Positions 1-64,000 of a stretch of DNA of 64,000 nucleotides are shown here, in pieces; within the stretch, counting starts at the first letter, position 1; each line of letters begins with the position of its first letter. The stretch spans positions 62,001 to 126,000 of the forward strand of contig NZ_VHKL01000011.1 of the NCBI RefSeq assembly GCF_007474605.1, in the 5' to 3' direction. A model generated the notes under the pieces. That model searched no databases. It was not told where the DNA came from and saw nothing but the letters and a program-made list of their open reading frames with translations. Made by a program: the position numbers and the translations under genes. The DNA is from Rhodoligotrophos appendicifer (lineage in GTDB: Bacteria > Pseudomonadota > Alphaproteobacteria > Rhizobiales > Im1).

Positions 1-545
1 TCGGATGCGCGGATCTTGTAGAGGCCCATGCGCAGGATATCCTGGTGCGGCTTGTGGTTCCGCCCGATCCGCACGCAGGGGAAATGCATGCCCTCCTCAT
101 AGATGGTCTTCGCGTAAGGAAGGTAGGTGCTGGCGACGGGTGCGCCGATGTCGGCATGGTGGGACAGCGCCACAGCCCAGAACAGCGGCCTGCCATCGAC
201 AAAGACGGGTTGCGCGAGGATCAGATCGGCATGGTGAGTGCCGCCGGTATAGGGACAATTGTTGAGAAAGAGGTCTCCTTCCTCGATATCGTCGAAGAGC
301 TCGACGATATGAGAAATCGCGGTCTCCATGGACATGACATGGATGGCCAAAGCGTCTTCGATGGACACAAGCCGGCAGTCATAGGTGAGAAGCGCGCAGG
401 AAAAATCCCGCGCGTTCTTGATGACGGCCGAACGGCTTGCCTTCAGCACCACCAGAGTCATCTCACGGACGATGGCCTCCAGCCTGCTCTTGAGCACCGA
501 CAGGAGAAAAGGGTCCAGTTTCGACGTGTCGCTTCCCGATGTCAT
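1..545 (-). CDS. HyuB-type hydantoinase/oxoprolinase subunit, 3'-truncated by the window edge
   Basis: N-terminal 181 residues of a HyuB-family subunit, which works with HyuA in ATP-dependent opening of hydantoin, oxoproline or related lactam rings. The start (MTSGSDTSKL) overlaps the hyuA stop in an ATGA arrangement, which supports it. Both family signatures are present: PYTGGTHHAD at about residues 98-106 and SHHADIG at about 128-134, so the putative metal-binding His and Asp residues are intact. The usual NDPY reads NCPY. Usual length is 520-600 aa, so about two thirds lies outside the window. It is the third gene of a monooxygenase-hyuA-hyuB run. The substrate cannot be told from sequence. 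Confidence 0.85.
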   Translation of the reverse strand, partial: MTSGSDTSKLDPFLLSVLKSRLEAIVREMTLVVLKASRSAVIKNARDFSCALLTYDCRLVSIEDALAIHVMSMETAISHIVELFDDIEEGDLFLNNCPYTGGTHHADLILAQPVFVDGRPLFWAVALSHHADIGAPVASTYLPYAKTIYEEGMHFPCVRIGRNHKPHQDILRMGLYKIRAS

Positions 546-2629
546 CGCTGTGCCTCGACGGAAGAGAGGGACGCCACGGTGACGTGGACATTGCCATGGA
601 GATCCACAGCCGCGTCATTGCCGCGCTTGAGCACGGCCGTGAATGTCGGCGCCTCGAGGATGCATGGTCCGGCCAGCCTGGCTCCTGCCCCGAGGGACGG
701 GGCGTCATAAATGGGGAGCTGGACGGAGCCGCCCTCTTCATGGAGATAGACCGCGCGAGATCCCTTGGCCCGGGGCTCGCCGTCCTGCTGTGTGATGGTG
801 AAGTCGCGCCAGGCGTTCTGTCGCAAGCGATGGCCCTTGGCGCGGACTTTCCACGCCGTGAATTCGATCAGATCGGCGTCGGCACGGATCGAATAGATCC
901 TCTCATGCATCTGGTGAAAGCCTTCCAACAGCATCGGAATGTCGGCCGGCGTCAGTTCGCCTTCCCTCAAATTCACCGGAACCTCGATCTCCCAGGACTG
1001 GTATTCGTAGCGCCCCATGACGGCGTATTCGAAGCTCCGGCGTTCAGAGGGTATCTGGGCTGAGGCGAGAAAGTCCTCACCGGCGTCGCGAAGACGGCGC
1101 AGGAGGGCATTGACCCCAGCCAAATCAAACTGCGCGCCATCGGTTTGGAGCACGCCGTTCTGCTCCCAGCGAATGTCGGAAATCAAGCCGCCAAAGGCGC
1201 TCAGACCGGCGGTGAACCGTGGGATCATGTAGCGCTTTAGGCCGAGAATGTCGGCCATCTCGGCGATATGGGCCGCGGTGCCACCACCCCCGCAGACAAA
1301 ATAGCTGTCGCGCGGGTTCAAGCCTTCGCGGATGGTGATCTCCTCAATGGCCGTGACCATGTTGTGGTTGCTCGTCGTGTAGATCGCGTGCGCGGCCTGT
1401 TCGAGGCTGGTGTTCATCTGTGCAGCGATCCTCGCGATGGCCGCTTCCGCCAGGTCGCGACGGAGCACCATTCGCCCCCCGAGGAAGTAGTGCGGATCAA
1501 TCAGACCGAGCACGACGTTCGCGTCGGTGACCGTCGCCTCAGTGCCGCCGAGGCCATAGCAGGCCGGGCCCGGCCTGGCTCCGGCGCTGCGCGGACCGAC
1601 ATGCAGGAAGCCGCCCTCGTCGACCATGGCAATCGAGCCGCCGCCGGCGCCGACCGAGCGCACGTCAACCTTCGGAATCCCCAAGGAGTCCTGATGGATC
1701 ATGGAGTCCGGCGTGACGATGAGCTGATGGTTGCGCAGGGCCGAAACATCGAAAGTGGTGCCCCCCATGTCACCCACGATGATGTCCGGCTCCTCGCTGA
1801 GGGCCAAAGCGGCCATGGGTGCCAAGGTCGGGCCCGACATCACGCTGTAGATGGGCTTTCGCAGCATGTCCGCGACGGGCATCATTCCGCCCAGGCAATT
1901 CGCAAGAAGTAACTTGCCTGCAAACCCTTCCTGCGCGAGCGCCTGCTCAAGATCTTGAACATAGGCCTTGATGATCGGACTGATGGAGGCATCGATAGCG
2001 GCCGCGATGATGCGTTTGTACTCGCGCATCATGGGGTTGATCTCGTGACTCAAGGTGATCGGGATCTCGGGCCAGGCGGCGTGGATATGGTCGCGGACAG
2101 CCAGTTCGTGCGCTGGATTGGCGACGGACCACAAGAGGCCGACGGCAATGGCTTCGATACCGATCCGGCGGAAGTCTTGCAGTGCATCGCGGATGTCGTC
2201 CTCCGAAAGGGGGAAGATTTCCTCGCCGCGCGAATTGATGCGGCCGCGAACCGTTCGCGTGCGGCCGCGGGGAATGTAGGGGTCCGGATAATCCAAGCGC
2301 CACTCGAAAGCGCGCTTCCGCGGGCCTTCGCGCAAGACCAGAATGTCCTGGTGTCCTTCATTGAGAATGAGCCCGGTCTTCGCCACGCGACGTTCAACCA
2401 GGGCATTGGTCGAGACTGTGGATCCATGCAGCGCGAGATCTATCCGAGCGATGAAATCGCGAGGCTCCAGCTCAAAGCCCTTGGCCGCCTCATATAGCGC
2501 ATCGATGAAACCGCGGTGGAACTCGCCGGGAGTCGTCGGGGCCTTGAAAATCGACACTTCCCCGGTTTCTGATGCAACGAGGCAGTCGGTGAAGGTGCCG
2601 CCGATATCCAGGCAGACTTGAAAGGTCAT
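542..2629 (-). CDS. HyuA-type hydantoinase/oxoprolinase ATPase subunit
   Basis: 695 aa, full length for the family. It has the sugar-kinase/Hsp70-like phosphate motif DIGGTFTD (residues 8-15), HGSTVSTNALVERR near 70-83, the second phosphate motif DMGGTTFDVS near 286-295 and the glycine loop GAGGGSIA near 328. HyuA proteins phosphorylate or activate the ring carbonyl with ATP, and the HyuB partner hydrolyses it. The expected SGPAGG segment reads SGPTLA, so this copy is divergent. It starts 15 bp after the monooxygenase stop and overlaps hyuB by 4 bp, so the three genes are probably one transcript. N-methylhydantoinase, 5-oxoprolinase or caprolactamase-like activity are all possible. Confidence 0.88.
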   Translation of the reverse strand: MTFQVCLDIGGTFTDCLVASETGEVSIFKAPTTPGEFHRGFIDALYEAAKGFELEPRDFIARIDLALHGSTVSTNALVERRVAKTGLILNEGHQDILVLREGPRKRAFEWRLDYPDPYIPRGRTRTVRGRINSRGEEIFPLSEDDIRDALQDFRRIGIEAIAVGLLWSVANPAHELAVRDHIHAAWPEIPITLSHEINPMMREYKRIIAAAIDASISPIIKAYVQDLEQALAQEGFAGKLLLANCLGGMMPVADMLRKPIYSVMSGPTLAPMAALALSEEPDIIVGDMGGTTFDVSALRNHQLIVTPDSMIHQDSLGIPKVDVRSVGAGGGSIAMVDEGGFLHVGPRSAGARPGPACYGLGGTEATVTDANVVLGLIDPHYFLGGRMVLRRDLAEAAIARIAAQMNTSLEQAAHAIYTTSNHNMVTAIEEITIREGLNPRDSYFVCGGGGTAAHIAEMADILGLKRYMIPRFTAGLSAFGGLISDIRWEQNGVLQTDGAQFDLAGVNALLRRLRDAGEDFLASAQIPSERRSFEYAVMGRYEYQSWEIEVPVNLREGELTPADIPMLLEGFHQMHERIYSIRADADLIEFTAWKVRAKGHRLRQNAWRDFTITQQDGEPRAKGSRAVYLHEEGGSVQLPIYDAPSLGAGARLAGPCILEAPTFTAVLKRGNDAAVDLHGNVHVTVASLSSVEAQR

Positions 2630-2644
2630 CTCGGGCTCCGACTG

Positions 2645-3991
2645 CTAGCGGACATGACGGGACGGATGTTCCGGCCTCGGCAGGCCAAGATTCTCGCGTA
2701 GCGTCCGGCCTTCGTATTCAGTGCGGAACAAGCCCCGACGCTGCAGTTCCGGGACGACGAGCCTGGTGAAATCATCGAGCGCCGTGGGGAGGATGGGCGG
2801 CATGACGTTGAAGCCGTCGGCGGCTTCGGCCTCGAACCATTCCTCCATGATATCGGCAACCTCCTTGCCGGAGCCGATCACGAGGAAATGCCCATGGGAA
2901 CCGGCCACACGCAGATAGAGATCACGGATCGACAGGTTTTCCCGTGCAGCCATGTCGATGAGCAAGTCGCGGCGGCTCTTGGGGCCGTTGGTTTCGGGCA
3001 AGGGTGGCAGCGGACCGTCGGGGTCGAAGCCGGTCAGGTCCACACCGCCGAGGGAGGCGGACAGTTCGGCGAGGCCTACCTCCGGCAAGATCAAGTCCTG
3101 GAGTGCCGCATATTTGTCCTGTGCTTCCTGGCGGCTCTCCGCCACCACGCAGAACAGGCCCGGCATGATCTTCACATGATCGGGGTTGCGTCCGCAGCCT
3201 GCGGCCATCTCCTTGATCTCGCGCGTGAAGGCGCGACCCTGCTCCAGCGTCGGGCTGGCAACGAAAATGACTTCCGCCCAGCGCGCAGACATCTCCCGCC
3301 CGGGTCCCGAAGCACCCGCCTGGACGCGGACAGGATAACCCTGGGGCGGGCGCGCAATGTTCAGGGGGCCACGGACGGTGAAATGGTCGCCCCGATGGTC
3401 CAATGTGTGCAGTTTCTGCTTGTCGAAGAACATCCCCGTCTGTCGGTCGCGAGGAAAGGCGTCGTCTTCCCAGCTGTCCCAAAGCCCCGCCACGACCTGA
3501 GCAAACTCCTTGGCCCGTTCATAGCGTTCACTGTGCAGCACATGCATGTCGCGGCCGAAGTTCATGGCTTCGAGCTCATTGTTGGAGGTCACCAGATTCC
3601 AGCCGGCCCGGCCGCCGCTGATGTGGTCGAGGGATGCGAATTTGCGGGCAAGGTGATAGGGCTCGTTATAGGTCGTGGTGGCTGTGGCGACGAGCCCAAG
3701 ATGACTGGTGCGGCTGGCCAGCGCGGCCAGGAGGGTCAAGGGCTCCAACACCGCGGACCAGCTCGTATGGCGAATGAAGTCCGGCTTGTCGCCGCCCCGG
3801 ATGCCGGAACTATCCTCAAGGAAGATCATGTCGAGCTTCGCGTTCTCGGCCGTCCGAGCCATCGCGGCGTAATGCTCAAAATTCATGCCGCTGTCGGCTT
3901 GGCAGGAAGGATGTCGCCACGCGGCCACGTGATGGCCGCTGGGCTTCAGGAAAGCGCCAATCCTCATTTTCCGGCGTGCAGATGTGTTCAT
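2645..3991 (-). CDS. NtaA/DszA/DmoA-family FMN-dependent monooxygenase
   Basis: 448 aa bacterial luciferase-like (LLM) flavin monooxygenase. The start MNTSARRKMRIGAFLKPSGHH matches where the family fold begins; the open frame runs 198 bp further upstream but that part is not family-like. Typical features are FLEDSS near 55, ATTTYNEPYHLARKFASLDH near 105-124, GRAGWNLVTS, and a segment with DHRGDHFTVRGPLN before the phosphate-binding GASGPGRE. Family members use FMNH2 from a separate reductase to open C-N or C-S bonds (nitrilotriacetate, dimethyl sulfide, dibenzothiophene sulfone). No reductase gene is nearby. It heads the monooxygenase-hyuA-hyuB operon, which suggests oxidation of an N- or S-containing compound before or after ring hydrolysis. 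Confidence 0.88.
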   Translation of the reverse strand: MNTSARRKMRIGAFLKPSGHHVAAWRHPSCQADSGMNFEHYAAMARTAENAKLDMIFLEDSSGIRGGDKPDFIRHTSWSAVLEPLTLLAALASRTSHLGLVATATTTYNEPYHLARKFASLDHISGGRAGWNLVTSNNELEAMNFGRDMHVLHSERYERAKEFAQVVAGLWDSWEDDAFPRDRQTGMFFDKQKLHTLDHRGDHFTVRGPLNIARPPQGYPVRVQAGASGPGREMSARWAEVIFVASPTLEQGRAFTREIKEMAAGCGRNPDHVKIMPGLFCVVAESRQEAQDKYAALQDLILPEVGLAELSASLGGVDLTGFDPDGPLPPLPETNGPKSRRDLLIDMAARENLSIRDLYLRVAGSHGHFLVIGSGKEVADIMEEWFEAEAADGFNVMPPILPTALDDFTRLVVPELQRRGLFRTEYEGRTLRENLGLPRPEHPSRHVR

Positions 3992-4004
3992 CAGCCCTCC
4001 GCGA

Positions 4005-4121
4005 TCACGAACCAGTCTTCGCCGCTTGCGGAGCGCCCAGTGCCGGCTGCAGGATCGAGGCGGGATCGGCACAGTCAAAGAACAGGTCGCCGACTGCGCC
4101 AAATGTCCATTGCTGCGGCAT
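4005..4121 (-). CDS. Possible 38-aa ORF upstream of the monooxygenase
   Basis: Begins MPQQWTFGAVGDLFFDC after an AAGGAACG stretch that could serve as ribosome binding site, and ends 13 bp before the monooxygenase ATG. No family is recognised. It could be a leader peptide, a remnant of a larger gene or chance. It is listed because it fills the otherwise empty 5' region of the operon. Confidence 0.25.
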   Translation of the reverse strand: MPQQWTFGAVGDLFFDCADPASILQPALGAPQAAKTGS

Positions 4122-4177
4122 CGTTCCTTGCCCCCCGTGTGAGTGAAACGATCTGGCGTCGCGGGATTTTTGTCAAT

Positions 4178-4189
4178 ATGATATATCAT
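4178..4189. promoter_or_regulatory. Perfect palindrome ATGATATATCAT in a divergent promoter region
   Basis: A 12-bp perfect palindrome, AT-rich in high-GC surroundings, lies between the divergent monooxygenase (start 3991) and kinase (start 4245) genes. TGATATATCA-type cores are typical of GntR-family operators. No GntR gene is in the window, so the regulator would act from elsewhere. Confidence 0.45.
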
Positions 4190-4244
4190 GCGTCAGGAGT
4201 GAAATCTCGCTTGCGGTGATCGACATCACGCCAATGGGGACGGC

Positions 4245-5510
4245 ATGTCTTTGGTTTTCGGTGCGCTTGCCGACGATATTACCGGCGGCATGGAACTCGC
4301 GGCCCTCCTCGCCCGACAAGGCGTCCGATGCGCCTTCCTGACGGATTGGCGCCTGGTGGAGAGGGTTCGGCACGAGGTCGACGCCATCGTCCTGGCGCAA
4401 AAGACACGGGTCATTCCGGGCGATCAGGCGCAGGATGCCTTCGCACAAGGGTGGGACGCTCTCACTCCGGCGCGCCAGATCTTCTACAAATATTGCGCCA
4501 CATTCGACTCCACTGCGGCGGGAAATATCGGACCCTGCGCCGATGTGCTGATGGACAAGACCGGTGCCGAGTTCACGCTCTTCTGCCCAACATTTCCAGA
4601 GGCCCGCCGGTTCGTGTTTCAGGGTCATCTGTTCGTGGGGGACCGTCTCGTGTCGGAGTCGCCCAAACGATATGATCCGGTGACGCCGATGCTGGATCCC
4701 GATCTGGTCAGGGTGCTGCAGGCGCAAACCCAGAGACGGGTCGGATTGCTGCCGCTGGAGATCCTGCAGGCCGGCCAAGGCGCCCTGCGCATCGAGGCGC
4801 TGAAAAAAGCGGGCGTCCGGCATGCCATCGCCGATGCCCTGTCGGAGGCGGATCTGACGAGCATCGCTGCTCTTTGCGCAGAATGGCCGTTGATGACCGG
4901 AGGCTCGTCGGTGGCCGAGCATCTTCCCCAGCATTGGCGGCGCAAGGGCTGGATCGCCCCTGAACCATTCGTTCCGGTGCTGCCCATGGTCGACGGATAT
5001 GGAGCCGTGCTGGCGGGAAGCTGTTCGGAGGTCACTTTACGGCAATTGGACCATTTCGCAGCGCACAGGCCGGTTCTGACGATCGACATCACAGCGGGCG
5101 AGGAGGAGGCGCTCATCGCCAGCGCCCGCCGCTGGGCCTTGCCGCTTCTGGCCGAAGGGCCCGTGGCCATCGCCACTTCGGCTTCGCCCGAGCGGGTCGC
5201 GCAGGCCCAGGCTCACTTCGGACTGCAGGGGTCTGCCGCGCGCGCCGAACGCATCCTGGACGCCCTTGCGGTGCTGCTGAGAGAGGCGGGCGTGCGACGG
5301 TTCGTGATCGCGGGCGGGGAGACCTCGGGCACGATCCTCGACCGGCTGGGGGTGCGCCAGATGCATGTCGGGATCTATGAGGAAGCGGGCGTGGCCCGGG
5401 CGGTGAGCGCCAGCGCGCCCTTGCTCGGGCTCTGCCTGAAGTCGGGCAAGCTCGGGCCCCCGGACATGTTCTTACGGATGCTGGATCGGATGTTGCTGGG
5501 AGAGGGCTGA
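4245..5510 (+). CDS. Four-carbon acid sugar kinase family protein (DUF1537, OtnK-like)
   Basis: 421 aa. The N-terminus FGALADDITGGMELAALLA matches the DUF1537 substrate-binding motif (ADDxTG). The C-terminal nucleotide-binding domain contains VIAGGETSGTILDRLGV near residues 358-374 and LCLKSGKLGPPDMF near 397-410, both family hallmarks. Members phosphorylate 3-oxo-tetronate, erythronate or threonate-type acids. The usual partner dehydrogenase, aldolase and isomerase genes are absent, so the substrate is open. It is transcribed divergently from the monooxygenase-hyu operon and may share a promoter region and regulator with it. Confidence 0.85.
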   Translation: MSLVFGALADDITGGMELAALLARQGVRCAFLTDWRLVERVRHEVDAIVLAQKTRVIPGDQAQDAFAQGWDALTPARQIFYKYCATFDSTAAGNIGPCADVLMDKTGAEFTLFCPTFPEARRFVFQGHLFVGDRLVSESPKRYDPVTPMLDPDLVRVLQAQTQRRVGLLPLEILQAGQGALRIEALKKAGVRHAIADALSEADLTSIAALCAEWPLMTGGSSVAEHLPQHWRRKGWIAPEPFVPVLPMVDGYGAVLAGSCSEVTLRQLDHFAAHRPVLTIDITAGEEEALIASARRWALPLLAEGPVAIATSASPERVAQAQAHFGLQGSAARAERILDALAVLLREAGVRRFVIAGGETSGTILDRLGVRQMHVGIYEEAGVARAVSASAPLLGLCLKSGKLGPPDMFLRMLDRMLLGEG

Positions 5511-5810
5511 AGGAGGGGGTCGATGGGTGCGGAGGCGCGCGCTTGGGTTCGGAGGATGACGCAGGTTGGAAGACGGGGTCGTGGGGGCAGTTTGGGGCTG
5601 AGACCGGGCTGGCGGTTTGTGAAAAAGCTGCGGAAACAGCCTTGTCATCGCTGGCGCTCTGACGGCAACCCACGACCTCAACTCTGCCGTCCATGGCGGA
5701 AATTGATGAGGCTGAAAGCGTACCTTGGAGATGGCCATTTTCCGCTGCCACACTTGCCACAGAAATCGGTCGCAAAACTGTCGCTTTGATCGGGATTTTC
5801 GCGACAGGAT
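5511..5810. other. Intergenic region without a recognised gene
   Basis: Between the 3' ends of the kinase gene and the convergent permease gene. An 88-aa open frame on the plus strand has low-complexity, Arg-rich composition with no family resemblance. I see no clear terminator hairpin, RNA gene or repeat. Confidence 0.5.
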
Positions 5811-6641
5811 TCAATGCCCGAGCAGGATCGCGCCGGCAGCAACAATGATGCAGGCGAGAATACGCCGGGCGGTCAAGGTTTCACCAAGAAACATCCAGCC
5901 AATCAGAACAGCGAACACAACGCTTGTTTCCCGCAGCGCTGTGATCGGGCCGGCCGGCCCGAGGGCGAAGGCCGCGACCACGACGCCATAGGCGATCATT
6001 GCGACCAGCCCGCCGCCGAGCGCCTTCCATGTTTCAGGCGCGCGAAAATCGACTATGAGCCGCCGACGGATGACGAGGAACGCGGCCGGCAGAAATGCTC
6101 CATAGAGAACAAGCACCCAAGCCATATAAGCTCCGCTCTGCCCGGTTTGACGCACCCCGATGGAATCGACGGTAGCATAGGCGGCGATGATTGCGCCGGT
6201 CGCCAGTGCGAACAGAATGGAGGAGGCAGAGGCTCGCCCTTTCCCAAGCGCGAGGCTCATGATGCCTACGGCGACAAGGACGACGCCGGCGATCTGATAG
6301 GAGGTGAGCTTATCGCCGGTGATGACGAACCCGCCGAGCGTCACCAGCAGCGGTACGGTTCCGCGCACGATCGGATAGGCCTGCCCCAACTCGCCGTAAC
6401 GATAGGCCGCGACGAGGAAGACACTGTATCCGACCTGAAGGACCGCCGAAAGAAGGATGTAGAGCCAAGCTCCCGACGCCGGCAGAGGGTAGAAAAACAG
6501 GAACGGAAGCGCGAAAACCGTGCTGGCGAAGCTCATCACAGTCACGGTCCAGAGCCGATCGCCACCGCTGCGCAGGAAGGCGTTCCATGCGGCGTGCAGG
6601 ATCGCGGCGAACAGGGCAAGGCCAATGACAACCGCGCTCAT
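5811..6641 (-). CDS. EamA/DMT-superfamily membrane transporter
   Basis: 276 aa with about ten hydrophobic segments and two EamA repeats. The first ends near residue 130 (AGVVLVAVGIMSLALGKGRA) and the second spans about 140-276, ending ACIIVAAGAILLG. The conserved ILHAAWNAFLR near residues 14-24 and PIVRGTVPLLVTL near 90-102 are typical. Such permeases export or import metabolites; the substrate cannot be predicted. Its ATG overlaps the tetR stop by 4 bp, so the two genes form an operon and the TetR protein probably controls this transporter. Confidence 0.85.
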   Translation of the reverse strand: MSAVVIGLALFAAILHAAWNAFLRSGGDRLWTVTVMSFASTVFALPFLFFYPLPASGAWLYILLSAVLQVGYSVFLVAAYRYGELGQAYPIVRGTVPLLVTLGGFVITGDKLTSYQIAGVVLVAVGIMSLALGKGRASASSILFALATGAIIAAYATVDSIGVRQTGQSGAYMAWVLVLYGAFLPAAFLVIRRRLIVDFRAPETWKALGGGLVAMIAYGVVVAAFALGPAGPITALRETSVVFAVLIGWMFLGETLTARRILACIIVAAGAILLGH

Positions 6642-7222
6642 TGAGGCGGTTCCACTGACGCTAGAACATCGGCCGCCGCCTCTCGGGCGCTGACGATCGC
6701 CGTCTTGCCTTGCCCCATATGGGCAAGCACCGTTGCCCCCTCGATCAGCATAAACAGCGTTGTTGCAACGTGCTCGGCGCGATCACCTGGCAGGGATTGT
6801 GCTAGAATGTCCCGGAGCCGTTGTTGCAAATCGTGCTTTTGCCGCGCGACCGCCTCGAACACGGCATGGGCCGGTTCTCCGAACTCGGCAAGGGCGTGCT
6901 GGAACAGGCAGCCGTGAAAATCGGGGCTATCGAACCACCGTTCGTGCCAGTCGAAAATCGCCGTGATCTTCTCATGCGGCGTCATCGCCGCTTCGGAGAG
7001 CCGGTCGAGCTGACGCTTGAAGCGTTCTGCCCGCCAGTCCAGAACCTTGACAATCAGCCCATCCTTGCTCGGAAAGTGCCGATACATGGTCATCTTGGCC
7101 ACTTCGGCCTCGACAATGATCTTGTCTATGCCGGTGGCGTGAAAGCCGTTGCGTTTGAAAAGGCGATAGGCGGTTTCAACAATGTGTTGGCGCTTTTCGG
7201 CAGCGTCGGCGCGAAGCGGCAT
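6638..7222 (-). CDS. TetR/AcrR-family transcriptional regulator
   Basis: 194 aa. The N-terminal TetR helix-turn-helix spans about residues 10-56: RQHIVETAYRLFKRNGF followed by ATGIDKIIVEAEVAKMTMYRHF and the SKDGL segment. The C-terminal all-helical ligand domain, with FDSPDFHGCLFQHALAEF near 95-112, resembles the YcdC/C_13 type common in rhizobia. It is translationally coupled to the downstream permease gene. A short ACAG-AC-CTGT palindrome 19 bp upstream of the start suggests autoregulation. The inducer is unknown. Confidence 0.9.
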   Translation of the reverse strand: MPLRADAAEKRQHIVETAYRLFKRNGFHATGIDKIIVEAEVAKMTMYRHFPSKDGLIVKVLDWRAERFKRQLDRLSEAAMTPHEKITAIFDWHERWFDSPDFHGCLFQHALAEFGEPAHAVFEAVARQKHDLQQRLRDILAQSLPGDRAEHVATTLFMLIEGATVLAHMGQGKTAIVSAREAAADVLASVEPPQ

Positions 7223-7560
7223 GGCAGAGCTCTATATGATACAGACCTGTCTCACTCCTATAGAAGCTGCTGGATTTGGTCAACGGAGATCGCAAGCGCG
7301 TGTCGCGTATTTTCTAAGTTTCGCGACAAAATTGCCGGCGCTGATTTTTCAGCGGATTTCCATCGCAAAGTCAGAGGCAAAATTCGCTCGCTTACGGCGG
7401 ACTCTCACGCCAACTGCTGGCGGCTTTCTGGTCCGCCAGCTTGAGAGCCGCCATTCCGCTCTCCACCAGTTACAGACCACCAGTCACAAGAGCGGACTTG
7501 CAGCTTTCAGGAGATCGCCAACCCCGCATGGACGACTAAAGTGAAGCGCAAAGCTGTCGG
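7223..7560. other. Intergenic region without a recognised gene
   Basis: Lies between tetR and the 3' end of the large hyu/liv operon. Apart from the putative TetR operator I see no coding sequence with family resemblance, no RNA gene and no strong terminator. Confidence 0.5.
7241..7250. promoter_or_regulatory. Putative TetR operator half-palindrome ACAGACCTGT
   Basis: Inverted ACAG/CTGT arms around AC, just upstream of the tetR start (7222). Position and symmetry fit TetR autoregulation. The arms are short, so this is tentative. Confidence 0.35.
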
Positions 7561-8661
7561 TTAGGTCTTCGGCCAGCTGCGGCTTGGGTTGGCGGCAGCC
7601 GTTGTGCATCGGGGGCTTGCGCCGCGCAGTGTTTCGGCGGTGGGGTGGGGCGGGCTAGGAGGGGGGGCGCCGGTGAATTGAGTCGGGTCGAGGGCGGGGG
7701 TGCGGTCCAGGGCTTGGGCGGTGGCCTGGTAGGAGAGGAATGCGCCCCATCCCGCGCCGGCGGCGGCGGCGGGATAGGCTATGTTGAAGCGCGACCTTGC
7801 GGGGATGTCGAGGACCACGGACGCGTTCAGGACCGAGGGGCATTCCCCGGCGGCTTCGGCGAGGGCTGAAACCACGCCGGCGCGTATGGCGGACAAGGGT
7901 GCGTTGCGGCCATCGGGGTCCATGGGCACGGCATTTCCGGTCACGCGGATCTGGCAATCCGTCTTTTCGAACTGGAGCTCGAGGCCCGCGTCCGTGCCCT
8001 CCTGCGCGCGGCCCGTCGGCGCCAGAGTGAGCTTGGCCAGGGCGCTGGCGGCGGCGTCGTGCATCTCCCGGCTCCGGCGTTCGAGGGCTGCGGGATCGGT
8101 GTCGAGGGTGGTCTCCACCAGGGTCGCCGCCAGCCGGTTCAGGGCGGGGAGAATGAGGCGCGGGTCGCGGACATTGGCCGCGAGATAGTGCTGCAGCATC
8201 TCGGGCAGCTGTCCTCTCTCGAGGTCGACGCGAAGGCCCGACAGCCTGACGCCCTCATGCATGATCTCGCGGCCGAAGGTGAAAATGTCCTTCCGCATGG
8301 CGCCGATATCGGACAATCGCAGGGCACCACCGGCGAAGGCCAGCAGGCGGCCCTGGACGAAGACGGGCGCCACCATGGCGATCGTGGCCAGCCCCACGCC
8401 GCCGAGATAGGGATCGTTGCTCAGGTAAAGCTGGCCGTCGCGCCAGGTGTCGCCGGGATCGCGCAGCAGGGCCGTTCGGGCGACGGCGTCCAGCATCGTG
8501 GAGAAGATCGGCAGGTCCTGCTGCTGCGCCAGGCTTTGTCCGCCGGAGTCGAGGATGGCGAAACAGGCGGGCCAGGCTTGGGTGGCGGCGGGGGAGGCTG
8601 CCGCCAGATGCGCGCGCATCCGTGGCGGAAGCTCGGTGATGCTGCCGTTCACGCGGGTCAT
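7561..8661 (-). CDS. Short, degenerate HyuB-like protein (probably catalytically inactive)
   Basis: 366 aa from MTRVNGSITELPP, whose ATG overlaps the upstream hyuA stop as ATGA. It aligns with the N-terminal two thirds of HyuB (SNDPYLGG at residues 81-88) but lacks the normal C-terminal third; family members are 520-600 aa. The two His/Asp signatures are lost: NDPYxGGTHxxD reads NDPYLGGVGLAT, and the HxxDxG motif reads RLSDIG (115-120). The last 30 residues are Pro/Ser/Ala-rich and unlike the family. A run of seven G at 7671-7677 within this tail could mark a frameshift. It may be a structural pseudo-enzyme subunit or a decaying gene. Confidence 0.7.
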   Translation of the reverse strand: MTRVNGSITELPPRMRAHLAAASPAATQAWPACFAILDSGGQSLAQQQDLPIFSTMLDAVARTALLRDPGDTWRDGQLYLSNDPYLGGVGLATIAMVAPVFVQGRLLAFAGGALRLSDIGAMRKDIFTFGREIMHEGVRLSGLRVDLERGQLPEMLQHYLAANVRDPRLILPALNRLAATLVETTLDTDPAALERRSREMHDAAASALAKLTLAPTGRAQEGTDAGLELQFEKTDCQIRVTGNAVPMDPDGRNAPLSAIRAGVVSALAEAAGECPSVLNASVVLDIPARSRFNIAYPAAAAGAGWGAFLSYQATAQALDRTPALDPTQFTGAPPPSPPHPTAETLRGASPRCTTAAANPSRSWPKT

Positions 8662-10700
8662 GGCGCAGCCTCCACGGCGCTGGCGGATCGCGTCAGGATC
8701 AATGTTCCGGTGTCGTGCACCGTGAGGCTCCAGTCGGGTGGCACAAAGCTGGTGGCGAAATGATCCTCGACGATGGCGGGGCCGGCACAGGTGAAGCCCG
8801 CGGGGAGATCGGGGCGCCAGAAAAACTCCGCCTGACGCAGCTGGCCGCCGAAGTAGATCTCGGACCGCTCGGCTCGGGGCGCCGCGCCTTCGGGCTTGGA
8901 GGCCATGGTGATGCGGCCGGCCTCCTTTCGCGCCACAAGCCTGAGATTGACGATCTGTACCTGCTTTTCCGGGAAGCTGTGGCCGAACCTCTCCTTGTAG
9001 AGGGCGTGGAAATTCGCGATCCAAGCGTGGCACGCCGAGGGTCCGATCGCCGAGTCCGCGACCGGCACGGAGAGTTCGGAGGCCTGGCCGCGATAGCGAA
9101 TGTCGACGGCGCGTTCGATGAGGATCTCCTTCGTCTCGAGACCGTATCGGGCGAACTCCGTGCGCGCCGCCTGGTCCAAGGCGTCGAAGGCCGCGGCGAG
9201 GGCGTCTATGTCGAGTGCGACTGCGTCCGCCGGATGCGCCTTCACCAGGTCCACGGTGAAGTCGCTGGCGAGCAGGCCGAGGGCGGACAGGACCCCCTGG
9301 TGCTCGGGCACCACGACCGTGTCGATCATGAGGTCATCGGCGACTTCACAGGCATGCAGTGCCCCGGCGCCACCGAAGGCGAGAAGGGCGAAATCGCGGG
9401 GGTTATGGCCGCGCTCGATGGAGATCAGCCGGATGGTCTCGGTCATGTTGGAGTTCGCGATGCGCCGAATCCCCTCGGCCACCTCCAGGGCTGAGAGCTG
9501 CAGCGTCTGCGACAGCCTGCCAATGGCCGCGGCGGCCAAGTCGAGGCGAAGCTCCAGGGCGCCGCCGAAGAAGCGGTGCGGTCGCAGGATGCCCATGAGT
9601 GCGGTGGCATCGGTGGTGGTCGGCTCCGTTCCGCCCCTCCCGTAGCAGCAGGGACCCGGATCGGCGCCCGCACTGCGCGGTCCGACCCGCAGATATCCCG
9701 CCGCGTCAACGGCGGCGATCGATCCGCCGCCGGCGCCGACGACCTGGATGTCGAATGTGGGCGCGCGCACGGGCAGGCCATCGACCTTGTTGTCATAGGA
9801 GAGCGTCGCCTGCAGGTCGCGTACCAGGCAGACATCGGTGCTGGTGCCGCCCATGTCGAGCGTGATGAAATCGCGGACACCGGACAGTCCGCCCATGAAG
9901 ACGGCGCCGACCACTCCGGCTGCCGGTCCCGACAGCACGACATTGACCGCCTTCTCCTTGGCAGCCTGGATCGGAATGATCCCGCCGGAGGATTGCATGA
10001 TCTGGATGTTGCCCTGCAGGCCGTTGTCCTGCATCAGCCGTTCGATCTCGCCCATATAGCCGGCGACCACCGGCCGCAAATAGGCACTCATGACCGTCGT
10101 GCTGGCGCGTTCATATTCGCGGTATTCCGGATTGACCACGGAGGACAGGCTCACCTGGAGGGAGGGGAAACGCTCGCGAAGCCAGTCCTCGAGCTCCCGT
10201 TCGTGGCGCGGATCGAGGTAGGAGTGCAGCAGGCAGACGGCGACCGAAGAGATCCCGTCGCGCTCGACCAATTGCCTGAGTTCGGCTTCCAGGCGCAGAT
10301 CACAGCTCAGGGGAGTGACCACTGCGCCGGTCGCGTCCAGTCTTTCCCGCACTTCGAGGGACCATTGGCGCGGCACCAAAGGCTGCGGCGCGGTGTAGTG
10401 CATATCGAAGATGTCGGATTTCTCGTGCCGCTGGATCTCGAGGATGTCGCGATGGCCCTCGGTGACCAGCAAGGCGGTGGGGGCGCCCTTGCGCTCGATC
10501 ACGGCATTGGTCGCTACCGTCGAGCCATGGACGAGGCTGGTGACGCCCGAGGCGTCCGGCCGCCAGCGCAGCAACGCGTCGAGGGCACCGAGCGCCGGGT
10601 TGGAAGGCGTACTCAATGCCTTGGCGGATTCAATCTGTCCGCTGTCCGACACGGCGATCAGGTCGGTGAATGTTCCACCGATTTCGATACCCACGCGCAT
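8658..10700 (-). CDS. HyuA-type hydantoinase/oxoprolinase ATPase subunit
   Basis: 680 aa, full length. Motifs: EIGGTFTDL (6-14), HGSTVATNAVIERKGAP near 58-74, DMGGTSTDVCLV near 280-291 and GAGGGSIAAVDAAG near 318-331, with MQSSGGIIP and LSGPAAGVVGA between them. All are typical of active HyuA. It follows the 548-aa hyuB by 6 bp and overlaps the short hyuB-like gene by 4 bp. Because the downstream HyuB is degenerate, the upstream HyuB at 10707-12353 is the likely functional partner. Substrate unknown; N-methylhydantoinase and acetophenone-carboxylase-like members share this fold. Confidence 0.88.
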   Translation of the reverse strand: MRVGIEIGGTFTDLIAVSDSGQIESAKALSTPSNPALGALDALLRWRPDASGVTSLVHGSTVATNAVIERKGAPTALLVTEGHRDILEIQRHEKSDIFDMHYTAPQPLVPRQWSLEVRERLDATGAVVTPLSCDLRLEAELRQLVERDGISSVAVCLLHSYLDPRHERELEDWLRERFPSLQVSLSSVVNPEYREYERASTTVMSAYLRPVVAGYMGEIERLMQDNGLQGNIQIMQSSGGIIPIQAAKEKAVNVVLSGPAAGVVGAVFMGGLSGVRDFITLDMGGTSTDVCLVRDLQATLSYDNKVDGLPVRAPTFDIQVVGAGGGSIAAVDAAGYLRVGPRSAGADPGPCCYGRGGTEPTTTDATALMGILRPHRFFGGALELRLDLAAAAIGRLSQTLQLSALEVAEGIRRIANSNMTETIRLISIERGHNPRDFALLAFGGAGALHACEVADDLMIDTVVVPEHQGVLSALGLLASDFTVDLVKAHPADAVALDIDALAAAFDALDQAARTEFARYGLETKEILIERAVDIRYRGQASELSVPVADSAIGPSACHAWIANFHALYKERFGHSFPEKQVQIVNLRLVARKEAGRITMASKPEGAAPRAERSEIYFGGQLRQAEFFWRPDLPAGFTCAGPAIVEDHFATSFVPPDWSLTVHDTGTLILTRSASAVEAAP

Positions 10701-10706
10701 GGTCCC

Positions 10707-12353
10707 TCACATCACCGATTCTGCTGTCACCAGACCGGACATGCGGTCCTCGCGGGAGGCCGCCCGAGCCCGGTTTCCGGGCGGCCCATAGCCGCCACCG
10801 CCGCCGCCGACCATGCGCAAGCGGTCCCCCGACTTCAGGAGGAAGCCCGTCTTCGATGCGAGGGGGATGAGTTCGTTGCCCCGCTCCACCTCGATGCGGC
10901 CCGGCAGGCCGTCGCCACCGCCTGCCGCGCCCGGGGCGCCGTATTTGAAGCGGTCGGTGAAGACCGTGACCAGGACATCATCCTCGAGGACGTCATATTC
11001 GCGGATTTCGCCCGCGCCGCCGCGCCATTGCCCGGGCCCGCAGGAATCCTGCTCCAGCCCGTAGCGGCGAATCCGCAGGAACGGAAATTGGCGCTCCACA
11101 TATTCGGTGGGCGCGTTGGAGCAGTTGCTCAGGGGGAAGGGCAGCGCGTTCGGCCCGTCGCTCCCGTTGCGCGCGCCCCAGCCTCCGGACAGCACCTCGA
11201 CGAAGATGTCGAAGCGGCCGTCCCGCATGCGGCTGAGCGCCAAGCAAATGGAGGAATTGAAGCCCGTGGCCATCACGCGGTCGGGAATCGCCTTCTGCAG
11301 CGCATCCATGACGGCGTCATAGACCCGATAGGCGGTGATGATCCGGCCATGGACGCTGGCCGGCGGAAGCGGGTTGAGGAAAGATCCTTCCGGGACCCGC
11401 ACCTCGATCGGACGCACGGCGCCGGCATTGTGCCACATCTCGATGCCAGCCCCCAGGACCTGCCGGACGATGGTCCAGACCGCGCCCAAGGTGGAGGAGA
11501 GGTTGGCGTTCATCATGCACGGGCGCTGGGCATCGGTGCCGGCAAAGTCGATGACCAGCGTGCCGCCGGTCTTGGTCAGACGCGTGCGCACCACCATTTC
11601 GGGGCCGCCGATGCCGTCATCATCCAGCCAGGCGCTGCCTTCCACGTCGAAATCATCGAGAGATTCGAGCGTTGCCCGCATGACGCTCTCGGAGGCTGCG
11701 ACGAGCGCCGTCATGGTGGCGCAGATGGTGTCGCTGCCGTAGCGCCTGGCCAGGGCCTGCAGCCGGCTGCGACCCGAAAACAGGGCGACGAGCTGGGCGT
11801 TGAGGTCACCCGTGGTCTCATCGGGAACGCGGACGTTTGCCGTGATCAGCTGCTCGAACAAGGCCGGGAAACGACCATTATCGAGCCTCATGCGCAGAGG
11901 CGGGATGATCTTGCCTTCCTCATAGATCTCCGAAGCACGGGGAAGAATTCCCGGTGCGGCGCCCCCCACATCGATGTGGTGCGCAATGGAGCCGACAAAG
12001 GCGATCCGCCGCCCCTCGGCGAAGACGGGCATGAACAGCGCGATGTCGTTCAGGTGATGGCAGCCACGATAAGGGTCATTCGTGACCAGGATCGTGTCCT
12101 CGGTCATCTCATCGGGATCGAATTGTTCAAGGCAAGCGCCGATGGCGGTGGTCATGGCACTCAGAAGAATGGGAATGTGGTCGGGCTGGGCGATGAGCAC
12201 GCCGTCGGCATCGAACAGGGCCGTCGACATGTCCTTCGCTTCGCGGACGATGGAGGAGAAGGCATTGCGGAGGAGGTTGATCCCCATCTCCTCGGCGACC
12301 GCATGCAAGGCGCGGCCGATGATCTGCTGCTCGACGATTCCCGGTGCACTCAC
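10707..12353 (-). CDS. HyuB-type hydantoinase/oxoprolinase subunit
   Basis: 548 aa from a GTG codon (GTGAGTGCACCG) overlapping the hotdog gene stop as GTGA; the family-like region begins there although the frame is open further upstream. The signatures NDPYRGCHHLND (92-103) and AHHIDVGG (124-131) keep the His and Asp residues. The C-terminal half has the expected LSGGWGARNGSDGPNA, CGPGQWRGGAGE and GGGGGGYGPP segments. Between the hotdog gene and a hyuA gene, it probably pairs with the HyuA at 8658-10700. Confidence 0.87.
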   Translation of the reverse strand: MSAPGIVEQQIIGRALHAVAEEMGINLLRNAFSSIVREAKDMSTALFDADGVLIAQPDHIPILLSAMTTAIGACLEQFDPDEMTEDTILVTNDPYRGCHHLNDIALFMPVFAEGRRIAFVGSIAHHIDVGGAAPGILPRASEIYEEGKIIPPLRMRLDNGRFPALFEQLITANVRVPDETTGDLNAQLVALFSGRSRLQALARRYGSDTICATMTALVAASESVMRATLESLDDFDVEGSAWLDDDGIGGPEMVVRTRLTKTGGTLVIDFAGTDAQRPCMMNANLSSTLGAVWTIVRQVLGAGIEMWHNAGAVRPIEVRVPEGSFLNPLPPASVHGRIITAYRVYDAVMDALQKAIPDRVMATGFNSSICLALSRMRDGRFDIFVEVLSGGWGARNGSDGPNALPFPLSNCSNAPTEYVERQFPFLRIRRYGLEQDSCGPGQWRGGAGEIREYDVLEDDVLVTVFTDRFKYGAPGAAGGGDGLPGRIEVERGNELIPLASKTGFLLKSGDRLRMVGGGGGGYGPPGNRARAASREDRMSGLVTAESVM

Positions 12354-12778
12354 GGTTCGATCTCGGCGCGCAAGGCGGTCGGGGTCGTTCGCTGAAACTC
12401 GAGCGGCGTGACGGTCACAGCCTCGGCCCTGGCGATGAGGATCGGCTGCTCGAGCACCTCGCCGTGTGAGGGCTCCGTCCCGATGCCGAAGGTGCGCGCC
12501 ACGCACCAGCACTCGTATTGCCGCTTGCGCGAGGTTCGCCCCACGGAGAGCAGCTTGGCCGTCACCTTCAGAAAGTCGCCCTCATAGGCCGGTGCCAGGA
12601 ACTCGACCTTGTCCATGGCGCGCATGAACCCGCCATCGCCATCGAGCAGATAGGCGAGCTTCGTGCCGGCCATGCCGAACAGCTCGACGATCGTCCCGAG
12701 GGACACGACATGGTTCGAATAATGGCTGTCGACGCGAATTTCGATGCTGGTTTCGTAGGCGGTCAGATCCGGGGTCAC
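12350..12778 (-). CDS. Hotdog-fold protein resembling 3-aminobutyryl-CoA ammonia-lyase (Kal) or acyl-CoA thioesterase
   Basis: 142 aa single hotdog domain. Residues 18-75 (SHYSNHVVSLGTIVELFG, then LLDGDGGFMRAMDKVEFLAP and YEGDFLKVTAKLLSVG) match the Kal-like clade of lysine fermenters, whose members carry a similar HY...GGN...LFGD...D.VEFLAP.Y.GDF pattern. Kal removes ammonia from 3-aminoacyl-CoA. Acyl-CoA hydrolase is the main alternative. The gene is embedded between two hyuB genes in an operon that also has an acyl-CoA ligase, which makes CoA-level chemistry on an amino acid intermediate plausible. Confidence 0.7.
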   Translation of the reverse strand: MTPDLTAYETSIEIRVDSHYSNHVVSLGTIVELFGMAGTKLAYLLDGDGGFMRAMDKVEFLAPAYEGDFLKVTAKLLSVGRTSRKRQYECWCVARTFGIGTEPSHGEVLEQPILIARAEAVTVTPLEFQRTTPTALRAEIEP

Positions 12779-12789
12779 TCTCGTCCTCC

Positions 12790-14427
12790 TCAGCTATAGC
12801 CATTGCGCTTGTCGTCTTCGCGGGCCTTTGCTTCCCGCTTCTCCGGACTGCCCCAGCCCCCGCCGCCGGGGGTGCGCAGATGCGCCCCGTCGCCGGCCTT
12901 GACCCTGAAGCGGTCGATCTTCGTGAGATGGGGCGGCGTGGTTTCCGTCCCTCCCGCATGAAAACTATGGCGCGCCGGCTCGCCGGCAGCCCCGCCTTGC
13001 AACCCGTAAGCGCCGCGCGTGCCGCGATCGCCGAGCAGCGTGATGGTGCCCTCGCCGTCGCGCAGGGTGAAGGCGGCCTCGACCCCGAGCCCGCCGCGGA
13101 ACTGTCCGTCGCCGGCAGACCCTTCGCGCACGCTGTAGCGGCTGAACAGGATCGGCACCGCTTGCTCCAGGACCTCCAGCGAGCTGTTCCGGGAGGACGA
13201 CACGATCGTCGAGCCGTTGGTCAGCCCGTCGCCATCGCCATGCCCGCCATAGCCGCCACCGAAGAAGAACACCGTCGCATAGCGGCCCTTGCTCGGCGAA
13301 AGCCCGCCGATGCCGATATTCGTGCCGGTGCCGAAGGCGCTGGCGGGGACCTTGTCCGGGATCGCCTTGGACAGCGCGCCCATGACGACGCCGATCAGCC
13401 TCTGGGTGGTCTCGGTGGTGCAGCCGCTGCAGGGGCTCGGCGGCTCCGGATTGAGCATCGAGCCCTTGGGCACGATGATGTGGAAGGGCACGAAGCAGCC
13501 GGAATTGACGGGCACGTCCCAGAACACATGGTTCATGGCGATCATCAATCCGGTCACCGTGCAGCTGATCGGGCTGTTGAACGGGCCCCGGCAGGCCGGC
13601 GCGCTGCCCGAGAGATCGAAGGTGATCTCCGAGCCCTTGACGGTCATCACCAGGTCGATGAGCAATTGGCCCTCCTCGACGCCGTCGCTGTCGAGGACAT
13701 CGGAAAATTGATAGTTGCCGTCGGGAATGCTCTCGATATGAGAGCGCATCAGGGCTTCGGAGCGCTGCTTCAGCTCCGCCGTCGCCCGCAGCAGCACGTC
13801 CTTGCCGTGCACCGCGATGAGCTCGTCCAGCCGCTTGACGCCGATCTCCAGCGCGTTGATCTGCGCTGCCATGTCGCCGTAGCGGTCCTCGCTGACCCGC
13901 ATGTTCAGCAGCATGACTTCGAGCAGGCCCTGGTTCAGGACGCCCCCGTCATAGATCTTGACCGGCGGCAGCCTCAGACCCTCCTGGTAGATCTCGGTGG
14001 CGACCGGCGTGAAGCCGCCGGGGGTCATGCCGCCCACATCGGGCCAATGGCCGGTGTTTGCCACGAACAGCACCACCTTGCCGTCATGGAAATAGGGGCG
14101 GACGAACTTGACGTCCATGGTGTGCGTTCCCCCCATATAGGGGTCGTTGATCACGTAGACGTCGCCCGGCTTCATGCCTGCCGGATCATGCCGCTTGATG
14201 ACCTCCTGCACCGTGTGCTGCATCACCGTCGTGAACAGCAGGATGCCGGTCGTGCCCTGCACGATCACCTCTCCGGTCACCCCGTCATAGATGCCGCTGG
14301 CACGGTCCCAGGCGTCCGCGATGACGGGCGAGATGGCGGAGGCGGCGATCACCGCGTCCATTTCCTCGGCGATCTGGTCAAGTCCACCCTTGATGACGGT
14401 CAAGGTTACGGGATCAATGGTGCTCAT
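12790..14427 (-). CDS. HyuB-type hydantoinase/oxoprolinase subunit
   Basis: 545 aa from MSTIDPVTLTVIKGG. The ATG shares one base with the hyuA stop (TGATG); a GTG one codon earlier is equally possible. The signatures NDPYMGGTHTMD (94-105) and GHWPDVGG (126-133) are complete. The C-terminal half has CSGCTTETTQ, FFFGGGYGGHGDGDG and GSAGDGQFRGGLGVE as in active family members. Directly downstream of hyuA (14427-16463) and probably forming a complex with it. Substrate not predictable beyond a cyclic amide, imide or hydantoin. Confidence 0.88.
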   Translation of the reverse strand: MSTIDPVTLTVIKGGLDQIAEEMDAVIAASAISPVIADAWDRASGIYDGVTGEVIVQGTTGILLFTTVMQHTVQEVIKRHDPAGMKPGDVYVINDPYMGGTHTMDVKFVRPYFHDGKVVLFVANTGHWPDVGGMTPGGFTPVATEIYQEGLRLPPVKIYDGGVLNQGLLEVMLLNMRVSEDRYGDMAAQINALEIGVKRLDELIAVHGKDVLLRATAELKQRSEALMRSHIESIPDGNYQFSDVLDSDGVEEGQLLIDLVMTVKGSEITFDLSGSAPACRGPFNSPISCTVTGLMIAMNHVFWDVPVNSGCFVPFHIIVPKGSMLNPEPPSPCSGCTTETTQRLIGVVMGALSKAIPDKVPASAFGTGTNIGIGGLSPSKGRYATVFFFGGGYGGHGDGDGLTNGSTIVSSSRNSSLEVLEQAVPILFSRYSVREGSAGDGQFRGGLGVEAAFTLRDGEGTITLLGDRGTRGAYGLQGGAAGEPARHSFHAGGTETTPPHLTKIDRFRVKAGDGAHLRTPGGGGWGSPEKREAKAREDDKRNGYS

Positions 14428-16463
14428 CACGCTGCCTCGATGACGATGTTCAAGCTCTCATGCACGACGGCCTTGAAGCCGGGCTCGACGAAGGTGGTGG
14501 CGTCGGGTTGGGAGAGGATCGCCGGTCCTAAGACAGTGGCGCCGCGCGGCAGTGCGAGCCGATCGAAGACTGTGCTCGCATGCCAGCGGCCATCGAAGAA
14601 GACCTGTTGAGACTTCAATGGTTGGACGGCAATCGATGGATCCGGCGCAATGATCAGCTCCGACAGGCGCGGCGGGCGATGGCTGCTCGACACCGTGAGC
14701 CGCACATTCGCCAGGATGATGCCGGAGCGATCCAGCAGCACGCTGAAGCGCTCGCGATAGGCGGCATCGAAGGCTTTGCGGATCGCCTCCGGCGTCAGCG
14801 GCATGTCCGCGGGAAAGGCAACCTGGATCGTATGGGTCTGACCGCGATAGGCCATGTCGGCACCGAGTTGCACCCGAACATCCGCGTCCGCGACCCCTTC
14901 CTCCAGGAGCAGCCGGCGCCCTTCCTGCTCGTAGGTGTCATAGATGGCGCGCAGGCTCTCGGGGTCGAGCTCCGCCAGGTTGATGTTCACGGTGCGGACG
15001 AAATCGTGCCGGAGCTGGCCGAGAAGGCAGCCGAGCGCCGAAGTGATCCCGGGGAAATAGGGAATGATCGCGCGCGCCAGTCCCACCTGTCGGAGGATCC
15101 GGTTCGCAAAGAGCGGCCCGGCACCGCCAAAGGCGACCAGGGAAAACCCCCTGGGATCGTGGCCACGCTCGACCAGCCGTCGACGCAGGTGGCCTGAGAC
15201 CTTGTGGGCCGCGACCGTCAGGATCGCTTCCGCCGCGGCCAGCGTGTCCAAGTTCAGGGGGCCGCCCACGGTTTCGTCCACAGCCCGCCGCGACAGGTCC
15301 GGGTTCATCTGTCGACCATGCTTCTGGCCGATGCCGCCTTGAGGATCGAGCAGCCCGGTGACCAGGGCCGCATCCGTGATGGTCGGCTGGGTGCCGCGTC
15401 CATAGCAGGCGGGACCCGGATCGGAGCCCGCGCTTTCCGGGCCGATCTGCAGAATGCCCGTCTTGTCGATCCAGGCGAGGCTGCCCCCGCCCGCACCCAC
15501 CGCATCGATATCGAGCATGGGGGTGGCCAGGGGGATGCCGAATTCGAGCGCCTTCTGTTGGGTGAGGGACGGTTGTCCGCCCCGGATCAGGCAGATATCC
15601 AGACTCGTGCCGCCGATATCGGCGGAGACCACGTCGGCAAATCCCATCTCCTCCGCGATGGCCGCCGCCGCCGTCGCACCTCCGGCCGGACCCGACAGGA
15701 TCGTATTGGCCGCGAGACGAGGCGCGACCTCGGCGCTCATCAGCCCGCCATTGGACTGAACGATGAGCAAGTCGCGCTTATAGCCGTGCTGCTGCAGCCG
15801 ATCGGTCAGCCGCCGGAAATAACGCGACAGCAAGGGCTGCACATAGCCGCTGACAACCGCGGTGCTGGTGCGTTCGAATTCGCGGATGGCCGGCAGGATT
15901 TGCGACGACACCGCAATGTAGTCGTTCGGCCAGATCGACTTCACGGCCTCCAGGGCTGCGCGTTCGTTGGCCGGATTGGCATAGGAGTTCATGAAGCAGA
16001 TCACCAGAACCTCGGCGCCATCCGCCAGCAGCCCCTGGGCCACCGTCCGCACCTGATCCGCATCGATGCCCTCCAGGATCTCTCCCTCCGCGCTCACCCG
16101 CTCGCGGACCTCTCGCCGCAGGCTCCGCTCGATCAGCGGCTTGAAGGTGCCGGTGAGGCCGAATGTATGCGGCCGGTCGCGACGCCGGAGCTCAAGCACG
16201 TCGCGGAAGCCTTCCGTGGTGATGAGGCCGCAGCGCGCACCCTTACGCTCGATGACCGCATTGGTCGCGACCGTCGTCCCATGGATGACGAGGTCCACAT
16301 CGGCAAGGTCGATGCCCAGCTCCTGGGTTCCGTTGAACAGCCCGTCGGCCTGGTTTTCGGGCGTGGTCGGCACTTTGGCGACGGCGACACGCCGGGCCGC
16401 CTCGTCGATAAAGATCAAATCGGTATGGGTGCCGCCGATGTCGACACTGAGATAGCTTGCCAT
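14427..16463 (-). CDS. HyuA-type hydantoinase/oxoprolinase ATPase subunit
   Basis: 678 aa, full length. It shows VDIGGTHTDL (7-16), HGTTVATNAVIERKGARCG near 60-78, the IVQSNGGLM and LSGPAGGATAAAA segments near 235-270, DIGGTSLDICLI near 283-294 and GAGGGSLAWID near 320-330. All ATP-binding and hydantoinase-A features are intact. It starts one base after the livG stop, so uptake and catabolic genes are tightly linked. It pairs with the HyuB at 12790-14427. Confidence 0.88.
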   Translation of the reverse strand: MASYLSVDIGGTHTDLIFIDEAARRVAVAKVPTTPENQADGLFNGTQELGIDLADVDLVIHGTTVATNAVIERKGARCGLITTEGFRDVLELRRRDRPHTFGLTGTFKPLIERSLRREVRERVSAEGEILEGIDADQVRTVAQGLLADGAEVLVICFMNSYANPANERAALEAVKSIWPNDYIAVSSQILPAIREFERTSTAVVSGYVQPLLSRYFRRLTDRLQQHGYKRDLLIVQSNGGLMSAEVAPRLAANTILSGPAGGATAAAAIAEEMGFADVVSADIGGTSLDICLIRGGQPSLTQQKALEFGIPLATPMLDIDAVGAGGGSLAWIDKTGILQIGPESAGSDPGPACYGRGTQPTITDAALVTGLLDPQGGIGQKHGRQMNPDLSRRAVDETVGGPLNLDTLAAAEAILTVAAHKVSGHLRRRLVERGHDPRGFSLVAFGGAGPLFANRILRQVGLARAIIPYFPGITSALGCLLGQLRHDFVRTVNINLAELDPESLRAIYDTYEQEGRRLLLEEGVADADVRVQLGADMAYRGQTHTIQVAFPADMPLTPEAIRKAFDAAYRERFSVLLDRSGIILANVRLTVSSSHRPPRLSELIIAPDPSIAVQPLKSQQVFFDGRWHASTVFDRLALPRGATVLGPAILSQPDATTFVEPGFKAVVHESLNIVIEAA

Positions 16464-16464
16464 G

Positions 16465-17256
16465 TCAGAGAGAACCTTCTTTGAGCTCTTTTCGGGCGGA
16501 TTTGCCGAGATAGGCCTCGATCACCGTCTCGTTCCGCTGAATGTCCTGGGGTGAGCCTTCCGCGATGGTCTTGCCGAAGTTCATGACCGTGAGCTCCCGG
16601 CACAGGCCCATGACGAAGGGCATGTCGTGTTCCACCAGCAATACCGTGACGCCGGAGGCGACGATCTCGTGGATCAAGGTTTCGATCTGCTTGGTCTCGA
16701 CCGGATTGATGCCGGCCGCCACCTCGTCCAGCAACAGCAGCTTCGGCTCCAGCGCCAAGGCGCGGCCGATCTCCAACTGGCGGCGATGGCCGTAGGAGAG
16801 ATTGCGCGCGAGCGTGCCCGCCTGCGCCTGCAGACCCACGCGATCGAGAATGGCCCATGCGACCTCCCGGTTGCGCCGGTCCTCCCGCCATTTGGCGGGG
16901 CCGCGGAACATGCTTCCGAGCAAGCCGATCTCGCCATGCACGAAGCGGCCCGCCAGCACCGTCTCCAGTGCCGTCATGTCTTCGAACAGCCGCGGCGTCT
17001 GAAAGGTGCGAGCGATGCCGAGCCGTGCCCGCTTATGGGAGGGAAGCCGGCTCACATCCTGGCCCTCGAACAGGATCTGCCCGGCTGCCGGAGTGTAGAG
17101 GCCGGTGATCAGGTTGAAGGCCGTGGTCTTGCCCGCGCCATTGGGGCCGATCAGCCCATGGGCGGTTCCCCGCGTCACGCTCAGGTTCAAGCCATCCGCA
17201 GCGGTGACGCCGCCGAAATTATGGTGCAGATCGCGGATTTCGAGCAGCGGGCTCAC
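16465..17256 (-). CDS. livG: Branched-chain amino acid-type ABC transporter ATP-binding protein
   Basis: 263 aa ATPase of the HAAT (LivG) type. Walker A GPNGAGKTTAFNLITG at about 37-52, signature LSYGHRRQLEIGRAL near 152-166, and Walker B KLLLLDEVAAG near 172-182, with the long LivG insertion (CF-type RTFQTPRLFEDMTALE) between. It energises import through LivH and LivM. It overlaps livM by 4 bp. HAAT systems carry amino acids but also amides, urea and hydantoins, so the family does not fix the substrate; the hyu neighbours suggest a cyclic amide. Confidence 0.9.
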   Translation of the reverse strand: MSPLLEIRDLHHNFGGVTAADGLNLSVTRGTAHGLIGPNGAGKTTAFNLITGLYTPAAGQILFEGQDVSRLPSHKRARLGIARTFQTPRLFEDMTALETVLAGRFVHGEIGLLGSMFRGPAKWREDRRNREVAWAILDRVGLQAQAGTLARNLSYGHRRQLEIGRALALEPKLLLLDEVAAGINPVETKQIETLIHEIVASGVTVLLVEHDMPFVMGLCRELTVMNFGKTIAEGSPQDIQRNETVIEAYLGKSARKELKEGSL

Positions 17257-18248
17257 GCGACCTCCTGCACGGGCTTGCTGCTCCTGGCGCGCAGGCGGCC
17301 GACGATGGCGTCAACGCCGCCGGCAATGCCCTTGGGCAGAAGCGTCATCGAGACGATCAGCAGCAGACCGTAGACGAGCATCTTATACTCGGCGAGGTCG
17401 CGCATATATTCCGGGATGATGATCAGCAAGGCCGTGCCGATCACCGCTCCGGCGAGGCTCCCATGACCGCCGATCGTGATCATGATCAGCAGCACCAGGC
17501 TCTCATGCCAGGTGAAATTCTCCGGGCTGAGATATTGATAGATATGCGGGATCAAGGCGCCCGCCCATCCGGCCGCGATGCATCCGACCGTGATCACCGC
17601 CATCTTGTAGCGCTCGACCGGAATGCCGATGCTGCGCGCCGCCGGCTCGTTCTGTCCGAGCGCCTGGAACGCCCGGCCGACGCGGCTGTTGGTCATTCGC
17701 AGGAACAGGACATAGGTGACCGTCAGGAAGACCGCCGACACGGTGAAGACACCCGCCGGCGTACTGAAATCGACGCCCAGAATCTCCAGGGGCGGGATGC
17801 CGCTGATCCCAAAGGATCCACCGGTCAGCCCTTTCAGATTGTGCAACAGCTGATAGCAGATGATGCCGAAGCCGAAGGTCGCGATCTTGAAATAGACGCC
17901 CGACAGGCGGATGAGCTGGGCCATAAGCAGGCCGAAGAATCCTGCAAGCAGCGCCGCCCCGATGGAGGCGACAATGAACGGAACCCCCAGCTCCTTCTCC
18001 AGCAGCACCCCCGTATAGGCGCCGATCCCGACAAAGGCGATGTGGCCCAGGGACAGCTGCCCGGCCAGGCCGACCATGAGCTGCAGGCCCAGCGAGGCCA
18101 CCGCATAGCAGGCGATGATCGCGCCGAGATAGAGCCAGAACCCCCCGAGGACGAAGGGGAGGATCCAGATGCAGCCAAGGACCAGCGCCGCGACAAGCCA
18201 TTGCTGCCGGGGCCGCTCATCGGGTGGGATCGGAGTGGGCGTGCTCAT
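17253..18248 (-). CDS. livM: Branched-chain amino acid-type ABC transporter permease
   Basis: 331 aa with 9-10 predicted membrane segments. The family signature SLGLQLMVGLAGQLSLGHIAFVGIGAYTG (about 51-79, quoted here in part) and the cytoplasmic loop NSRVGRAFQALGQNEPAARSIGIPVERYK near 182-210 identify LivM. The C-terminus ends in a basic tail (RARSSKPVQEVA). It overlaps livH and livG by 4 bp each, so the permease pair and ATPase are translationally coupled. Confidence 0.9.
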   Translation of the reverse strand: MSTPTPIPPDERPRQQWLVAALVLGCIWILPFVLGGFWLYLGAIIACYAVASLGLQLMVGLAGQLSLGHIAFVGIGAYTGVLLEKELGVPFIVASIGAALLAGFFGLLMAQLIRLSGVYFKIATFGFGIICYQLLHNLKGLTGGSFGISGIPPLEILGVDFSTPAGVFTVSAVFLTVTYVLFLRMTNSRVGRAFQALGQNEPAARSIGIPVERYKMAVITVGCIAAGWAGALIPHIYQYLSPENFTWHESLVLLIMITIGGHGSLAGAVIGTALLIIIPEYMRDLAEYKMLVYGLLLIVSMTLLPKGIAGGVDAIVGRLRARSSKPVQEVA

Positions 18249-19117
18249 TTGGCAATTCCCTTCCCGATGAGGCCGTTGGGACGCAGCAGCAGCACGAGGA
18301 TCATTACCGCAAAGGCCACGCTGTCCTGGTATTCCGGCGCCAGAAGCTGCCCGCCGACCATCTCGACGACGCCGAGGCCGACGCCGCCGACCACGGCTCC
18401 CGCGATGCTGCCGAAGCCGCCCATGACCGCCGCTGCGAAGGCCTTGATGCCCACGGCCCCCATGTCGAAGGACACATAGATGATGGGCGCGTAGAGGACG
18501 CCGGCCGCGGCGCCGATTGCGGAGGCGATGGCAAAGGAAAAGGAGGAGGCAAAGCCGGCGTCGACGCCCATGAGCTGCGCGGTCTTCCTATCCTCGGCGA
18601 CGGCCCGCAAGGCGAGGCCGGTCCATGATTTGGTGAAGAACCACTGCAGGATGACGAGCAGCAGCACCATGAAGGCCAGGATGTAGAAATACATCGTCGG
18701 CAGCGGATAGCCGGCGAGGCGCGTGATGTCGTGGGCGAGGGGGATCTGGTAGACGACGGGGTTCGCCCCCCAGATCAGACGCGCCCCGTTGCTGAGCACC
18801 ATGCCGATGCCGAGCGTGAGCAGCACGAGATAGATGTCGCTCGCGCCCCGCCGGATGGCAGGGCGGAAAGCGATCCGCTCCAGAACGACGCCCAAGACCG
18901 CCGTCCCCGCGCAGGCGATCGCCAGCACCGCCAGGAACGGCATCTCCGGAAATGCCGTCAGCACGGAATAGCCGAAGAACGCGCCGATCATCATGAACTC
19001 GGCTTGCGCGAAGTTCACGAGACCCATGGCCCGGTAGATCATGCTGAATCCAATGGCCACGAGCCCGTAGATGCAGCCGATCGCGATGCCGCTGAAGATC
19101 TGAGCGACGAACGACAT
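18245..19117 (-). CDS. livH: Branched-chain amino acid-type ABC transporter permease
   Basis: 290 aa, about eight membrane segments. N-terminal AIGCIYGLVAIGFSMIYRAMGLVNFAQAEFMM and the EAA-like loop TGLALRAVAEDRKTAQLMGVD near 187-206 are typical of LivH. It lies 21 bp after the binding-protein stop and overlaps livM by 4 bp. Inner-membrane half of the importer. Confidence 0.9.
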   Translation of the reverse strand: MSFVAQIFSGIAIGCIYGLVAIGFSMIYRAMGLVNFAQAEFMMIGAFFGYSVLTAFPEMPFLAVLAIACAGTAVLGVVLERIAFRPAIRRGASDIYLVLLTLGIGMVLSNGARLIWGANPVVYQIPLAHDITRLAGYPLPTMYFYILAFMVLLLVILQWFFTKSWTGLALRAVAEDRKTAQLMGVDAGFASSFSFAIASAIGAAAGVLYAPIIYVSFDMGAVGIKAFAAAVMGGFGSIAGAVVGGVGLGVVEMVGGQLLAPEYQDSVAFAVMILVLLLRPNGLIGKGIAK

Positions 19118-19138
19118 GGAGGGTCCCCGTATGCAGGC

Positions 19139-20284
19139 CTACTCGACCAGCGTGTCGAGAACGGGCTTGCCGTCCTTCAGCTGGATGAAGGGCAAGGGAC
19201 GCTTCACGTCGCCATTCTCGGTGATCGTGATCTTGCCGGTGACGCCGTCGAAGTCCTTGGTCGCGTAGATCGCGTCGCGCACCGTTTCGCGGGTCACCTC
19301 GCCCTTTTCCTTGGCCCGGCGGATCGCATCGGCGACCACATAGATGGCGTCGTAGCCCATGCCCTCATACTGGCTCGGCGCCTTGCCCGCCCGCTTGGTC
19401 CAGGCTTCCACGAATGCGGCCGCCTTTGGACTGTCGATGGAGCCCGGCAGATAGTAGGTCGCCCCATAGGCGCCCTCCGACGCCGGCCCTGCGATCTCCT
19501 TGAATTGCGGGATCGCCGGTGCGGTATTGTTGAAATAGGGCTTGTCGATGCCGAGTTCGGCCATCTGCTTCACCATGAGCCCGGTATCGGTGTAGAAGCC
19601 GCTGATCACGATGAAATCCGGATTGGCCTTCTGGACCTCCGCCAGCATCGGCTTGAATTCCTTCGTCTGCGGATCGTAGGCCACATTGGCGAGGATCTCG
19701 ATGCCTTCAGACTTCAGCCCGGCGGCGATCGAATTGCCCAGGGATTGGCCGTAGCCATCATTGCGCGACAGCATGTAGACCGTCTTAGGCGCGTGCTTCT
19801 CCTTCAGCCAGCGGGCAATGGCGTTGCCCCAGAGGTCGGTGCTGAGACAGATGCGGGCGAACCATTCATTGCCGACACTCGTCAGTTTCGAATCCTGAGC
19901 CAAGGACGAGAGCACCGGAACCTTCAGGGGCCGGGTGGCCTCCGTCACCGCTTGGGTCTCGGCGCTGGTATGGCCGCCGACGATCACCATCACCTCGTCG
20001 CTGAGCGCCATGCGCCGCGCAGCCTGGGCGGCCTGGGCCGGATTGGCCGTGGAATCCGCGGGGATCAGCACGAGCTTGTCGTCGCCAAGGACGCCGCTGG
20101 CATTGATTTCCTCGACGGCGACCCGGGAGGCCTGCAACGGCTCCGAACCATAGACCGCCACAGGACCCGACAAGGGGCCGACGAACCCGATCTTGATGTC
20201 TTCCGCCTGGGCTCCGAGCGGAAGGCCCAGAAACGATGCAACGCTTGCCGTCAGCAGCAAACGGTAGAACTTCGACTTGGTCAT
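19139..20284 (-). CDS. Periplasmic substrate-binding protein of a HAAT-type ABC transporter
   Basis: 381 aa. The signal peptide (MTKSKFYRLLLTASVASFLG to LGAQA) is probably cleaved after AQA, near residue 27. The mature part is a Leu/Ile/Val-binding-type periplasmic-binding fold: EDIKIGFVGPLSGPVAVYG, then RVAVEEINASGVLGD and the second-domain segment SRNDGYGQSLGNSIAAGLKSEGIEI near 170-195. It supplies substrate to LivHM. Placed between livF and livH. The ligand cannot be deduced from sequence, but its operon implies the compound degraded by the HyuAB enzymes. Confidence 0.9.
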   Translation of the reverse strand: MTKSKFYRLLLTASVASFLGLPLGAQAEDIKIGFVGPLSGPVAVYGSEPLQASRVAVEEINASGVLGDDKLVLIPADSTANPAQAAQAARRMALSDEVMVIVGGHTSAETQAVTEATRPLKVPVLSSLAQDSKLTSVGNEWFARICLSTDLWGNAIARWLKEKHAPKTVYMLSRNDGYGQSLGNSIAAGLKSEGIEILANVAYDPQTKEFKPMLAEVQKANPDFIVISGFYTDTGLMVKQMAELGIDKPYFNNTAPAIPQFKEIAGPASEGAYGATYYLPGSIDSPKAAAFVEAWTKRAGKAPSQYEGMGYDAIYVVADAIRRAKEKGEVTRETVRDAIYATKDFDGVTGKITITENGDVKRPLPFIQLKDGKPVLDTLVE

Positions 20285-20327
20285 TGTTCTCCCTCCTCGT
20301 TTTCCGGGCAGCGATCCTGCCCGACCC

Positions 20328-21050
20328 TCACTTCGACACGCCGCCGAGATAGGCGGCGCGAATTCCCTCGCTGTCGCGAAGCTCGGCAGATGTGCCCTGC
20401 ATCACGATGCGCCCCCGCTCCATGACGTAGGCGCGCTGCGACACTTCCAATGCAGCCTCGGCATTCTGCTCGACGAGAAGAATGGTCACCTGCTCGGCCG
20501 CCAGCTTCGTGACCGTCTCGAACACCATTTCAACCAGGATGGGTGCGAGCCCCATGGATGGTTCGTCCAGCAGCAGGAGCTTCGGCTTGGCCATCAGGGC
20601 CCGGCTGATCGCCAACATCTGCTGCTCGCCTCCGGACAAGGTGCCGCCTGCCTGGTTCTGGCGCTCCTTCAATCGCGGAAACATCTCGAAGGCGCGCTCG
20701 ATTTCCGAGCGCTGGAAGCTCCGCTTCCGCGAATAGGCGCCCATGAGCAGATTTTCCTTCACCGTCAGCTGAGGGAAGATGCTGCGCCCTTCCGGCACCG
20801 TGGCGATCCCCGCCCGGACCACGGCTGCCGGCGACTGGCCTTGAATCTCCTGACCGGCAAAGATCACCTTCCCCTGCCTCGCCTTCAGCTCCCCCGAAAT
20901 CGTGCGGATGGTCGTCGTCTTGCCCGCACCGTTGCTGCCCAGGAGACAGACGACTTCCCCCTCGTTGATCGTCAGGTCGACGCCGACCAGCACATCGCTG
21001 CGGATGTAGCCGGCATTCACGCCTGACAGTCTGAGCAGCTCGTTCGGCAT
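20328..21050 (-). CDS. livF: Branched-chain amino acid-type ABC transporter ATP-binding protein
   Basis: 240 aa from MPNELLRLSGVNAGYI, preceded by GGGAGGGA. An ATG at 21125 that overlaps the ligase stop is possible but would add 25 residues not typical of LivF. Walker A GSNGAGKTTTIRTISG near 37-52, VPEGRSIFPQLTVKENL near 91-107, signature LSGGEQQMLAISRAL near 134-148 and Walker B KLLLLDEPSMG near 154-164 are complete. Second ATPase of the importer. Confidence 0.88.
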   Translation of the reverse strand: MPNELLRLSGVNAGYIRSDVLVGVDLTINEGEVVCLLGSNGAGKTTTIRTISGELKARQGKVIFAGQEIQGQSPAAVVRAGIATVPEGRSIFPQLTVKENLLMGAYSRKRSFQRSEIERAFEMFPRLKERQNQAGGTLSGGEQQMLAISRALMAKPKLLLLDEPSMGLAPILVEMVFETVTKLAAEQVTILLVEQNAEAALEVSQRAYVMERGRIVMQGTSAELRDSEGIRAAYLGGVSK

Positions 21051-21124
21051 TCCCTCCCCGTGCCGGTCCAGATCCGGCAAAATGGCACTTTGACCCTGGC
21101 CTCCGCCCTGCAGATGCAGGGGCA

Positions 21125-22786
21125 TCAGGTCCAGCGGTTCTCCACGAAATCATAGGTCGCGCTCGGGCTTGCCTCCTCTTCCCGCAGCAGGACCTGCTTG
21201 GCGATCTTCTCCGACGGCGTCTTGGGCAGCGGGCCCCGATAGGCGAGGTATCTGGGCACCTTGAACCTGGCGAGCTTCTGCGCGCAGAAATCGAAGATCT
21301 CCTTGGGCGGGACGGTGTCGGCGGTAAAGCCGTCGCCGAGGACGATGAACGCCTTCACCTCTTCGCCGCGCATCTCGTCGGGGACCGGAACGGCTGCGGC
21401 CTCGACGATCTGGGGCGCCGATCGTAGGACCGACTCAACCTCGCTGGCCGCGATGTTCTCGCCGGCCCGCCGGATCATGTCCTTGAGCCGTCCCACGATA
21501 TAATAGAAGCCCTCCTCGTCCTGGCGCGCCAGATCACCGGTGCGGAACCACCCGTCGTCGAAGGCTGCAGTCGTGGCTTCCGGCTTGTTGTGATAGCCGA
21601 GCAGGATGCCGGGTCCGCGGATCTGCAACTCGCCCGCTTCGCCTGCTGCCAGCACCCGGCCGTCGGGGCCAACGATCCGTGCCTCCCGGAACGGGCTGGG
21701 TCGGCCGCAGGACCCCGATCCCACCATCTGCGTGGCTTCCATCGGCATGAACATGCCGGAGCCGATCTCGGTCATGCCGAAGGCTTCGCGCGCGATGACG
21801 TCGTATCGCTCCTCGAGGGCCTGGTGCGTCTCGCGGCTCAAGCCATAAACATTGACGCGGATGATCTCGTTGTCGGCATCCTCCGGCTCCGGCGGCCGCT
21901 TGAACACGATCTCCGGAAACAGGGTGAAGTGGATGCGAAAGTCCCGGACCCAGTGCATGAACCGGCTGGCGCTTTGCCGGCGAGCGGTAAACAGCGTGCC
22001 ACGATGGAGAAGCGTCATGAGCAGAAGCCACTGGGGATCCATGTAGAAGAACGGCACGGCGGCGAGGATGTGCTTGTATTTACGTCCGTCGCGGAAGGCG
22101 TTCACCGTTCCGCTGGTCACCCAATAGCGATGCGTCAGCAGACATCCCTTCGGCATGCCGGTGGTGCCGGAGGTGTATTGAATATTGAGCAGCCGGTCGG
22201 GCTCGATCGTCGCGAGCGCGGGCAGATCGGCAGAGGATTTCGTGCCCGCTTCGGATATTTGGTCCCAGGAATGCCGGCCACCTGCCGCCTTTCCCACGAC
22301 GATCGTTCGATCATCCGCGGGCCGCCCCTGGCCAACCGGGATCTGCTCGATGACGGCGACCGCATCCTCATGGAGGCACAGCCACTCCGCCCCGGCGTCG
22401 CCGAGGACATAGGCCACTTCGCGACTCGTATACCCGATGTTGAGGGGGATCATGACCGCACCCAGCCGTCCCAGGGCGAGCCAGGTGATCGGGAAGGCCA
22501 CGATGTTCGGAAGCATGACGCCCACGCGCGTTCCCGGGCCGATTCCAAGGGCCGAAAATCCACGGGCCAGCCCATGGACGGATCGCAGCAGCTCGGCATA
22601 GGTGAGGGACACGCCCTCCTCGAAGAAGTTCAGCGCCACGGTGTCGGGAACAGCAGCGGCCGCGTCCTCCAGGATCGTGGGCACGTTCGGCGGCAAAGGC
22701 GCGGATTCGATGAGCCTGATCCGCTCTTCGACCGGCGTCACGCTCTGCGCAAGGATGTCTCGTCTCTTCATGCCCACCCGCTTCAT
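21125..22786 (-). CDS. AMP-forming acyl-CoA ligase (CaiC-like)
   Basis: 553 aa adenylate-forming enzyme. It has the phosphate loop YTSGTTGMPKGCLLTH near 208-223, the GMTEIGSG A5-type motif near 338-345, the WFRTGDLARQDEEGFYYIVGRLKDMIRRAGENI hinge region near 420-452 (quoted in part) and the catalytic Lys segment KTPSEKIAKQ near 520. Closest in character to crotonobetaine/carnitine- or other carboxylate-CoA ligases. It converts a carboxylic acid to a CoA thioester with ATP. First gene of the twelve-gene operon. A second ATG (22771) is an alternative start. Confidence 0.87.
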   Translation of the reverse strand: MKRVGMKRRDILAQSVTPVEERIRLIESAPLPPNVPTILEDAAAAVPDTVALNFFEEGVSLTYAELLRSVHGLARGFSALGIGPGTRVGVMLPNIVAFPITWLALGRLGAVMIPLNIGYTSREVAYVLGDAGAEWLCLHEDAVAVIEQIPVGQGRPADDRTIVVGKAAGGRHSWDQISEAGTKSSADLPALATIEPDRLLNIQYTSGTTGMPKGCLLTHRYWVTSGTVNAFRDGRKYKHILAAVPFFYMDPQWLLLMTLLHRGTLFTARRQSASRFMHWVRDFRIHFTLFPEIVFKRPPEPEDADNEIIRVNVYGLSRETHQALEERYDVIAREAFGMTEIGSGMFMPMEATQMVGSGSCGRPSPFREARIVGPDGRVLAAGEAGELQIRGPGILLGYHNKPEATTAAFDDGWFRTGDLARQDEEGFYYIVGRLKDMIRRAGENIAASEVESVLRSAPQIVEAAAVPVPDEMRGEEVKAFIVLGDGFTADTVPPKEIFDFCAQKLARFKVPRYLAYRGPLPKTPSEKIAKQVLLREEEASPSATYDFVENRWT

Positions 22787-22933
22787 CGCCCGCGCTCAGT
22801 CCTGGCCGCGACGCCAGACCGGACGGTCCCCTGTCGATCTGCCGCCGGCTTGCCGCCTGCGTGCCGAGCCGCCTCGACAGACTCGTGCTCAGCGGTCTCA
22901 TTGCAGCGTTGCGAAACAAATTTGTCAAGAAGG

Positions 22934-22949
22934 TAATTTTAGGAAATTA
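22934..22949. promoter_or_regulatory. Inverted repeat TAATTT-TAGG-AAATTA, candidate RpiR-family operator
   Basis: Perfect 6-bp arms with a 4-bp spacer lie between the divergent acyl-CoA ligase (22786) and regulator (23046) starts. Some RpiR-family proteins (e.g. HexR) bind AT-rich TAATT/AATTA palindromes, so this is a plausible operator for the adjacent regulator. Only symmetry and position support it. Confidence 0.45.
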
Positions 22950-23045
22950 TGGTTCTCCGGCGAAAAGCCGGGACGCGCCGCCGTCAGGAACCCCATGGCC
23001 TGACGCGTCAACTCTCCTGTAGAGAGAGCGCAGAGGAGGACGGGC

Positions 23046-23936
23046 ATGAATCGAGAATCGCTCCAGGAACTGATCGAGCAGAGTTATCCAAGCCTGACAC
23101 CGCAGATCAGGCGTGCTGCAAAATACGTCCTCTCGGCGCCCACCGAGATCGCGCTTTATCCGATGCGGACGATCGCGCAGAGCGCCAAGGTCAGCCCCTC
23201 GGCACTCGTCCGCCTCGCCACCCAGCTCGGGTTCGACAGCTATAATGATTTCCGCGACCTGTTCCGGCAGGAGATCTCCCGGGCACCCGGCCCCGGCCGT
23301 TACGCGGCCGACGCCGAGCAGCTGGTCGCGTCCCGCGGCGAGGATCCTCTCACCGAAAAGGCGCGCAGTGCCATCACCACCATGCTGGCATCGACCGCCG
23401 AACAGTTCGGTCCGGATCTGATCGGGAAAATCGAGAAGGCGGCTCAGTGCATCCTGGATGCAAAGACCGTCTATCTGATCGCCTTCCGCAACAATCATGC
23501 GGCGGCCTTCTTCTTTTTCTACGTCGCGCGCCTCCTCAGGAAGGGGATCATCCTGGTCGAGGGCAGCCACGGCATGCTCATCGATGAGCTCAGCGCCATC
23601 GAGCCGGGCGATTGCGCCCTGGTGATGAGCTACGAACCCTATGCCCTGGATGCGGTGAAGGCGTCGATGTTCGCCAAGGAGGCCGGGGCAAAGGTCATCG
23701 CATTGACGGACAGCACCCTGTCACCCGTCGCGTCCGGTGCCGAGCATGTGCTGGTGACGCCCCGGGTCAGCGTCTCGTTCTACCAGTCTTCCATCCCGAC
23801 CATGGCGGTGCTGGAGACATTGATCTATTTCCTCGTCGCCGGCGGGGGCACGGAAGCGGTTCAGCGCGTGTCGAAGGAATTCCAGCAGTTGGCGGCCCAG
23901 GGCGCTTATTGGGACGAGGGTCCGAACCGTCTTTGA
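23046..23936 (+). CDS. MurR/RpiR-family transcriptional regulator
   Basis: 296 aa. N-terminal HTH_6 domain (about 1-80) includes SLTPQIRRAAKYVLSAPTEIALYPMRTIAQSAKVSPSALVRLATQLGFDSYNDFR (quoted in part by family landmarks). The SIS domain at about 115-260 contains KTVYLIAFRNNHAAAFFFFY and CALVMSYEPYALDAVKASMFAKEAGAKVIALTD. SIS domains sense phosphosugars in classical members, but RpiR proteins also control amino acid and hydantoin-like catabolism. Divergent from the liv/hyu operon and its most likely regulator. The start is preceded by GAGGAGG. Confidence 0.88.
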   Translation: MNRESLQELIEQSYPSLTPQIRRAAKYVLSAPTEIALYPMRTIAQSAKVSPSALVRLATQLGFDSYNDFRDLFRQEISRAPGPGRYAADAEQLVASRGEDPLTEKARSAITTMLASTAEQFGPDLIGKIEKAAQCILDAKTVYLIAFRNNHAAAFFFFYVARLLRKGIILVEGSHGMLIDELSAIEPGDCALVMSYEPYALDAVKASMFAKEAGAKVIALTDSTLSPVASGAEHVLVTPRVSVSFYQSSIPTMAVLETLIYFLVAGGGTEAVQRVSKEFQQLAAQGAYWDEGPNRL

Positions 23937-24079
23937 CGCCTGGGGGTGGGACAGAGTTCGGCGCGGCCGTCTCGCGCCTGGTGTCGCTGGTTGACAGTGG
24001 AAGATGAGGCTGGATCCGACGGACACGACCTCACCCCTATTTTTTGGGATCGGGATCGATCCCCCGGCGTTGAGGTGAG

Positions 24080-25387
24080 ATGTTCGATCCGCAAGACTGG
24101 TATCCCGACACCTATATCGTTGTTCTCACCGGGATGGGTTTCCTTGTCGCGCTGGTCGCGTGGCTGCCGCTGGCGCTCAAGCGCCTACCGCTGTCGCTGC
24201 CCATCGTCTGCATCGCGCTGGGTGCAGCGCTGTTCCTGATTCCGAGGGTCCCCGACAAGCCGCTGCCGGTGGCCTTCCCGGACATCACAGAGCGTGTGAC
24301 CGAGTTCGTCGTGATCATCGCGCTGATGGGGGCCGGGCTCAAGCTCGACCGGGTGTTCAGTGTCCGGCACTGGTCGGTGACGTGGCGCCTGCTCGCCATC
24401 ACAATGCCCCTCAGCATCGGCGCCATCACCCTCATCGGCGCAGGGTGGATCGGGCTGCCCTGGATCATCGCCCTGCTGCTGGGGGCGAGCCTGGCTCCGA
24501 CGGATCCCGTCCTTGCCGCTGACGTGCAAGTCGGACCACCAAAGACCGGCGAGGAGGACGAGGTGAGGTTCGGCCTTACCTCCGAGGCTGGGTTGAATGA
24601 CGGGCTGGCCTTTCCGTTCGTGAACCTCGCCATTGCGCTCGGCCTTGCCGCCTCCACCGGCGAACCCTGGGCGCTGGAGTGGTTCACCCATAATGTCCTG
24701 TGGGAGATCGGCGCCGGCATCGCCGGCGGCTGGCTGGTCGGCCGGGCCTTCGGCTGGCTGACCTTCCACGTCCCTGCCGACACCAAACTCTCGCAGACGG
24801 GTGACGGGCTGATCGCGATCGCGGCAACCTTCATCTCCTACGGCCTCACCGAGATGATCCAGTGCTACGGCTTCCTTGCCGTCTTCGTGACGGCGCTGAC
24901 GCTGCGGCATGCACATCGCAACCATGATTTTCATCGCGAGATGCACGAGGTCACCGAACAGATCGAGCGGCTGGCGATGATGGTCCTGCTGCTGCTGTTC
25001 GGCGGCTCACTGGTGAGCGGACTGCTCACCCCGCTCACCTGGGTCGAGGTCCTGGCCGCCGTCGTCATCCTGCTGGTCGTGCGGCCGTTGGCCGGGCTTG
25101 TCGGCCTGATCGGGCTGGAGGCGACATGGACCGAGAAGCTGACGCTTGCCTTTTTCGGCATCCGCGGGGTCGGCTCCTTCTACTACCTCGCCTATGGGCT
25201 CAACCACATGGAGGTGGCGGACGGCGAGCGGCTCTGGGCAATTGTCGGGCTCGTCGTGCTGCTGTCCATCCTGCTGCATGGGCTCACGGTCACGCCGATC
25301 ATGCGGCAGCTCGACCGGTCGCGAGGGCGCGATCCGGATGCCGACGACGCCATTCCGCCCCCCGGCCTGCAGGGACCGGCGGCCTGA
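24080..25387 (+). CDS. CPA1-type Na+/H+ antiporter (NhaP-like)
   Basis: 435 aa integral membrane protein with 12-13 hydrophobic segments. The antiporter core contains GASLAPTDPVLAADVQVGPP near 141-160 (the TD/DP ion-binding helix), EDEVRFGLTSEAGLNDGLAFPFV near 166-188 (the ND motif of CPA1 exchangers) and FFGIRGVGSFYYLAYGLN near 356-373. No large C-terminal regulatory domain. A GAGGTGAG ribosome binding site precedes the ATG. It probably exchanges cytoplasmic Na+ or K+ for protons and works in pH or salt homeostasis. It stands alone between the regulator and sodC. Confidence 0.88.
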   Translation: MFDPQDWYPDTYIVVLTGMGFLVALVAWLPLALKRLPLSLPIVCIALGAALFLIPRVPDKPLPVAFPDITERVTEFVVIIALMGAGLKLDRVFSVRHWSVTWRLLAITMPLSIGAITLIGAGWIGLPWIIALLLGASLAPTDPVLAADVQVGPPKTGEEDEVRFGLTSEAGLNDGLAFPFVNLAIALGLAASTGEPWALEWFTHNVLWEIGAGIAGGWLVGRAFGWLTFHVPADTKLSQTGDGLIAIAATFISYGLTEMIQCYGFLAVFVTALTLRHAHRNHDFHREMHEVTEQIERLAMMVLLLLFGGSLVSGLLTPLTWVEVLAAVVILLVVRPLAGLVGLIGLEATWTEKLTLAFFGIRGVGSFYYLAYGLNHMEVADGERLWAIVGLVVLLSILLHGLTVTPIMRQLDRSRGRDPDADDAIPPPGLQGPAA

Positions 25388-25447
25388 CCTGGCGAGGGGA
25401 CCCATGGCGCCGAGTGCCGACCATGGCCCTCCCGATCATTTCTTTGC

Positions 25448-25978
25448 TCAGGGCTTTTGAATGACACCACAGGCGATCCGGTCGCCAGCAGCACCGGACG
25501 GTTGCGAGATGTAGTCGTCCGTCTTGGAGTGAACGACAATGGCCGAGCCGTCGGCATCGAATATGGGAGCCTCACCGCCTTCAAGGCTCAGCTGGTCGTT
25601 GAAGACCTCGACCGTCATCGAGCGATCCGCAGCTGCCCACTGGTTCGGCATGTCACCGGCATGAGGACCCTTCTCACTCATGTACCCGTGCTCGTTCCCC
25701 CGGGGCGCATAATGGCCACCGGCGGAGGAGAATTCCGTCGCGGGATCGCATTCGCCGATCTCATGAATGTGAAACCCGTGCATGCCCGGCTCCAGGTCGG
25801 AGAAGCTCGCCCGGATGAGAACGCCACGAGGGGTTTTCGCCAAAGTGGCCGAGCCGATCATCTTGCCCTCGGCGTTGATAAACTCCGCCTTCGCATCAGC
25901 CGCCGGGGGGTTCACCTCCTGCGCCAGGCCCAGATTGGTCGAGGCAGCCAGGATGGCGGTCGCAAGGATCATTTTCAT
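25448..25978 (-). CDS. sodC: Periplasmic Cu/Zn superoxide dismutase
   Basis: 176 aa. The signal peptide is MKMILATAILAASTNLGLAQ. Metal ligands are visible: GFHIHEIGECD near 68-78 (two Cu His), GGHYAPRGNEHGY near 86-98 (bridging/Zn His), KGPHAGDMPN near 101-110, and VVHSKTDDYIS near 147-157 (Cu His). The disulfide cysteines are in GECDP and RIACGVI. It converts superoxide to peroxide outside the cytoplasm, a common asset in phototrophs. Monocistronic by position. Confidence 0.93.
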   Translation of the reverse strand: MKMILATAILAASTNLGLAQEVNPPAADAKAEFINAEGKMIGSATLAKTPRGVLIRASFSDLEPGMHGFHIHEIGECDPATEFSSAGGHYAPRGNEHGYMSEKGPHAGDMPNQWAAADRSMTVEVFNDQLSLEGGEAPIFDADGSAIVVHSKTDDYISQPSGAAGDRIACGVIQKP

Positions 25979-26296
25979 CGCAGTCTTCCTTTCGAAAAAT
26001 GATGGCGGGCACGATGGTTCGCGCCCCCTCCGGAGGGCATGGTTTGCGCGCCTGCTCTGGAAGGAATGGCAGATCCCGGCCAGGGTTCCGGCGGGGAGAC
26101 CGCTCGGCCGCTCACAAAGGGATCATCTGGACATAGGGAACCGAAGACCTGCAGTTCCGTTCGCTCCAGGGGGCTGGCGGCTCCGTGGACATCACGATGC
26201 TCCCGCATCTTTGGCTTGGCGATGTCCGATGCGCCGGCCCTGTCCGCCCAATCACTCGTCATGGCCGTGCGGCCCACACTCATGCAGGAGGAAATG
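25979..26296. other. Intergenic region, divergent promoters of sodC and a small secreted protein
   Basis: About 320 bp between sodC (minus strand) and the 93-aa ORF (plus strand). The plus frame is open upstream of the small ORF but reads as non-protein-like sequence. I see no RNA gene or clear operator. Confidence 0.5.
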
Positions 26297-26578
26297 ATGC
26301 CCCGAAAGATGACCGGTCCGATCCTGGTGATCCTCATGGCAGCGTTCGCGTCGACGGCCGAGGCCGCGAATGAGGACCAACTCCGAACGGACAAGGATTG
26401 CACCGCGACGCTGAGCGAGTCTCCCCCTGCGGGCGCCGCCGGGCCTCAGGCGGGACTGGCGGAGTGCGAAGGCGTCATCGAACCGCCTCGGGTGGGGGAT
26501 GCGGAACTCGTCACCGAGCCTCCCGAGGTCGGCGCGATGCCGGTCATCCGGCCCGGAGAATTGCCCGCACAAAAGTGA
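26297..26578 (+). CDS. Small secreted protein of unknown function
   Basis: 93 aa. The start was chosen at the second of two adjacent ATG codons because AGGAGG lies 5 bp before it. A clear signal peptide (MPRKMTGPILVILMAAFAST to AEA) is followed by a short acidic, Pro/Glu-rich mature part with two cysteines (KDCTAT and AECEGV) that could form a disulfide. No family recognised. Similar tiny secreted proteins are common in rhizobial genomes. Confidence 0.6.
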   Translation: MPRKMTGPILVILMAAFASTAEAANEDQLRTDKDCTATLSESPPAGAAGPQAGLAECEGVIEPPRVGDAELVTEPPEVGAMPVIRPGELPAQK

Positions 26579-26761
26579 ACGTGCCTGATGATTTCAGCTC
26601 GTCGGGCAGCGTCGCCGAAGAGCTCGACCCCTTCATCACTCCCTGCCAGGGCAGTCAGATCGCGGCGACTCCTTGCTTTACTCCAGAGCGCCGGCCTCCG
26701 GACAACGGATCGCCTCCCGGATCTTCTCCAAAGGGGCTGCGTGCGGAGGCAGGCTTCTTCC

Positions 26762-27469
26762 TCAAGGCGCTCCGGTGACGGCGAAAGGCTCCGTAGACAG
26801 TCGCATGCGTTCCGTTTCGACTGCAAACACAAGCTTCTCACCGGCCGGGCGGTTGGGAACCGTCACCTTCTGATCCACGCGGCCTGCGGCATCGGCAACG
26901 GCGCTGCCGAGGAGCTCCTGTTGCCCCGTGGCGGCGGTCGCGTAGATCTTCACCGCCACGTCGCCGCGAAATCCGGACGCGCGGATCTCGACCTGATCGC
27001 CAGGCCGTCCTGCCTGGGGGGTGACCATTGCCTCGGCCCCCGTCTCCGGAGGGGGCGCCTTCACGCCAGGCAAGCCCAGGCTCTCGCCGAACTCCAGAAT
27101 GTCACGGTTGAGATCGGGCTCATCGCGCAGGAAATCCGACACCGACTTTCCCGCGCGGCCTGCCGCATCCTTGATTTGATCGCCGGCGTCGCGCACCGCG
27201 TTGCGCGCGTTCTCGGACAGGGAGCCGCCGAGGAACCCCGGCATGTCCACGACCATGCCCGCTGCCAATGGGCCACTCTGCAGATTCGGATTGGCGCCTT
27301 GCAGGTCGTCCAGCGCCACGTCGCAGCGCAGTGCAATCGCCTGCATTGTTTCACCTGCGGCGGCCTTCGTCTGAGCGCCACACGAGTTCGCCTGCGCAGG
27401 GATCGGCGCCAGCAAAGCCAGTCCGGTCAGCAGCGAGGGTAAGAGAATTCTTCGCGCCGTCATCCTCAT
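26762..27469 (-). CDS. Exported protein with an N-terminal LysM-like domain
   Basis: 235 aa. Signal peptide MRMTARRILLPSLLTGLALL to IPAQA. Residues 30-78 (NSCGAQTKAAAGETMQAIAL, RCDVALDDLQGANPNL, GPLAAGMVVDMPG) resemble a divergent LysM peptidoglycan-binding repeat. A helical middle (82-125) is followed by a C-terminal beta domain beginning VTPQAGRPGDQVEIRASGF near 148 that looks Ig- or IPT-like. Likely periplasmic or cell-wall associated. Function unknown; the assignment rests on the LysM pattern. Confidence 0.65.
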   Translation of the reverse strand: MRMTARRILLPSLLTGLALLAPIPAQANSCGAQTKAAAGETMQAIALRCDVALDDLQGANPNLQSGPLAAGMVVDMPGFLGGSLSENARNAVRDAGDQIKDAAGRAGKSVSDFLRDEPDLNRDILEFGESLGLPGVKAPPPETGAEAMVTPQAGRPGDQVEIRASGFRGDVAVKIYATAATGQQELLGSAVADAAGRVDQKVTVPNRPAGEKLVFAVETERMRLSTEPFAVTGAP

Positions 27470-28164
27470 TCCTTCTTTCAGTTTTGGTTTCCGTCACCCC
27501 AGTCATAGACAGAAGAGACTTTGCCGATGCTGGTTCCAGGTCGAAGCGAAGGACTTCAAAGTATAACCGGAAGACGACTGAATATTGAGCATCGGTGCGG
27601 CATGGAGCGGAAGGTATCCGGTCGCTGAAATATCAGGCGTGAGCGGGACATAGGCGGCATTCTGATCTGGCCTGGCGGCGTCGCCGCATCTTTCGTGCGC
27701 AAATATCGACGGCGGGTTCATCAAATACAAAGTGACTAATATTCTCGAGATAAGGATTATAATATTATGTAGTTCACTATAGAATATTGAATAGCAATAA
27801 AATTAGAGTGTATGAGATTAATTAAATACGCAAGACTGAGAAGTAACGTTTCTTTGAAACATAAATTTTCTCCTGTAACTGGAACGGACGGGGATTTCTC
27901 CTGTTGAGCCATGGAGCCGCCCGAAATAAGGCTCAAAAAAACCCCAATCAACAGGAGAGAAAAAAGACCATGTGATGGTGCCTATTCACTCTATCGACTA
28001 CCACAATGACAACGAGCATGCCGGCAGCTTTTGCCCATAGCTCACTCTGCCAGCGCCGCCAACTGAGCGGATGCTGAAGAATGGATACAGCGATCGACCG
28101 CTGATCCCCGCGAGGCGTTCATCGAAACGCTTCAAAATACATAAATCTAACGGGAGTCATCTCA
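27470..28164. other. AT-rich intergenic island without a convincing gene
   Basis: About 700 bp between two exported-protein genes. The part around 27715-27880 is strikingly AT-rich compared with the rest of the window. A 64-aa frame on the minus strand (27757-27951) is biased toward Ile, Leu and Asn because of composition and is not listed as a gene. The region contains nested inverted repeats (see the separate entry). It must also hold the promoter of the downstream PRC-barrel gene. Confidence 0.6.
27897..27958. repeat. Nested inverted repeats at the edge of the AT-rich island
   Basis: Outer arms TCTCCTGTTGA (27897-27907) and TCAACAGGAGA (27948-27958) are perfect over 11 bp. Inner arms TTGAGCC (27904-27910) and GGCTCAA (27930-27936) overlap the outer arm, so the two hairpins are mutually exclusive. 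An A-run follows on the plus strand, so this is not a standard terminator for either strand. Confidence 0.55.
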
Positions 28165-29541
28165 ATGAAGATCTTTCCAGTCCTTCTTCTAACCTCGACA
28201 ATGCTGCTTCCCGTCGGGGCCATGGCACAGACGGCCAATGACACGAGCCAGGCTCAGCGCACGGAGCAGAACGCAAACGCCAACAATAACAACACCGCCA
28301 GCTGGGCGCGACAGGCCCGCGTTTCGGATCTGAGAGGCCAGATGGTCTATGATCCCGATGGCGAGACAATCGGACGGATCGACGGCGTCATCGTCAACGG
28401 CCTGCAGAACGACTATGTCTACATGTTCCGCACAGAGCCGAACCAGATCAGAAATCTTGCTGCCTATGACGAAAATCAGCAAGGCGTTCGCGACGCAAGC
28501 GATGAGCAGCAGGTTGCGCTGGGCCAGTATCGCGAGCGGAGTGCGGAGAACCGCCAAGCCGAAGATGGCAGCATCATCGTGCAGCAACGGGCTCCGTCCA
28601 TTCGCCTGTCGCAGATCGCTCCGCGGATCACCGTTCGGCAGCCTCAGCCGGATGTGACGGTCAGCCAAGCGCAGCCGGAAATCCTGGTCAGGCAGCCAAG
28701 CCCGACGGTGACCGTCGACATTCCCCAGCCGCAGATCACCGTGCGCATGCCGGAGCCGGATGTGAATGTCGCCATGGCCCGGCCGCAGGTCGAAGTCAAT
28801 CAGCCGGACCCGGAAGTGCAGCTCCTCCGATCCGAGAACCGTCCGCAGGTCGAGATGTCGGACTCGCAGCCGGAGGTGGACATCTCAAGGGCTGAGGGCG
28901 AACCCCGGGTGCAGACGCAGCGCCAGGGACAGCCGCAGGTCCGATTCGAGCGTGAGGAGCCGCGAGTGGTGGTCAACCGGGCCCAGGGACAGCCGACGGT
29001 GCGCTTCGAGAAGATCACCGATGAGGATCAGACCCGAGACTCCGACCGTGCACAGGCCGGCGAGGAGGGGCAAGACTTGGCCAATCAGCGTCGCTCCTCG
29101 ACCGTGGCGGAAGACAATAGCAATTCGCCTTACCGGCTTACCGATGACGATCGTCGCAGAGCCCGGGAGCGACTGGGCCCCGTCAACACGCAGGCGATGA
29201 ACGACACTGCCGATGCCCAGAGGGATTCGCTGTCGGTCTCCGAGATCACCCAGATGGATGTCTACAACATGCGCGGCGAGCGTCTTGGCGAGGTCGATCG
29301 CATCATCCGAGATGCAGACGGCGGACGCAACATGCTGGTGCTCGCCCATGGCGGGTTCCTTGGAATTGGCGAAGACAAGGTAGCCTTTCCCCTGAGCCGC
29401 TTCTCCATGCAGGGAGATCGGCTGGTCATCAGCAATGTGACCGATGAGGACATCGAAGGAATGGAAAACTACCGGAACCAGATCGATCAGTTCCGTCGGT
29501 TGAACGCCAATGCAACAGCCGAGCTGAGGGTCATCGACTAG
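28165..29541 (+). CDS. Exported PRC-barrel protein with a repetitive beta-strand/Pro-Gln region
   Basis: 458 aa. Signal peptide MKIFPVLLLTSTMLLPVGAMA, then a low-complexity Asn/Thr stretch. A first PRC-like module occupies about 50-95 (VSDLRGQMVYDPDGETIGRI). Residues 148-290 form a repeat of about 11 residues of the type P-x-[IV]-x-V-x-Q-P-[QS]-P: ITVRQPQPDVTV, ILVRQPSPTVTVDIPQP, ITVRMPEPDVNV. A second PRC-barrel lies near 375-445 (SEITQMDVYNMRGERLGEVDRIIRDADG). PRC barrels occur in photosynthetic H subunits and RimM, but here the protein is exported. Function unknown. Confidence 0.75.
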   Translation: MKIFPVLLLTSTMLLPVGAMAQTANDTSQAQRTEQNANANNNNTASWARQARVSDLRGQMVYDPDGETIGRIDGVIVNGLQNDYVYMFRTEPNQIRNLAAYDENQQGVRDASDEQQVALGQYRERSAENRQAEDGSIIVQQRAPSIRLSQIAPRITVRQPQPDVTVSQAQPEILVRQPSPTVTVDIPQPQITVRMPEPDVNVAMARPQVEVNQPDPEVQLLRSENRPQVEMSDSQPEVDISRAEGEPRVQTQRQGQPQVRFEREEPRVVVNRAQGQPTVRFEKITDEDQTRDSDRAQAGEEGQDLANQRRSSTVAEDNSNSPYRLTDDDRRRARERLGPVNTQAMNDTADAQRDSLSVSEITQMDVYNMRGERLGEVDRIIRDADGGRNMLVLAHGGFLGIGEDKVAFPLSRFSMQGDRLVISNVTDEDIEGMENYRNQIDQFRRLNANATAELRVID

Positions 29542-29570
29542 CTCTCAGTCTGAGTGGCGAATAGCAAACA

Positions 29571-29602
29571 GGCCAGACCGGCAATTCCCAGCCGGTCTGG
29601 CC
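29571..29602. terminator. 12-bp perfect hairpin between convergent genes
   Basis: GGCCAGACCGGC and GCCGGTCTGGCC are perfect arms around an 8-nt loop (AATTCCCA). It lies between the 3' ends of the PRC-barrel gene and exoD. There is no strong T-run on either side, so it may act as a bidirectional terminator or as a 3' stabiliser. Confidence 0.65.
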
Positions 29603-29636
29603 GCTTGGTTCTGGATCATGTGCAGGGCGGGTCGGC

Positions 29637-30242
29637 TTACCGCCCATGGGCGCTGAAGCCGAAGTACCCGGCGGCGACGGGAACCGCAGCGAGCAGCAAT
29701 AGGGAGAGCGCGACAAGCAAACCATCCCTGGTCAGCATGCCGGCTGCGAAGGCGGCGATGACAGCGGACGCGATGGAGCCGGACAGTGGGATCACCTCCA
29801 TGAGCGGCATGAAGAGGGTGAGCGCGAGAATGAGCGAGAGCGGCAGGTAAATCCAGGGGCGGACCAGCAAGATGTGCAGGCGAGGCTTGAGGAATTTTTC
29901 GATGAACCTTACGGGTCTGCGCAGCCACCTGATGCCTTCACATAATTTTTCCGAGGACAGGCCCTTGCGGGAAATGAAGCTCGGCAACCAGGCAACCTCG
30001 CGCCCCAGGATGATCTGAGCCACCAGCACAAACTCGATGAGTGCGACGAGTGTGGTGATGCCGGGAATGGCACTCGCAGGGGAGGTGGAAATCAGAGCGA
30101 AAATCAGCATCAGGGACGCGAAGGAGTGCGAGCCCATCTGCTGCACCATCTGGTCGATCGTGACCGTGTCGCCGTCGACCAGTTGCTCCAGCTGATCGAG
30201 CACCTCACTCAAGGTCGTCGGTTCCTGCTCCTCATCGCTCAC
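29637..30242 (-). CDS. ExoD-family exopolysaccharide-related membrane protein
   Basis: 201 aa from a GTG codon (VSDEEQEPTTLSEVLDQLEQ). GAGGTGAT lies 8 bp upstream, and the frame before it is not protein-like. Residues 30-60 (TIDQMVQQMGSHSFASLMLIFALIS) and the segment PGITTLVALIEFVLVAQIILGREVAWLP match ExoD. Four to five membrane helices follow, ending at GYFGFSAHGR. ExoD affects exopolysaccharide and alkaline tolerance in rhizobia; the biochemical role is unclear. It lies about 100 bp downstream of a glycosyltransferase gene in the same direction. Confidence 0.8.
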   Translation of the reverse strand: MSDEEQEPTTLSEVLDQLEQLVDGDTVTIDQMVQQMGSHSFASLMLIFALISTSPASAIPGITTLVALIEFVLVAQIILGREVAWLPSFISRKGLSSEKLCEGIRWLRRPVRFIEKFLKPRLHILLVRPWIYLPLSLILALTLFMPLMEVIPLSGSIASAVIAAFAAGMLTRDGLLVALSLLLLAAVPVAAGYFGFSAHGR

Positions 30243-30342
30243 TTCCACATCACCTCGCGTGCCGGAGTTCAAAAGGTTCCAACGCGTGAGCGGTTTATTG
30301 GATGCATGTCGACGAAAGCGATCGCGAGCCGTGGAGCGTGGA

Positions 30343-31458
30343 TCAGGTCTGGGCGCGGTATGCTCGCCCGCGCCATGCTGTCTCCGAGCCGAGGAAGCGG
30401 CGGATGAGGGCGGCCCATTGGATGGCGAGGGTGACGCCCACTCCGAGCGGATGAAGGAAGGTCGACGCAATGGGCTCCCTACAGCGCAGCGCTTGAAGCA
30501 GGCGTGCGACGATGGGCGCAAAGCACGCAATGAAGACGACCGGGAGAAGGTAGGACCGGGACGTCGAGATCTCCCAGGCCAGAAGGATCCAGGGGAGTAT
30601 GTGGCCTCCGAACAGGAGGATGGTCCAGATCGGCAAGGCGACCGGCCGAGCCATGCCTTCGGTCGCATTTCTGAGAAAGCCGCGAAGGATGGCCGGCCCG
30701 CCGTCATACATCCGACAGGTCGCCAAATTGGTGCCGTCCACGAGATCCGTCCTCAGTCCCGACTGCCGGAACAGGCGCGGCAGTTTCAAGCCGTCATGCA
30801 GCGTGGTGCGGATGGCGCCATGACCGCCGCAGGCGCGATAGGCCTCGCGCCGGACGGCGATCAACTGGCCGCAGGCGACGGCCAGTGCCGGATTGGGGTC
30901 CTCCCGCATCCTGTCGACGGGAAGGTAGCCGAGCAGAACCGCGTTGATCATCGGGATCACGAGCCGCTCGGAAAATGTCAGCATCTCTTGATGGGGAACA
31001 CCACTGACGAGATCCGCCGTCTCCAAGGCTGTCGTGAGCCGCGCGGCGCCCTCCCGATCGAGGCGGACATCGGCATCGATGAAGAGCATGACGGGATTGT
31101 TCGCCAGCGTCGACAGGATGTGGCAGGCGTGCTGCTTGCCGGCCCATCCTGGCGGCAGCAGAGGTGCGGTCTCCAGCCTGACGCGAGGATCGCGGGATGC
31201 CAGCTCGCGGACGATCTCGCCGGTGCGGTCGGTGGAGCCGTCGTCGAGAACCACGACCTCGATGTCGGCTCCGACGCTGGCCAGCGCCGCCTCGACGCAG
31301 GCGGCTATGGTGGCCTCCTCGTCACGGGCGGGCACCAGGATGGAGATGCTCGGAACCCCTGCGGGCAAAGGCGGCGTGACAAGGGCCTTGAGGTTCCGGA
31401 GCGTAAGGATGGCGGGCAAGAGGGCAAGCGCGAAGGTCGCGAAAATCAAAACCGTCAT
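30343..31458 (-). CDS. Membrane glycosyltransferase, family 2 (HpnB-like)
   Basis: 371 aa. An N-terminal membrane anchor (about 1-20) precedes a GT-A domain: SISILVPARDEEATIAACVE near 37-56, VVLDDGSTDRTGEIV near 69-83, the DxD-type FIDADVRL near 125-132 and the CGQLIAVRREAYRACGGHG acceptor region near 202-220. Two or three C-terminal membrane helices follow near 280-330. The layout resembles hopene-associated glycosyltransferase HpnB and other membrane GT2 enzymes that modify lipids or carotenoids. Acceptor unknown. Probably co-transcribed with exoD. Confidence 0.82.
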   Translation of the reverse strand: MTVLIFATFALALLPAILTLRNLKALVTPPLPAGVPSISILVPARDEEATIAACVEAALASVGADIEVVVLDDGSTDRTGEIVRELASRDPRVRLETAPLLPPGWAGKQHACHILSTLANNPVMLFIDADVRLDREGAARLTTALETADLVSGVPHQEMLTFSERLVIPMINAVLLGYLPVDRMREDPNPALAVACGQLIAVRREAYRACGGHGAIRTTLHDGLKLPRLFRQSGLRTDLVDGTNLATCRMYDGGPAILRGFLRNATEGMARPVALPIWTILLFGGHILPWILLAWEISTSRSYLLPVVFIACFAPIVARLLQALRCREPIASTFLHPLGVGVTLAIQWAALIRRFLGSETAWRGRAYRAQT

Positions 31459-31647
31459 TTTACGTCCGTGTGAGGCGGAGGGACCAGCTTGGCGCGCAGC
31501 AGCAGTTTGCGCCTCGACATGGAGTGGCGAGAGGGAACACGTCAGAAATTCATGGGTCTCGCCGCTCGGCGGACGCCGAGCGGGGCAGCAGCAAGGGGAG
31601 GGGCAGGCGGTTTACGCGATCGAAAATTCTCAGAGACTGCGAAACTC

Positions 31648-32220
31648 CTATTGGACACTGGATTTGGCCGTGAGTTCTTTCTCCAGCTGCTCAGCAGTCG
31701 CAAAGCTGGCTTTCAAGCGAGATAGAGCCTCTGCCGCAAACTTGTTCAGGTTGCTCTCACCCTTCGCATAGCCGGCGTGCAGGGCCATCGCCCGTTGATG
31801 GACGAAGATCTGAGTCTGCATGTAAAGCCGGTCGAAACCCGTCGCCGTAGCCGCCTCAAGCTTGTTCAGCAATCCCTGCTGCTCGCCATCCGGGGACGGA
31901 GCCGCGATCTCCACCTTGTCGGCCTTGCCTGCCGCGATCACCTCCTTCATCCGAGCCTGGTGATCGGCGACGGCTTTCGCCGCGAAGTCCTTCACCTCAG
32001 GCGACTGCGCGCGCTGCAGGGCCAGGGTGCCCGCCTTGATCTGGAAATCATCCACGGAGGTCGCCGCAGACAGAAACTCGTAAGGCGAGGAGACCTTTCT
32101 CGGTTCAAGCTGCGAGTCTGGAATGGTGGGAATGGAAGAATCCGTCTGGGACTGGGACCAGGCCGGGGACGCCAAAAGGCCCATGCCAACGGTCAGGATC
32201 AACAAGCCTCTATAAAACAT
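31648..32220 (-). CDS. Secreted DUF4142-family protein
   Basis: 190 aa from MFYRGLLILTVGMGLL, preceded by AGAGGAGC. The frame continues upstream without family similarity. Signal peptide ends near SPAWS. The mature part is helical: SSPYEFLSAATSVDDFQIKAGTLALQRAQSPEVKDFAAKAVADHQ matches DUF4142 (ferritin-like four-helix bundle), with VHQRAMALHAGYAKGESNLNKFA near the end. DUF4142 proteins are often general-stress genes in rhizobia; their activity is unknown. Stands alone. Confidence 0.85.
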   Translation of the reverse strand: MFYRGLLILTVGMGLLASPAWSQSQTDSSIPTIPDSQLEPRKVSSPYEFLSAATSVDDFQIKAGTLALQRAQSPEVKDFAAKAVADHQARMKEVIAAGKADKVEIAAPSPDGEQQGLLNKLEAATATGFDRLYMQTQIFVHQRAMALHAGYAKGESNLNKFAAEALSRLKASFATAEQLEKELTAKSSVQ

Positions 32221-32392
32221 TGAAGAGCTCCTCTGACGAATGTTTCCAAACACTCCACATCGCCATAAGCCCCGATGTCCCATCATCGTTCCCAACACCT
32301 CAGTCATTCGCAACACAAGTTGTCGATTTTTAGAGGTTCGACAGCGTCGCTACAGCTGAGGCACGCCGCATATTGACAGAAAAGACTGTCAA

Positions 32393-32632
32393 TCATCTTC
32401 GATCATCGGAGAATGATCGATATACTTTCGCTATTTCGCTCAGCAGCCCGAGGCGAACAATTTCGCGGAGCCCTTCGGATGGATCGTCGAAACCATTCGC
32501 CTGCCGCCAGCCCTCGAAGGCTTCCAGATTCTCGTCGGTGAGCGTCACAAGGAGATGGTGACGCCTGGGATCGCGCTCCCCCATTTTCTTCGCGTGAAGA
32601 TCTTCCTGGTCGGGTGTCTCGATCGACGTCAT
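32393..32632 (-). CDS. Small ribbon-helix-helix-like protein
   Basis: 79 aa. The segment RRHHLLVTLTDENLEAFEGW followed by ANGFDDPSEGLREIVRLGLL has the beta-strand, helix, helix spacing of CopG-type DNA-binding proteins. GGGGGCT precedes the ATG. No toxin gene is adjacent, so a stand-alone regulator is more likely than an antitoxin. The evidence is the RHH pattern only. Confidence 0.5.
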   Translation of the reverse strand: MTSIETPDQEDLHAKKMGERDPRRHHLLVTLTDENLEAFEGWRQANGFDDPSEGLREIVRLGLLSEIAKVYRSFSDDRR

Positions 32633-32797
32633 GACAGCCCCCTGTTTCCTTCAGTACAGCGCGATGTTTTCACCGCTGCGCGACTGATCCATTTCCTCGC
32701 AAGTGAAGCTTACATGGTCCTTTCCAGGTCCTGCTATTTCGGAAATACCGCTACGTATAAAATGCTTATTACCGAGATAGGGCGGCCGACTTCCGTT

Positions 32798-33403
32798 TCA
32801 CTTCATCAAACGGATCAAGTCGAAGAGGCCGCGGGCCTCCATTTTTTCACGGATGCGGGCCCGATGAATTTCGACCGTGCGCTGGCTGATGCCCAGATCA
32901 TCGGCGATCTGCTTGTTGGTCATGCCGAGCACGAGATGGTCGAGAACGACGCGCTCACGGCTCGTCAGCCGCGCGAGGCGCTCGGCGACAACGGCCTTCG
33001 GCACGGCCGGCTGCGGCCGGTCGGCCAGGAGGTTGGCGGCGGCCTTGATGGCCTCGAGGAACTGCGCTGCCGAGCCGGGCTTCTCGATGAAGTCGACGGC
33101 GCCGGCCTTCATCGCCTCCACGGCCAAGGGCACGTCGCCATGGGCCGTCAGAATGATCACGGGGATGGCGATCTGTTTCTTCGTGAGCAGCTTCTGCACT
33201 TCCATTCCGCCCATGCCGCCGATGCGCAGATCGAGGAAGACGCAGAGACATTTCTCGAAATTCCCTTCGGCGAGGAAATCCTCCGCCGACGAAAAGGCGG
33301 CCGTCTGAAAGCCGTGAGCCGTCAGGAACGCACAGAGGGAGTTCCTGACAGAGATATCGTCATCGACCACGTAGATCAGGCGGCGTTCCACGGCTTCAAC
33401 CAT
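32798..33403 (-). CDS. FixJ-like LuxR-family response regulator partnered with the bacteriophytochrome
   Basis: 201 aa from MVEAVERRLIYVVDDD. The receiver domain (about 8-125) has the acidic pair YVVDDD, phospho-acceptor Asp in VFLDLRIGGMGG, the Thr/Ala switch ILTAHGDVPLAVEAMKAG and the Lys in FIEKPGS. The C-terminal GerE/LuxR helix-turn-helix (about 140-200) is LTSRERVVLDHLVLGMTNKQ followed by IADDLGISQRTVEIHRARI. The pattern is that of FixJ/TodT-type regulators. It overlaps the kinase gene by 8 bp, which makes it the cognate output. Targets unknown; photosynthesis genes are the obvious candidates. Confidence 0.9.
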   Translation of the reverse strand: MVEAVERRLIYVVDDDISVRNSLCAFLTAHGFQTAAFSSAEDFLAEGNFEKCLCVFLDLRIGGMGGMEVQKLLTKKQIAIPVIILTAHGDVPLAVEAMKAGAVDFIEKPGSAAQFLEAIKAAANLLADRPQPAVPKAVVAERLARLTSRERVVLDHLVLGMTNKQIADDLGISQRTVEIHRARIREKMEARGLFDLIRLMK

Positions 33404-35684
33404 CGCTCTGCCCCGCGACCCGCAGGGTGAAAACGAACTCCGCGCCGTCCGAGACTGGCCGCGTCGATATCCGGCCGCCATGGGCCTCGACAATGGAGCG
33501 GCACAGGGACAGGCCGATGCCCATTCCGCTGGTGGTCGAGCTGTGGAAGGGTTCGAACAGCGTCTTCTCGACCTCCTTGGAAATCCCGCGGCCGGTGTCG
33601 CGGATGCTCACTTCGAGATAGGGGAGCGCTGCCCGGGTGGAGATGGTCAAGACCCGCGTGGGCGAGGCCTCCATCGCCGAGAGGCTGTTGCGCACCAGGT
33701 TGAGAATGACCTGGCCCAGCTGGACAGGATCGGCCGGGATGGGCTGAAGCGCATCCTCGAGGCGGAAGTCGATGCGGGGGGGCGCGTCGGCGGTGGAGAC
33801 CAGCGCCAGTTCCACCGCCTGGCGGATGACGGCGTGCAGGTCCATCTCCTCCACGGCGATCTCGCCCTGGCCGATGAAGTTGCGCATGCGCCGGACGAGA
33901 TCCGCCGCCCGGGAGGATTCATCGACCGCATTGTCTATGAGGCGGATGATGGGAGGGGGAATGGCGATGCCGTAATTGCGCAGCTCCTGACGGCAGGCAT
34001 TCACATAATTGGTGACCGCGCTCAAGGGCTGGATCAGCTCATGGGCCAGGGCCGACGACAACTCGCCCATGGAGCGGTTGCGGGAGGCGTCGAGCAAGAT
34101 CAAGCGCATGCGCGCCTGTTCGGTCTCCGCCTGTCGCTGCGCCGCCAGCGCCGATCGCTCCCGCTGCAGGCTGTTCAGGGCAAAGAGCGCGCGGCGGATG
34201 ATCCGGAGGACCTCCCGGTCGATGTAAGTGTAGGGCTTGCTGCGTCCGCGCCGCTCCTCCCGCCACAAGGCAAAGGAGCCGCGGGGCGAGAGGCGGACGG
34301 TCCCGTCATCCAGGCTCGTCTCTATCTTCTCCGGCTTGCCCGCCCAGCGGATCGTCTGCTCGAAGGGCTCCCGGAAGAGGATCAGGACATCGCGTCCATC
34401 GTCCGAGAGCTGCACGAGGGCGACGCCCGCGATCTCGCTGCCGAAGGCCTCGGCATTGGGGACGATGGCCGGCATGTAGTCGGAGGTGGCGATGCCGTCG
34501 ACCAGGGATTCGTTCAGGGCGGTATAGTCCTGCCCGGGGGGAGGCACGGAGCCGATCTCCAAACTCTCGTCGCCGAGCTTCAGCATCATGCCATGAGACC
34601 CGCACTGGTCCATCAGCTCGGATGCGTGCATCCGGATCACCTCGAACAGAGGCGCCTCATGGTTGGCTGCGCGCTCGATCTCGAAGGCGGTCTTTTCGGC
34701 GCGAATGCTCCGCCGCAACTGAATGGTGTTTTCGAGGCTCTGAAGCAGGGACGAAATCGTGCCGCCGAGGAGCTCGCAGAAGCGAAAGCGACTCCAGGAG
34801 AGATGCAGGGGGCCGTAATGATGACAGGCGACCAAGCCCCAGAGCTCGTTGTTGGCGGTGAGCGAGATCGACATGCTGCCGCCGACGCCCATGTTGCTCA
34901 GATATTCGATGTGAACGGGAGCGACGGCGCGCAGCTTCGAGAAGGTCAGATCGAGCGGATGGGCAGAGGAGGCATCCGCGATGCCCCCCGACCAGGTGAA
35001 GATCGGCACCGGCACCGCCTCGATATCGGGAATCGAGCGGATGATGTTGAGCACGAAATGACGCCGCGCGGGGTCGGGAATGTCGGAGGCGGGATAATGC
35101 AGGCCGAGGAAGCTGTCATGGCGGACGGTGCTTTCGGCAATGACCTCGCCATGCTTGTCCTCGGCGAAACGGTAGATCATGACGCGGTCGAAGCCGGTCA
35201 CGTCCCGGATGATCTGGGCGCTCACCTGCGCCAGTCCCGTGAGGGTCTCCCGCTTGATCAGGTCGGAAATGATACGCTGGCGAACAAGATCCTCCTCCCA
35301 GATCGCGGCGGGACCCTCCTCGCGATGGACGAATTCCAGGATCAGCTGGCCTTCATACTCATGGGGGAAGCATTCGAGCTCAAGTGGAGACGCGCCGAGC
35401 CTGGGGATGGTGACGAACCACGGCCGCAGCACATCGGGGGAGGTCGGCGTCAACTGGCGCGTCAACAGCTCCGCGCAGCCTGCCTCACCCAGGAGCAGCG
35501 ACAGGGGCTGGCCCAAGACGCGCCCGACCGGCTGGCCGAAGAACTCCTCCGTGTTGCTGCTGGCAAACTCGATGATGAGGGTGGCGCTGTCAGCCGAGAC
35601 CAGGACGCCATTGGGCTGGATTGCGCCGATCATGTGGATCGGCTCGGTGTCGCAGGATGTCAGATCAACCGGGCGATTCAGCAC
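33396..35684 (-). CDS. bphP: Bacteriophytochrome histidine kinase (PAS-GAF-PHY-HisKA-HATPase)
   Basis: 762 aa from a GTG codon (GTGCTGAATCGCCCG) preceded by AGAGG and overlapping the heme oxygenase stop; an ATG at 35720 is an alternative. The biliverdin-binding Cys is residue 11 in DLTSCDTEPIH. GAF has HYPASDIPDPARRH (196-208) and the PHY tongue has SPRGSF (466-471). The kinase H-box ALAHELIQPLSAVTNYV (546-562, His548) resembles FixL, and the ATPase ends GMGIGLSLCRSIVEAHGG. It senses red/far-red light and passes phosphate to the FixJ-like regulator encoded just downstream. No fused receiver. Confidence 0.93.
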   Translation of the reverse strand: MLNRPVDLTSCDTEPIHMIGAIQPNGVLVSADSATLIIEFASSNTEEFFGQPVGRVLGQPLSLLLGEAGCAELLTRQLTPTSPDVLRPWFVTIPRLGASPLELECFPHEYEGQLILEFVHREEGPAAIWEEDLVRQRIISDLIKRETLTGLAQVSAQIIRDVTGFDRVMIYRFAEDKHGEVIAESTVRHDSFLGLHYPASDIPDPARRHFVLNIIRSIPDIEAVPVPIFTWSGGIADASSAHPLDLTFSKLRAVAPVHIEYLSNMGVGGSMSISLTANNELWGLVACHHYGPLHLSWSRFRFCELLGGTISSLLQSLENTIQLRRSIRAEKTAFEIERAANHEAPLFEVIRMHASELMDQCGSHGMMLKLGDESLEIGSVPPPGQDYTALNESLVDGIATSDYMPAIVPNAEAFGSEIAGVALVQLSDDGRDVLILFREPFEQTIRWAGKPEKIETSLDDGTVRLSPRGSFALWREERRGRSKPYTYIDREVLRIIRRALFALNSLQRERSALAAQRQAETEQARMRLILLDASRNRSMGELSSALAHELIQPLSAVTNYVNACRQELRNYGIAIPPPIIRLIDNAVDESSRAADLVRRMRNFIGQGEIAVEEMDLHAVIRQAVELALVSTADAPPRIDFRLEDALQPIPADPVQLGQVILNLVRNSLSAMEASPTRVLTISTRAALPYLEVSIRDTGRGISKEVEKTLFEPFHSSTTSGMGIGLSLCRSIVEAHGGRISTRPVSDGAEFVFTLRVAGQSDG

Positions 35685-36325
35685 GATGCCTCTGTTCCCA
35701 TGGTCCGGCCGACAGCGCATCGCGCAAAATTTCGTGAAAACAGCTGAAAGCCCGAAACTGCCGATCCGATCATCTCGCTGCGCCTTTCCGGGTCCGATGC
35801 CAAATGTTCGAGCAGGCGGCAGGTCATGGCCCAGCGCTTGCCTCCGACTTCCCCGCACCAGCGCCAGTAGGAATTGCCACCGGAATGAACCTGGTTCGGC
35901 AATGCTTCGGTCGCCCGGTGCAACACCGCGCCCCCCAGGAGAGAGCCCTCGACAACATAGAGCATTCCGGCCAAGGACGCAGCCGTCGGGAGAGCGGGAT
36001 GGGTGACCTGGCCCTGTCCGTCCCAGTCCTCAGGATCAAGGCCCAGAGCCCGCAAATCGCTGCTCAGAACCGGCGTCCTGGGTGCATAGGCGAACCCTTC
36101 GGTCGCCGAGGAGAACCGCTCGCAGGCCTCACCCAGCGCATCATCAAGGGCATGATAGAGCTCGTAGAGCACAGTCATCAACTGCAGATAGGCCTCGGGG
36201 CTCAATGTGCCGTCGAGAAGGGCCCGGAATGCCGGATGATCGTCCAGAGCCTCATGATCGGAGCGCGTCTCCCGGCGAAGGACGAAGCGGAATCCCTCCT
36301 CCTTCGATCTGTGCATGGTGGTCAC
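35678..36325 (-). CDS. bphO: Biliverdin-producing heme oxygenase
   Basis: 215 aa. A GTG start (VTTMHRSKEEGF) is chosen because GGGGAGG lies 5 bp upstream; ATG codons at 36373, 36367 and 36316 are alternatives. RRETRSDHEALDDHPAF near 17-33 contains the proximal heme His, and GMLYVVEGSLLGGAVLHRA near 120-138 is the distal helix with its Gly-rich kink. It opens heme to biliverdin IX-alpha, the chromophore of the phytochrome encoded next. Gene order bphO-bphP-regulator with overlaps supports a single light-sensing operon. A TGT-N12-ACA site lies upstream. Confidence 0.92.
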   Translation of the reverse strand: MTTMHRSKEEGFRFVLRRETRSDHEALDDHPAFRALLDGTLSPEAYLQLMTVLYELYHALDDALGEACERFSSATEGFAYAPRTPVLSSDLRALGLDPEDWDGQGQVTHPALPTAASLAGMLYVVEGSLLGGAVLHRATEALPNQVHSGGNSYWRWCGEVGGKRWAMTCRLLEHLASDPERRSEMIGSAVSGFQLFSRNFARCAVGRTMGTEASC

Positions 36326-36402
36326 CTGTTCCTCCCCATCCGCCGGCTCTTCAGCCCTTGTGGCCATCCCCAAGGTTGACCATCTTCAGCGACACAGGGC
36401 AG

Positions 36403-36420
36403 TGTAACTCCATCATGACA
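36403..36420. promoter_or_regulatory. PpsR-type operator TGT-N12-ACA between bphO and ppsR
   Basis: TGTAACTCCATCATGACA matches the PpsR/CrtJ consensus exactly at both half-sites. It sits in the divergent region, about 80 bp from the bphO start and 160 bp from the ppsR start. No second copy at 26 bp is seen. Confidence 0.6.
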
Positions 36421-36578
36421 TGTGCGGCAATCCAGCGCTGGACAAAACAAACCGAAGGACAGAAGAAGGTCACCGGGTGCGGCGCAATCCATCTTATGGT
36501 TCGTGAAGGGCGTTCCCGGTATCCAGACTGACGAAGAGACAGCAGTCCGGATCGCCGAAACGTCCTCAGAATAGGATT

Positions 36579-37988
36579 ATGAAGTCCATGATCTCGAACG
36601 CGGCGCGCCAGGATCTTTCCCTCCTCCAATCGGAATCCAAAATCGCGGCGAGCCTGATTGCGGCATCCTCAGATCTGACGCTGGTGATCGGCGCGGACGA
36701 CATCATCACGGACCTGACGCACAGTCTCGGTGCACTGCCCACGCCGCATATCCAGTCCTGGCGCGGCAGGCCGGTGGAAGACGTCGTGCACAGCAACAGC
36801 AAATCCGTGCTGCGCAAGATGCTGCGCTCGGCGCGGAACGGCAGCCCTCTCGAGCGCTTCGACATCAGCCATCCGATTCCCGGACGGCAAGACCTTCCGA
36901 TCCAATATTCGGCGCTGCAGGTGGGCGGCGAGAGCCAGATCGTGCTGCTGGGCCGCGACATGAGCCTGGTCACCGACCTGCAGTCGCGGCTGCTGTCGAA
37001 CCGGCAGTCGCTGGAACAGAACACGCAGCGCCAAAAGCAGATCGAAGCGCATTACCGGCTGTTGTTCGAGACGACCTCGGATGCGCTGATCATCGTCGAT
37101 GCCGAGAGCGGGCGGATCCGGGAGGCCAATCCGCGGGTGTCGCGGATCTTCGGGGCCTCGAGTTCCGAGATGAGCGGAAAGAAGCTGGTGTCGCTGTTCG
37201 CCAAGCCCGAGCAGGGGGAGATCCAGACGCTGCTGGCGCGCGTGCACGCCATGGGGGCGCCGGAAACCCTGGTCGTGCGGAGGACCGACGACAAGGAGGA
37301 CATCGTGCTCGGTGCGGAACTGTTCCGCGCGGGCGACCTCAAGCTGGTCATGATCAAGGTGACGTCGCGCCGGAATGGGGACGATACGGCCGTGCTGCCG
37401 GACGCCAACCTCGCCAGCCTGGTGCGCAACGCGGCAGAAGCGGTGGTGCTCACCGACGTCTCCGGGCTGGTGCTGTGGACGAACGAGGCGTTCCTGGCCC
37501 TGGCGCAGATCCCGGTGGCCGCCCGTGCCCATGGGAAGTCGCTGGACGATTTCTTCCAATGGTCCGGACTGACGCTGGATATGCTGCTGGCCAATGTGGA
37601 GCGGCATGGGCGCGTGCAGTCGTTTGGAGGCACCGTGAGGGGAGCCGTCGGCCAGACCACGGATGTGGAATTGTCGGCCATCTCCATGCCCGACGGGTCA
37701 CCGCCCGGCTTCGGGTTCGTGATGCGCAGTGTCGGTGCACAGGACAAGCGGCAGGGGCGCGGCAATAGCGACCTGTCGCGGACGGCGGAAAGCCTGATCG
37801 AAATGATCGGCCGGGTGCCGATGAAGGATCTCGTGCGAGACACCACGGACGTCATCGAACGCATGTGCATCGAGGCGGCTCTGAAACTCACCGACAACAA
37901 CCGCGCGTCGGCGGCCAAGGTGCTGGGACTGAGCCGGCAGGCGCTCTACCTCAAAATGAACCGGTTCGGGATCGCGGGCAACGACTGA
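36579..37988 (+). CDS. ppsR: PpsR/CrtJ-type repressor of photosynthesis genes
   Basis: 469 aa. N-terminal PAS region, a Q-linker near 135-155 (LLSNRQSLEQNTQRQKQIEAHYR), two further PAS domains (about 156-265 and 280-395) and a C-terminal Fis-type helix-turn-helix (IEAALKLTDNNRASAAKVLG then LSRQALYLKMNRFGI, 430-466). It represses bch, crt and related genes at TGT-N12-ACA. The only cysteine is in ERMCIEAAL next to the HTH, so the two-Cys intramolecular disulfide of Rhodobacter CrtJ cannot form. Linked to bphOP as in Bradyrhizobium and Rhodopseudomonas clusters. Confidence 0.95.
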   Translation: MKSMISNAARQDLSLLQSESKIAASLIAASSDLTLVIGADDIITDLTHSLGALPTPHIQSWRGRPVEDVVHSNSKSVLRKMLRSARNGSPLERFDISHPIPGRQDLPIQYSALQVGGESQIVLLGRDMSLVTDLQSRLLSNRQSLEQNTQRQKQIEAHYRLLFETTSDALIIVDAESGRIREANPRVSRIFGASSSEMSGKKLVSLFAKPEQGEIQTLLARVHAMGAPETLVVRRTDDKEDIVLGAELFRAGDLKLVMIKVTSRRNGDDTAVLPDANLASLVRNAAEAVVLTDVSGLVLWTNEAFLALAQIPVAARAHGKSLDDFFQWSGLTLDMLLANVERHGRVQSFGGTVRGAVGQTTDVELSAISMPDGSPPGFGFVMRSVGAQDKRQGRGNSDLSRTAESLIEMIGRVPMKDLVRDTTDVIERMCIEAALKLTDNNRASAAKVLGLSRQALYLKMNRFGIAGND

Positions 37989-38070
37989 GGCCGCGAGGCC
38001 GACCCGGGAGGCGGCGCCTCAATCAGGGTGCAGGCTGGCGCGGTCGTCATTGCCAAGGCGAGAGGCTCAC

Positions 38071-38114
38071 CGTAAAGTTTACTTTACGATCCGAGCTGTC
38101 AGATCACTGAAATA
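38071..38114. promoter_or_regulatory. Paired PpsR-like sites upstream of the membrane hydrolase gene
   Basis: CGTAAAGTTTACTTTACG (38071-38088) is an 18-bp inverted repeat with 8-bp perfect arms, one mismatch per half-site from TGT-N12-ACA. TGTCAGATCACTGAAATA (38097-38114) has one mismatch. The offset is 26 bp, as in the bchC promoter. The hydrolase ATG follows at 38126. Confidence 0.55.
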
Positions 38115-38125
38115 GGGACCATGGC

Positions 38126-39652
38126 GTGACGGGCTTCAGCAAGCTGCGTTGGCTGATCTTCGTGGCTGCCTGTCTCGCCGCCGGCCTCGGAGCCTGGCGG
38201 CTTGCGACCGCGACGGCAGGCTTGACCATCAGCCACTCGGAGGTGGCCGGCACGCCGGTTACCGTCTTCGCGCCGGAGGGTGGGGCGAGGGCACCGGTGG
38301 TGGTGATCGCCCATGGATTTGCCGGCTCGCAGCAGCTCATGCAGCCCTTCGCGATCACCCTGGCGCGGAGCGGCTTCGTGGCAGTCACCTATGATCTGCT
38401 GGGGCATGGCCGCAACCCCGAAGCCCTGGCGGGCAATGTGATGCGCGAAGACGGGGCAACCGCCAATCTGGTGGCGGAGCTCGGGCGCGTCGCGGATTTC
38501 GCGCGCGGCCTGCCGGGATCGGACGGACGGCTGGCGGTGCTGGGCCATTCCATGGCCTCGGACATCGCGGTGCGCTATGCGATCGCCCATCCGGAAGTGG
38601 GGGCGACCGTCGCCGTCTCGATGTTCTCGCCGGTGGTCACGGCCGATGCGCCCCGAAACCTCCTGGTGATCGTCGGTTCGCTGGAGGCGGGTCTGCGGGA
38701 CGAGGCCTTGCGCGCCGTCGGGTTGGGGGCCGGAGGCCCTGCGCAAGACGGGGTGACCTATGGCTCCTTCGCCGACGGTTCCGCCCGGCGCGCGGTGTTC
38801 TCCGATGGCGTGGAGCATATCAGCGTCCTCTATGCCCGCGAGAGCCTGGCCGAAGCGCGGGACTGGCTCATCCAGGCTTTCGGCCAGACGCAGACGGGTC
38901 CGGTGGAGGCCCGCGGACTCGCGCTGGCCCTGTTCTTCCTCGGGGTCATCGTCATCGCGCGCTTCGCCTCGGAGCTCCTGCCGCGCCTGGCGGAGCGGCC
39001 CGTGGGCTGCGGGCTTGCATGGACGCGGCTGGCGGCGGTGGGGGTCGGCGCGGCGATCGCCACACCCTTGCTCTTGTGGAAGGCGCCGGTCGATTTCCTG
39101 CCGGTGCCGGTGGCCGATTATCTGTCCGTGCATTTTCTGGTGTTCGGCCTGCTTACGGGGATCGGCCTGTTCCTGGTGGGAAGCGGCCGGCGGTTCGATG
39201 TGCTGCCGGTGGCGTGGGGCAAGGCGGTCGGCAGCATCGCGGCAGCCACGGGCTTCTGCCTGATCGCGATCTATCTGCCGGTCGACCTGTTCATCACCTC
39301 GTTCGTGCCGACGCCGCTGCGATTGCCGCTGGTGGTGGTGCTGACGCTGTGCCTGCTGCCGTATTTCTTGGCGGATGAATGGCTGACCCGCGGCGAGACG
39401 GCACCGCGCGGGGCCTATCTGTTCACGAAGTTCTGTTTCGTCGCGTCGCTGGCGGCTGCGATCGCCCTCAGTCCCAGCAGGCTGTTCTTCCTCATCATCA
39501 TCACGCCGGTCATCCTGGCGTTCTTCATCATCTTCGGGCTCATCAGCTCGTGGATCTACAAGCGAACCGGCCATCCCCTGGTCGGAGCGGTCACCAATGC
39601 CATCCTCTTCGCCTGGGCGATCTCGGTGACGTTTCCGATCCTCGCCTCCTAA
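38126..39652 (+). CDS. Alpha/beta hydrolase fused to a multi-helix membrane domain
   Basis: 508 aa. An N-terminal membrane anchor (about 8-28) is followed by an alpha/beta hydrolase domain (about 36-270) with oxyanion HGFAGS (63-68), nucleophile elbow GHSMAS with Ser142, and a His in VEHISV near 237. Residues 275-508 carry seven or eight hydrophobic helices without recognised family signature. Homologous fusions are known beside PGCs, but no function is established; esterification, pigment-lipid handling or lipid hydrolysis are guesses. Preceded by PpsR-like sites and located between ppsR and tspO. Confidence 0.75.
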   Translation: MTGFSKLRWLIFVAACLAAGLGAWRLATATAGLTISHSEVAGTPVTVFAPEGGARAPVVVIAHGFAGSQQLMQPFAITLARSGFVAVTYDLLGHGRNPEALAGNVMREDGATANLVAELGRVADFARGLPGSDGRLAVLGHSMASDIAVRYAIAHPEVGATVAVSMFSPVVTADAPRNLLVIVGSLEAGLRDEALRAVGLGAGGPAQDGVTYGSFADGSARRAVFSDGVEHISVLYARESLAEARDWLIQAFGQTQTGPVEARGLALALFFLGVIVIARFASELLPRLAERPVGCGLAWTRLAAVGVGAAIATPLLLWKAPVDFLPVPVADYLSVHFLVFGLLTGIGLFLVGSGRRFDVLPVAWGKAVGSIAAATGFCLIAIYLPVDLFITSFVPTPLRLPLVVVLTLCLLPYFLADEWLTRGETAPRGAYLFTKFCFVASLAAAIALSPSRLFFLIIITPVILAFFIIFGLISSWIYKRTGHPLVGAVTNAILFAWAISVTFPILAS

Positions 39653-39743
39653 TGAAGGTTAGCGGCGATCGGGAGCCTGTCGCGGGCCTGATGCGTTGAC
39701 GGTTCGGCCGGCTGCGGCGATGATCGAATCAGAGGAGTTGCGA

Positions 39744-40205
39744 ATGTCGTTCGACTGGTCGCTTGTGGTGTTCTTCATATTGGTGGTCACAGCCGCCTCC
39801 AGCGGCGCGTTTTTCCGCCCGGGCGAGTGGTACACGGCGCTCCGCAAGCCGTCCTGGACGCCGCCGAGCTGGGTGTTCGGTCCTGTTTGGTCGGTGCTCT
39901 ACATCATGATCGCCATCGCGGGGTGGCTGGTGTGGCGGCAGGAGCCCTCCAGCCCCGCCATGTGGTTCTGGATCCTGCAACTGGGCGTGAATACGCTGTG
40001 GTCGGCGTTGTTCTTCGGGCAGCGCCGCATGGATCTGGCCTTTGCGGATATCGTCGTGTTGTGGCTGTCCGTCCTGTGCTTCGTCATCGCAGCGGCGAGC
40101 GTTTCGACAGTGGCGGCTTTGCTCTTCGTGCCCTATCTGATCTGGGTGACCATCGCCGGGGCCCTGAACTGGACCGTCTGGCGCATGAACGTCGCGCCCG
40201 CCTGA
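39744..40205 (+). CDS. tspO: TspO/MBR-family tryptophan-rich sensory protein (CrtK)
   Basis: 153 aa from MSFDWSLVVFF with AGAGGAG upstream. Five membrane helices. Family residues include the Trp-rich PSWTPPSWVFGPVWSVLYIMIA near 36-57 and LQLGVNTLWSALFFGQRRMDLA near 80-101, ending YLIWVTIAGALNWTVWRMN. TspO binds tetrapyrroles and modulates photosynthesis gene expression in Rhodobacter with oxygen. Located in the PGC between the hydrolase and hemC; its stop codon lies in a hairpin shared with the convergent hemC. Confidence 0.93.
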   Translation: MSFDWSLVVFFILVVTAASSGAFFRPGEWYTALRKPSWTPPSWVFGPVWSVLYIMIAIAGWLVWRQEPSSPAMWFWILQLGVNTLWSALFFGQRRMDLAFADIVVLWLSVLCFVIAAASVSTVAALLFVPYLIWVTIAGALNWTVWRMNVAPA

Positions 40206-40221
40206 AGGCCGATCAGGCGGG
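40197..40221. terminator. Bidirectional hairpin joining the tspO and hemC stop codons
   Basis: CCCGCCTGA (40197-40205) and TCAGGCGGG (40213-40221) are perfect 9-bp arms around a 7-nt loop. Each arm contains the stop codon of one of the two convergent genes. No T-run follows, so it is a compact 3'-end structure for both mRNAs rather than a classical intrinsic terminator. Confidence 0.55.
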
Positions 40222-41139
40222 GGCCGCCGCCGTGAGATATTGCAGATCGGCCTTCCCGAGCATTTCTTCGCCGGCCGCGCGGCCCAGCCGCTCCGCATCC
40301 GCCAGTCCGCCGCGCTTCTCGATCTCGTGGGCGCTGTCGCCGTCCAAGGCCAGGACCATGCCGCGGAACCACAGATCCTCTCCGTCGATGAGGCACAGGC
40401 CCGCGATGGGGGTCCGGCACGAGCCGTCGAGGACGGCGAGAAATGCCCGCTCGCACTGGACGGCTATGGAAGTCGGACGATGATCGAGCGGCTCCAGGAG
40501 GCGGGCCGTGCGCGCATCGTCTTCGCGGTGCTCGATGCCGATGGCCCCCTGGGCGACCGCGGGCAACATCTCCTCAGGTTCGATGAGGGCGGTGATCCTG
40601 TCAGCCATGCCCATGCGACGCAGCCCGGCGCTGGCGAGCAAGGTGGCGTGGACCAGCCCCGCACTCAGCTTGGCGAGGCGGGTGTCAACATTGCCGCGGA
40701 ACTCGACCGTGCCGATGTCCGGTCGCAACCGCTTGATCTGCGCCCGCCGCCTGACCGAGGAGGTGCCCATGACGGCATTGCGAGGCAGGCCGGCAATGTC
40801 GGGTGCAACGAGGCTCAGGAAGGCATCGCGCGGGTCCTCGCGGGGCAGCATGGCGCCCATCACGAGGCCGTCCGGGAGAGCCGAGGGCATGTCCTTCATG
40901 GAGTGGACCGCAAGGTCGATGCGCCCCTCCATCAATGCGGTCTCGATCTCCTTCGTGAAGAGGCCCTTGCCGCCGATCTCGGCCAGCGACCGGTCCTTGA
41001 TGCGATCGCCGGCGGTGGAGATGGGCAGGATCTCGACCTCATCGGGCGCCAGGCCATGGGCTTCGATGAGGCGCTGCCGGGTTTCATGCGCTTGAACCAG
41101 GGCTAGCCGGCTCGCACGGGTTCCGATGCGGATAGCCAC
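40213..41139 (-). CDS. hemC: Hydroxymethylbilane synthase (porphobilinogen deaminase)
   Basis: 308 aa, normal length. [14 protein letters not shown] (4-17), [30 protein letters not shown] near 42-70, [14 protein letters not shown] near 79-92, [10 protein letters not shown] near 126-135 and the dipyrromethane-cofactor Cys in [11 protein letters not shown] near 239-249 are all present. It polymerises four porphobilinogen molecules for heme and bacteriochlorophyll. Location inside a PGC is less usual and links pigment supply with the cluster. It follows the cytochrome c2 gene by about 35 bp in the same direction, so they may share transcripts. Confidence 0.95.
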
Positions 41140-41174
41140 ATTCCACCTTGGATTTTGCGCGATCGATGCGGGGG

Positions 41175-41588
41175 CTACTGGGTCTTGGAGAATGTCGCGA
41201 CGTAGGCCACCACGTCGGCTGCGTCCTGCGGGTTCTTCAGGCCGGGGAAGATCATCTTGTTGCCGGGGATCTTCTTCTTCGGGTCGGCGACGTAGATCGC
41301 GATCTCCTCGGGCGTCCAGACCTGACCTGCCTTTCCTGCGGCGATCATCGCCTTGGAATAGCCGCCGGCTCCTTTCGCCAGAAATTCCGCCTGAGTGCCC
41401 GCGGTCCGGCCGATGACGTCATTCAGGTTGGGCCCGATTGTGCGCTTGGTGTCGCCGATGGTGTGGCAGACCTGGCATTTGGCGAAGACTTTCTTGCCGG
41501 CATCGGCGTTGCCATCGAGGGCTGCGGCCGGCACCGACGCACCGGCCAGAAACGCCGCTGCTAGAAAAAAACGGGTTACGCGAGACAT
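41175..41588 (-). CDS. Soluble c-type cytochrome (cytochrome c2)
   Basis: 137 aa from [20 protein letters not shown], with AGGAGGAGC upstream. The signal peptide ends near AAALDG. Heme motif CQVCH at about 38-42, and the axial Met in [12 protein letters not shown] near 108-119, as in cytochrome c2/mitochondrial-type c550. Periplasmic electron carrier. With no pufC downstream of pufM, it is a good candidate for the direct donor to the reaction centre. It is divergent from bchI and shares an upstream region with perfect PpsR sites. Confidence 0.9.
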
Positions 41589-41660
41589 AAAGCGCTCCTC
41601 CTGGCGACTCTGATCGGCAGGAACGCTATGGTCATGGGGGAGGTGTGTCAAGTCGATTGG

Positions 41661-41704
41661 TGTAAAATTCATTGGACACATCGAGCTGTCAGCGCGACAA
41701 ATCA
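41661..41704. promoter_or_regulatory. PpsR operators between cytochrome c2 and bchI
   Basis: TGTAAAATTCATTGGACA (41661-41678) is an exact TGT-N12-ACA. A weaker second copy at 41687-41704 begins TGTCAG and ends TCA, again offset by 26 bp. They lie upstream of bchIDO and could also act on the divergent cytochrome gene. Confidence 0.65.
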
Positions 41705-41758
41705 TGGCGAGCTGTTGCCGCAGGGGCAATGACGGATCGGCTCGGGAGGCCGGACGGG

Positions 41759-42784
41759 ATGAGCGTGAATTATCCTTTTTCTGCGATCGTCGGGCAGGCG
41801 GAGATGAAGCGCGCCCTGATCCTGGCCGCGGTCGATCCTTCGATCGGCGGGATCCTGGTGTTCGGCGATCGCGGCACTGGAAAATCGACAGCGGTGCGGG
41901 CGCTCGCCGGCCTGCTGCCGCCGATGCTGGTGGCGGGTACCTGCCGGTATAATTGCGATCCGAGGCAGGTGTCGCAGTATTGCGCCCAATGCCGGGAGGA
42001 TGCGCGGCATGGCAGGCTGAAGGCGCGCAAGGTGCCGGTGCCGGTCATCGACCTGCCGCTCGGTGCGACCGAGGACCGGGTGGCCGGAGCGCTCGATCTG
42101 GAGAAGGCCCTGGTGTCGGGGGAGAAGGCGTTCGAGCCCGGCCTGCTGGCCAGCGCCCATCGCGGGTTCCTCTATATCGACGAGGTCAATCTGCTCGAGG
42201 ACCATCTGGTGGACCTGCTGCTCGACGTCGCCGCCTCCGGCGTCAACATCATCGAAAGAGAGGGCTTGAGCATCCGCCACCCCGCGCGATTCGTGCTGGT
42301 CGGCAGCGGCAATCCGGAAGAGGGGGAGCTGCGCCCGCAGCTGCTGGACCGATTCGGGCTGTCGGTGGAGGTCGCCTCGCCGAAGGACATTGCCTCGCGC
42401 GTCGAGGTGGTGAAGCGGCGCGACGCCTATGACCGCGATCCGGCAGGCTTCGTGGAAGCGTGGAAGCGGAAGGACCAAGCGTTGCGCTCGACGATTCGCA
42501 AGGCACGGGAGGCACTCGACGGCGTCGAGGTCCCGGATGCGGTGCTGGAGGCGGCATCGGGCCTTTGCCTGAAGCTGGGGGTGGACGGGCTTCGCGGCGA
42601 ACTCACGCTGATGCGGGCTGCCCGTGCACTGACGGCCGTGGAGGGCAGGCGCCAAGTGGGGCGCGAGCAGCTCCATGCGGTGGCCGTGTCGGCCCTGCGC
42701 CACCGCCTGCGGCGGGATCCCATGGACGAGGCGGGATCGGGGCTGAGGGTCGAGCGGGCGATGGCGGAGGTCGAGCCGGCATGA
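41759..42784 (+). CDS. bchI: Magnesium chelatase ATPase subunit I
   Basis: 341 aa from MSVNYPFSAIVGQAEMKRAL; an in-frame ATG at 41729 would add ten residues. Walker A FGDRGTGKSTAVRAL near 37-51, the BchI-specific Cys-rich insert CRYNCDPRQVSQYCAQCRED near 63-82, Walker B GFLYIDEVNLLEDHLVDLLLD near 137-157 and sensor GSGNPEEGELRPQLLDRFGL near 186-205 are complete. AAA+ ring that drives Mg insertion into protoporphyrin IX with BchD and BchH. Overlaps bchD by 4 bp. Confidence 0.96.
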   Translation: MSVNYPFSAIVGQAEMKRALILAAVDPSIGGILVFGDRGTGKSTAVRALAGLLPPMLVAGTCRYNCDPRQVSQYCAQCREDARHGRLKARKVPVPVIDLPLGATEDRVAGALDLEKALVSGEKAFEPGLLASAHRGFLYIDEVNLLEDHLVDLLLDVAASGVNIIEREGLSIRHPARFVLVGSGNPEEGELRPQLLDRFGLSVEVASPKDIASRVEVVKRRDAYDRDPAGFVEAWKRKDQALRSTIRKAREALDGVEVPDAVLEAASGLCLKLGVDGLRGELTLMRAARALTAVEGRRQVGREQLHAVAVSALRHRLRRDPMDEAGSGLRVERAMAEVEPA

Positions 42785-44565
42785 CGAGCGCGCGCAAGAC
42801 CGGCCCGACGCCGTGGGAGGATGCCCTGCTCGCAGCCGCCCTGATGGTGATCGATCCCGTGGGGCTTGGCGGGATCCATCTTCGCGCTCGAGCCTCGCCG
42901 GTGCGCGACCGCTGGCTGGCCGAAATGGCCGCGATGCTTCCGGCGGACGCGCCGTTGCGGAGAATCGCCTCGGGCGTCGCGGAAGCGAGGCTGACGGGAG
43001 GGCTCGACATCGGCGCCACGCTCGAAGGAGGACGGCCGGTGATCGAGACCGGGGTCCTGGCCGCAGCGGATGGAGGGGTGGTCCTAGTCGCCATGGCAGA
43101 ACGGCTGACGCCAAATGCAGCCGGGATCATCGGCATGGCGCTGGATTCGGGCAGGATCGCCATCGAGCGCGACGGGCTCTCCGCTCTGCAAGGGGCGCGA
43201 TTCGCGCTGGTGGCCATGGATGAGGGCGTCGAGGCCGACGAAGCGCTGTCGCCCGTGCTGGCGGACCGCCTCGGTCTGCAGGTCGATCTGAATGGCATCG
43301 GCTGGCGCGATTGCGACGGCGTGAGGGATGTGCCGCCGATCGCGCGCGCCAAGGCGCTGCTGCCGTCGGTCGGCCTTGCCGAGGAGATGATGGAGGCCCT
43401 GTGCAGCGTCGCCATGGCCGGCGGGCGCGGATCTATGAGGACGTCCCTGCATCTGGCGAAGGCTGCGCGGGCTGCGGCGGCCTTGAGGGGGAGCATCGCC
43501 GTCGAGATCGAGGATGCTGCGGCGGCGATCCGCCTCGTGCTGGGCCTCACGGCCTCGGCGTCCCTGCCGGAGGATGTGAAGGAGGACCTCGCAGAGGAGG
43601 ATCGGCCCGAGGGCGAACCGGACGCCGCGGATGGCGGGGCGTCGGCCGGCGAGCGGGAGAGATCGACCGCAGAGGGGCTCGAGGAGAGCATCGTGGCGGC
43701 GGCAGAGGCGCGTTTGCCGGAGCGGCTGCTGGCGGGTCTCGACCTCGCAAAAGCTGCCCGCGGATCGCAAGCATCGGCTGGCAAAGCGGGGGCGATGCGC
43801 AACCGAGGCACAAGAGGGCGGCGCGCGGGCGTTGCGACCACACCGCCCACGCCCGGCGCGCGTCTCGACGTGTTGTCCACGCTTCGGCAAGCCGCGCCGT
43901 GGCAAAGGATGCGGGCGCGGGCCCGGGCCGCCGAAGGGGTTGTGGTCGCGCCGCGGCTGCTCATCAGGCGGCAGGATTTCCGTTACATCCGATACCGGGA
44001 GAAGACGGGCACCACGGCGATCTTCGCGGTCGATGCCTCGGGCTCGGCGGCCGTCGAGCGCCTGGCGGAGACGAAGGGGGCCGTCGAACTCCTGCTCGGC
44101 CAATGCTATGTGCGACGTGACAGCGTGGCGCTCATCGCCTTTCGCGGCCGGCAGGCCGAGGTGCTGCTGGAGCCGACCCGGTCGCTGTTGCGGGCCAAGC
44201 GGTGCCTGTCCGCCCTGCCGGGCGGCGGAGGTACCCCGCTGGCGGGTGGAATCCTGGCCGCCCTGTCCATGGCGGAGGCGTCGTCGCGGAAGGGGCAGAG
44301 CGTCGTCGCCATTTTCCTCACGGACGGGCGCGGCAATGTCGGGCTCGACGGCACGACCGTGCGGGACCGCGTGGCGGACGATACGTTGAAATGCGCCTCT
44401 CGGTTCAGGGCCGGCAATATCCGGTCCATGGTGATCGACACGGCGCAGCGGCCGCAGGCGCGGGCGGAGGCATTGGCGCGCGACCTCGGATCGGAATATC
44501 TGGCGTTGCCACGGGGCGGGTCGCATGTGCTGGCGCATGAGATCAGTGCCCGCATGGAAGGCTGA
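42781..44565 (+). CDS. bchD: Magnesium chelatase subunit D
   Basis: 594 aa. The start MTSARKTGPTPWEDALL overlaps the bchI stop (ATGA). N-terminal degenerate AAA+ module (about 10-260), acidic linker near 255-300 (EDVKEDLAEEDRPEGEPDAA), a basic stretch and a C-terminal integrin-I/VWA domain (about 395-594) with MIDAS motif FAVDASGSAA and the later LTDGRGN. It forms the platform for BchI hexamers. Central gene of bchIDO. Confidence 0.95.
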   Translation: MTSARKTGPTPWEDALLAAALMVIDPVGLGGIHLRARASPVRDRWLAEMAAMLPADAPLRRIASGVAEARLTGGLDIGATLEGGRPVIETGVLAAADGGVVLVAMAERLTPNAAGIIGMALDSGRIAIERDGLSALQGARFALVAMDEGVEADEALSPVLADRLGLQVDLNGIGWRDCDGVRDVPPIARAKALLPSVGLAEEMMEALCSVAMAGGRGSMRTSLHLAKAARAAAALRGSIAVEIEDAAAAIRLVLGLTASASLPEDVKEDLAEEDRPEGEPDAADGGASAGERERSTAEGLEESIVAAAEARLPERLLAGLDLAKAARGSQASAGKAGAMRNRGTRGRRAGVATTPPTPGARLDVLSTLRQAAPWQRMRARARAAEGVVVAPRLLIRRQDFRYIRYREKTGTTAIFAVDASGSAAVERLAETKGAVELLLGQCYVRRDSVALIAFRGRQAEVLLEPTRSLLRAKRCLSALPGGGGTPLAGGILAALSMAEASSRKGQSVVAIFLTDGRGNVGLDGTTVRDRVADDTLKCASRFRAGNIRSMVIDTAQRPQARAEALARDLGSEYLALPRGGSHVLAHEISARMEG

Positions 44566-44571
44566 GGACGC

Positions 44572-45456
44572 ATGGCGCGCGGTCACGACAGTCCGTCATG
44601 GGCGATCGAGGGGCGCCACTGGCCCAACCGGGAGCATAGCCGCTTCGTCACATCGGGCGGATTGTCATGGCATGTGCAGGAATGGGGGGAGGGGCCCGAC
44701 CTGCTTCTGGTGCACGGGACGGGGGCTGCGACCCATTCCTTCCGGAGCCTGCAACCGGCGCTCGCCACGCAATTCCGCAGCCTGGCTCTGGATCTGCCCG
44801 GGCATGGATTCACGGAGATGCCCGACCCTGCACGGCTGTCGCTGCCAGGCATGGCGCGGGCGGTGGGCGAACTGGTCAGGACGCTCGCCTTCACTCCGGC
44901 GATCGCCGTGGGCCATTCGGCAGGAGCCGCCATTTTGGTCCAGATGACCCTGGAGGGCCTGATCCGCCCCAAGGCGATCATCGCCCTCAACGGGGCGTTG
45001 CGACCGATGCGGCGGGCCGCGCTGTTTTCGCCGCTGGCGAAGTTGCTGTTCCTCAATCCCGTGATGCCCCGGCTGTTCGCGTGGCGCGCGACGAGCGGGG
45101 ATGCCACGCGGCGGCTCCTGGAGGGGACGGGATCCCGGCTCGATGACCGTGGGGTCGATCTCTATGCCTCACTCTTCCAGCGTGCCGGCCATGTGGCGGC
45201 GACACTGGGCATGATGGCGCATTGGGACCTCGAATCCCTGGAGCAATCGATCGGTGCGCTGCGGGTGCCCCTCATTCTCGTCACGGCCGCCAATGACAGG
45301 GCCATCCCGCCCTTCGACGCCAAGTTCCTGGCGCGGCGTTTCAAGACGGTGCGGGTGATCGCCATCGACCATGGCGGGCATCTGCTCCATGAGGAGCGGC
45401 CCCAACTCATCGCCGACATGATCGGGGAGCAAGCCCAAGAGGCGGGCGTTCATTAG
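44572..45456 (+). CDS. bchO: BchO, alpha/beta hydrolase of the Mg-chelatase operon
   Basis: 294 aa. Oxyanion LVHGTGAATHSF near 44-55, nucleophile elbow VGHSAGAAI near 117-125 and a C-terminal catalytic His in DHGGHLLHEERP near 265-276. BchO is tied to bchID in purple bacteria; its exact reaction is not settled, with a role in magnesium chelation or bacteriochlorophyll synthesis assumed. The start lies 6 bp after bchD. Confidence 0.93.
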   Translation: MARGHDSPSWAIEGRHWPNREHSRFVTSGGLSWHVQEWGEGPDLLLVHGTGAATHSFRSLQPALATQFRSLALDLPGHGFTEMPDPARLSLPGMARAVGELVRTLAFTPAIAVGHSAGAAILVQMTLEGLIRPKAIIALNGALRPMRRAALFSPLAKLLFLNPVMPRLFAWRATSGDATRRLLEGTGSRLDDRGVDLYASLFQRAGHVAATLGMMAHWDLESLEQSIGALRVPLILVTAANDRAIPPFDAKFLARRFKTVRVIAIDHGGHLLHEERPQLIADMIGEQAQEAGVH

Positions 45457-45461
45457 GCGTT

Positions 45462-45504
45462 TGTAAAAAGTATTTTACTGTTTTAGTGTCATTTAATGTT
45501 GACG
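45462..45504. promoter_or_regulatory. Two near-consensus PpsR sites upstream of crtI
   Basis: TGTAAAAAGTATTTTACT (45462-45479) and TGTCATTTAATGTTGACG (45487-45504) each have one mismatch in the last base of TGT-N12-ACA. The offset is 25 bp instead of 26. The second overlaps the proposed crtI ATG (45496). Confidence 0.55.
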
Positions 45505-47031
45505 AGACTGGACCAGCGAAACGGTTTGGCTCCCGTGGCTTCGGTCATGCCGCATGCGGTGGTGATCGGCAGCGGCTTCGGCGGGCTGGCCGCGGCCATC
45601 AGGCTCGGAGCGCGCGGCTATCGGGTCACGGTGCTGGAGAGGCTGGATCGCCCCGGAGGCCGGGCTGGCGTGCTGCGGCAGGACGGCTTCACATTCGACC
45701 GGGGCCCGACCATCGTGACGGCGCCCTTCCTCTTCGACGAGCTCTGGGCGCTTTGCGGCAAAACGCGGTCCGAGCATGTGGATCTGCAGGCGATGACGCC
45801 CTTCTATCGCATCCGCTTCGATGATGGCGACGAGATTGCCTGTTCGGCCGACGATGCGGCGATGCGGCGGGAGGTGCTGCGGATCGCGCCGTCCGACCTC
45901 GAAGGCTATGAGGCGTTCCTGAGAAAGTCCGCAGAGATCTGCAGGGTCGGCTTCGAGGGGCTCGGCACGCAGCCTTTCGGGTCACCCCTCGACATGGTCA
46001 AGATCGCGCCCGACCTGTTGCGGCTGGAAGGCTATCGCAGCGTCCACGGGCTCGTGTCGCGCTTCGTCCGACACCCCAAGCTCAGGGTCATGCTGAGCTT
46101 CCATCCGCTGCTCATCGGCGGGAATCCGTTCCGCGCGCCGGCCATCTATTGCCTGATCCCCGCGCTGGAGCGCCGCTGGGGCGTCCATTATCCGATGGGC
46201 GGCGTGGGCAGGCTCGTGGACGGCCTGGTCAGCCTGATCGGAGGGCAGGGCAACAGCGTGCGCTACGGTGCCGATGTGACGCGAATCCTGGTGGAGGGAG
46301 GGCATGCCCGCGGGGTCGCCCTGGCGGATGGCGAAGTGATCCCCGCCGATATCGTCGTCTCCAATGCCGATGCGGCCTTTACCTATGGCACCCTGGTGGG
46401 CGGCAAGACGCGCACGCGGTGGACGCAGAGGAAGCTCGGCCGCGCCCGCTATTCCATGGGCCTGTTCGTCTGGTATTTCGGAACGTGGCGCCGCTATGAC
46501 GAGGTCGGCCATCACACCATCCTGCTCGGTCCGCGCTACAAGGCGCTGCTCACAGATATTTTCGAGCACAAGCGGCTGAGCGAGGATTTCTCCGTGTATC
46601 TGCACCGGCCGAGCGCGACCGACGACAGCGTGGCGCCGGCCGGGTGCGACGCCTTCTACGCCTTGAGCCCCGTGCCCAATCTCGATTCCGGGACCGACTG
46701 GGCGGTGGAGGGGGAGAGGCTCCGGCTGGCTCTCATGAGCAGGCTGTCGGAGACGCTGCTGCCTGGGCTCGAGCACGAGATCGTGACGTCATCCTTCGTG
46801 ACGCCGCTGCATTTCCGCGACGTCCTGCTGTCGGAAAGGGGTGCGGGCTTCGGCTTCGAGCCGGTTCTCACCCAGAGCGCCTGGTTCCGACCGAACAATC
46901 GCAGCGAGACCATTCGCGGTCTTTATCTGGTGGGCGCCGGAACCCATCCGGGCGCCGGGCTTCCTGGCGTCCTGTCCTCGGCCAAGATCCTCGACAAGGT
47001 GGTGCCTCATGCCTCCGCTCTCGCAGCCTAG
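45496..47031 (+). CDS. crtI: Phytoene desaturase
   Basis: 511 aa. The dinucleotide motif VVIGSGFGGLAAAIRLGARG starts near residue 21; FDRGPTIVTAPFLFDELW near 70-87 and the C-terminal FAD region GLYLVGAGTHPGAGLPGVLSSAKIL near 473-497 are typical (quoted in part). It desaturates phytoene to neurosporene or lycopene. The start MLTRLDQR parallels MLNKIDRR of crtD; ATG at 45547 is the alternative. crtB overlaps its 3' end. No good ribosome binding site precedes the first ATG. Confidence 0.94.
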   Translation: MLTRLDQRNGLAPVASVMPHAVVIGSGFGGLAAAIRLGARGYRVTVLERLDRPGGRAGVLRQDGFTFDRGPTIVTAPFLFDELWALCGKTRSEHVDLQAMTPFYRIRFDDGDEIACSADDAAMRREVLRIAPSDLEGYEAFLRKSAEICRVGFEGLGTQPFGSPLDMVKIAPDLLRLEGYRSVHGLVSRFVRHPKLRVMLSFHPLLIGGNPFRAPAIYCLIPALERRWGVHYPMGGVGRLVDGLVSLIGGQGNSVRYGADVTRILVEGGHARGVALADGEVIPADIVVSNADAAFTYGTLVGGKTRTRWTQRKLGRARYSMGLFVWYFGTWRRYDEVGHHTILLGPRYKALLTDIFEHKRLSEDFSVYLHRPSATDDSVAPAGCDAFYALSPVPNLDSGTDWAVEGERLRLALMSRLSETLLPGLEHEIVTSSFVTPLHFRDVLLSERGAGFGFEPVLTQSAWFRPNNRSETIRGLYLVGAGTHPGAGLPGVLSSAKILDKVVPHASALAA

Positions 47032-48118
47032 CGGCTTCTCCACTCCGGCGAATTGCGCCGCCTGCCGCGAATCGATCCGGCAGGGATCGCAATCCTTCTA
47101 CATGGCCTCGCTGATGCTGCCGGTGGCGATCCGCGAGCCGGCCTACGCGGTCTACGCCTTCTGCAGGATGGCCGACGACCTCATCGATCGCGACGAAGGC
47201 GGCATCGAGGGCATCCGGATCCTCGGACAAATGCTCGATCGCATCTACCGCAACCGGCCCGGGCCGCATTTCGTCGAGAGGGTCTTCGCCGACGTCGTGG
47301 AGCGCTTCGCACTTCCGCGGGAGATTCCAGAAGCGCTCATCGAGGGGCTGGCCTGGGACGCGGAGGGCCGGCGCTACGAGACGCTGGAGGATCTGGTGGC
47401 CTATGCCGTGCGGGTCGCGGGGACCGTCGGCTTCATGATGACCCTGGTGATGGGGCGGCGCGAGCCGAACGTGCTGGCGCGCGCCTGCGACCTCGGGGTA
47501 GCCATGCAGCTCACCAACATCGCCCGCGACATCGGCGAGGACGCCGGAAACGGGCGGATCTACATGCCCCTGAGCTGGCTGCGGGACGGCGGTGTCGACC
47601 CCGAGGGGTGGCTGGCGGCGCCCCGCTACGGTCCAGAGATCCAGGCCGTCGTGGCCAGGCTGCTGGCCGATGCCGAGCTGCTCTATGACCGATCCCTGTC
47701 GGGGGTGGCGGCACTGCCGGCCAGCTGCCGGCTGGGCATCAACCTGGCGCGACTGCTCTATCGGGAGATCGGGCGCGAGATCGGGCGCGGTGTCGATCCG
47801 GTGAAAGATCGGGCCGTGACCTCACGGAGGCAGAAGATGCGTCTGCTGGCCGAGGCCGCGGGCGGGCGGATCTCCGATCTCGCGGCGCTGCCCGAGCCTG
47901 CCATTCACAGTGCCGTCTCCCTGATCGCCGCGATCGCCATGGCGCCGCCGGGGAGGGCCTTGCCGGCCATTCCGCCATGGTGGAACGTCATGGGCCGGTC
48001 CGAACACATGATCGCGCTGCTCATGGGTTTTTCCACTCGAGCGCCGGCGGCCGAGGCGTCCGGGCGTTCGAGCCCGCTCGTCCTGCGACCGCGGCCGGAT
48101 ACGCGTTCGCACCGGTGA
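47009..48118 (+). CDS. crtB: Phytoene synthase
   Basis: 369 aa from MPPLSQPSGFSTPANC, overlapping crtI by 23 bp. Substrate-binding Asp motifs: FCRMADDLIDRDEGG near 51-65 and TNIARDIGEDAGNGRIYMP near 170-188. YASFYMASLML-like region reads SQSFYMASLMLPVAIREPAY. It condenses two GGPP to phytoene. The C-terminal 30 residues (FSTRAPAAEASGRSSPLVL and onward) are an unconserved tail. The stop overlaps a 49-aa ORF. Confidence 0.95.
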   Translation: MPPLSQPSGFSTPANCAACRESIRQGSQSFYMASLMLPVAIREPAYAVYAFCRMADDLIDRDEGGIEGIRILGQMLDRIYRNRPGPHFVERVFADVVERFALPREIPEALIEGLAWDAEGRRYETLEDLVAYAVRVAGTVGFMMTLVMGRREPNVLARACDLGVAMQLTNIARDIGEDAGNGRIYMPLSWLRDGGVDPEGWLAAPRYGPEIQAVVARLLADAELLYDRSLSGVAALPASCRLGINLARLLYREIGREIGRGVDPVKDRAVTSRRQKMRLLAEAAGGRISDLAALPEPAIHSAVSLIAAIAMAPPGRALPAIPPWWNVMGRSEHMIALLMGFSTRAPAAEASGRSSPLVLRPRPDTRSHR

Positions 48119-48264
48119 GCTCAGGGCTGATCGTCCTGCTCGAAATCCTGCTGGTCTTGGGAGTAGCGGTGGGTTTCGGAGTGCGCGAACTGCTCGCCCT
48201 GCGCCGATTCGACCGGGACCGGGCGGCGCGGGCAAAGGCCGAAGCAGAGCGGGAGCAGCCTTAG
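48115..48264 (+). CDS. 49-aa single-pass membrane protein following crtB
   Basis: Starts at GTG overlapping the crtB stop as GTGA. One hydrophobic helix (SSGLIVLLEILLVLGVAVGF, residues 2-21) is followed by a basic/acidic, helical cytoplasmic tail (LLALRRFDRDRAARAKAEAE). The coupling to crtB argues that it is translated. No family name known to me. A possible role is anchoring or assembly of carotenoid enzymes, which is inference from position only. Confidence 0.6.
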   Translation: MSSGLIVLLEILLVLGVAVGFGVRELLALRRFDRDRAARAKAEAEREQP

Positions 48265-48278
48265 GACGGCATTCACGA

Positions 48279-48300
48279 CCGGCATCAGGGTTGATGCCGG
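48279..48300. terminator. 9-bp hairpin after the crtIB operon
   Basis: CCGGCATCA and TGATGCCGG are perfect arms around a GGGT loop, 15 bp after the 49-aa ORF. There is no T-run, so it may terminate weakly or protect the 3' end of the crtIB mRNA. Confidence 0.5.
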
Positions 48301-48406
48301 GGTAGCGCGGGCAGTCCAGATATGATGGACGTGGTGCTTCCACGGGTCGAGAGCTCGATTTGACCGAGATCAACGACCCGGGAGGCCGATAGAGCGGGAG
48401 GGAAAT

Positions 48407-49066
48407 TTGAGGTTTTTGATCGCAATCGCGCTGGCAACGAGTCTGGCCGGCGGGTCAGCCTTGGCCGCAGATCGTACCGAGGTCATTAAATTCGCGCCAG
48501 GAAAGACGGCGGACACGGTTCGCAGTTCCATCCGCGGCTATGACGGCGTGACCTACAGCATCGCGACCGCCGCAGGGCAAGTCATGCAGATCCTGTTCGC
48601 TCCGTCCAACCGCTCCTGCTACTTCAACGTCTATGCACCGGGCAAAGAGATCGGGACGGATGAAGCGGCGTTCATCGGATCAACGTCCGGGAACGAATTC
48701 GGCATCAATCCGACAGAGGCCGGCACCTACACGGCGCAGGTCTATCTGATGCGCAATGCGGCGCGCCGAAACGAGGTCTGCCGCTTTGAGCTCTCGATCG
48801 AGATCACGGGGGCTCCGGGCGGTGCCAGTGCCGGTGTCTCCGACCAGTCGATGATCGACATCTGCAAGGCCTCAGCGGCACCGCTCTACGGGGTGAACCC
48901 TCGCAACGTCTCGGTGGCCGGCCCGGTCACCGAAGGCGAGGATGGCGGCTTCAGGATCGACGGGACGGTCGACAAGGGAGCGGAAGGCATCAAGGGCCTG
49001 CGCTGCCTCTATGGCGCAGATCGGCAGTTCACCCATATCCAAGCCATGACGAGCGACGGCGAGTGA
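48407..49066 (+). CDS. Secreted protein with a PliG-like (g-type lysozyme inhibitor) domain
   Basis: 219 aa from a TTG codon placed 5 bp after GGGAGGG. Signal peptide MRFLIAIALATSLAGGSALA. Residues 24-134 follow the PliG pattern: IKFAPGKTADTVRSSIRGYD (compare VEFxKGxSSAxYxGxIKGYD), YSIATAAGQVMQILF and AGTYTAQVYLMRNAARRNE (compare SGKYELRVLQTRNDARKNK). The C-terminal 80 residues, with paired cysteines, form an extra domain of unknown type. Probably periplasmic; may bind lysozyme-like enzymes or have been repurposed. It lies between crtB and crtC, inside the carotenoid genes. Confidence 0.65.
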   Translation: MRFLIAIALATSLAGGSALAADRTEVIKFAPGKTADTVRSSIRGYDGVTYSIATAAGQVMQILFAPSNRSCYFNVYAPGKEIGTDEAAFIGSTSGNEFGINPTEAGTYTAQVYLMRNAARRNEVCRFELSIEITGAPGGASAGVSDQSMIDICKASAAPLYGVNPRNVSVAGPVTEGEDGGFRIDGTVDKGAEGIKGLRCLYGADRQFTHIQAMTSDGE

Positions 49067-49090
49067 CCCCGGTGCGGGCGGCTCGCCGCA

Positions 49091-50017
49091 CTAGCGCCGG
49101 CGGGTCCAGCGCGGCATCTTGAAGGGCAGCATCATCTGGACGATCGGGGATCGGAAGCGGTCGAGGTCGACGCTCTCATGGACCGATTTGAACTCCTTGC
49201 CCTCGCCGTCGAAGCCCAGAACGGAGCGGCTGTAAAAGGGGGTGTCCTCCAGCCCCTTCAGGACCCTGGCGGGGTTCGAGGGGTGAGCCCGGGTGTGGCG
49301 CGAGACCCTCCAGCCGGTGAGCGGCAGATCCTGTATGGGGGCCGGCTCGAAGGGCACGACCGTGCCGTCAGCGTTATAATCCAAGGCCAGACCGCGTGGG
49401 ACGCCGTTTCTCTGGATGACGTCATAATGGATGCGCGTCGTGCCGCGGCGATCCTGGCGCGACCAGGTCCAGCTCCTGAAGCCCGCCTCGAGCGATTCCG
49501 TGCCGGCATTGGTGTCGACATAGGCGTGGCCCTTCCAGTTGAGGCTGGGCCTTTCGAACTGCACGTCGACCTTGGCGCATGGGGCGATCGGACGCCATTC
49601 GTGGCGGCCAGCGGCATCGAGGTTCCAAGTGCGGCTGAAGACCGGCCCAGGATCGACCGTGATCCGGCCGTTGATCCTCCGGGGGATCGGCATGGTCTTC
49701 TCGTCGATGTCGATGACGAGGCGGTCGCCGGTCCAGGAATATTGGCTGGGGCCGATCGCGACATGGCTCCGGGAACGCTCCAGGCTGGCACGGCCGCGCT
49801 CGGTCATGGCCCAGTATTTGCCGCGAGGGGTGTAGAGGATGGCATTGACGGTCACGTGGTTGTGCGGATCGGCGTCACCGCCGCGCCTCGCCATGGCATA
49901 ATAGGGCGAGAAGACGCTGCCGATGAAGGCGATGACCGTGAGGGCGTTGCGGCCATCCTCGCTTATGGCATCGACATACCACCAGATGTAGCCACCGGAT
50001 GGAATGATGCGGTCGAA
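49091..50017 (-). CDS. crtC: Carotenoid 1,2-hydratase (hydroxyneurosporene synthase), start uncertain
   Basis: About 308 conserved residues beginning FDRIIPSGGYIWWYVDAISEDG, followed by GSVFSPYYAMARR, PHNHVTVNAILYTPRGKYWAMTERG and GRITVDPGP-type segments of CrtC. The given 5' end marks where family similarity begins, not a start codon. In this frame no ATG or GTG occurs near the expected start; the nearest candidate is TTG at 50164, about 49 codons upstream and deep inside crtD. It hydrates the psi-end of acyclic carotenoids for spirilloxanthin-type products. Frame overlaps the last codons of crtD. Confidence 0.85.
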   Translation of the reverse strand, partial: FDRIIPSGGYIWWYVDAISEDGRNALTVIAFIGSVFSPYYAMARRGGDADPHNHVTVNAILYTPRGKYWAMTERGRASLERSRSHVAIGPSQYSWTGDRLVIDIDEKTMPIPRRINGRITVDPGPVFSRTWNLDAAGRHEWRPIAPCAKVDVQFERPSLNWKGHAYVDTNAGTESLEAGFRSWTWSRQDRRGTTRIHYDVIQRNGVPRGLALDYNADGTVVPFEPAPIQDLPLTGWRVSRHTRAHPSNPARVLKGLEDTPFYSRSVLGFDGEGKEFKSVHESVDLDRFRSPIVQMMLPFKMPRWTRRR

Positions 50018-51540
50018 GCCAAATCCTGCATTACGGCCGAGGCCGAGTGACGCCCGGACAGAGCCGCCATCGGAATGCCCGGGCCCGGATGCACCGCCCC
50101 GCCCGCCAGATACAGGCCCGCGATCCGCGACCGCGCCCCGGGCCGCTGAAACGAGGCTGCCCAACCGTGGGACGCCCGGCCGTAGAGGGCTCCCCCCGTC
50201 CCCGGGAACAGCGTCGCGAAGTCCGCCGGCCCGGTCCGAACCATCCGCTCGGGGGGCGCTGAAATCGTCAGTCCGGCCCGCAGCAGCCGTTCCATCACCC
50301 GTGTCTCGCATGAGGCCATCTCCATCTCACTCAAAGGTTTGAAATCGGCGTGGGCCGGTGCGTTGACCAAGAGGAACAGGCGCTCCGGCCCGTCGCCCAG
50401 CGGGCTGTCATCGGCGCCGCGATCCTGGGCGCAGACGTAGATGGTGGGCTCGGACGGGAGGCTGCCGGCCGCAATCTCGTCGAACTCCCGACGGTAGTCG
50501 CGGGAGAAAAAGACCGTGTGACGCGAGAGGGGAAAGCCCGTGGCCGTGCCGCTGATCGACCAGGTGAGCGCCGAAAGAGACCGCTGCCGCGGTGTCCAGC
50601 CGGTCACGGCACCGTGCACCGCGTTTCCCAGGAGGCCAGAGGCCAGGGCCGACGGATCGCCGTTGAAGATCACCGCATCGGCATAAAGGGTCTCCCCGGA
50701 TGCCAACCTCACGCCAGCGGCGCGGCCATTGCGGATGATCACCTCGGCGACGTCCTCGCCATAATGGATGCCGACGCCGCTGGCCGCGGCCAGTGTCTCG
50801 AGGGCTTCGGCAAGGCGGATCATGCCGCCCTCGACCAGCCAGACGCCCATCTGCTCGACATGGGCGATGAGCATCAAGGGACCCGGTGCCGAAAAGGGGG
50901 ACGAGCCGCAATAGGTGGCATACCGCCCAAAAAGCTGCTGCAAGCGGGGGTCGGCGAAATACCGGCCGACGACGTTCCAGAGCGAGGTGAAGGGCTGGAT
51001 CCTGGTCAGGGCCGGAAGGCCCGCAAGTCCGGCGGAGCGGGCAAGGCTCAGAGGGGTCGGGGCGGCATTCTCCATGAAGGGACCATCGAGGGCTGCAAAG
51101 ACCTCCGCAGTCCGGTGGCAGAAGTCGCGGTAGCCTTGGGCTTCTCTGGCGCCGGCCAGTGCCTCCACGGCCTGCGCGGTCGCCTCGCGGTCGGCATGGA
51201 GATCGAAGCGGCTGCCGTCCTCCCAGGAATGGCGCGCCAGGATCTCGGCCCTCCGCAGGGTGATGTAATCATCAAGCCGAGCGCCGGCCACTTGGAAGAT
51301 CGCCTCGAACACCGGGCGCATGGTGAAAACGGTCGGGCCCGAATCTATGGCGTGGCCGCCGATCTCGACCTCGCGGAGCTTGCCGCCGGGGTGCTTCGAC
51401 TTCTCCACAAGAGTGACCGCGAAGCCGCGGGTCGCGAGCAGGAGGGCTGCCACGAGACCGCCGATCCCGGCTCCGATGACGATGATTCGAGCCTGGGACG
51501 GGAGGGGGCGAAAAGAGCGTCTGTCAATTTTGTTCAACAT
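49963..51540 (-). CDS. crtD: Methoxyneurosporene/hydroxyneurosporene desaturase
   Basis: 525 aa. MLNKIDRRSFRPLPSQARII leads into IVIGAGIGGLVAALLLATRGF (dinucleotide binding, about 20-40); DSGPTVFTMRPVFEAIF near 66-82 and the C-terminal GLYLAGGAVHPGPGIPMAAL near 479-498 are CrtI/CrtD hallmarks. CrtD introduces 3,4 double bonds after CrtC hydration. Divergent from crtE with two perfect PpsR operators between them, one overlapping the start codon. The 3' end overlaps crtC out of frame. Confidence 0.93.
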   Translation of the reverse strand: MLNKIDRRSFRPLPSQARIIVIGAGIGGLVAALLLATRGFAVTLVEKSKHPGGKLREVEIGGHAIDSGPTVFTMRPVFEAIFQVAGARLDDYITLRRAEILARHSWEDGSRFDLHADREATAQAVEALAGAREAQGYRDFCHRTAEVFAALDGPFMENAAPTPLSLARSAGLAGLPALTRIQPFTSLWNVVGRYFADPRLQQLFGRYATYCGSSPFSAPGPLMLIAHVEQMGVWLVEGGMIRLAEALETLAAASGVGIHYGEDVAEVIIRNGRAAGVRLASGETLYADAVIFNGDPSALASGLLGNAVHGAVTGWTPRQRSLSALTWSISGTATGFPLSRHTVFFSRDYRREFDEIAAGSLPSEPTIYVCAQDRGADDSPLGDGPERLFLLVNAPAHADFKPLSEMEMASCETRVMERLLRAGLTISAPPERMVRTGPADFATLFPGTGGALYGRASHGWAASFQRPGARSRIAGLYLAGGAVHPGPGIPMAALSGRHSASAVMQDLASTASFHPVATSGGMSMP

Positions 51541-51565
51541 ACTCTTGTGTCAATTAACATTTACA
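51522..51565. promoter_or_regulatory. Tandem perfect PpsR operators in the crtD-crtE promoter
   Basis: TGTCAATTTTGTTCAACA (51522-51539) and TGTCAATTAACATTTACA (51548-51565) both match TGT-N12-ACA exactly, offset 26 bp (8-bp gap). The second contains TTTACA, which with CAGAAT 16 bp downstream could be a sigma-70 promoter for crtE. The first covers the crtD ATG. Confidence 0.8.
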
Positions 51566-51605
51566 TGCAAGCTCGTCCAGGCAGAATGACACATGGAGGA
51601 TGACC

Positions 51606-52484
51606 ATGGCTGGCGAGGATCTCTCACACAGGATCGAGGACGGGCTAAGCAAATCCCTGCTGCGGGCAACGGGGCCGTCGGCGCCGCCGCTGCTGGCGCA
51701 AGCGCTGTTCCATTCGGTGTTCCCGTCGGGCCAGAGGATCCGGCCGCGGCTCACGCTCTCCGTGGCGATGGCCTGCGGTGACGACCAGCCGGTCATCGCG
51801 AGCGCTGCGGCGACGGCGATCGAACTCCTGCATTGCGCCTCGCTGGTGCATGACGACATGCCCTGCTTCGACAATGCCGGGATAAGACGCGGCAAGCCGT
51901 CCGTGCATGCGGCCTTCGGCGAACCGCTGGCATTGCTGGCCGGGGACGGGCTCATCGTGCTCGCCTTCGAGACGGCGGCGCTCACGGCAATGATCGACCC
52001 GGTGCGCTCGGCGAGCCTGGCGCTCATCATCGCCCGGGCGATCGGCATGCCCAACGGCATCGTGGCGGGACAGGGCTGGGAAAGCGAGGCGGCCCCGGAG
52101 ATCGAGATGTATCAGCGCGCCAAGACCGGCTCGCTGTTCGCGGGGGCCTCGATGGCGGGCGCCGCCGCAGCCGGCCATCCCGCCGAGGCCTGGAGCACGC
52201 TCGGCTACCGGCTGGGAGAGGCCTATCAGGTGGCGGACGACATCCGCGACGTGATGTGCAGCGCCCAGGACATCGGAAAGCCCGTCGGCCAAGACAATGC
52301 CCTGGGGCGACCGAACGCCGTGCATGAATTCGGGATCCGGGGCGCCACCCAGAAGCTGATCGCGCTGGTGGAGGATGCGGCCGAATCGGTGCCGGATTGT
52401 CCGGGCGCCGTCGCCCTGAAGGCTCAGATCCGGGGCCATGCGAGCCGGTTCCTGCCCAAGGAAGCGGCCCAGCACGCGGCCTGA
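51606..52484 (+). CDS. crtE: Geranylgeranyl diphosphate synthase
   Basis: 292 aa from MAGEDLSHRIEDGLSKS; GGAGG lies 7 bp before this ATG, while the ATG at 51600 is too close to it. First Asp-rich motif LVHDDMPCFDNAGIRRGKPSVH near 82-103 (partly quoted), second motif QVADDIRDVM near 213-222, GQGWE near 157, and KTGSLFAGASMAGA near 172-185. It makes GGPP for phytoene and for the phytyl tail. First gene of the crtEF-bchCXYZ-puf superoperon. Confidence 0.95.
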   Translation: MAGEDLSHRIEDGLSKSLLRATGPSAPPLLAQALFHSVFPSGQRIRPRLTLSVAMACGDDQPVIASAAATAIELLHCASLVHDDMPCFDNAGIRRGKPSVHAAFGEPLALLAGDGLIVLAFETAALTAMIDPVRSASLALIIARAIGMPNGIVAGQGWESEAAPEIEMYQRAKTGSLFAGASMAGAAAAGHPAEAWSTLGYRLGEAYQVADDIRDVMCSAQDIGKPVGQDNALGRPNAVHEFGIRGATQKLIALVEDAAESVPDCPGAVALKAQIRGHASRFLPKEAAQHAA

Positions 52485-52531
52485 GCGGGATTCGACCGGG
52501 AGCGGGGGCTCGTTGATCGCGTGAGGCGCAG

Positions 52532-53653
52532 ATGCTGTCGGCCTGGCTCGAAAAGCTGCGGGATTTTCGGAACCGCAAAGTCTCCGATCCCGATTTTCGG
52601 CGGTGGGCTGCGCGGTTTCCCCTGACCCGACCCATCGCGCGACGGCAGGCGAAAGCACTGTTCGACCTCACCGCGGGCTTCGTCTATTCGCAGATCTTGA
52701 GCAGCTGCGTGCAGGTGGGGTTGTTCGACATCCTGGCGCGGGGGCCACGGGATCTCGATCTCATCGCCGTGCTCACCCGGCTTCCCCGGGAGGGTGCCGA
52801 GAGGTTGCTCAAGGCGGCCGCCGCGCTCGACCTCGTCGAGGCCCGGCGCGGAGGGCTCTACGGGCTCGGGTCACTGGGTGCGGCCCTGGTCGGGAATCCC
52901 GGCGTCTGCGCGCTGATCCGCCATCACGACATTCTCTACGGCGATCTGGCCGATCCGCTCCCGCTGCTGCAGGGGGAGGTGAAATCGGGGCTGAGGCACT
53001 ATTGGGCCTATGCGGATGATCGGTCCGGCAACGGGGCGACGCCGCGGCGGCATGCGGATTACACAGCATTGATGGCCGCGTCCCAGGCGATGGTGAAGGA
53101 GGAGATCCTGAATGCCTATCCGATCGGACGGCATCGGCGGCTGATGGATGTGGGCGGCGGTGACGGGACCTTCCTGATCGCCGCCGCGCGCATGGCGCCC
53201 CAGCTGAAGCTCGTCCTGTTCGACCTGCCGCCGGTTGCGGCCACCGCCCAGATTCGCCTTCAGGCCGCCGGACTGGCGGCGCGGGCAAAGGCCGTGGGCG
53301 GCGACTTCTTCACGGATGATCTTCCCGAGGGCGCCGACCTGGTGCTCCTGAACCGCGTGCTGCACGATCACGACGACGATGCCGCGCTCGCCATCCTGAG
53401 GGCCGTCCGCAAGGCAATCGCGCCCCAGGGAACGCTGCTCATCGCAGAACCCATGGCCGGCACGCCCGGCGCACAGGCCAGCGGGGATGCCTATTTCGGA
53501 TTCTACCTGCTGGCCATGGGTCAGGGACGGCCGAGGACCGCAGAGGACATCGGGGGGCTGCTGGACCAGGCCGGTTTCGACGGCATGCGGTCGATCGGCA
53601 CCAACACGCCCCTGATCGCCCGGCTGCTCTCGGCCAGACCCATGGACGGCTGA
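52532..53653 (+). CDS. crtF: Hydroxyneurosporene O-methyltransferase
   Basis: 373 aa. N-terminal dimerisation helices and a Rossmann methyltransferase domain with SAM motif LMDVGGGDGTFLIAAARMAP near 205-224, then VLFDLPPVAATAQ near 229-241 and LLNRVLHDHDDDAALAILRAVRKA near 272-295 (partly quoted; HD is the catalytic-type HxxxD region). It methylates the tertiary hydroxyl introduced by CrtC. Followed by the bchC promoter region. Confidence 0.94.
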   Translation: MLSAWLEKLRDFRNRKVSDPDFRRWAARFPLTRPIARRQAKALFDLTAGFVYSQILSSCVQVGLFDILARGPRDLDLIAVLTRLPREGAERLLKAAAALDLVEARRGGLYGLGSLGAALVGNPGVCALIRHHDILYGDLADPLPLLQGEVKSGLRHYWAYADDRSGNGATPRRHADYTALMAASQAMVKEEILNAYPIGRHRRLMDVGGGDGTFLIAAARMAPQLKLVLFDLPPVAATAQIRLQAAGLAARAKAVGGDFFTDDLPEGADLVLLNRVLHDHDDDAALAILRAVRKAIAPQGTLLIAEPMAGTPGAQASGDAYFGFYLLAMGQGRPRTAEDIGGLLDQAGFDGMRSIGTNTPLIARLLSARPMDG

Positions 53654-53659
53654 GGAATA

Positions 53660-53703
53660 TGTATAATTTGTTTTACGTTCACTTATGTATAAATTAATTG
53701 ACA
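53660..53703. promoter_or_regulatory. Tandem PpsR operators upstream of bchC
   Basis: TGTATAATTTGTTTTACG (53660-53677, one mismatch) and TGTATAAATTAATTGACA (53686-53703, exact) are offset by 26 bp, the classical bchC promoter geometry. The second ends in TTGACA, a consensus -35 hexamer. bchC begins at 53774. Confidence 0.8.
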
Positions 53704-53773
53704 TCATGGAGAGTCGGTTTCATCTTCGAGGGAACGGACAAGGATTTCGCCAAGCAGTCGAGGGGAGGGACGC

Positions 53774-54712
53774 ATGAAGTCGCAGGCCATCGTTCTTCAA
53801 GAACCCCTCAAGCTGGCCTTGTGTCCACTCAGCTTGACGGAGCCGACCGCAGACGACGTCGTGGTCGACGTCGAATGGAGCGGGATCTCCACGGGCACCG
53901 AAAAACTGCTCTGGTCGGGGCGCATGCCGCCGTTTCCGGGAATGGGCTATCCCCTGGTGCCCGGCTATGAATCCATCGGCCGGGTGGTCGAGGCGGGGCA
54001 CAGCTCGGGGCGGGCCGTGGGCGAGCGCGTGTTCGTCCCCGGCGCCAATTGCTATCGCGAGGCCCGCGGGCTGTTCGGCGGCGCCGCCTCACGACTCGTG
54101 ATCGCGGGGAAGAAGGCGACGCCGGTCGCCGAAGATCTCGGCGAGACGGGGATCCTCCTCGCGCTTGCAGCGACCGCGCATCATGCGGTGGCCCAAGACG
54201 CCAGGGTGCTGCCGGAGCTGATCATCGGACATGGCGTCCTCGGCCGCCTCATCGCGCGCATCGTCGCGGCACTCGGCGGCACTCCGACCGTGTGGGAAAC
54301 GAACCCCATCCGCCAGGCCGGTGCGACCGACTATGCCGTGCTCCCGCCCGAGGCCGATCCGCGGCGCGATTACCGCTCGATCTGCGACGTCAGCGGTGAT
54401 TCGGAGATCATTGACAGCCTGGTCATGCGGCTTGCCCATGGCGGCGAGATCACCCTGGCCGGCTTCTACGACCAGCGCGTGTCCTTCGCCTTTCCGGCGG
54501 CCTTCATGCGCGAAGCCCGCATCCGGATCGCTGCCGAATGGCGACCCCAGGACATGGACGCCGTGACACGGCTGATCACCGAGGGCCGGCTCAGGCTCGA
54601 CGGGCTCATCACCCACACCCGCAGACCCGGCCAGTTCGAGGATGCCTATGTGACGGCATTCACCGATCCGGCCTGTCTGAAAATGGTGCTCGACTGGAGA
54701 ACCGCTGCATGA
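53774..54712 (+). CDS. bchC: 3-hydroxyethyl bacteriochlorophyllide a dehydrogenase
   Basis: 312 aa, medium-chain dehydrogenase-like without structural Zn cysteines. EWSGISTGTEKLLWSGRMPPFPGMGYPLVPGYESIGRV near 35-72 (family block, partly quoted) and the cofactor segment ELIIGHGVLGRLIARIVAALGGTPTVWE near 149-176 identify BchC. It oxidises the C3 hydroxyethyl side chain to acetyl. GAGGGAGG precedes the start. Overlaps bchX by 4 bp. Confidence 0.94.
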   Translation: MKSQAIVLQEPLKLALCPLSLTEPTADDVVVDVEWSGISTGTEKLLWSGRMPPFPGMGYPLVPGYESIGRVVEAGHSSGRAVGERVFVPGANCYREARGLFGGAASRLVIAGKKATPVAEDLGETGILLALAATAHHAVAQDARVLPELIIGHGVLGRLIARIVAALGGTPTVWETNPIRQAGATDYAVLPPEADPRRDYRSICDVSGDSEIIDSLVMRLAHGGEITLAGFYDQRVSFAFPAAFMREARIRIAAEWRPQDMDAVTRLITEGRLRLDGLITHTRRPGQFEDAYVTAFTDPACLKMVLDWRTAA

Positions 54713-55722
54713 ATGCGCCGATGAAGACGCCGAAGGGCGGTCTCGTAACATTGCTCGACAATGTCCGCGCCGAAGCGGCGATCGAGCCGGACCCCGTGCA
54801 TGTGGGCGAGGCGAAGAAGGACACCCAGATCATCGCCATCTACGGCAAAGGCGGCATCGGCAAGAGCTTCACGCTCGCCAACCTGTCGCACATGATGGCG
54901 CAACAGGGGAAACGGGTCCTGCTCATCGGCTGCGATCCCAAGAGCGACACGACCTCGCTTCTGTTCAGCGGCCGGGCGTGCCCGACGATCATCGAAACCT
55001 CGGCGCGGAAGAAGGCCGCGGGCGAGGATGTCGAGATCGGCGATGTGTGCTTCAAGAAGGGCGGCGTGTTCGCCATGGAGCTCGGGGGGCCCGAAGTGGG
55101 TCGGGGCTGCGGCGGGCGAGGCATCATCCATGGATTCGAACTGCTGGAGAAGCTGGGGTTTCACGACTGGGGCTTCGACTATGTGCTGCTAGACTTCCTC
55201 GGCGACGTGGTCTGCGGCGGCTTCGGGCTGCCGATCGCCCGGGACATGTGCCAGAAGGTGATCGTCGTCGGGTCCAACGACCTGCAATCGCTGTATGTCG
55301 CCAACAATGTGTGCTCGGCCGTCGATTATTTCCGCAAGCTCGGCGGCAATGTCGGGGTGGCCGGCATGGTCATCAACAAGGATGATGGCACGGGCGAGGC
55401 GGCAGCCTTTGCCGAGGCCGTGGGCATCCCCATCCTCGCGGCCATTCCGGCCGATGACGACATCCGCAAGAAAAGCGCGAACTACCAGATCATCGGCTAT
55501 CCCGAAGGCCCTTGGGGGCCGCTGTTCGAGGAATTGTCGCGGAATGTCACCGCCTCCACGCCGCAACGGCCGACGCCGCTGACCCAGGACCAGCTGCTGG
55601 CGCTGTTCGCCTGCGACCAGACCGGGGGGAACGTGGTGCTCGAACCGGCGAGCCAGGCGGATATGCGTGGCGGGGTGGTGGTCTCGAAGCCGTCCCTGGA
55701 AGTGGTCTACGACGCGGTTTGA
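54709..55722 (+). CDS. bchX: Chlorophyllide a reductase iron protein subunit
   Basis: 337 aa from MNAPMKTPKGGLVTLLDN. NifH-like: P-loop IYGKGGIGKSFTLANLS near 44-60, CDPKSDTTSLLF near 75-86, GGRGIIHGFELLE near 136-148 and the [4Fe-4S] ligands in GRGCGGRG and MCQKVIVV contexts. It passes electrons with ATP hydrolysis to BchYZ. Start overlaps bchC stop (ATGA). Confidence 0.96.
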   Translation: MNAPMKTPKGGLVTLLDNVRAEAAIEPDPVHVGEAKKDTQIIAIYGKGGIGKSFTLANLSHMMAQQGKRVLLIGCDPKSDTTSLLFSGRACPTIIETSARKKAAGEDVEIGDVCFKKGGVFAMELGGPEVGRGCGGRGIIHGFELLEKLGFHDWGFDYVLLDFLGDVVCGGFGLPIARDMCQKVIVVGSNDLQSLYVANNVCSAVDYFRKLGGNVGVAGMVINKDDGTGEAAAFAEAVGIPILAAIPADDDIRKKSANYQIIGYPEGPWGPLFEELSRNVTASTPQRPTPLTQDQLLALFACDQTGGNVVLEPASQADMRGGVVVSKPSLEVVYDAV

Positions 55723-55735
55723 TGGGTAGGCTGTG

Positions 55736-57364
55736 ATGACTGACGGGCTCGACATTACGGAATTGCCGCGCAGCGAGCCGGGAGAGGTCATCTATGATTC
55801 GGCCGCAAAGGCCGTCCTCGACAATCCGGACAGGCCGGACAGGCCGACAGAGGGGGACGAGAGTCCTGTCGTTGCCGGTTCGACCTCCGGCACCGGAGGT
55901 TCGGGGTGTCACGGCGGCAAGGCCGAACTCAGCCGCGCCGCGGAGGCCGCGGGCAATGGCGAGCTCCTGCAAAAGCTGCGGACCGATTATCCGCAGGGGC
56001 CGCACGACCAGCCGCAATCCATGTGCCCGGCCTTCGGATCGCTGCGCGTCGGCCTGAGGATGCGCCGCACCGCGACGATCCTGTCGGGGTCGGCCTGCTG
56101 CGTCTATGGGCTGACATTCACCTCGCATTTCTACGGGGCCAAGCGGACGGTGGGCTATGTGCCGTTCAACTCGGAGACGCTGGTCACCGGCAAGCTCTAC
56201 GAGGATATCCGCGAGGCGGTCTACAAACTCGCCGATCCCGCGCTCTACGACACGGTCATCGTGACCAATCTCTGCGTGCCGACGGCGTCCGGCGTGCCGC
56301 TGAGAGCCCTGCCGAAGGAGATCAACGGCGTCCGCATCGTCGGCATCGATGTTCCGGGCTTCGGCGTGCCGACGCACGCGGAAGCCAAGGACGTGCTGGC
56401 CGGGGCGATGTTGAATTATGCGCGGCTGGAGGCCCTGGCCGGGCCGGTCCAGGCGCCGAAGGGCGGCCGGTCGGGTCGGCCGACGATCACGCTTCTGGGC
56501 GAGATGTTTCCCGTGGATCCGGTGACCATCGGGCGGATGCTGGAGCCGCTGGGACTGGCGGCGGGGCCGGTGGTGCCGACGCGGGAATGGCGCGAGCTCT
56601 ATGCCGCCCTCGATTGCGCAGCGGTGGCCGCGATCCATCCGTTCTATACGGCAAGCATTCGCGAGTTCAATTCGGCCGGACGCTCCGTCGTCGGCTCCGC
56701 ACCGGTCGGGGTCGAGGGGACGGCGGCCTGGCTCGATGCGATCGGCGATGCCTGCGGGATCGCGGTGCGCAAGGTCGACGCGGCGAAGGCCCCGATCCTG
56801 GCGGCGACGAAGGCCGCCCTCGAGGCTGCCGGCATCCCGGCGCGGATCACATTGTCGGGCTATGAGGGCTCGGAGCTGATCGTGGGGCGCCTGTTGAAGG
56901 AATCCGGTGCCGATCTGCGCTATGTGGGCACCGCCTGCCCCAAGACGAAGTGGAACGAGGCCGATGCCGAATGGCTCGGCGCGCATGGCGTCCATGTGGA
57001 GTTCAGGGCCGCACTGGAGACCGACATCGCCGCCGTGGACAGTTTCGAGCCGGACCTCGCCATCGGCACGACGCCGGTGGTGCAGCATGCCAAGCAGAAG
57101 TCGATCCCGGGGCTCTACTTCACGAACCTGATCTCGGCGCGGCCCCTGATGGGCCCGGCGGGACCCGGCTCGCTGGCGGCCGTCATCAATGCCGCTGCCG
57201 GCAACAAAGCGCGCTTCGATACGATGTCGGCCTTCTTCGAGGGTGTCGGCAAGGACCATACCGCGGGCATCTGGCACGATCCCCGCCGCCTGCCGAAGAA
57301 GACCGCCAAGGCCGCCAAGACCTTGCTGGCCGCCAAGGCCTCCGTGACGATGGAGGACTTCTGA
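55736..57364 (+). CDS. bchY: Chlorophyllide a reductase subunit Y
   Basis: 542 aa from [17 protein letters not shown] one codon earlier is possible. Cluster-ligand cysteines are in [13 protein letters not shown] near 94-106, [16 protein letters not shown] near 119-134 and [14 protein letters not shown] near 174-187. The NifD/NifK-like fold ends in a Lys/Ala-rich tail ([17 protein letters not shown]). With BchZ it reduces the C7=C8 bond of chlorophyllide a. TGATG junction with bchZ. Confidence 0.95.
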
Positions 57365-58815
57365 TGCTCGTGCTCGATCATGATCGTGCCGGCGGCTATT
57401 GGGGCGCCGTCTATGTCTTCTCGGCGCTCAAGGGCCTGCAGGTCATCATCGACGGCCCGGTCGGCTGCGAGAACCTGCCGATCACATCGGTGCTCCATTA
57501 TACGGACGCGCTGCCACCCCATGAACTGCCGATCGTGGTCACGGGGCTCGGAGAGGAGGAACTCGGGCAGACCGGGACCGAGCAGGCGATGAAGCGCGCT
57601 CATGGAACGCTCGATCCGACCGTTCCGAGCGTCGTGGTGACGGGATCAATCGCTGAGATGATCGGCGGCGGCGTCACGCCGGAGGGCACGAGGATCATGC
57701 GCTTCCTGCCGCGCACGATCGACGAGGACCAGTGGCAGAGCGCAGACCGGGCCCTGGCCTGGCTGTGGAAGGAGTTCGGCCCCAAGGGCAAGAAGGCCAA
57801 GGCTGCCGCGGCGAAGGCCGAGGGCGCCAAACCGCGGGTCAATCTGATCGGTCCCATCTACGGCACCTTCAACATGCCGTCGGACCTGCATGAGATCCGC
57901 CGCCTGGTGGAAGGGATCGGATGCGAGGTCAATTTGGTGTTCCCGCTCGGCACCGATCTTGCCGACGTGCCGAAGCTGGCGGATGCGGATGTCAATATCT
58001 GCCTGTATCGCGAGTTCGGCCGCAAGCTCTGCGAGGTGCTGGACAAGCCCTATCTGCAGGCGCCGATCGGGTTGCATTCGACGACAGCCTTCCTGAGGAG
58101 CCTGGGCACGCTGACAGGGCTCGATCCGGAGCCGTTCATCGCGGCCGAGAAGATGACCACCATCAAGCCCCTGTGGGACCTGTGGCGCTCGGTGACCCAG
58201 GACTTCTATGCCACCGCCAGCTTCGGCGTCGTGGCGTCGGAGACCTATGCGCGGGGCATCCGCCACTTCCTCGAGACGGATATGGGGTTCCCTTGCGCCT
58301 TCTCCTATGCGCGACGCGCCGGCGAGAAGACGACCAATGACGAGATCCGGACGGCCATCCACGAGAAACAGCCGCTGATCCTGTTCGGCTCCTTCAACGA
58401 GCGGATGTATTCGGCCGAGGCCGGAGGGCGCTCCTCCTACATCCCGGCCTCGTTTCCCGGGGCGATCATCCGGCGCCACACGGGCACGCCGTTCATGGGC
58501 TATGCGGGCGCCACATACATCGTCCAGGAGGTCTGCAACGCGCTGTTCGATGCGCTGTTCAGGATCCTGCCGCTCGGCTCGGAGCTGGACAAGGTCGAGC
58601 CGACGCCGACGCGCCTGCATCGGGAACTGGAATGGGATGCGGCGGCGCAGGCGCTGCTGGACGCGACGGTAGGGGCGCAGCCGGTCCTGGTGAGGATCTC
58701 GGCGGCGAAGCGGTTGCGGGACCGGGCGGAGGAGATCGCCCGGGCGGCCGGCGAGGAGCGGGTCACGGTGACACTGATGAAGCGGGCCCTCAAGGCGGAA
58801 CTGCACCCGGCTTAG
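57364..58815 (+). CDS. bchZ: Chlorophyllide a reductase subunit Z
   Basis: 483 aa from [45 protein letters not shown] near 31-56 (cluster Cys in VGCEN) and [11 protein letters not shown] identify Bch[20 protein letters not shown] lies near 290. A Lys/Ala insert ([19 protein letters not shown]) separates two nitrogenase-like domains. Catalytic partner of BchY. Confidence 0.95.
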
Positions 58816-58859
58816 GGCGACCGCATGCGAGGGATGGGGATTTCTACGAGGAGGCCCTG

Positions 58860-59096
58860 ATGGCAAGCACAGACAGCCAGAAGCATCACTATACCGATGC
58901 CCGGCATCGCGGCGAGCGACGGGAAGCGATGTACATCTTCTGCCTCCTCTATCCGTTCTGCCTCGTCGCCTCGATCGGCGGCCGTCTGTTCCGACGGCGG
59001 GGACCGGCGGCCCTGCAGCCTTGGGCTGCCCGGCCGTCGATCTTCAAGGAGGCCAAGACGGCCGCAGCGAGCTGCATTCCGTTCGTGTTCTGGTGA
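58860..59096 (+). CDS. pufQ: PufQ-like protein
   Basis: 78 aa with GAGGAGG 6 bp before the ATG. A polar N-terminus (MASTDSQKHHYTDARHRGER) leads to one membrane helix (AMYIFCLLYPFCLVASIGG) and a basic tail ending SIFKEAKTAAASCIPFVFW. Size, topology and position between bchZ and pufB match PufQ, thought to assist bacteriochlorophyll delivery and LH1/RC assembly. Sequence similarity to Rhodobacter PufQ is low, and the two terminal-region cysteines are unusual. Confidence 0.75.
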   Translation: MASTDSQKHHYTDARHRGERREAMYIFCLLYPFCLVASIGGRLFRRRGPAALQPWAARPSIFKEAKTAAASCIPFVFW

Positions 59097-59133
59097 ACGG
59101 CTGAGTTTCCGAGCGGGCAACTGCGCGGAAAAG

Positions 59134-59200
59134 GCTGCGGCACTGCAAGACCCCGCAGCATCGACCCGCATCGTCTGATGCGGACAATGGCCGAAAGGCC
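59134..59200 (+). promoter_or_regulatory. Three consecutive RNA hairpins in the pufQ-pufB leader
   Basis: Stem A GCTGCGG/CCGCAGC (59134-59159), stem B CCGCATC-GTCT-GATGCGG (59166-59183) and stem C GGCC-GAAA-GGCC (59189-59200), the last a GNRA tetraloop. Stem C ends just before the pufB ribosome binding site (AAGGAAGGAG). They could stabilise processed pufBA mRNA 5' ends or tune translation. Confidence 0.6.
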
Positions 59201-59217
59201 GAAGGAAGGAGATAGAA

Positions 59218-59436
59218 ATGGCTGTGAATGAAGGGTCCCTCTCGGGCCTCTCGGAAGCGGAAGCCAGGGAATTTCACTCCGTTTTCATGACTAGCTTCAT
59301 TGTGTTCGTGGTGATCGCCGCGGTCGCTCACATCCTTGCCTGGATGTGGCGCCCCTGGTTGCCCGGGCCCAATGGCTATGCATCGCTGGATGATGGCGTC
59401 GCCACCGTCAGCGCTCTCATGTCCATGCTGACATAG
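59218..59436 (+). CDS. pufB: Light-harvesting 1 (B870) beta chain
   Basis: 72 aa. [19 protein letters not shown] leads to the membrane helix with the bacteriochlorophyll-ligating His in [20 protein letters not shown] (about 31-50). This is the LH beta signature (AHxLxWxWRPW). The C-terminal extension ([15 protein letters not shown]) is longer than in most LH1 beta chains. Strong ribosome binding site AAGGAAGGAG. Followed after 11 bp by pufA. Confidence 0.95.
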
Positions 59437-59447
59437 GAGAGAACGAG

Positions 59448-59636
59448 ATGTGGAGAATGTGGCTTCTCTTCGATCCACGCAGGACGCTGATCGCGCTGTT
59501 CACGTTCCTGTTCGTGCTGGCATTGGTGATTCACTTCATCCTGCTCAGCACCAATCGGTTCAATTGGCTGGAAGGACCCAGGGCGCCCACGCCCGCGGCC
59601 TCTCTCGTCATCGAACAACCGACACAGTTCGGCTGA
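59448..59636 (+). CDS. pufA: Light-harvesting 1 (B870) alpha chain
   Basis: 62 aa. [20 protein letters not shown] is the LH1 alpha N-terminus; the helix carries the Bchl-binding His in [19 protein letters not shown] (about 25-43). Length and motifs are standard. AGGAGAG precedes the ATG. Followed by three structured repeats before pufL. Confidence 0.95.
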
Positions 59637-59709
59637 CCGCGGCCTCAGCCCGGACACGGTCGAGAAGACAGGTTGCGGACTGCATGGCCTGCCGCCCGCA
59701 ACCCTACAC

Positions 59710-59785
59710 CCAGGAGCGCCGCTGCGCTCCGTAATACCCAGGAGCGCAGTTGCGCTCTGTGATACCCAGGAGCGCATTGCGCTCC
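59710..59785 (+). repeat. Three 28-nt tandem hairpin repeats between pufA and pufL
   Basis: Stems GGAGCGC-CGCT-GCGCTCC (59713-59730), GGAGCGC-AGTT-GCGCTCT (59741-59758) and GGAGCGC-ATT-GCGCTCC (59769-59785), each preceded by CCCA, begin exactly every 28 nt. In Rhodobacter, hairpins here protect pufBA mRNA from 3' decay and raise LH1 over RC expression. The triplicated form is notable. Confidence 0.85.
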
Positions 59786-59814
59786 CTTGCAACCCTGCTA
59801 GGGGAGGTCAAGCC

Positions 59815-60639
59815 TTGGCGATGCTCAGTTTCGAACGCAAATACCGCGTCAGAGGCGGCACCCTAATGGGTGGAGATCTATTCGACTTCTGGGTCGGTCC
59901 CTTCTATGTCGGCTTCTTCGGGATCACGACCATCTTTTTCACCGCTCTCGGAGTGGCCCTCATCGTCTATGGGGCGGCGCTGGGACCGACCTGGAACATC
60001 TGGCAGATCAGCATCAACCCACCCGCCGAGGAATACGGCCTGGGATTTGCGCCGCTCAAGGAGGGCGGGCTCTGGCAGGTGATCACCATCTGCGCGATTG
60101 GCGCGTTCATCTCATGGGCGCTCCGGCAGGCCGAGATCGCCCGCAAGCTGGGCATGGGCATGCATATCCCCTATGCCTACGGCTTCGCGATTCTGGCGTA
60201 TGTCACACTCGTGGTCGTGCGCCCGGTGCTGCTGGGCTCATGGGCCAACGGCTTTCCCTATGGCATCATCACCCATCTCGATTGGGTGTCGAACACGGGC
60301 TACCAATACGGCAATTTCCACTACAACCCGGCCCATATGGTGGCGGTCACGTTCTTCTTCACGACCTGCCTGGCGCTGGCGCTGCATGGCGGCCTGATCC
60401 TGTCGGCGACCAATCCGCCCAAGGGACTCGCGGTCAAGACGGCGGAACACGAGAACACCTATTTCCGCGACACGATCGGCTATTCGATCGGCACGCTCGG
60501 CATTCACCGCCTCGGCCTGTTCCTCGCCGTATCGGCGTCCTTCTGGAGTGCCGTCTGCATCGTCATCTCTGGCCCCCTCTGGGTGCAGGGATGGCCGGAA
60601 TGGTGGGACTGGTGGCAGCGCATTCCGGTCTGGAGCTGA
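59815..60639 (+). CDS. pufL: Photosynthetic reaction centre L subunit
   Basis: 274 aa. A TTG start gives [20 protein letters not shown], matching the conserved family N-terminus, and GGGGAGG sits 8 bp upstream; ATG at 59821 would lose two conserved residues. Five membrane helices. Bchl and Fe ligands lie in [19 protein letters not shown] near 162-180, [12 protein letters not shown] near 188-199 and [17 protein letters not shown] near 223-239. Binds special-pair and accessory pigments and QA/QB iron with PufM. Confidence 0.97.
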
Positions 60640-60655
60640 GCGAGGGGAGGATCAC

Positions 60656-61579
60656 ATGGCAGAATATCAAAACATCTTCACACGCGTTCAAATCCGGGGT
60701 GCGGCCGATATGGGCGTGCCGATGGAGCCGGGCATCTGGCAGCGTCAGGGCAAGCCCGCCTTCTCCTATTGGATGGGTAAGATCGGCGATGCGCAGATCG
60801 GGCCGCTCTATCTCGGCACGCTGGGGGTCGCCTCGCTGATGTGCGGCTTCGTCGCCATCGAGATCATCGGCCTCAACATGCTGGCGAAGGTCAATTGGAG
60901 CCCGCAGGAGTTCCTGCGCACCTTCTTCTGGCTGTCGCTGGATCCACCGCTTCCTGAGCACGGGCTGAAAATCATCCCGCCGCTCAAGGAGGGGGGCTGG
61001 TGGCTGATGGCCGGCTTCTTCCTGACAACGTCGATCCTGCTCTGGTGGGCGCGGATGTATCGGCGGGCACGCGCCCTGGGGATGGGGACGCATGTGCCCT
61101 GGGCCTTCGCATCCGCCATCTGGCTCTATCTGGTGCTCGGGTTCATCCGGCCGCTGCTGATGGGGTCGTGGAGCGAAGGGGTGCCGTTCGGCATCTTTCC
61201 GCATCTCGACTGGACCAACAATTTCTCGCTGAACCACGGCAATCTCTTCTACAACCCGTTCCACATGCTCTCCATCGCCTTCCTCTACGGATCGGCTGTG
61301 CTGTTCGCCATGCATGGAGCGACGATCCTGGCGGTGAGCCGACTGGGCGGGGAGCGGGAAATCGAACAGATCGTCGACAGGGGCACCGCGGCCGAACGGG
61401 CCGCGCTGTTCTGGAGATGGACCATGGGCTTCAACGCCACGATGGAATCGATCCATCGCTGGGCGTGGTGGTTTGCAATCCTGTGCCCGCTCACCGGGGG
61501 CATCGGCATCCTGCTGAGCGGGACCGTGGTCGACAACTGGTTCGAATGGGGACAGAAGCACGGCCTCGCACCGATGTGA
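60656..61579 (+). CDS. pufM: Photosynthetic reaction centre M subunit
   Basis: 307 aa from [20 protein letters not shown], with GGGGAGG upstream. Conserved [19 protein letters not shown] near 48-66, [37 protein letters not shown] near 193-229 (pigment and Fe His residues, partly quoted) and [19 protein letters not shown] near 259-277. It pairs with PufL. No pufC follows; a terminator stands 40 bp downstream, which ends the superoperon. Confidence 0.97.
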
Positions 61580-61621
61580 GATCTGCAAGCGCCTTGTTCA
61601 GCCAGAGCAAAGCGCGAACTT

Positions 61622-61657
61622 GCCCGGCTCTTCGTCCCAATGAGCCGGGCCTTTTTT
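61622..61657 (+). terminator. Intrinsic terminator of the puf operon
   Basis: GCCCGGCTC (61622-61630) pairs with GAGCCGGGC (61642-61650) as a perfect 9-bp stem with an 11-nt loop, followed by CTTTTTT. A strong rho-independent terminator 43 bp after the pufM stop. Confidence 0.92.
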
Positions 61658-61796
61658 GTGGCCATGGCGTCGCACTTCCTCGATCCGAGGAGTCCGCAGG
61701 CGGCACGGAAGACGCGTGAATGCGGCCCGGCGGAACGACACCGGGGCGGTCTCACAACGGCAGGGATATCGGGGGTTCGGCGGAGGACGGGACGGG

Positions 61797-62372
61797 TTAG
61801 GCTGCGTCCTGCAAGGCGAGCTCGCTCCAGCGGCCGAGATAGATCTTCAGCCAGGGAGTGAAGCGTTCAGGGGCGGCTGCCACCTCGGAGCGCAAAGCCT
61901 CCTGGGTGACCCAGGCCACCTCCTGGACTTCATCGCAATTATAGGACGACACATCGAAGGGGACATCGACGTCGCCGCGGAAGACGTGGACCCGCTCGTG
62001 CTCGATGAGCCCGTTGCCCACGTCGGCGCGATATTCCACGACTGAGCGCGATTGCAAGGGAAGGCTCAGGCCCACCTCCTCCAGCAGGCGACGCGGCGCA
62101 CAGTCCGACGGGCTTTCGCCCCAGTGGGGATGCGTGCAGCAGGTGTTGGCCCATAAGCCGCCGCAATGGTACTTGCCGAGCGCGCGGCGCTGGATCAGCA
62201 GCCGATCGCCGGCGAAGACGAAGACGGAGACTGCAAGGTGCTTCTGGCCCACGCGATGGGCGTCGAGCTTGCCGATGGGAAACAAGGTCCCGTCCTCGGC
62301 GATCGCGGGGATCACGGCTTCGTCGCCGGTCGCGGATCGGCGTGGTTCAGCGCTCCGGATCATGACGGTCAT
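61797..62372 (-). CDS. idi: Isopentenyl-diphosphate delta-isomerase, type 1
   Basis: 191 aa from MTVMIRSAEPRRSATGDEAV; the open frame continues upstream into the hemA region without similarity. Nudix-fold motifs: RVGQKHLAVSVFVFAGDRLL near 41-60, WANTCCTHPHWGESPSDCAPRRLLEEVGL near 74-102 (catalytic Cys and metal His, partly quoted) and EHERVHVFRGDVDVPF near 124-139 with the catalytic Glu. It interconverts IPP and DMAPP for carotenoid and phytyl synthesis. 20 bp downstream of hemA, probably co-transcribed. Confidence 0.94.
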   Translation of the reverse strand: MTVMIRSAEPRRSATGDEAVIPAIAEDGTLFPIGKLDAHRVGQKHLAVSVFVFAGDRLLIQRRALGKYHCGGLWANTCCTHPHWGESPSDCAPRRLLEEVGLSLPLQSRSVVEYRADVGNGLIEHERVHVFRGDVDVPFDVSSYNCDEVQEVAWVTQEALRSEVAAAPERFTPWLKIYLGRWSELALQDAA

Positions 62373-62391
62373 CGAAGGGCCCCCTTCCGGG

Positions 62392-63606
62392 TCAAGCGAC
62401 AGCGCGGGCAATCGCGCATTGCGACCAAAGATCGGACAAGGCTCCGATGAGGTGATCGATGTCGGCATCCGTATGCAACGGAGACGGCGTGATGCGGAGC
62501 CGCTCGGTCTTCCGCGGCACAGTCGGATAATTGATCGGCTGCACATAGATGCCGTAATTGTCGAGCAGCAGATCGCTGATCCATTTGCACTTGACCGCAT
62601 CGCAGACCATGACGGGCACGATGTGGCTCGGGTTCGGCATTGTCGGGATCCCCAGGCCGTCGAGCCGGGAGCGTACTTTCCTGACGCGCTCCTGGTGGCG
62701 GGCGCGCTCCAGGCCGCTCTGCTTGAGATGCATGATGGAGGCCCGGGCGCCGGCGGCCACGGCGGGCGGCAGCGCCGTGGTAAAGATGAAGCCCGAGGCG
62801 AAGCTGCGGATGAAGTCGCACATGGCGGCAGAGCCCGCGATATAACCGCCGACCACGCCGAATGCCTTGCCCAGGGTTCCCTCGATGAGGGTCAGGCGGT
62901 CCATGACGCCGTCACGCTCGGCGATGCCGCCGCCGCGCGGGCCATAGAGGCCGACCGCGTGAACCTCGTCGAGATAGGTCATGGCGCCGTGCTTGTCGGC
63001 GACGTCGCAGATCGCCTTGATGGGCGCGATGTCGCCATCCATGGAATAGACCGATTCGAAGGCGACCAGCTTGGGGACGTCGGCGTCGTATTCGGAGAGG
63101 ATCCGGTCCAGATCGGCCGGATCATTGTGCTTCCAGAGCCGCTTCTCGGCGCGAGAATGGCGGATGCCTTCGATCATGGAGGCGTGGTTGCCCTCGTCGG
63201 AGAAGATCACGCAGCCGGGGATATTCGCGCCAAGGGTCGACAGAGCCGCCCAGTTGGAGACATAGCCCGAGGTGAACAGCAACGCGGCCTCCTTGCGATG
63301 AAGGTCGGCCAGCTCGCGTTCCAGGAGGACATGGTCGTGGGTGGTGCCGGAAATGTTACGGGTGCCGCCGGCGCCGGCGCCGCAGCGATCGAGCGCTTCG
63401 TGCATGGCCGCGATGACTTTCGGGTGCTGTCCCATGCCGAGATAATCGTTCGAGCACCAGACCGTGACATCACTCGTGGATCCGCCCAGATGACGCCTGG
63501 CGCGCGGAAACGACCCGGCCTGACGCTCCAGCTCGGCGAATACGCGGTAGCGTCCTTCCTTGTGAAGGCCGTCCAACCGGCTGGAGAAGAAAGCTTCGAA
63601 ATCCAT
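62392..63606 (-). CDS. hemA: 5-aminolevulinate synthase
   Basis: 404 aa from [20 protein letters not shown] with GGGAG 9 bp upstream; an ATG 14 codons earlier is less likely. PLP-enzyme landmarks: [17 protein letters not shown] near 53-69, [19 protein letters not shown] near 79-97, [12 protein letters not shown] near 206-217 and the PLP Lys in [14 protein letters not shown] near 235-248. It condenses glycine and succinyl-CoA for tetrapyrroles. Linked to idi and puhE, the usual Rhizobiales PGC order. Confidence 0.96.
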
Positions 63607-63686
63607 TTTTTTCAACTCCCTGGACAACCGGCAAAGCGGCTGGTTCACGTTTGCCCTGTTGAGCGGCGGTGTTCAATGCATAGATC

Positions 63687-64000
63687 TCAAACTGGTAATC
63701 GCCGCGGTGGAACGGTCTTCAGAGCGGGCATGTCAGAATGGCCCGCCCGCATCGGGTCGTGCTTGGGCGTCGTCTCCCGCGACTTCATGCTCCAGTTCCA
63801 CATGGTCTCCGCCGGAATCGGCAGAACGAGGAACCAGTGCTCGAGGATCGCCAGCGCCATCATGGTGGCCAAAAACGTAAAGCCTGCCGTTTCGAAGGCC
63901 GTTTCCGCGAGGACCGCCTCGGTGGCGAGCACCGAACAGATCACCGTGGAAATCGAAACGGAGAATGGGAAGAGCAGATTCATGGGCTTATTGTTCAGGA
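63687..64000 (-). CDS. puhE: PuhE, photosynthetic complex assembly protein, C-terminal part only
   Basis: 104 codons of the 3' end; the frame is open to the window edge (LNNKPMNLLFPFSVSIS), so the real start lies outside. Two membrane helices: SISTVICSVLATEAVLAE and GFTFLATMMALAILEHWFLV. The block ALAILEHWFLVLPIPAETMW is characteristic of PuhE. PuhE influences bacteriochlorophyll level and RC/LH1 assembly. It lies 80 bp upstream of hemA in the same direction. Confidence 0.85.
   Translation of the reverse strand, partial: LNNKPMNLLFPFSVSISTVICSVLATEAVLAETAFETAGFTFLATMMALAILEHWFLVLPIPAETMWNWSMKSRETTPKHDPMRAGHSDMPALKTVPPRRLPV

Follow-up and report, generated by a model that had tools for sequence, protein, structure and literature searches.

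The window, a stretch of 64,000 nucleotides from Rhodoligotrophos appendicifer, contains twelve genes at 7561-22786, all co-directional on the minus strand, together with a divergent regulator gene and a conserved promoter/operator-like block. The features are as follows, with G004 denoting a congeneric genome.

23046..23936, plus strand, RpiR/MurR-type regulator (HTH_6 and SIS domains, PF01418 and PF01380 over cut-off), divergent from the twelve genes
22899..22928, minus strand, putative promoter/operator block (TTGACA-17-TGCAAT with the palindrome ACAAATTTGT), recognised by cross-genome conservation
21125..22786, minus strand, AMP-forming acyl-CoA ligase, 553 aa (PF00501 and PF13193)
20328..21050, minus strand, LivF-type ABC ATPase (PF00005; 88% to G004)
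19139..20284, minus strand, HAAT-type periplasmic binding protein (PF13458)
18245..19117, minus strand, LivH permease (PF02653)
17253..18248, minus strand, LivM permease (PF02653)
16465..17256, minus strand, LivG-type ABC ATPase (PF00005 and PF12399)
14427..16463, minus strand, HyuA1, alpha, ATP-binding, 678 aa (PF05378, PF01968 and PF19278)
12790..14430, minus strand, HyuB1, beta, metal site, 546 aa (PF02538)
12350..12778, minus strand, Kal/Acl-like hotdog protein, 142 aa, Met36/Lys40 subfamily (PF03061; NCBIfam KAL; 4mtu)
10707..12353, minus strand, HyuB2, 548 aa (PF02538)
8658..10700, minus strand, HyuA2, 680 aa, first phosphate-binding Asp replaced by Glu6 (NCBIfam CapA match)
7561..8661, minus strand, HyuB3, 366 aa, N-terminal part of a HyuB (HyuB match at residues 35-168)

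Pfam confirmed ten of the twelve products (ligase, LivF, binding protein, LivH, LivM, LivG, HyuA1, HyuB1, hotdog protein and HyuB2), and HyuA2 and HyuB3 were identified via NCBIfam and PDB-sequence matches. These family matches bear out the gene set of the first-pass annotation, namely a ligase, a HAAT importer, two HyuAB pairs, a third HyuB and a hotdog protein. Third-position GC was 0.80-0.88 in all genes except HyuB3, for which the value was 0.76, computed within the longer frame 7561-9033. The gene spacings from the ligase to HyuB3 were 74, 43, 21, -4, -4, 1, -4, 11, -4, 6 and -4 bp, so that the earlier description of 1-4 bp overlaps or very short gaps holds for eight of the eleven junctions and fails for the first three; an alternative LivF ATG at 21125 would overlap the ligase stop codon. 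The 4-bp overlaps at several junctions suggest translational coupling. The single operon proposed at first is supported by the tight spacing and the conserved promoter-like block upstream, and the arrangement of the genes predicts one transcript for all twelve.

The regulator gene lies just beyond the span 7561-22786 covered by the first-pass annotation. The same RpiR gene is found in the same place in G004, and its relatives adjoin ligase and hotdog homologues in loci L017, L032 and L033. The putative promoter/operator block showed 0 mismatches of 30 in the window, 1 in G004 and 4 in genome G106, and the whole genome contained one site within 3 mismatches of its 20-base pattern. A consensus promoter scan did not flag the conserved block; between 5700 and 24200 it returned two sites, where chance alone would give 2.7, and both lay on the opposite strand. 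An operator in the more distant relatives was considered and rejected, as the L033 site (4 of 18 mismatches) was no better than many 4-mismatch matches in unrelated loci, one of which, L087, held a match with 3 mismatches in the same scan. The conservation of the block suggests a promoter/operator role upstream of the twelve genes.

A search for the same gene order in other genomes, as the first-pass annotation had proposed, recovered all twelve genes and the divergent RpiR gene in G004, and the locus is therefore not a chance assembly. Protein identity between the window and G004 was 82-95% for eleven genes and 52% for HyuB3, and dN/dS in the eleven was 0.03-0.11. Among 397 genomes sampled from the order, its own included, a close hotdog protein together with HyuB1 above 49% identity occurred only in the window genome and G004, the best relatives outside G004 being 49% for HyuB1 and 42% for HyuB2; neither the congener G055 nor the family member G092 gave a hotdog match at E<=1e-10. 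The hotdog subfamily was present in 5 of 385 genomes in the class survey and in 1 of 398 in the phylum survey, both including the window's own genome. Scanning of a species-genome collection with hotdog patterns yielded 146 relatives, and among the best 80 of these, which were retained, two were close (L032, 67%, and L033, 65%; the next was 45%). In none of these best 80 loci, some of them on short contigs, did a match resembling HyuA1 or HyuB1 (E<=1e-8) lie within 5 kb. The twelve-gene set looks real and rare. The locus is a new combination of known parts, and literature searches in open-access papers agree with the earlier statement that no described pathway has this exact set.

The amino-acid-binding residues of the leucine-binding protein LBP, which we take to be Thr102, Tyr202 and Glu226, align to Gln130, Phe230 and Thr254 of the binding protein, and the same three residues are found in G004. 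The binding protein is thus unlike LBP at these three ligand positions, and the imported nitrogen compound is probably something other than an ordinary branched-chain amino acid.

CapAB of Pseudomonas jessenii and N-methylhydantoinase have the HyuA and HyuB families, the ATP motifs and the beta metal ligands in common with the locus, and the best PDB sequence matches of the Hyu proteins were N-methylhydantoinase 7hk5 and 6yra, the latter taken as CapAB from the chain lengths of 696 and 581 given for CapA and CapB. HyuA1 contains both DxGGT motifs and GSDPGP, corresponding to the GxxPGP phosphate motif. In HyuA2, two of the three phosphate motifs are intact and the first Asp is replaced by Glu (IEIGGTFTD) in both the window and G004; this Asp is kept in the other 13 of 15 HyuA compared. 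The exchange is conservative; D11A in CapA is described as significantly reducing product formation (PMC8453981). In PDB alignments, the residues of HyuB1 at Asp41, His99, Asp102 and His124 of 6yra_B are identical, and HyuB2 retains the equivalents of these four metal ligands, the fourth of which is not a universal marker because it is Gln in 7hk5. The locus differs from CapAB in its scores of 237-510 bits, below the NCBIfam equivalog cut-offs of 1000 bits each (CapA, 475 for HyuA1 and 510 for HyuA2; CapB, 271 for HyuB1 and 237 for HyuB2), in the lack of an adjacent Cys pair in HyuB1 and HyuB2 (sequences read by eye), and in having an importer, a ligase, two pairs and a HyuB3 devoid of metal ligands together in one operon. 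The CapA scores exceeded those for ApcC (269 for HyuA1 and 274 for HyuA2), which favours placing both alpha subunits on the amidohydrolase side. The HyuA and HyuB lengths and the absent gamma gene match the Hyd branch as given in PMC5214803. The amidohydrolase-type HyuAB of the first-pass annotation is thereby upheld by lengths, the absent gamma gene and the beta metal ligands, and the scores support placing both pairs nearer the amidohydrolases than the ketone carboxylases, with predicted ATP-dependent amide hydrolysis. One hydantoinase/oxoprolinase-related family had 14 matches in this genome.

Ketone carboxylation of the acetophenone type, in which the Hyu proteins would carboxylate a ketone and the ligase would activate the beta-keto acid, shares some features with the locus. 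According to PMC5214803, a CoA ligase gene (for benzoylacetate) apparently belongs to the same operon as the apc genes, which encode two subunits of the alpha type and, in last position, a highly divergent additional subunit of 32-34 kDa, loosely resembling HyuA1, HyuA2 and the terminal HyuB3. Unlike in Apc, the extra subunit of the locus is related to HyuB, no gamma subunit (about 15 kDa) is encoded among the twelve genes, the only small gene being the PF03061 hotdog gene, and HyuB1 and HyuB2 are shorter than the Apc beta (546 and 548 aa versus 684). ApcA, ApcC and ApcD scores were far under the cut-offs of 1250, 1500 and 1500, and carboxylation would leave the hotdog protein without a place. 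The alpha fingerprint R/KERiDsxG described in PMC5214803, which an alpha' subunit of Apc would lack, is fitted by HyuA2 (RERLDATG) and partly by HyuA1 (RERVSAEG, with Ser for Asp), and 9 of the 15 HyuA compared did not show a looser pattern; the fingerprint is weak evidence on ketone carboxylation here. A ketone carboxylase identity is disfavoured by the lengths and the missing gamma gene, and we regard this explanation as very unlikely.

HyuB3 lacks all four HyuB metal ligands, with Pro, Gly, Thr and Arg at these positions in the alignment to HyuB1 and HyuB2 (Pro, Asp, Thr and Arg in G004), and most of the glycine-rich C-terminal part of HyuB. The half length and absent ligands agree with its earlier description as a third, degenerate HyuB. 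Its dN/dS against G004 was 0.33 (calculated with no significance test), clearly pointing to relaxed selection. Of six 60-codon blocks, two had pN of 0.16-0.24 against pS of 0.57-0.58, and the other four had pN of 0.26-0.44; the dN/dS and the two blocks of low pN disfavour a decaying pseudogene. G004 has no equivalent of the last ~35 residues of the window's HyuB3, and the structure model was uninformative (mean pLDDT 32).

The hotdog protein is closest to Kal/Acl (3-aminobutyryl-CoA/beta-alanyl-CoA ammonia lyase) in sequence and fold, with 4mtu as the best match in both (phmmer E 3.9e-12, Foldseek E 1.8e-11). Its NCBIfam KAL score was 84.7 bits, below the cut-off of 160, and in the same test other loci scored 178.9 (L034), 202.7 (L062) and 155.1 (L031). 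The protein lacks Asp36, Glu40 and Tyr55 of Kal/Acl: Met36 stands against Asp in all 86 other Kal-type homologues and Lys40 against Glu in 82 of the 86, and Tyr55 is also replaced. As the second scan pattern accepts no residue but Asp or Met at position 36 and excludes Val at 37, and 69 of the 86 have Val37, the Asp36 count depends mostly on loci that the first pattern retrieved. Positions 36 and 40 lie on the central helix (residues 27-46) of the predicted structure, and Asp36 and Glu40 are presumably catalytic in Kal/Acl; literature searches found no published source for this role in Kal. A Kal-type ammonia lyase was first adopted for the hotdog protein and was dropped on the residue counts at 36 and 40. 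The earlier claim that this protein removes ammonia is therefore not supported by score or residues, and such a step is doubtful.

The ligase reached no NCBIfam cut-off among the 25 of 105 families listed. In L017, L032 and L033, the regulator, ligase and hotdog genes stand beside PotD-type binding proteins, and a HyuAB match was absent from the surrounding 20 kb. In four named plasmids of 65 matching records, the neighbours of ligase relatives were FAD oxidoreductases, amidohydrolases, amidases, aldehyde dehydrogenase or enoyl-CoA hydratase. One of the plasmids, L122 from Bosea, has a HyuAB-HAAT cluster that begins ~3 kb from the ligase gene. G004 has a ligase relative beside a FadB/FadJ-like gene, and no enzyme for an enoyl-CoA step is encoded among the twelve genes. 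That the locus brings together units recruited independently (regulator-ligase-hotdog, importer and HyuAB pairs), which share transcription but form no single pathway, would agree with the PotD-type importers accompanying the module elsewhere and with the low identity of HyuB1 and HyuB2 relatives in the order, but the genes keep their order in G004 with low dN/dS, the hotdog gene lies between HyuB1 and HyuB2, and the several short overlaps suggest coupling, making it highly improbable.

The order of reactions may also be reversed, with an imported acid containing an amide ring converted first to its CoA ester, opened by HyuAB and passed as an amino-acyl-CoA to the hotdog protein. The ligase gene stands first in the operon, and this order is described for anaerobic indoleacetate degradation with IaaCE (PMC8453981), a cluster likened to the locus, from its descriptions in PMC5214803 and PMC8453981, by a HyuAB-type lactamase and CoA esters; PMC5214803 describes a HyuAB-family lactamase acting on a CoA ester in this metabolism. 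However, the wording in PMC8453981 names the substrate as 2-oxoindolacetate, without CoA, and the ligase module elsewhere, away from any nearby HyuAB match, indicates that the ligase substrate need not hold an amide ring. We consider this order unlikely.

The reading we prefer, with a probability of about 0.55, is an RpiR-controlled catabolic operon with HAAT import, two Hyd-type amidohydrolases, a separate ligase-hotdog module and a probably non-catalytic HyuB3. The set probably imports a nitrogen compound, opens it with two ATP-using enzymes and passes the product on as a CoA ester; we infer the substrate class, the order of the steps and the roles of HyuB3 and the hotdog protein. Under RpiR control, the importer would take up a small nitrogen compound, and the two ATP-dependent alpha-beta enzymes would act on amide bonds that are cyclic or otherwise inert, activating and hydrolysing them either in two steps or on a pair of related substrates. 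The portable ligase-hotdog module would convert a carboxylic acid, probably amino or N-substituted, to a CoA ester and direct it towards beta-oxidation. HyuB3 would be a beta-like subunit that has been retained, perhaps as a partner of HyuA2 and HyuB2 in assembly or regulation. More speculatively, the five Hyu proteins may form one machine of two working pairs held by the pseudo-enzyme HyuB3, and the hotdog subfamily (Met/Ile36-Lys40, with Lys for the usual acid), receiving their product and acting on CoA esters from the ligase next to it, may be a new CoA-ester lyase or hydrolase, an idea we consider unlikely.

Hydantoinase/oxoprolinase relatives are numerous and few have known substrates; an operon joining two HyuAB pairs to importer, CoA ligase and a regulator of its own offers a defined, testable way to a substrate. 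The hotdog subfamily and HyuB3 are also cases in which the likely automatic annotations would mislead.

The twelve co-directional genes reported in the first-pass annotation were found on the minus strand, 22786-7561, arranged as follows.

7561-22786, minus strand: operon, read from 22786 downwards as AMP-forming acyl-CoA ligase (553 aa), LivF, binding protein, LivH, LivM, LivG, HyuA1, HyuB1, hotdog protein (Kal/Acl-like, 142 aa), HyuB2, HyuA2, HyuB3
23046-23936, plus strand: RpiR/MurR regulator with HTH_6 and SIS domains, start at 23046, divergent from the operon
3-4120, minus strand, with L018 (G000:C11:50000-62500): second double-HyuAB cluster, ~3.4 kb to the left of the operon, in the order NtaA/DmoA-type FMN monooxygenase, HyuA, HyuB, HyuA, HyuB, putative DadA-type oxidoreductase, putative class III aminotransferase

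The spacings between consecutive operon genes are 74, 43, 21, -4, -4, 1, -4, 11, -4, 6 and -4 bp. The search for this gene order in other genomes, which had been proposed with the annotation, identified a congener (G004) with the identical twelve-gene order and the same divergent regulator. Between the two operons, eleven of the proteins are 82-95% identical, and HyuB3 is 52% identical. Nei-Gojobori dN/dS ratios lie at 0.031-0.111 in those eleven genes, at 0.332 in HyuB3 and at 0.090 in the regulator, and are only rough because synonymous distances were 0.8-1.5. The monooxygenase of the second cluster scored 567 bits against TIGR03860 (cut-off, 280), and a 48% relative of it lies upstream of the operon in G004.

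The intergenic block between the RpiR and ligase genes has the layout TTGACA-17-TGCAAT with the palindrome ACAAATTTGT, and is kept in the window, in G004 (1/30 mismatches) and in another compared genome, G106 (4/30 mismatches). Across the 5.59 Mb genome, the 20-base block pattern matched one site with up to 3 mismatches allowed, and its reversed control matched none. A promoter consensus scan of 5700-24200 returned 2 plus-strand sites, where 2.7 were expected by chance, and left the conserved block unflagged. In Stella vacuolata (L033), a candidate operator copy before the hotdog gene (4/18 mismatches) was rejected, as it equals the chance level of the same scan.

The gene order is A-B, as is usual, in the first Hyu pair and B-A in the second. 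As relatives, HyuA1 and HyuA2 share ~35%, and HyuB1 and HyuB2 ~30%; therefore, the pairs are not a recent duplication. HyuA1 and HyuA2 scored 475 and 510 bits against the profile of the caprolactamase subunit CapA and 269 and 274 bits against that of the acetophenone carboxylase subunit ApcC, and HyuB1 and HyuB2 scored 271 and 237 bits against CapB and 103 and 94 bits against ApcD, all under the curated cut-offs. The nearest solved structures were N-methylhydantoinase 7hk5 and 6yra, the latter assigned to CapAB by the lengths of its chains. The metal ligands of CapB, essential by mutation according to PMC8453981, are all retained in the alignment of HyuB1 and HyuB2; the fourth is not universal, since 7hk5 has Gln there. 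HyuA1 retains both phosphate Asp residues. HyuA2 carries Glu in place of the first, likewise in G004, and Asp is found in the other 13 of the 15 HyuA proteins compared; the genome has two more HyuA matches outside this set. Fourteen matches to PF01968 (Hydantoinase_A) were present in this one 5.6 Mb genome. A gamma gene is absent, and this absence and the Hyu protein lengths match the ATP-dependent hydantoinase/oxoprolinase branch by criteria given in PMC5214803. The alpha fingerprint of the same paper, R/KERiDsxG, fits HyuA2 and, in part only, HyuA1; it carries little weight, because a looser version was missing from 9 of the 15 HyuA proteins.

Aligned with HyuB1 and HyuB2, HyuB3 consists of the N-terminal part only and lacks most of the glycine-rich C-terminal part. 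In the window, Pro, Gly, Thr and Arg occupy the four metal-ligand positions; G004 has the same residues except for an Asp at the second, which could itself bind a metal. The dN/dS of 0.33 suggests that purifying selection is weak, and a retained non-catalytic subunit fits best, ahead of slow decay. The C-terminal ~35 residues (7561-7670) are missing from the G004 protein, which is shorter at that end.

The hotdog protein matched beta-alanyl-CoA ammonia lyase 4mtu best, both in sequence (phmmer E 3.9e-12) and in fold (Foldseek E 1.8e-11, using a predicted model with mean pLDDT 91.5); the next matches were acyl-CoA thioesterases, including several hexameric ones. Of the 86 other homologues compared, each from a different locus, all 86 have Asp36, 82 have Glu40 and 84 have Tyr55; in the window, G004, L032 and L033 the corresponding residues are Met, Lys and Met/Phe. 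Four further members of this subfamily (L126-L129) carry Met (three) or Ile (one) at position 36 and Lys at 40, with Tyr55 retained in L129. Positions 36 and 40 map to the central helix of the predicted model. If the weak sequence matches to the thioesterase HI0827 (E 0.27 and 0.35) are ungapped, position 36 would equal chain position 44, and a structure of the Asp44Ala mutant of HI0827 has been solved; this correspondence is a hint only. Decay of the hotdog was weighed against a change of function, and the identity of residues 24-43 across four close members speaks for the latter. An acyl-CoA synthetase gene is linked to the hotdog in 7 of the 8 Met/Ile36-Lys40 loci: it is AMP-forming and adjoining in L032 and L033, AMP-forming and separated by seven genes of the shared operon in the window and G004, and of the ADP-forming type and adjoining in L126, L127 and L129, while L128 stops at a contig edge. 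In L127, Pfam also identifies a luciferase-like monooxygenase and, likewise nearby, an enoyl-CoA hydratase; L126 and L128 contain putative counterparts, by the look of the genes.

Ligase and hotdog genes also occur together elsewhere. Stella vacuolata and an alphaproteobacterial MAG have RpiR, hotdog and ligase genes together (ligase 59-60%, hotdog 64-67% identity), followed by a PotD-type binding protein, and no Hyu match was found within the 20 kb examined. G106 has RpiR (66%), ligase (68%), a distant hotdog (31%), a Pot-type importer and an FAD oxidoreductase-like protein. A second ligase-hotdog pair in G004 is accompanied by a FadB/FadJ-like gene and a Pot-type importer. The region G004:C1 4073057-4083608 (L014, L015) contains both of the G004 pairs, which differ from each other, with hotdog genes 10 kb apart and the importer between; the second hotdog retains Asp36 and Glu40. 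On the four plasmids examined, of 65 records with a match, ligase relatives (47-52% identity) neighbour FAD oxidoreductases, amidohydrolases, amidases, an aminotransferase and aldehyde dehydrogenase, or an enoyl-CoA hydratase. These neighbours suggest that the ligase acts on acids derived from amines or amino acids. On Bosea sp. plasmid pNBC550 (L122), a HyuAB pair with a HAAT-type importer begins ~3 kb past the ligase relative and runs in the same direction; an integrase-like gene occupies part of the intervening stretch. The neighbours of Kal-type hotdog relatives on plasmids of Rhizobium gallicum and two Streptomyces (L027, L029, L030) are genes for an adenylate-forming enzyme, a phosphopantetheine-binding protein and an ectoine synthase, plus one whose annotation is alanine racemase, type III PLP enzyme or diaminopimelate decarboxylase; together they may form a small natural-product cluster.

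An ordinary branched-chain amino acid binder, which the first-pass annotation had set against its reading of an uptake and catabolic operon for a cyclic amide or hydantoin, is not indicated, because the ligand residues Thr102, Tyr202 and Glu226 of leucine-binding protein are replaced by Gln, Phe and Thr in the aligned binding protein of the operon. In the proposed pathway, the HAAT system would take up the substrate, the two HyuAB enzymes would hydrolyse amide bonds with ATP, the ligase would form a CoA ester either before or after ring opening, and the hotdog and housekeeping beta-oxidation would process the ester further. 2-Oxoindoleacetyl-CoA gamma-lactamases are named in indoleacetate metabolism in PMC5214803.

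No description of an operon of such content was found in the open-access papers searched. Among 397 genomes sampled from the larger group of the order, hotdog matches at E<=1e-10 occurred in 4, own genome counted (2 of 4 genomes in the family), the close hotdog form only in the own genome and G004, and the best matches outside G004 were 49% for HyuB1 and 42% for HyuB2. Because of this distribution, the twelve-gene set appears, within the genomes searched, to occur in only part of a single genus.
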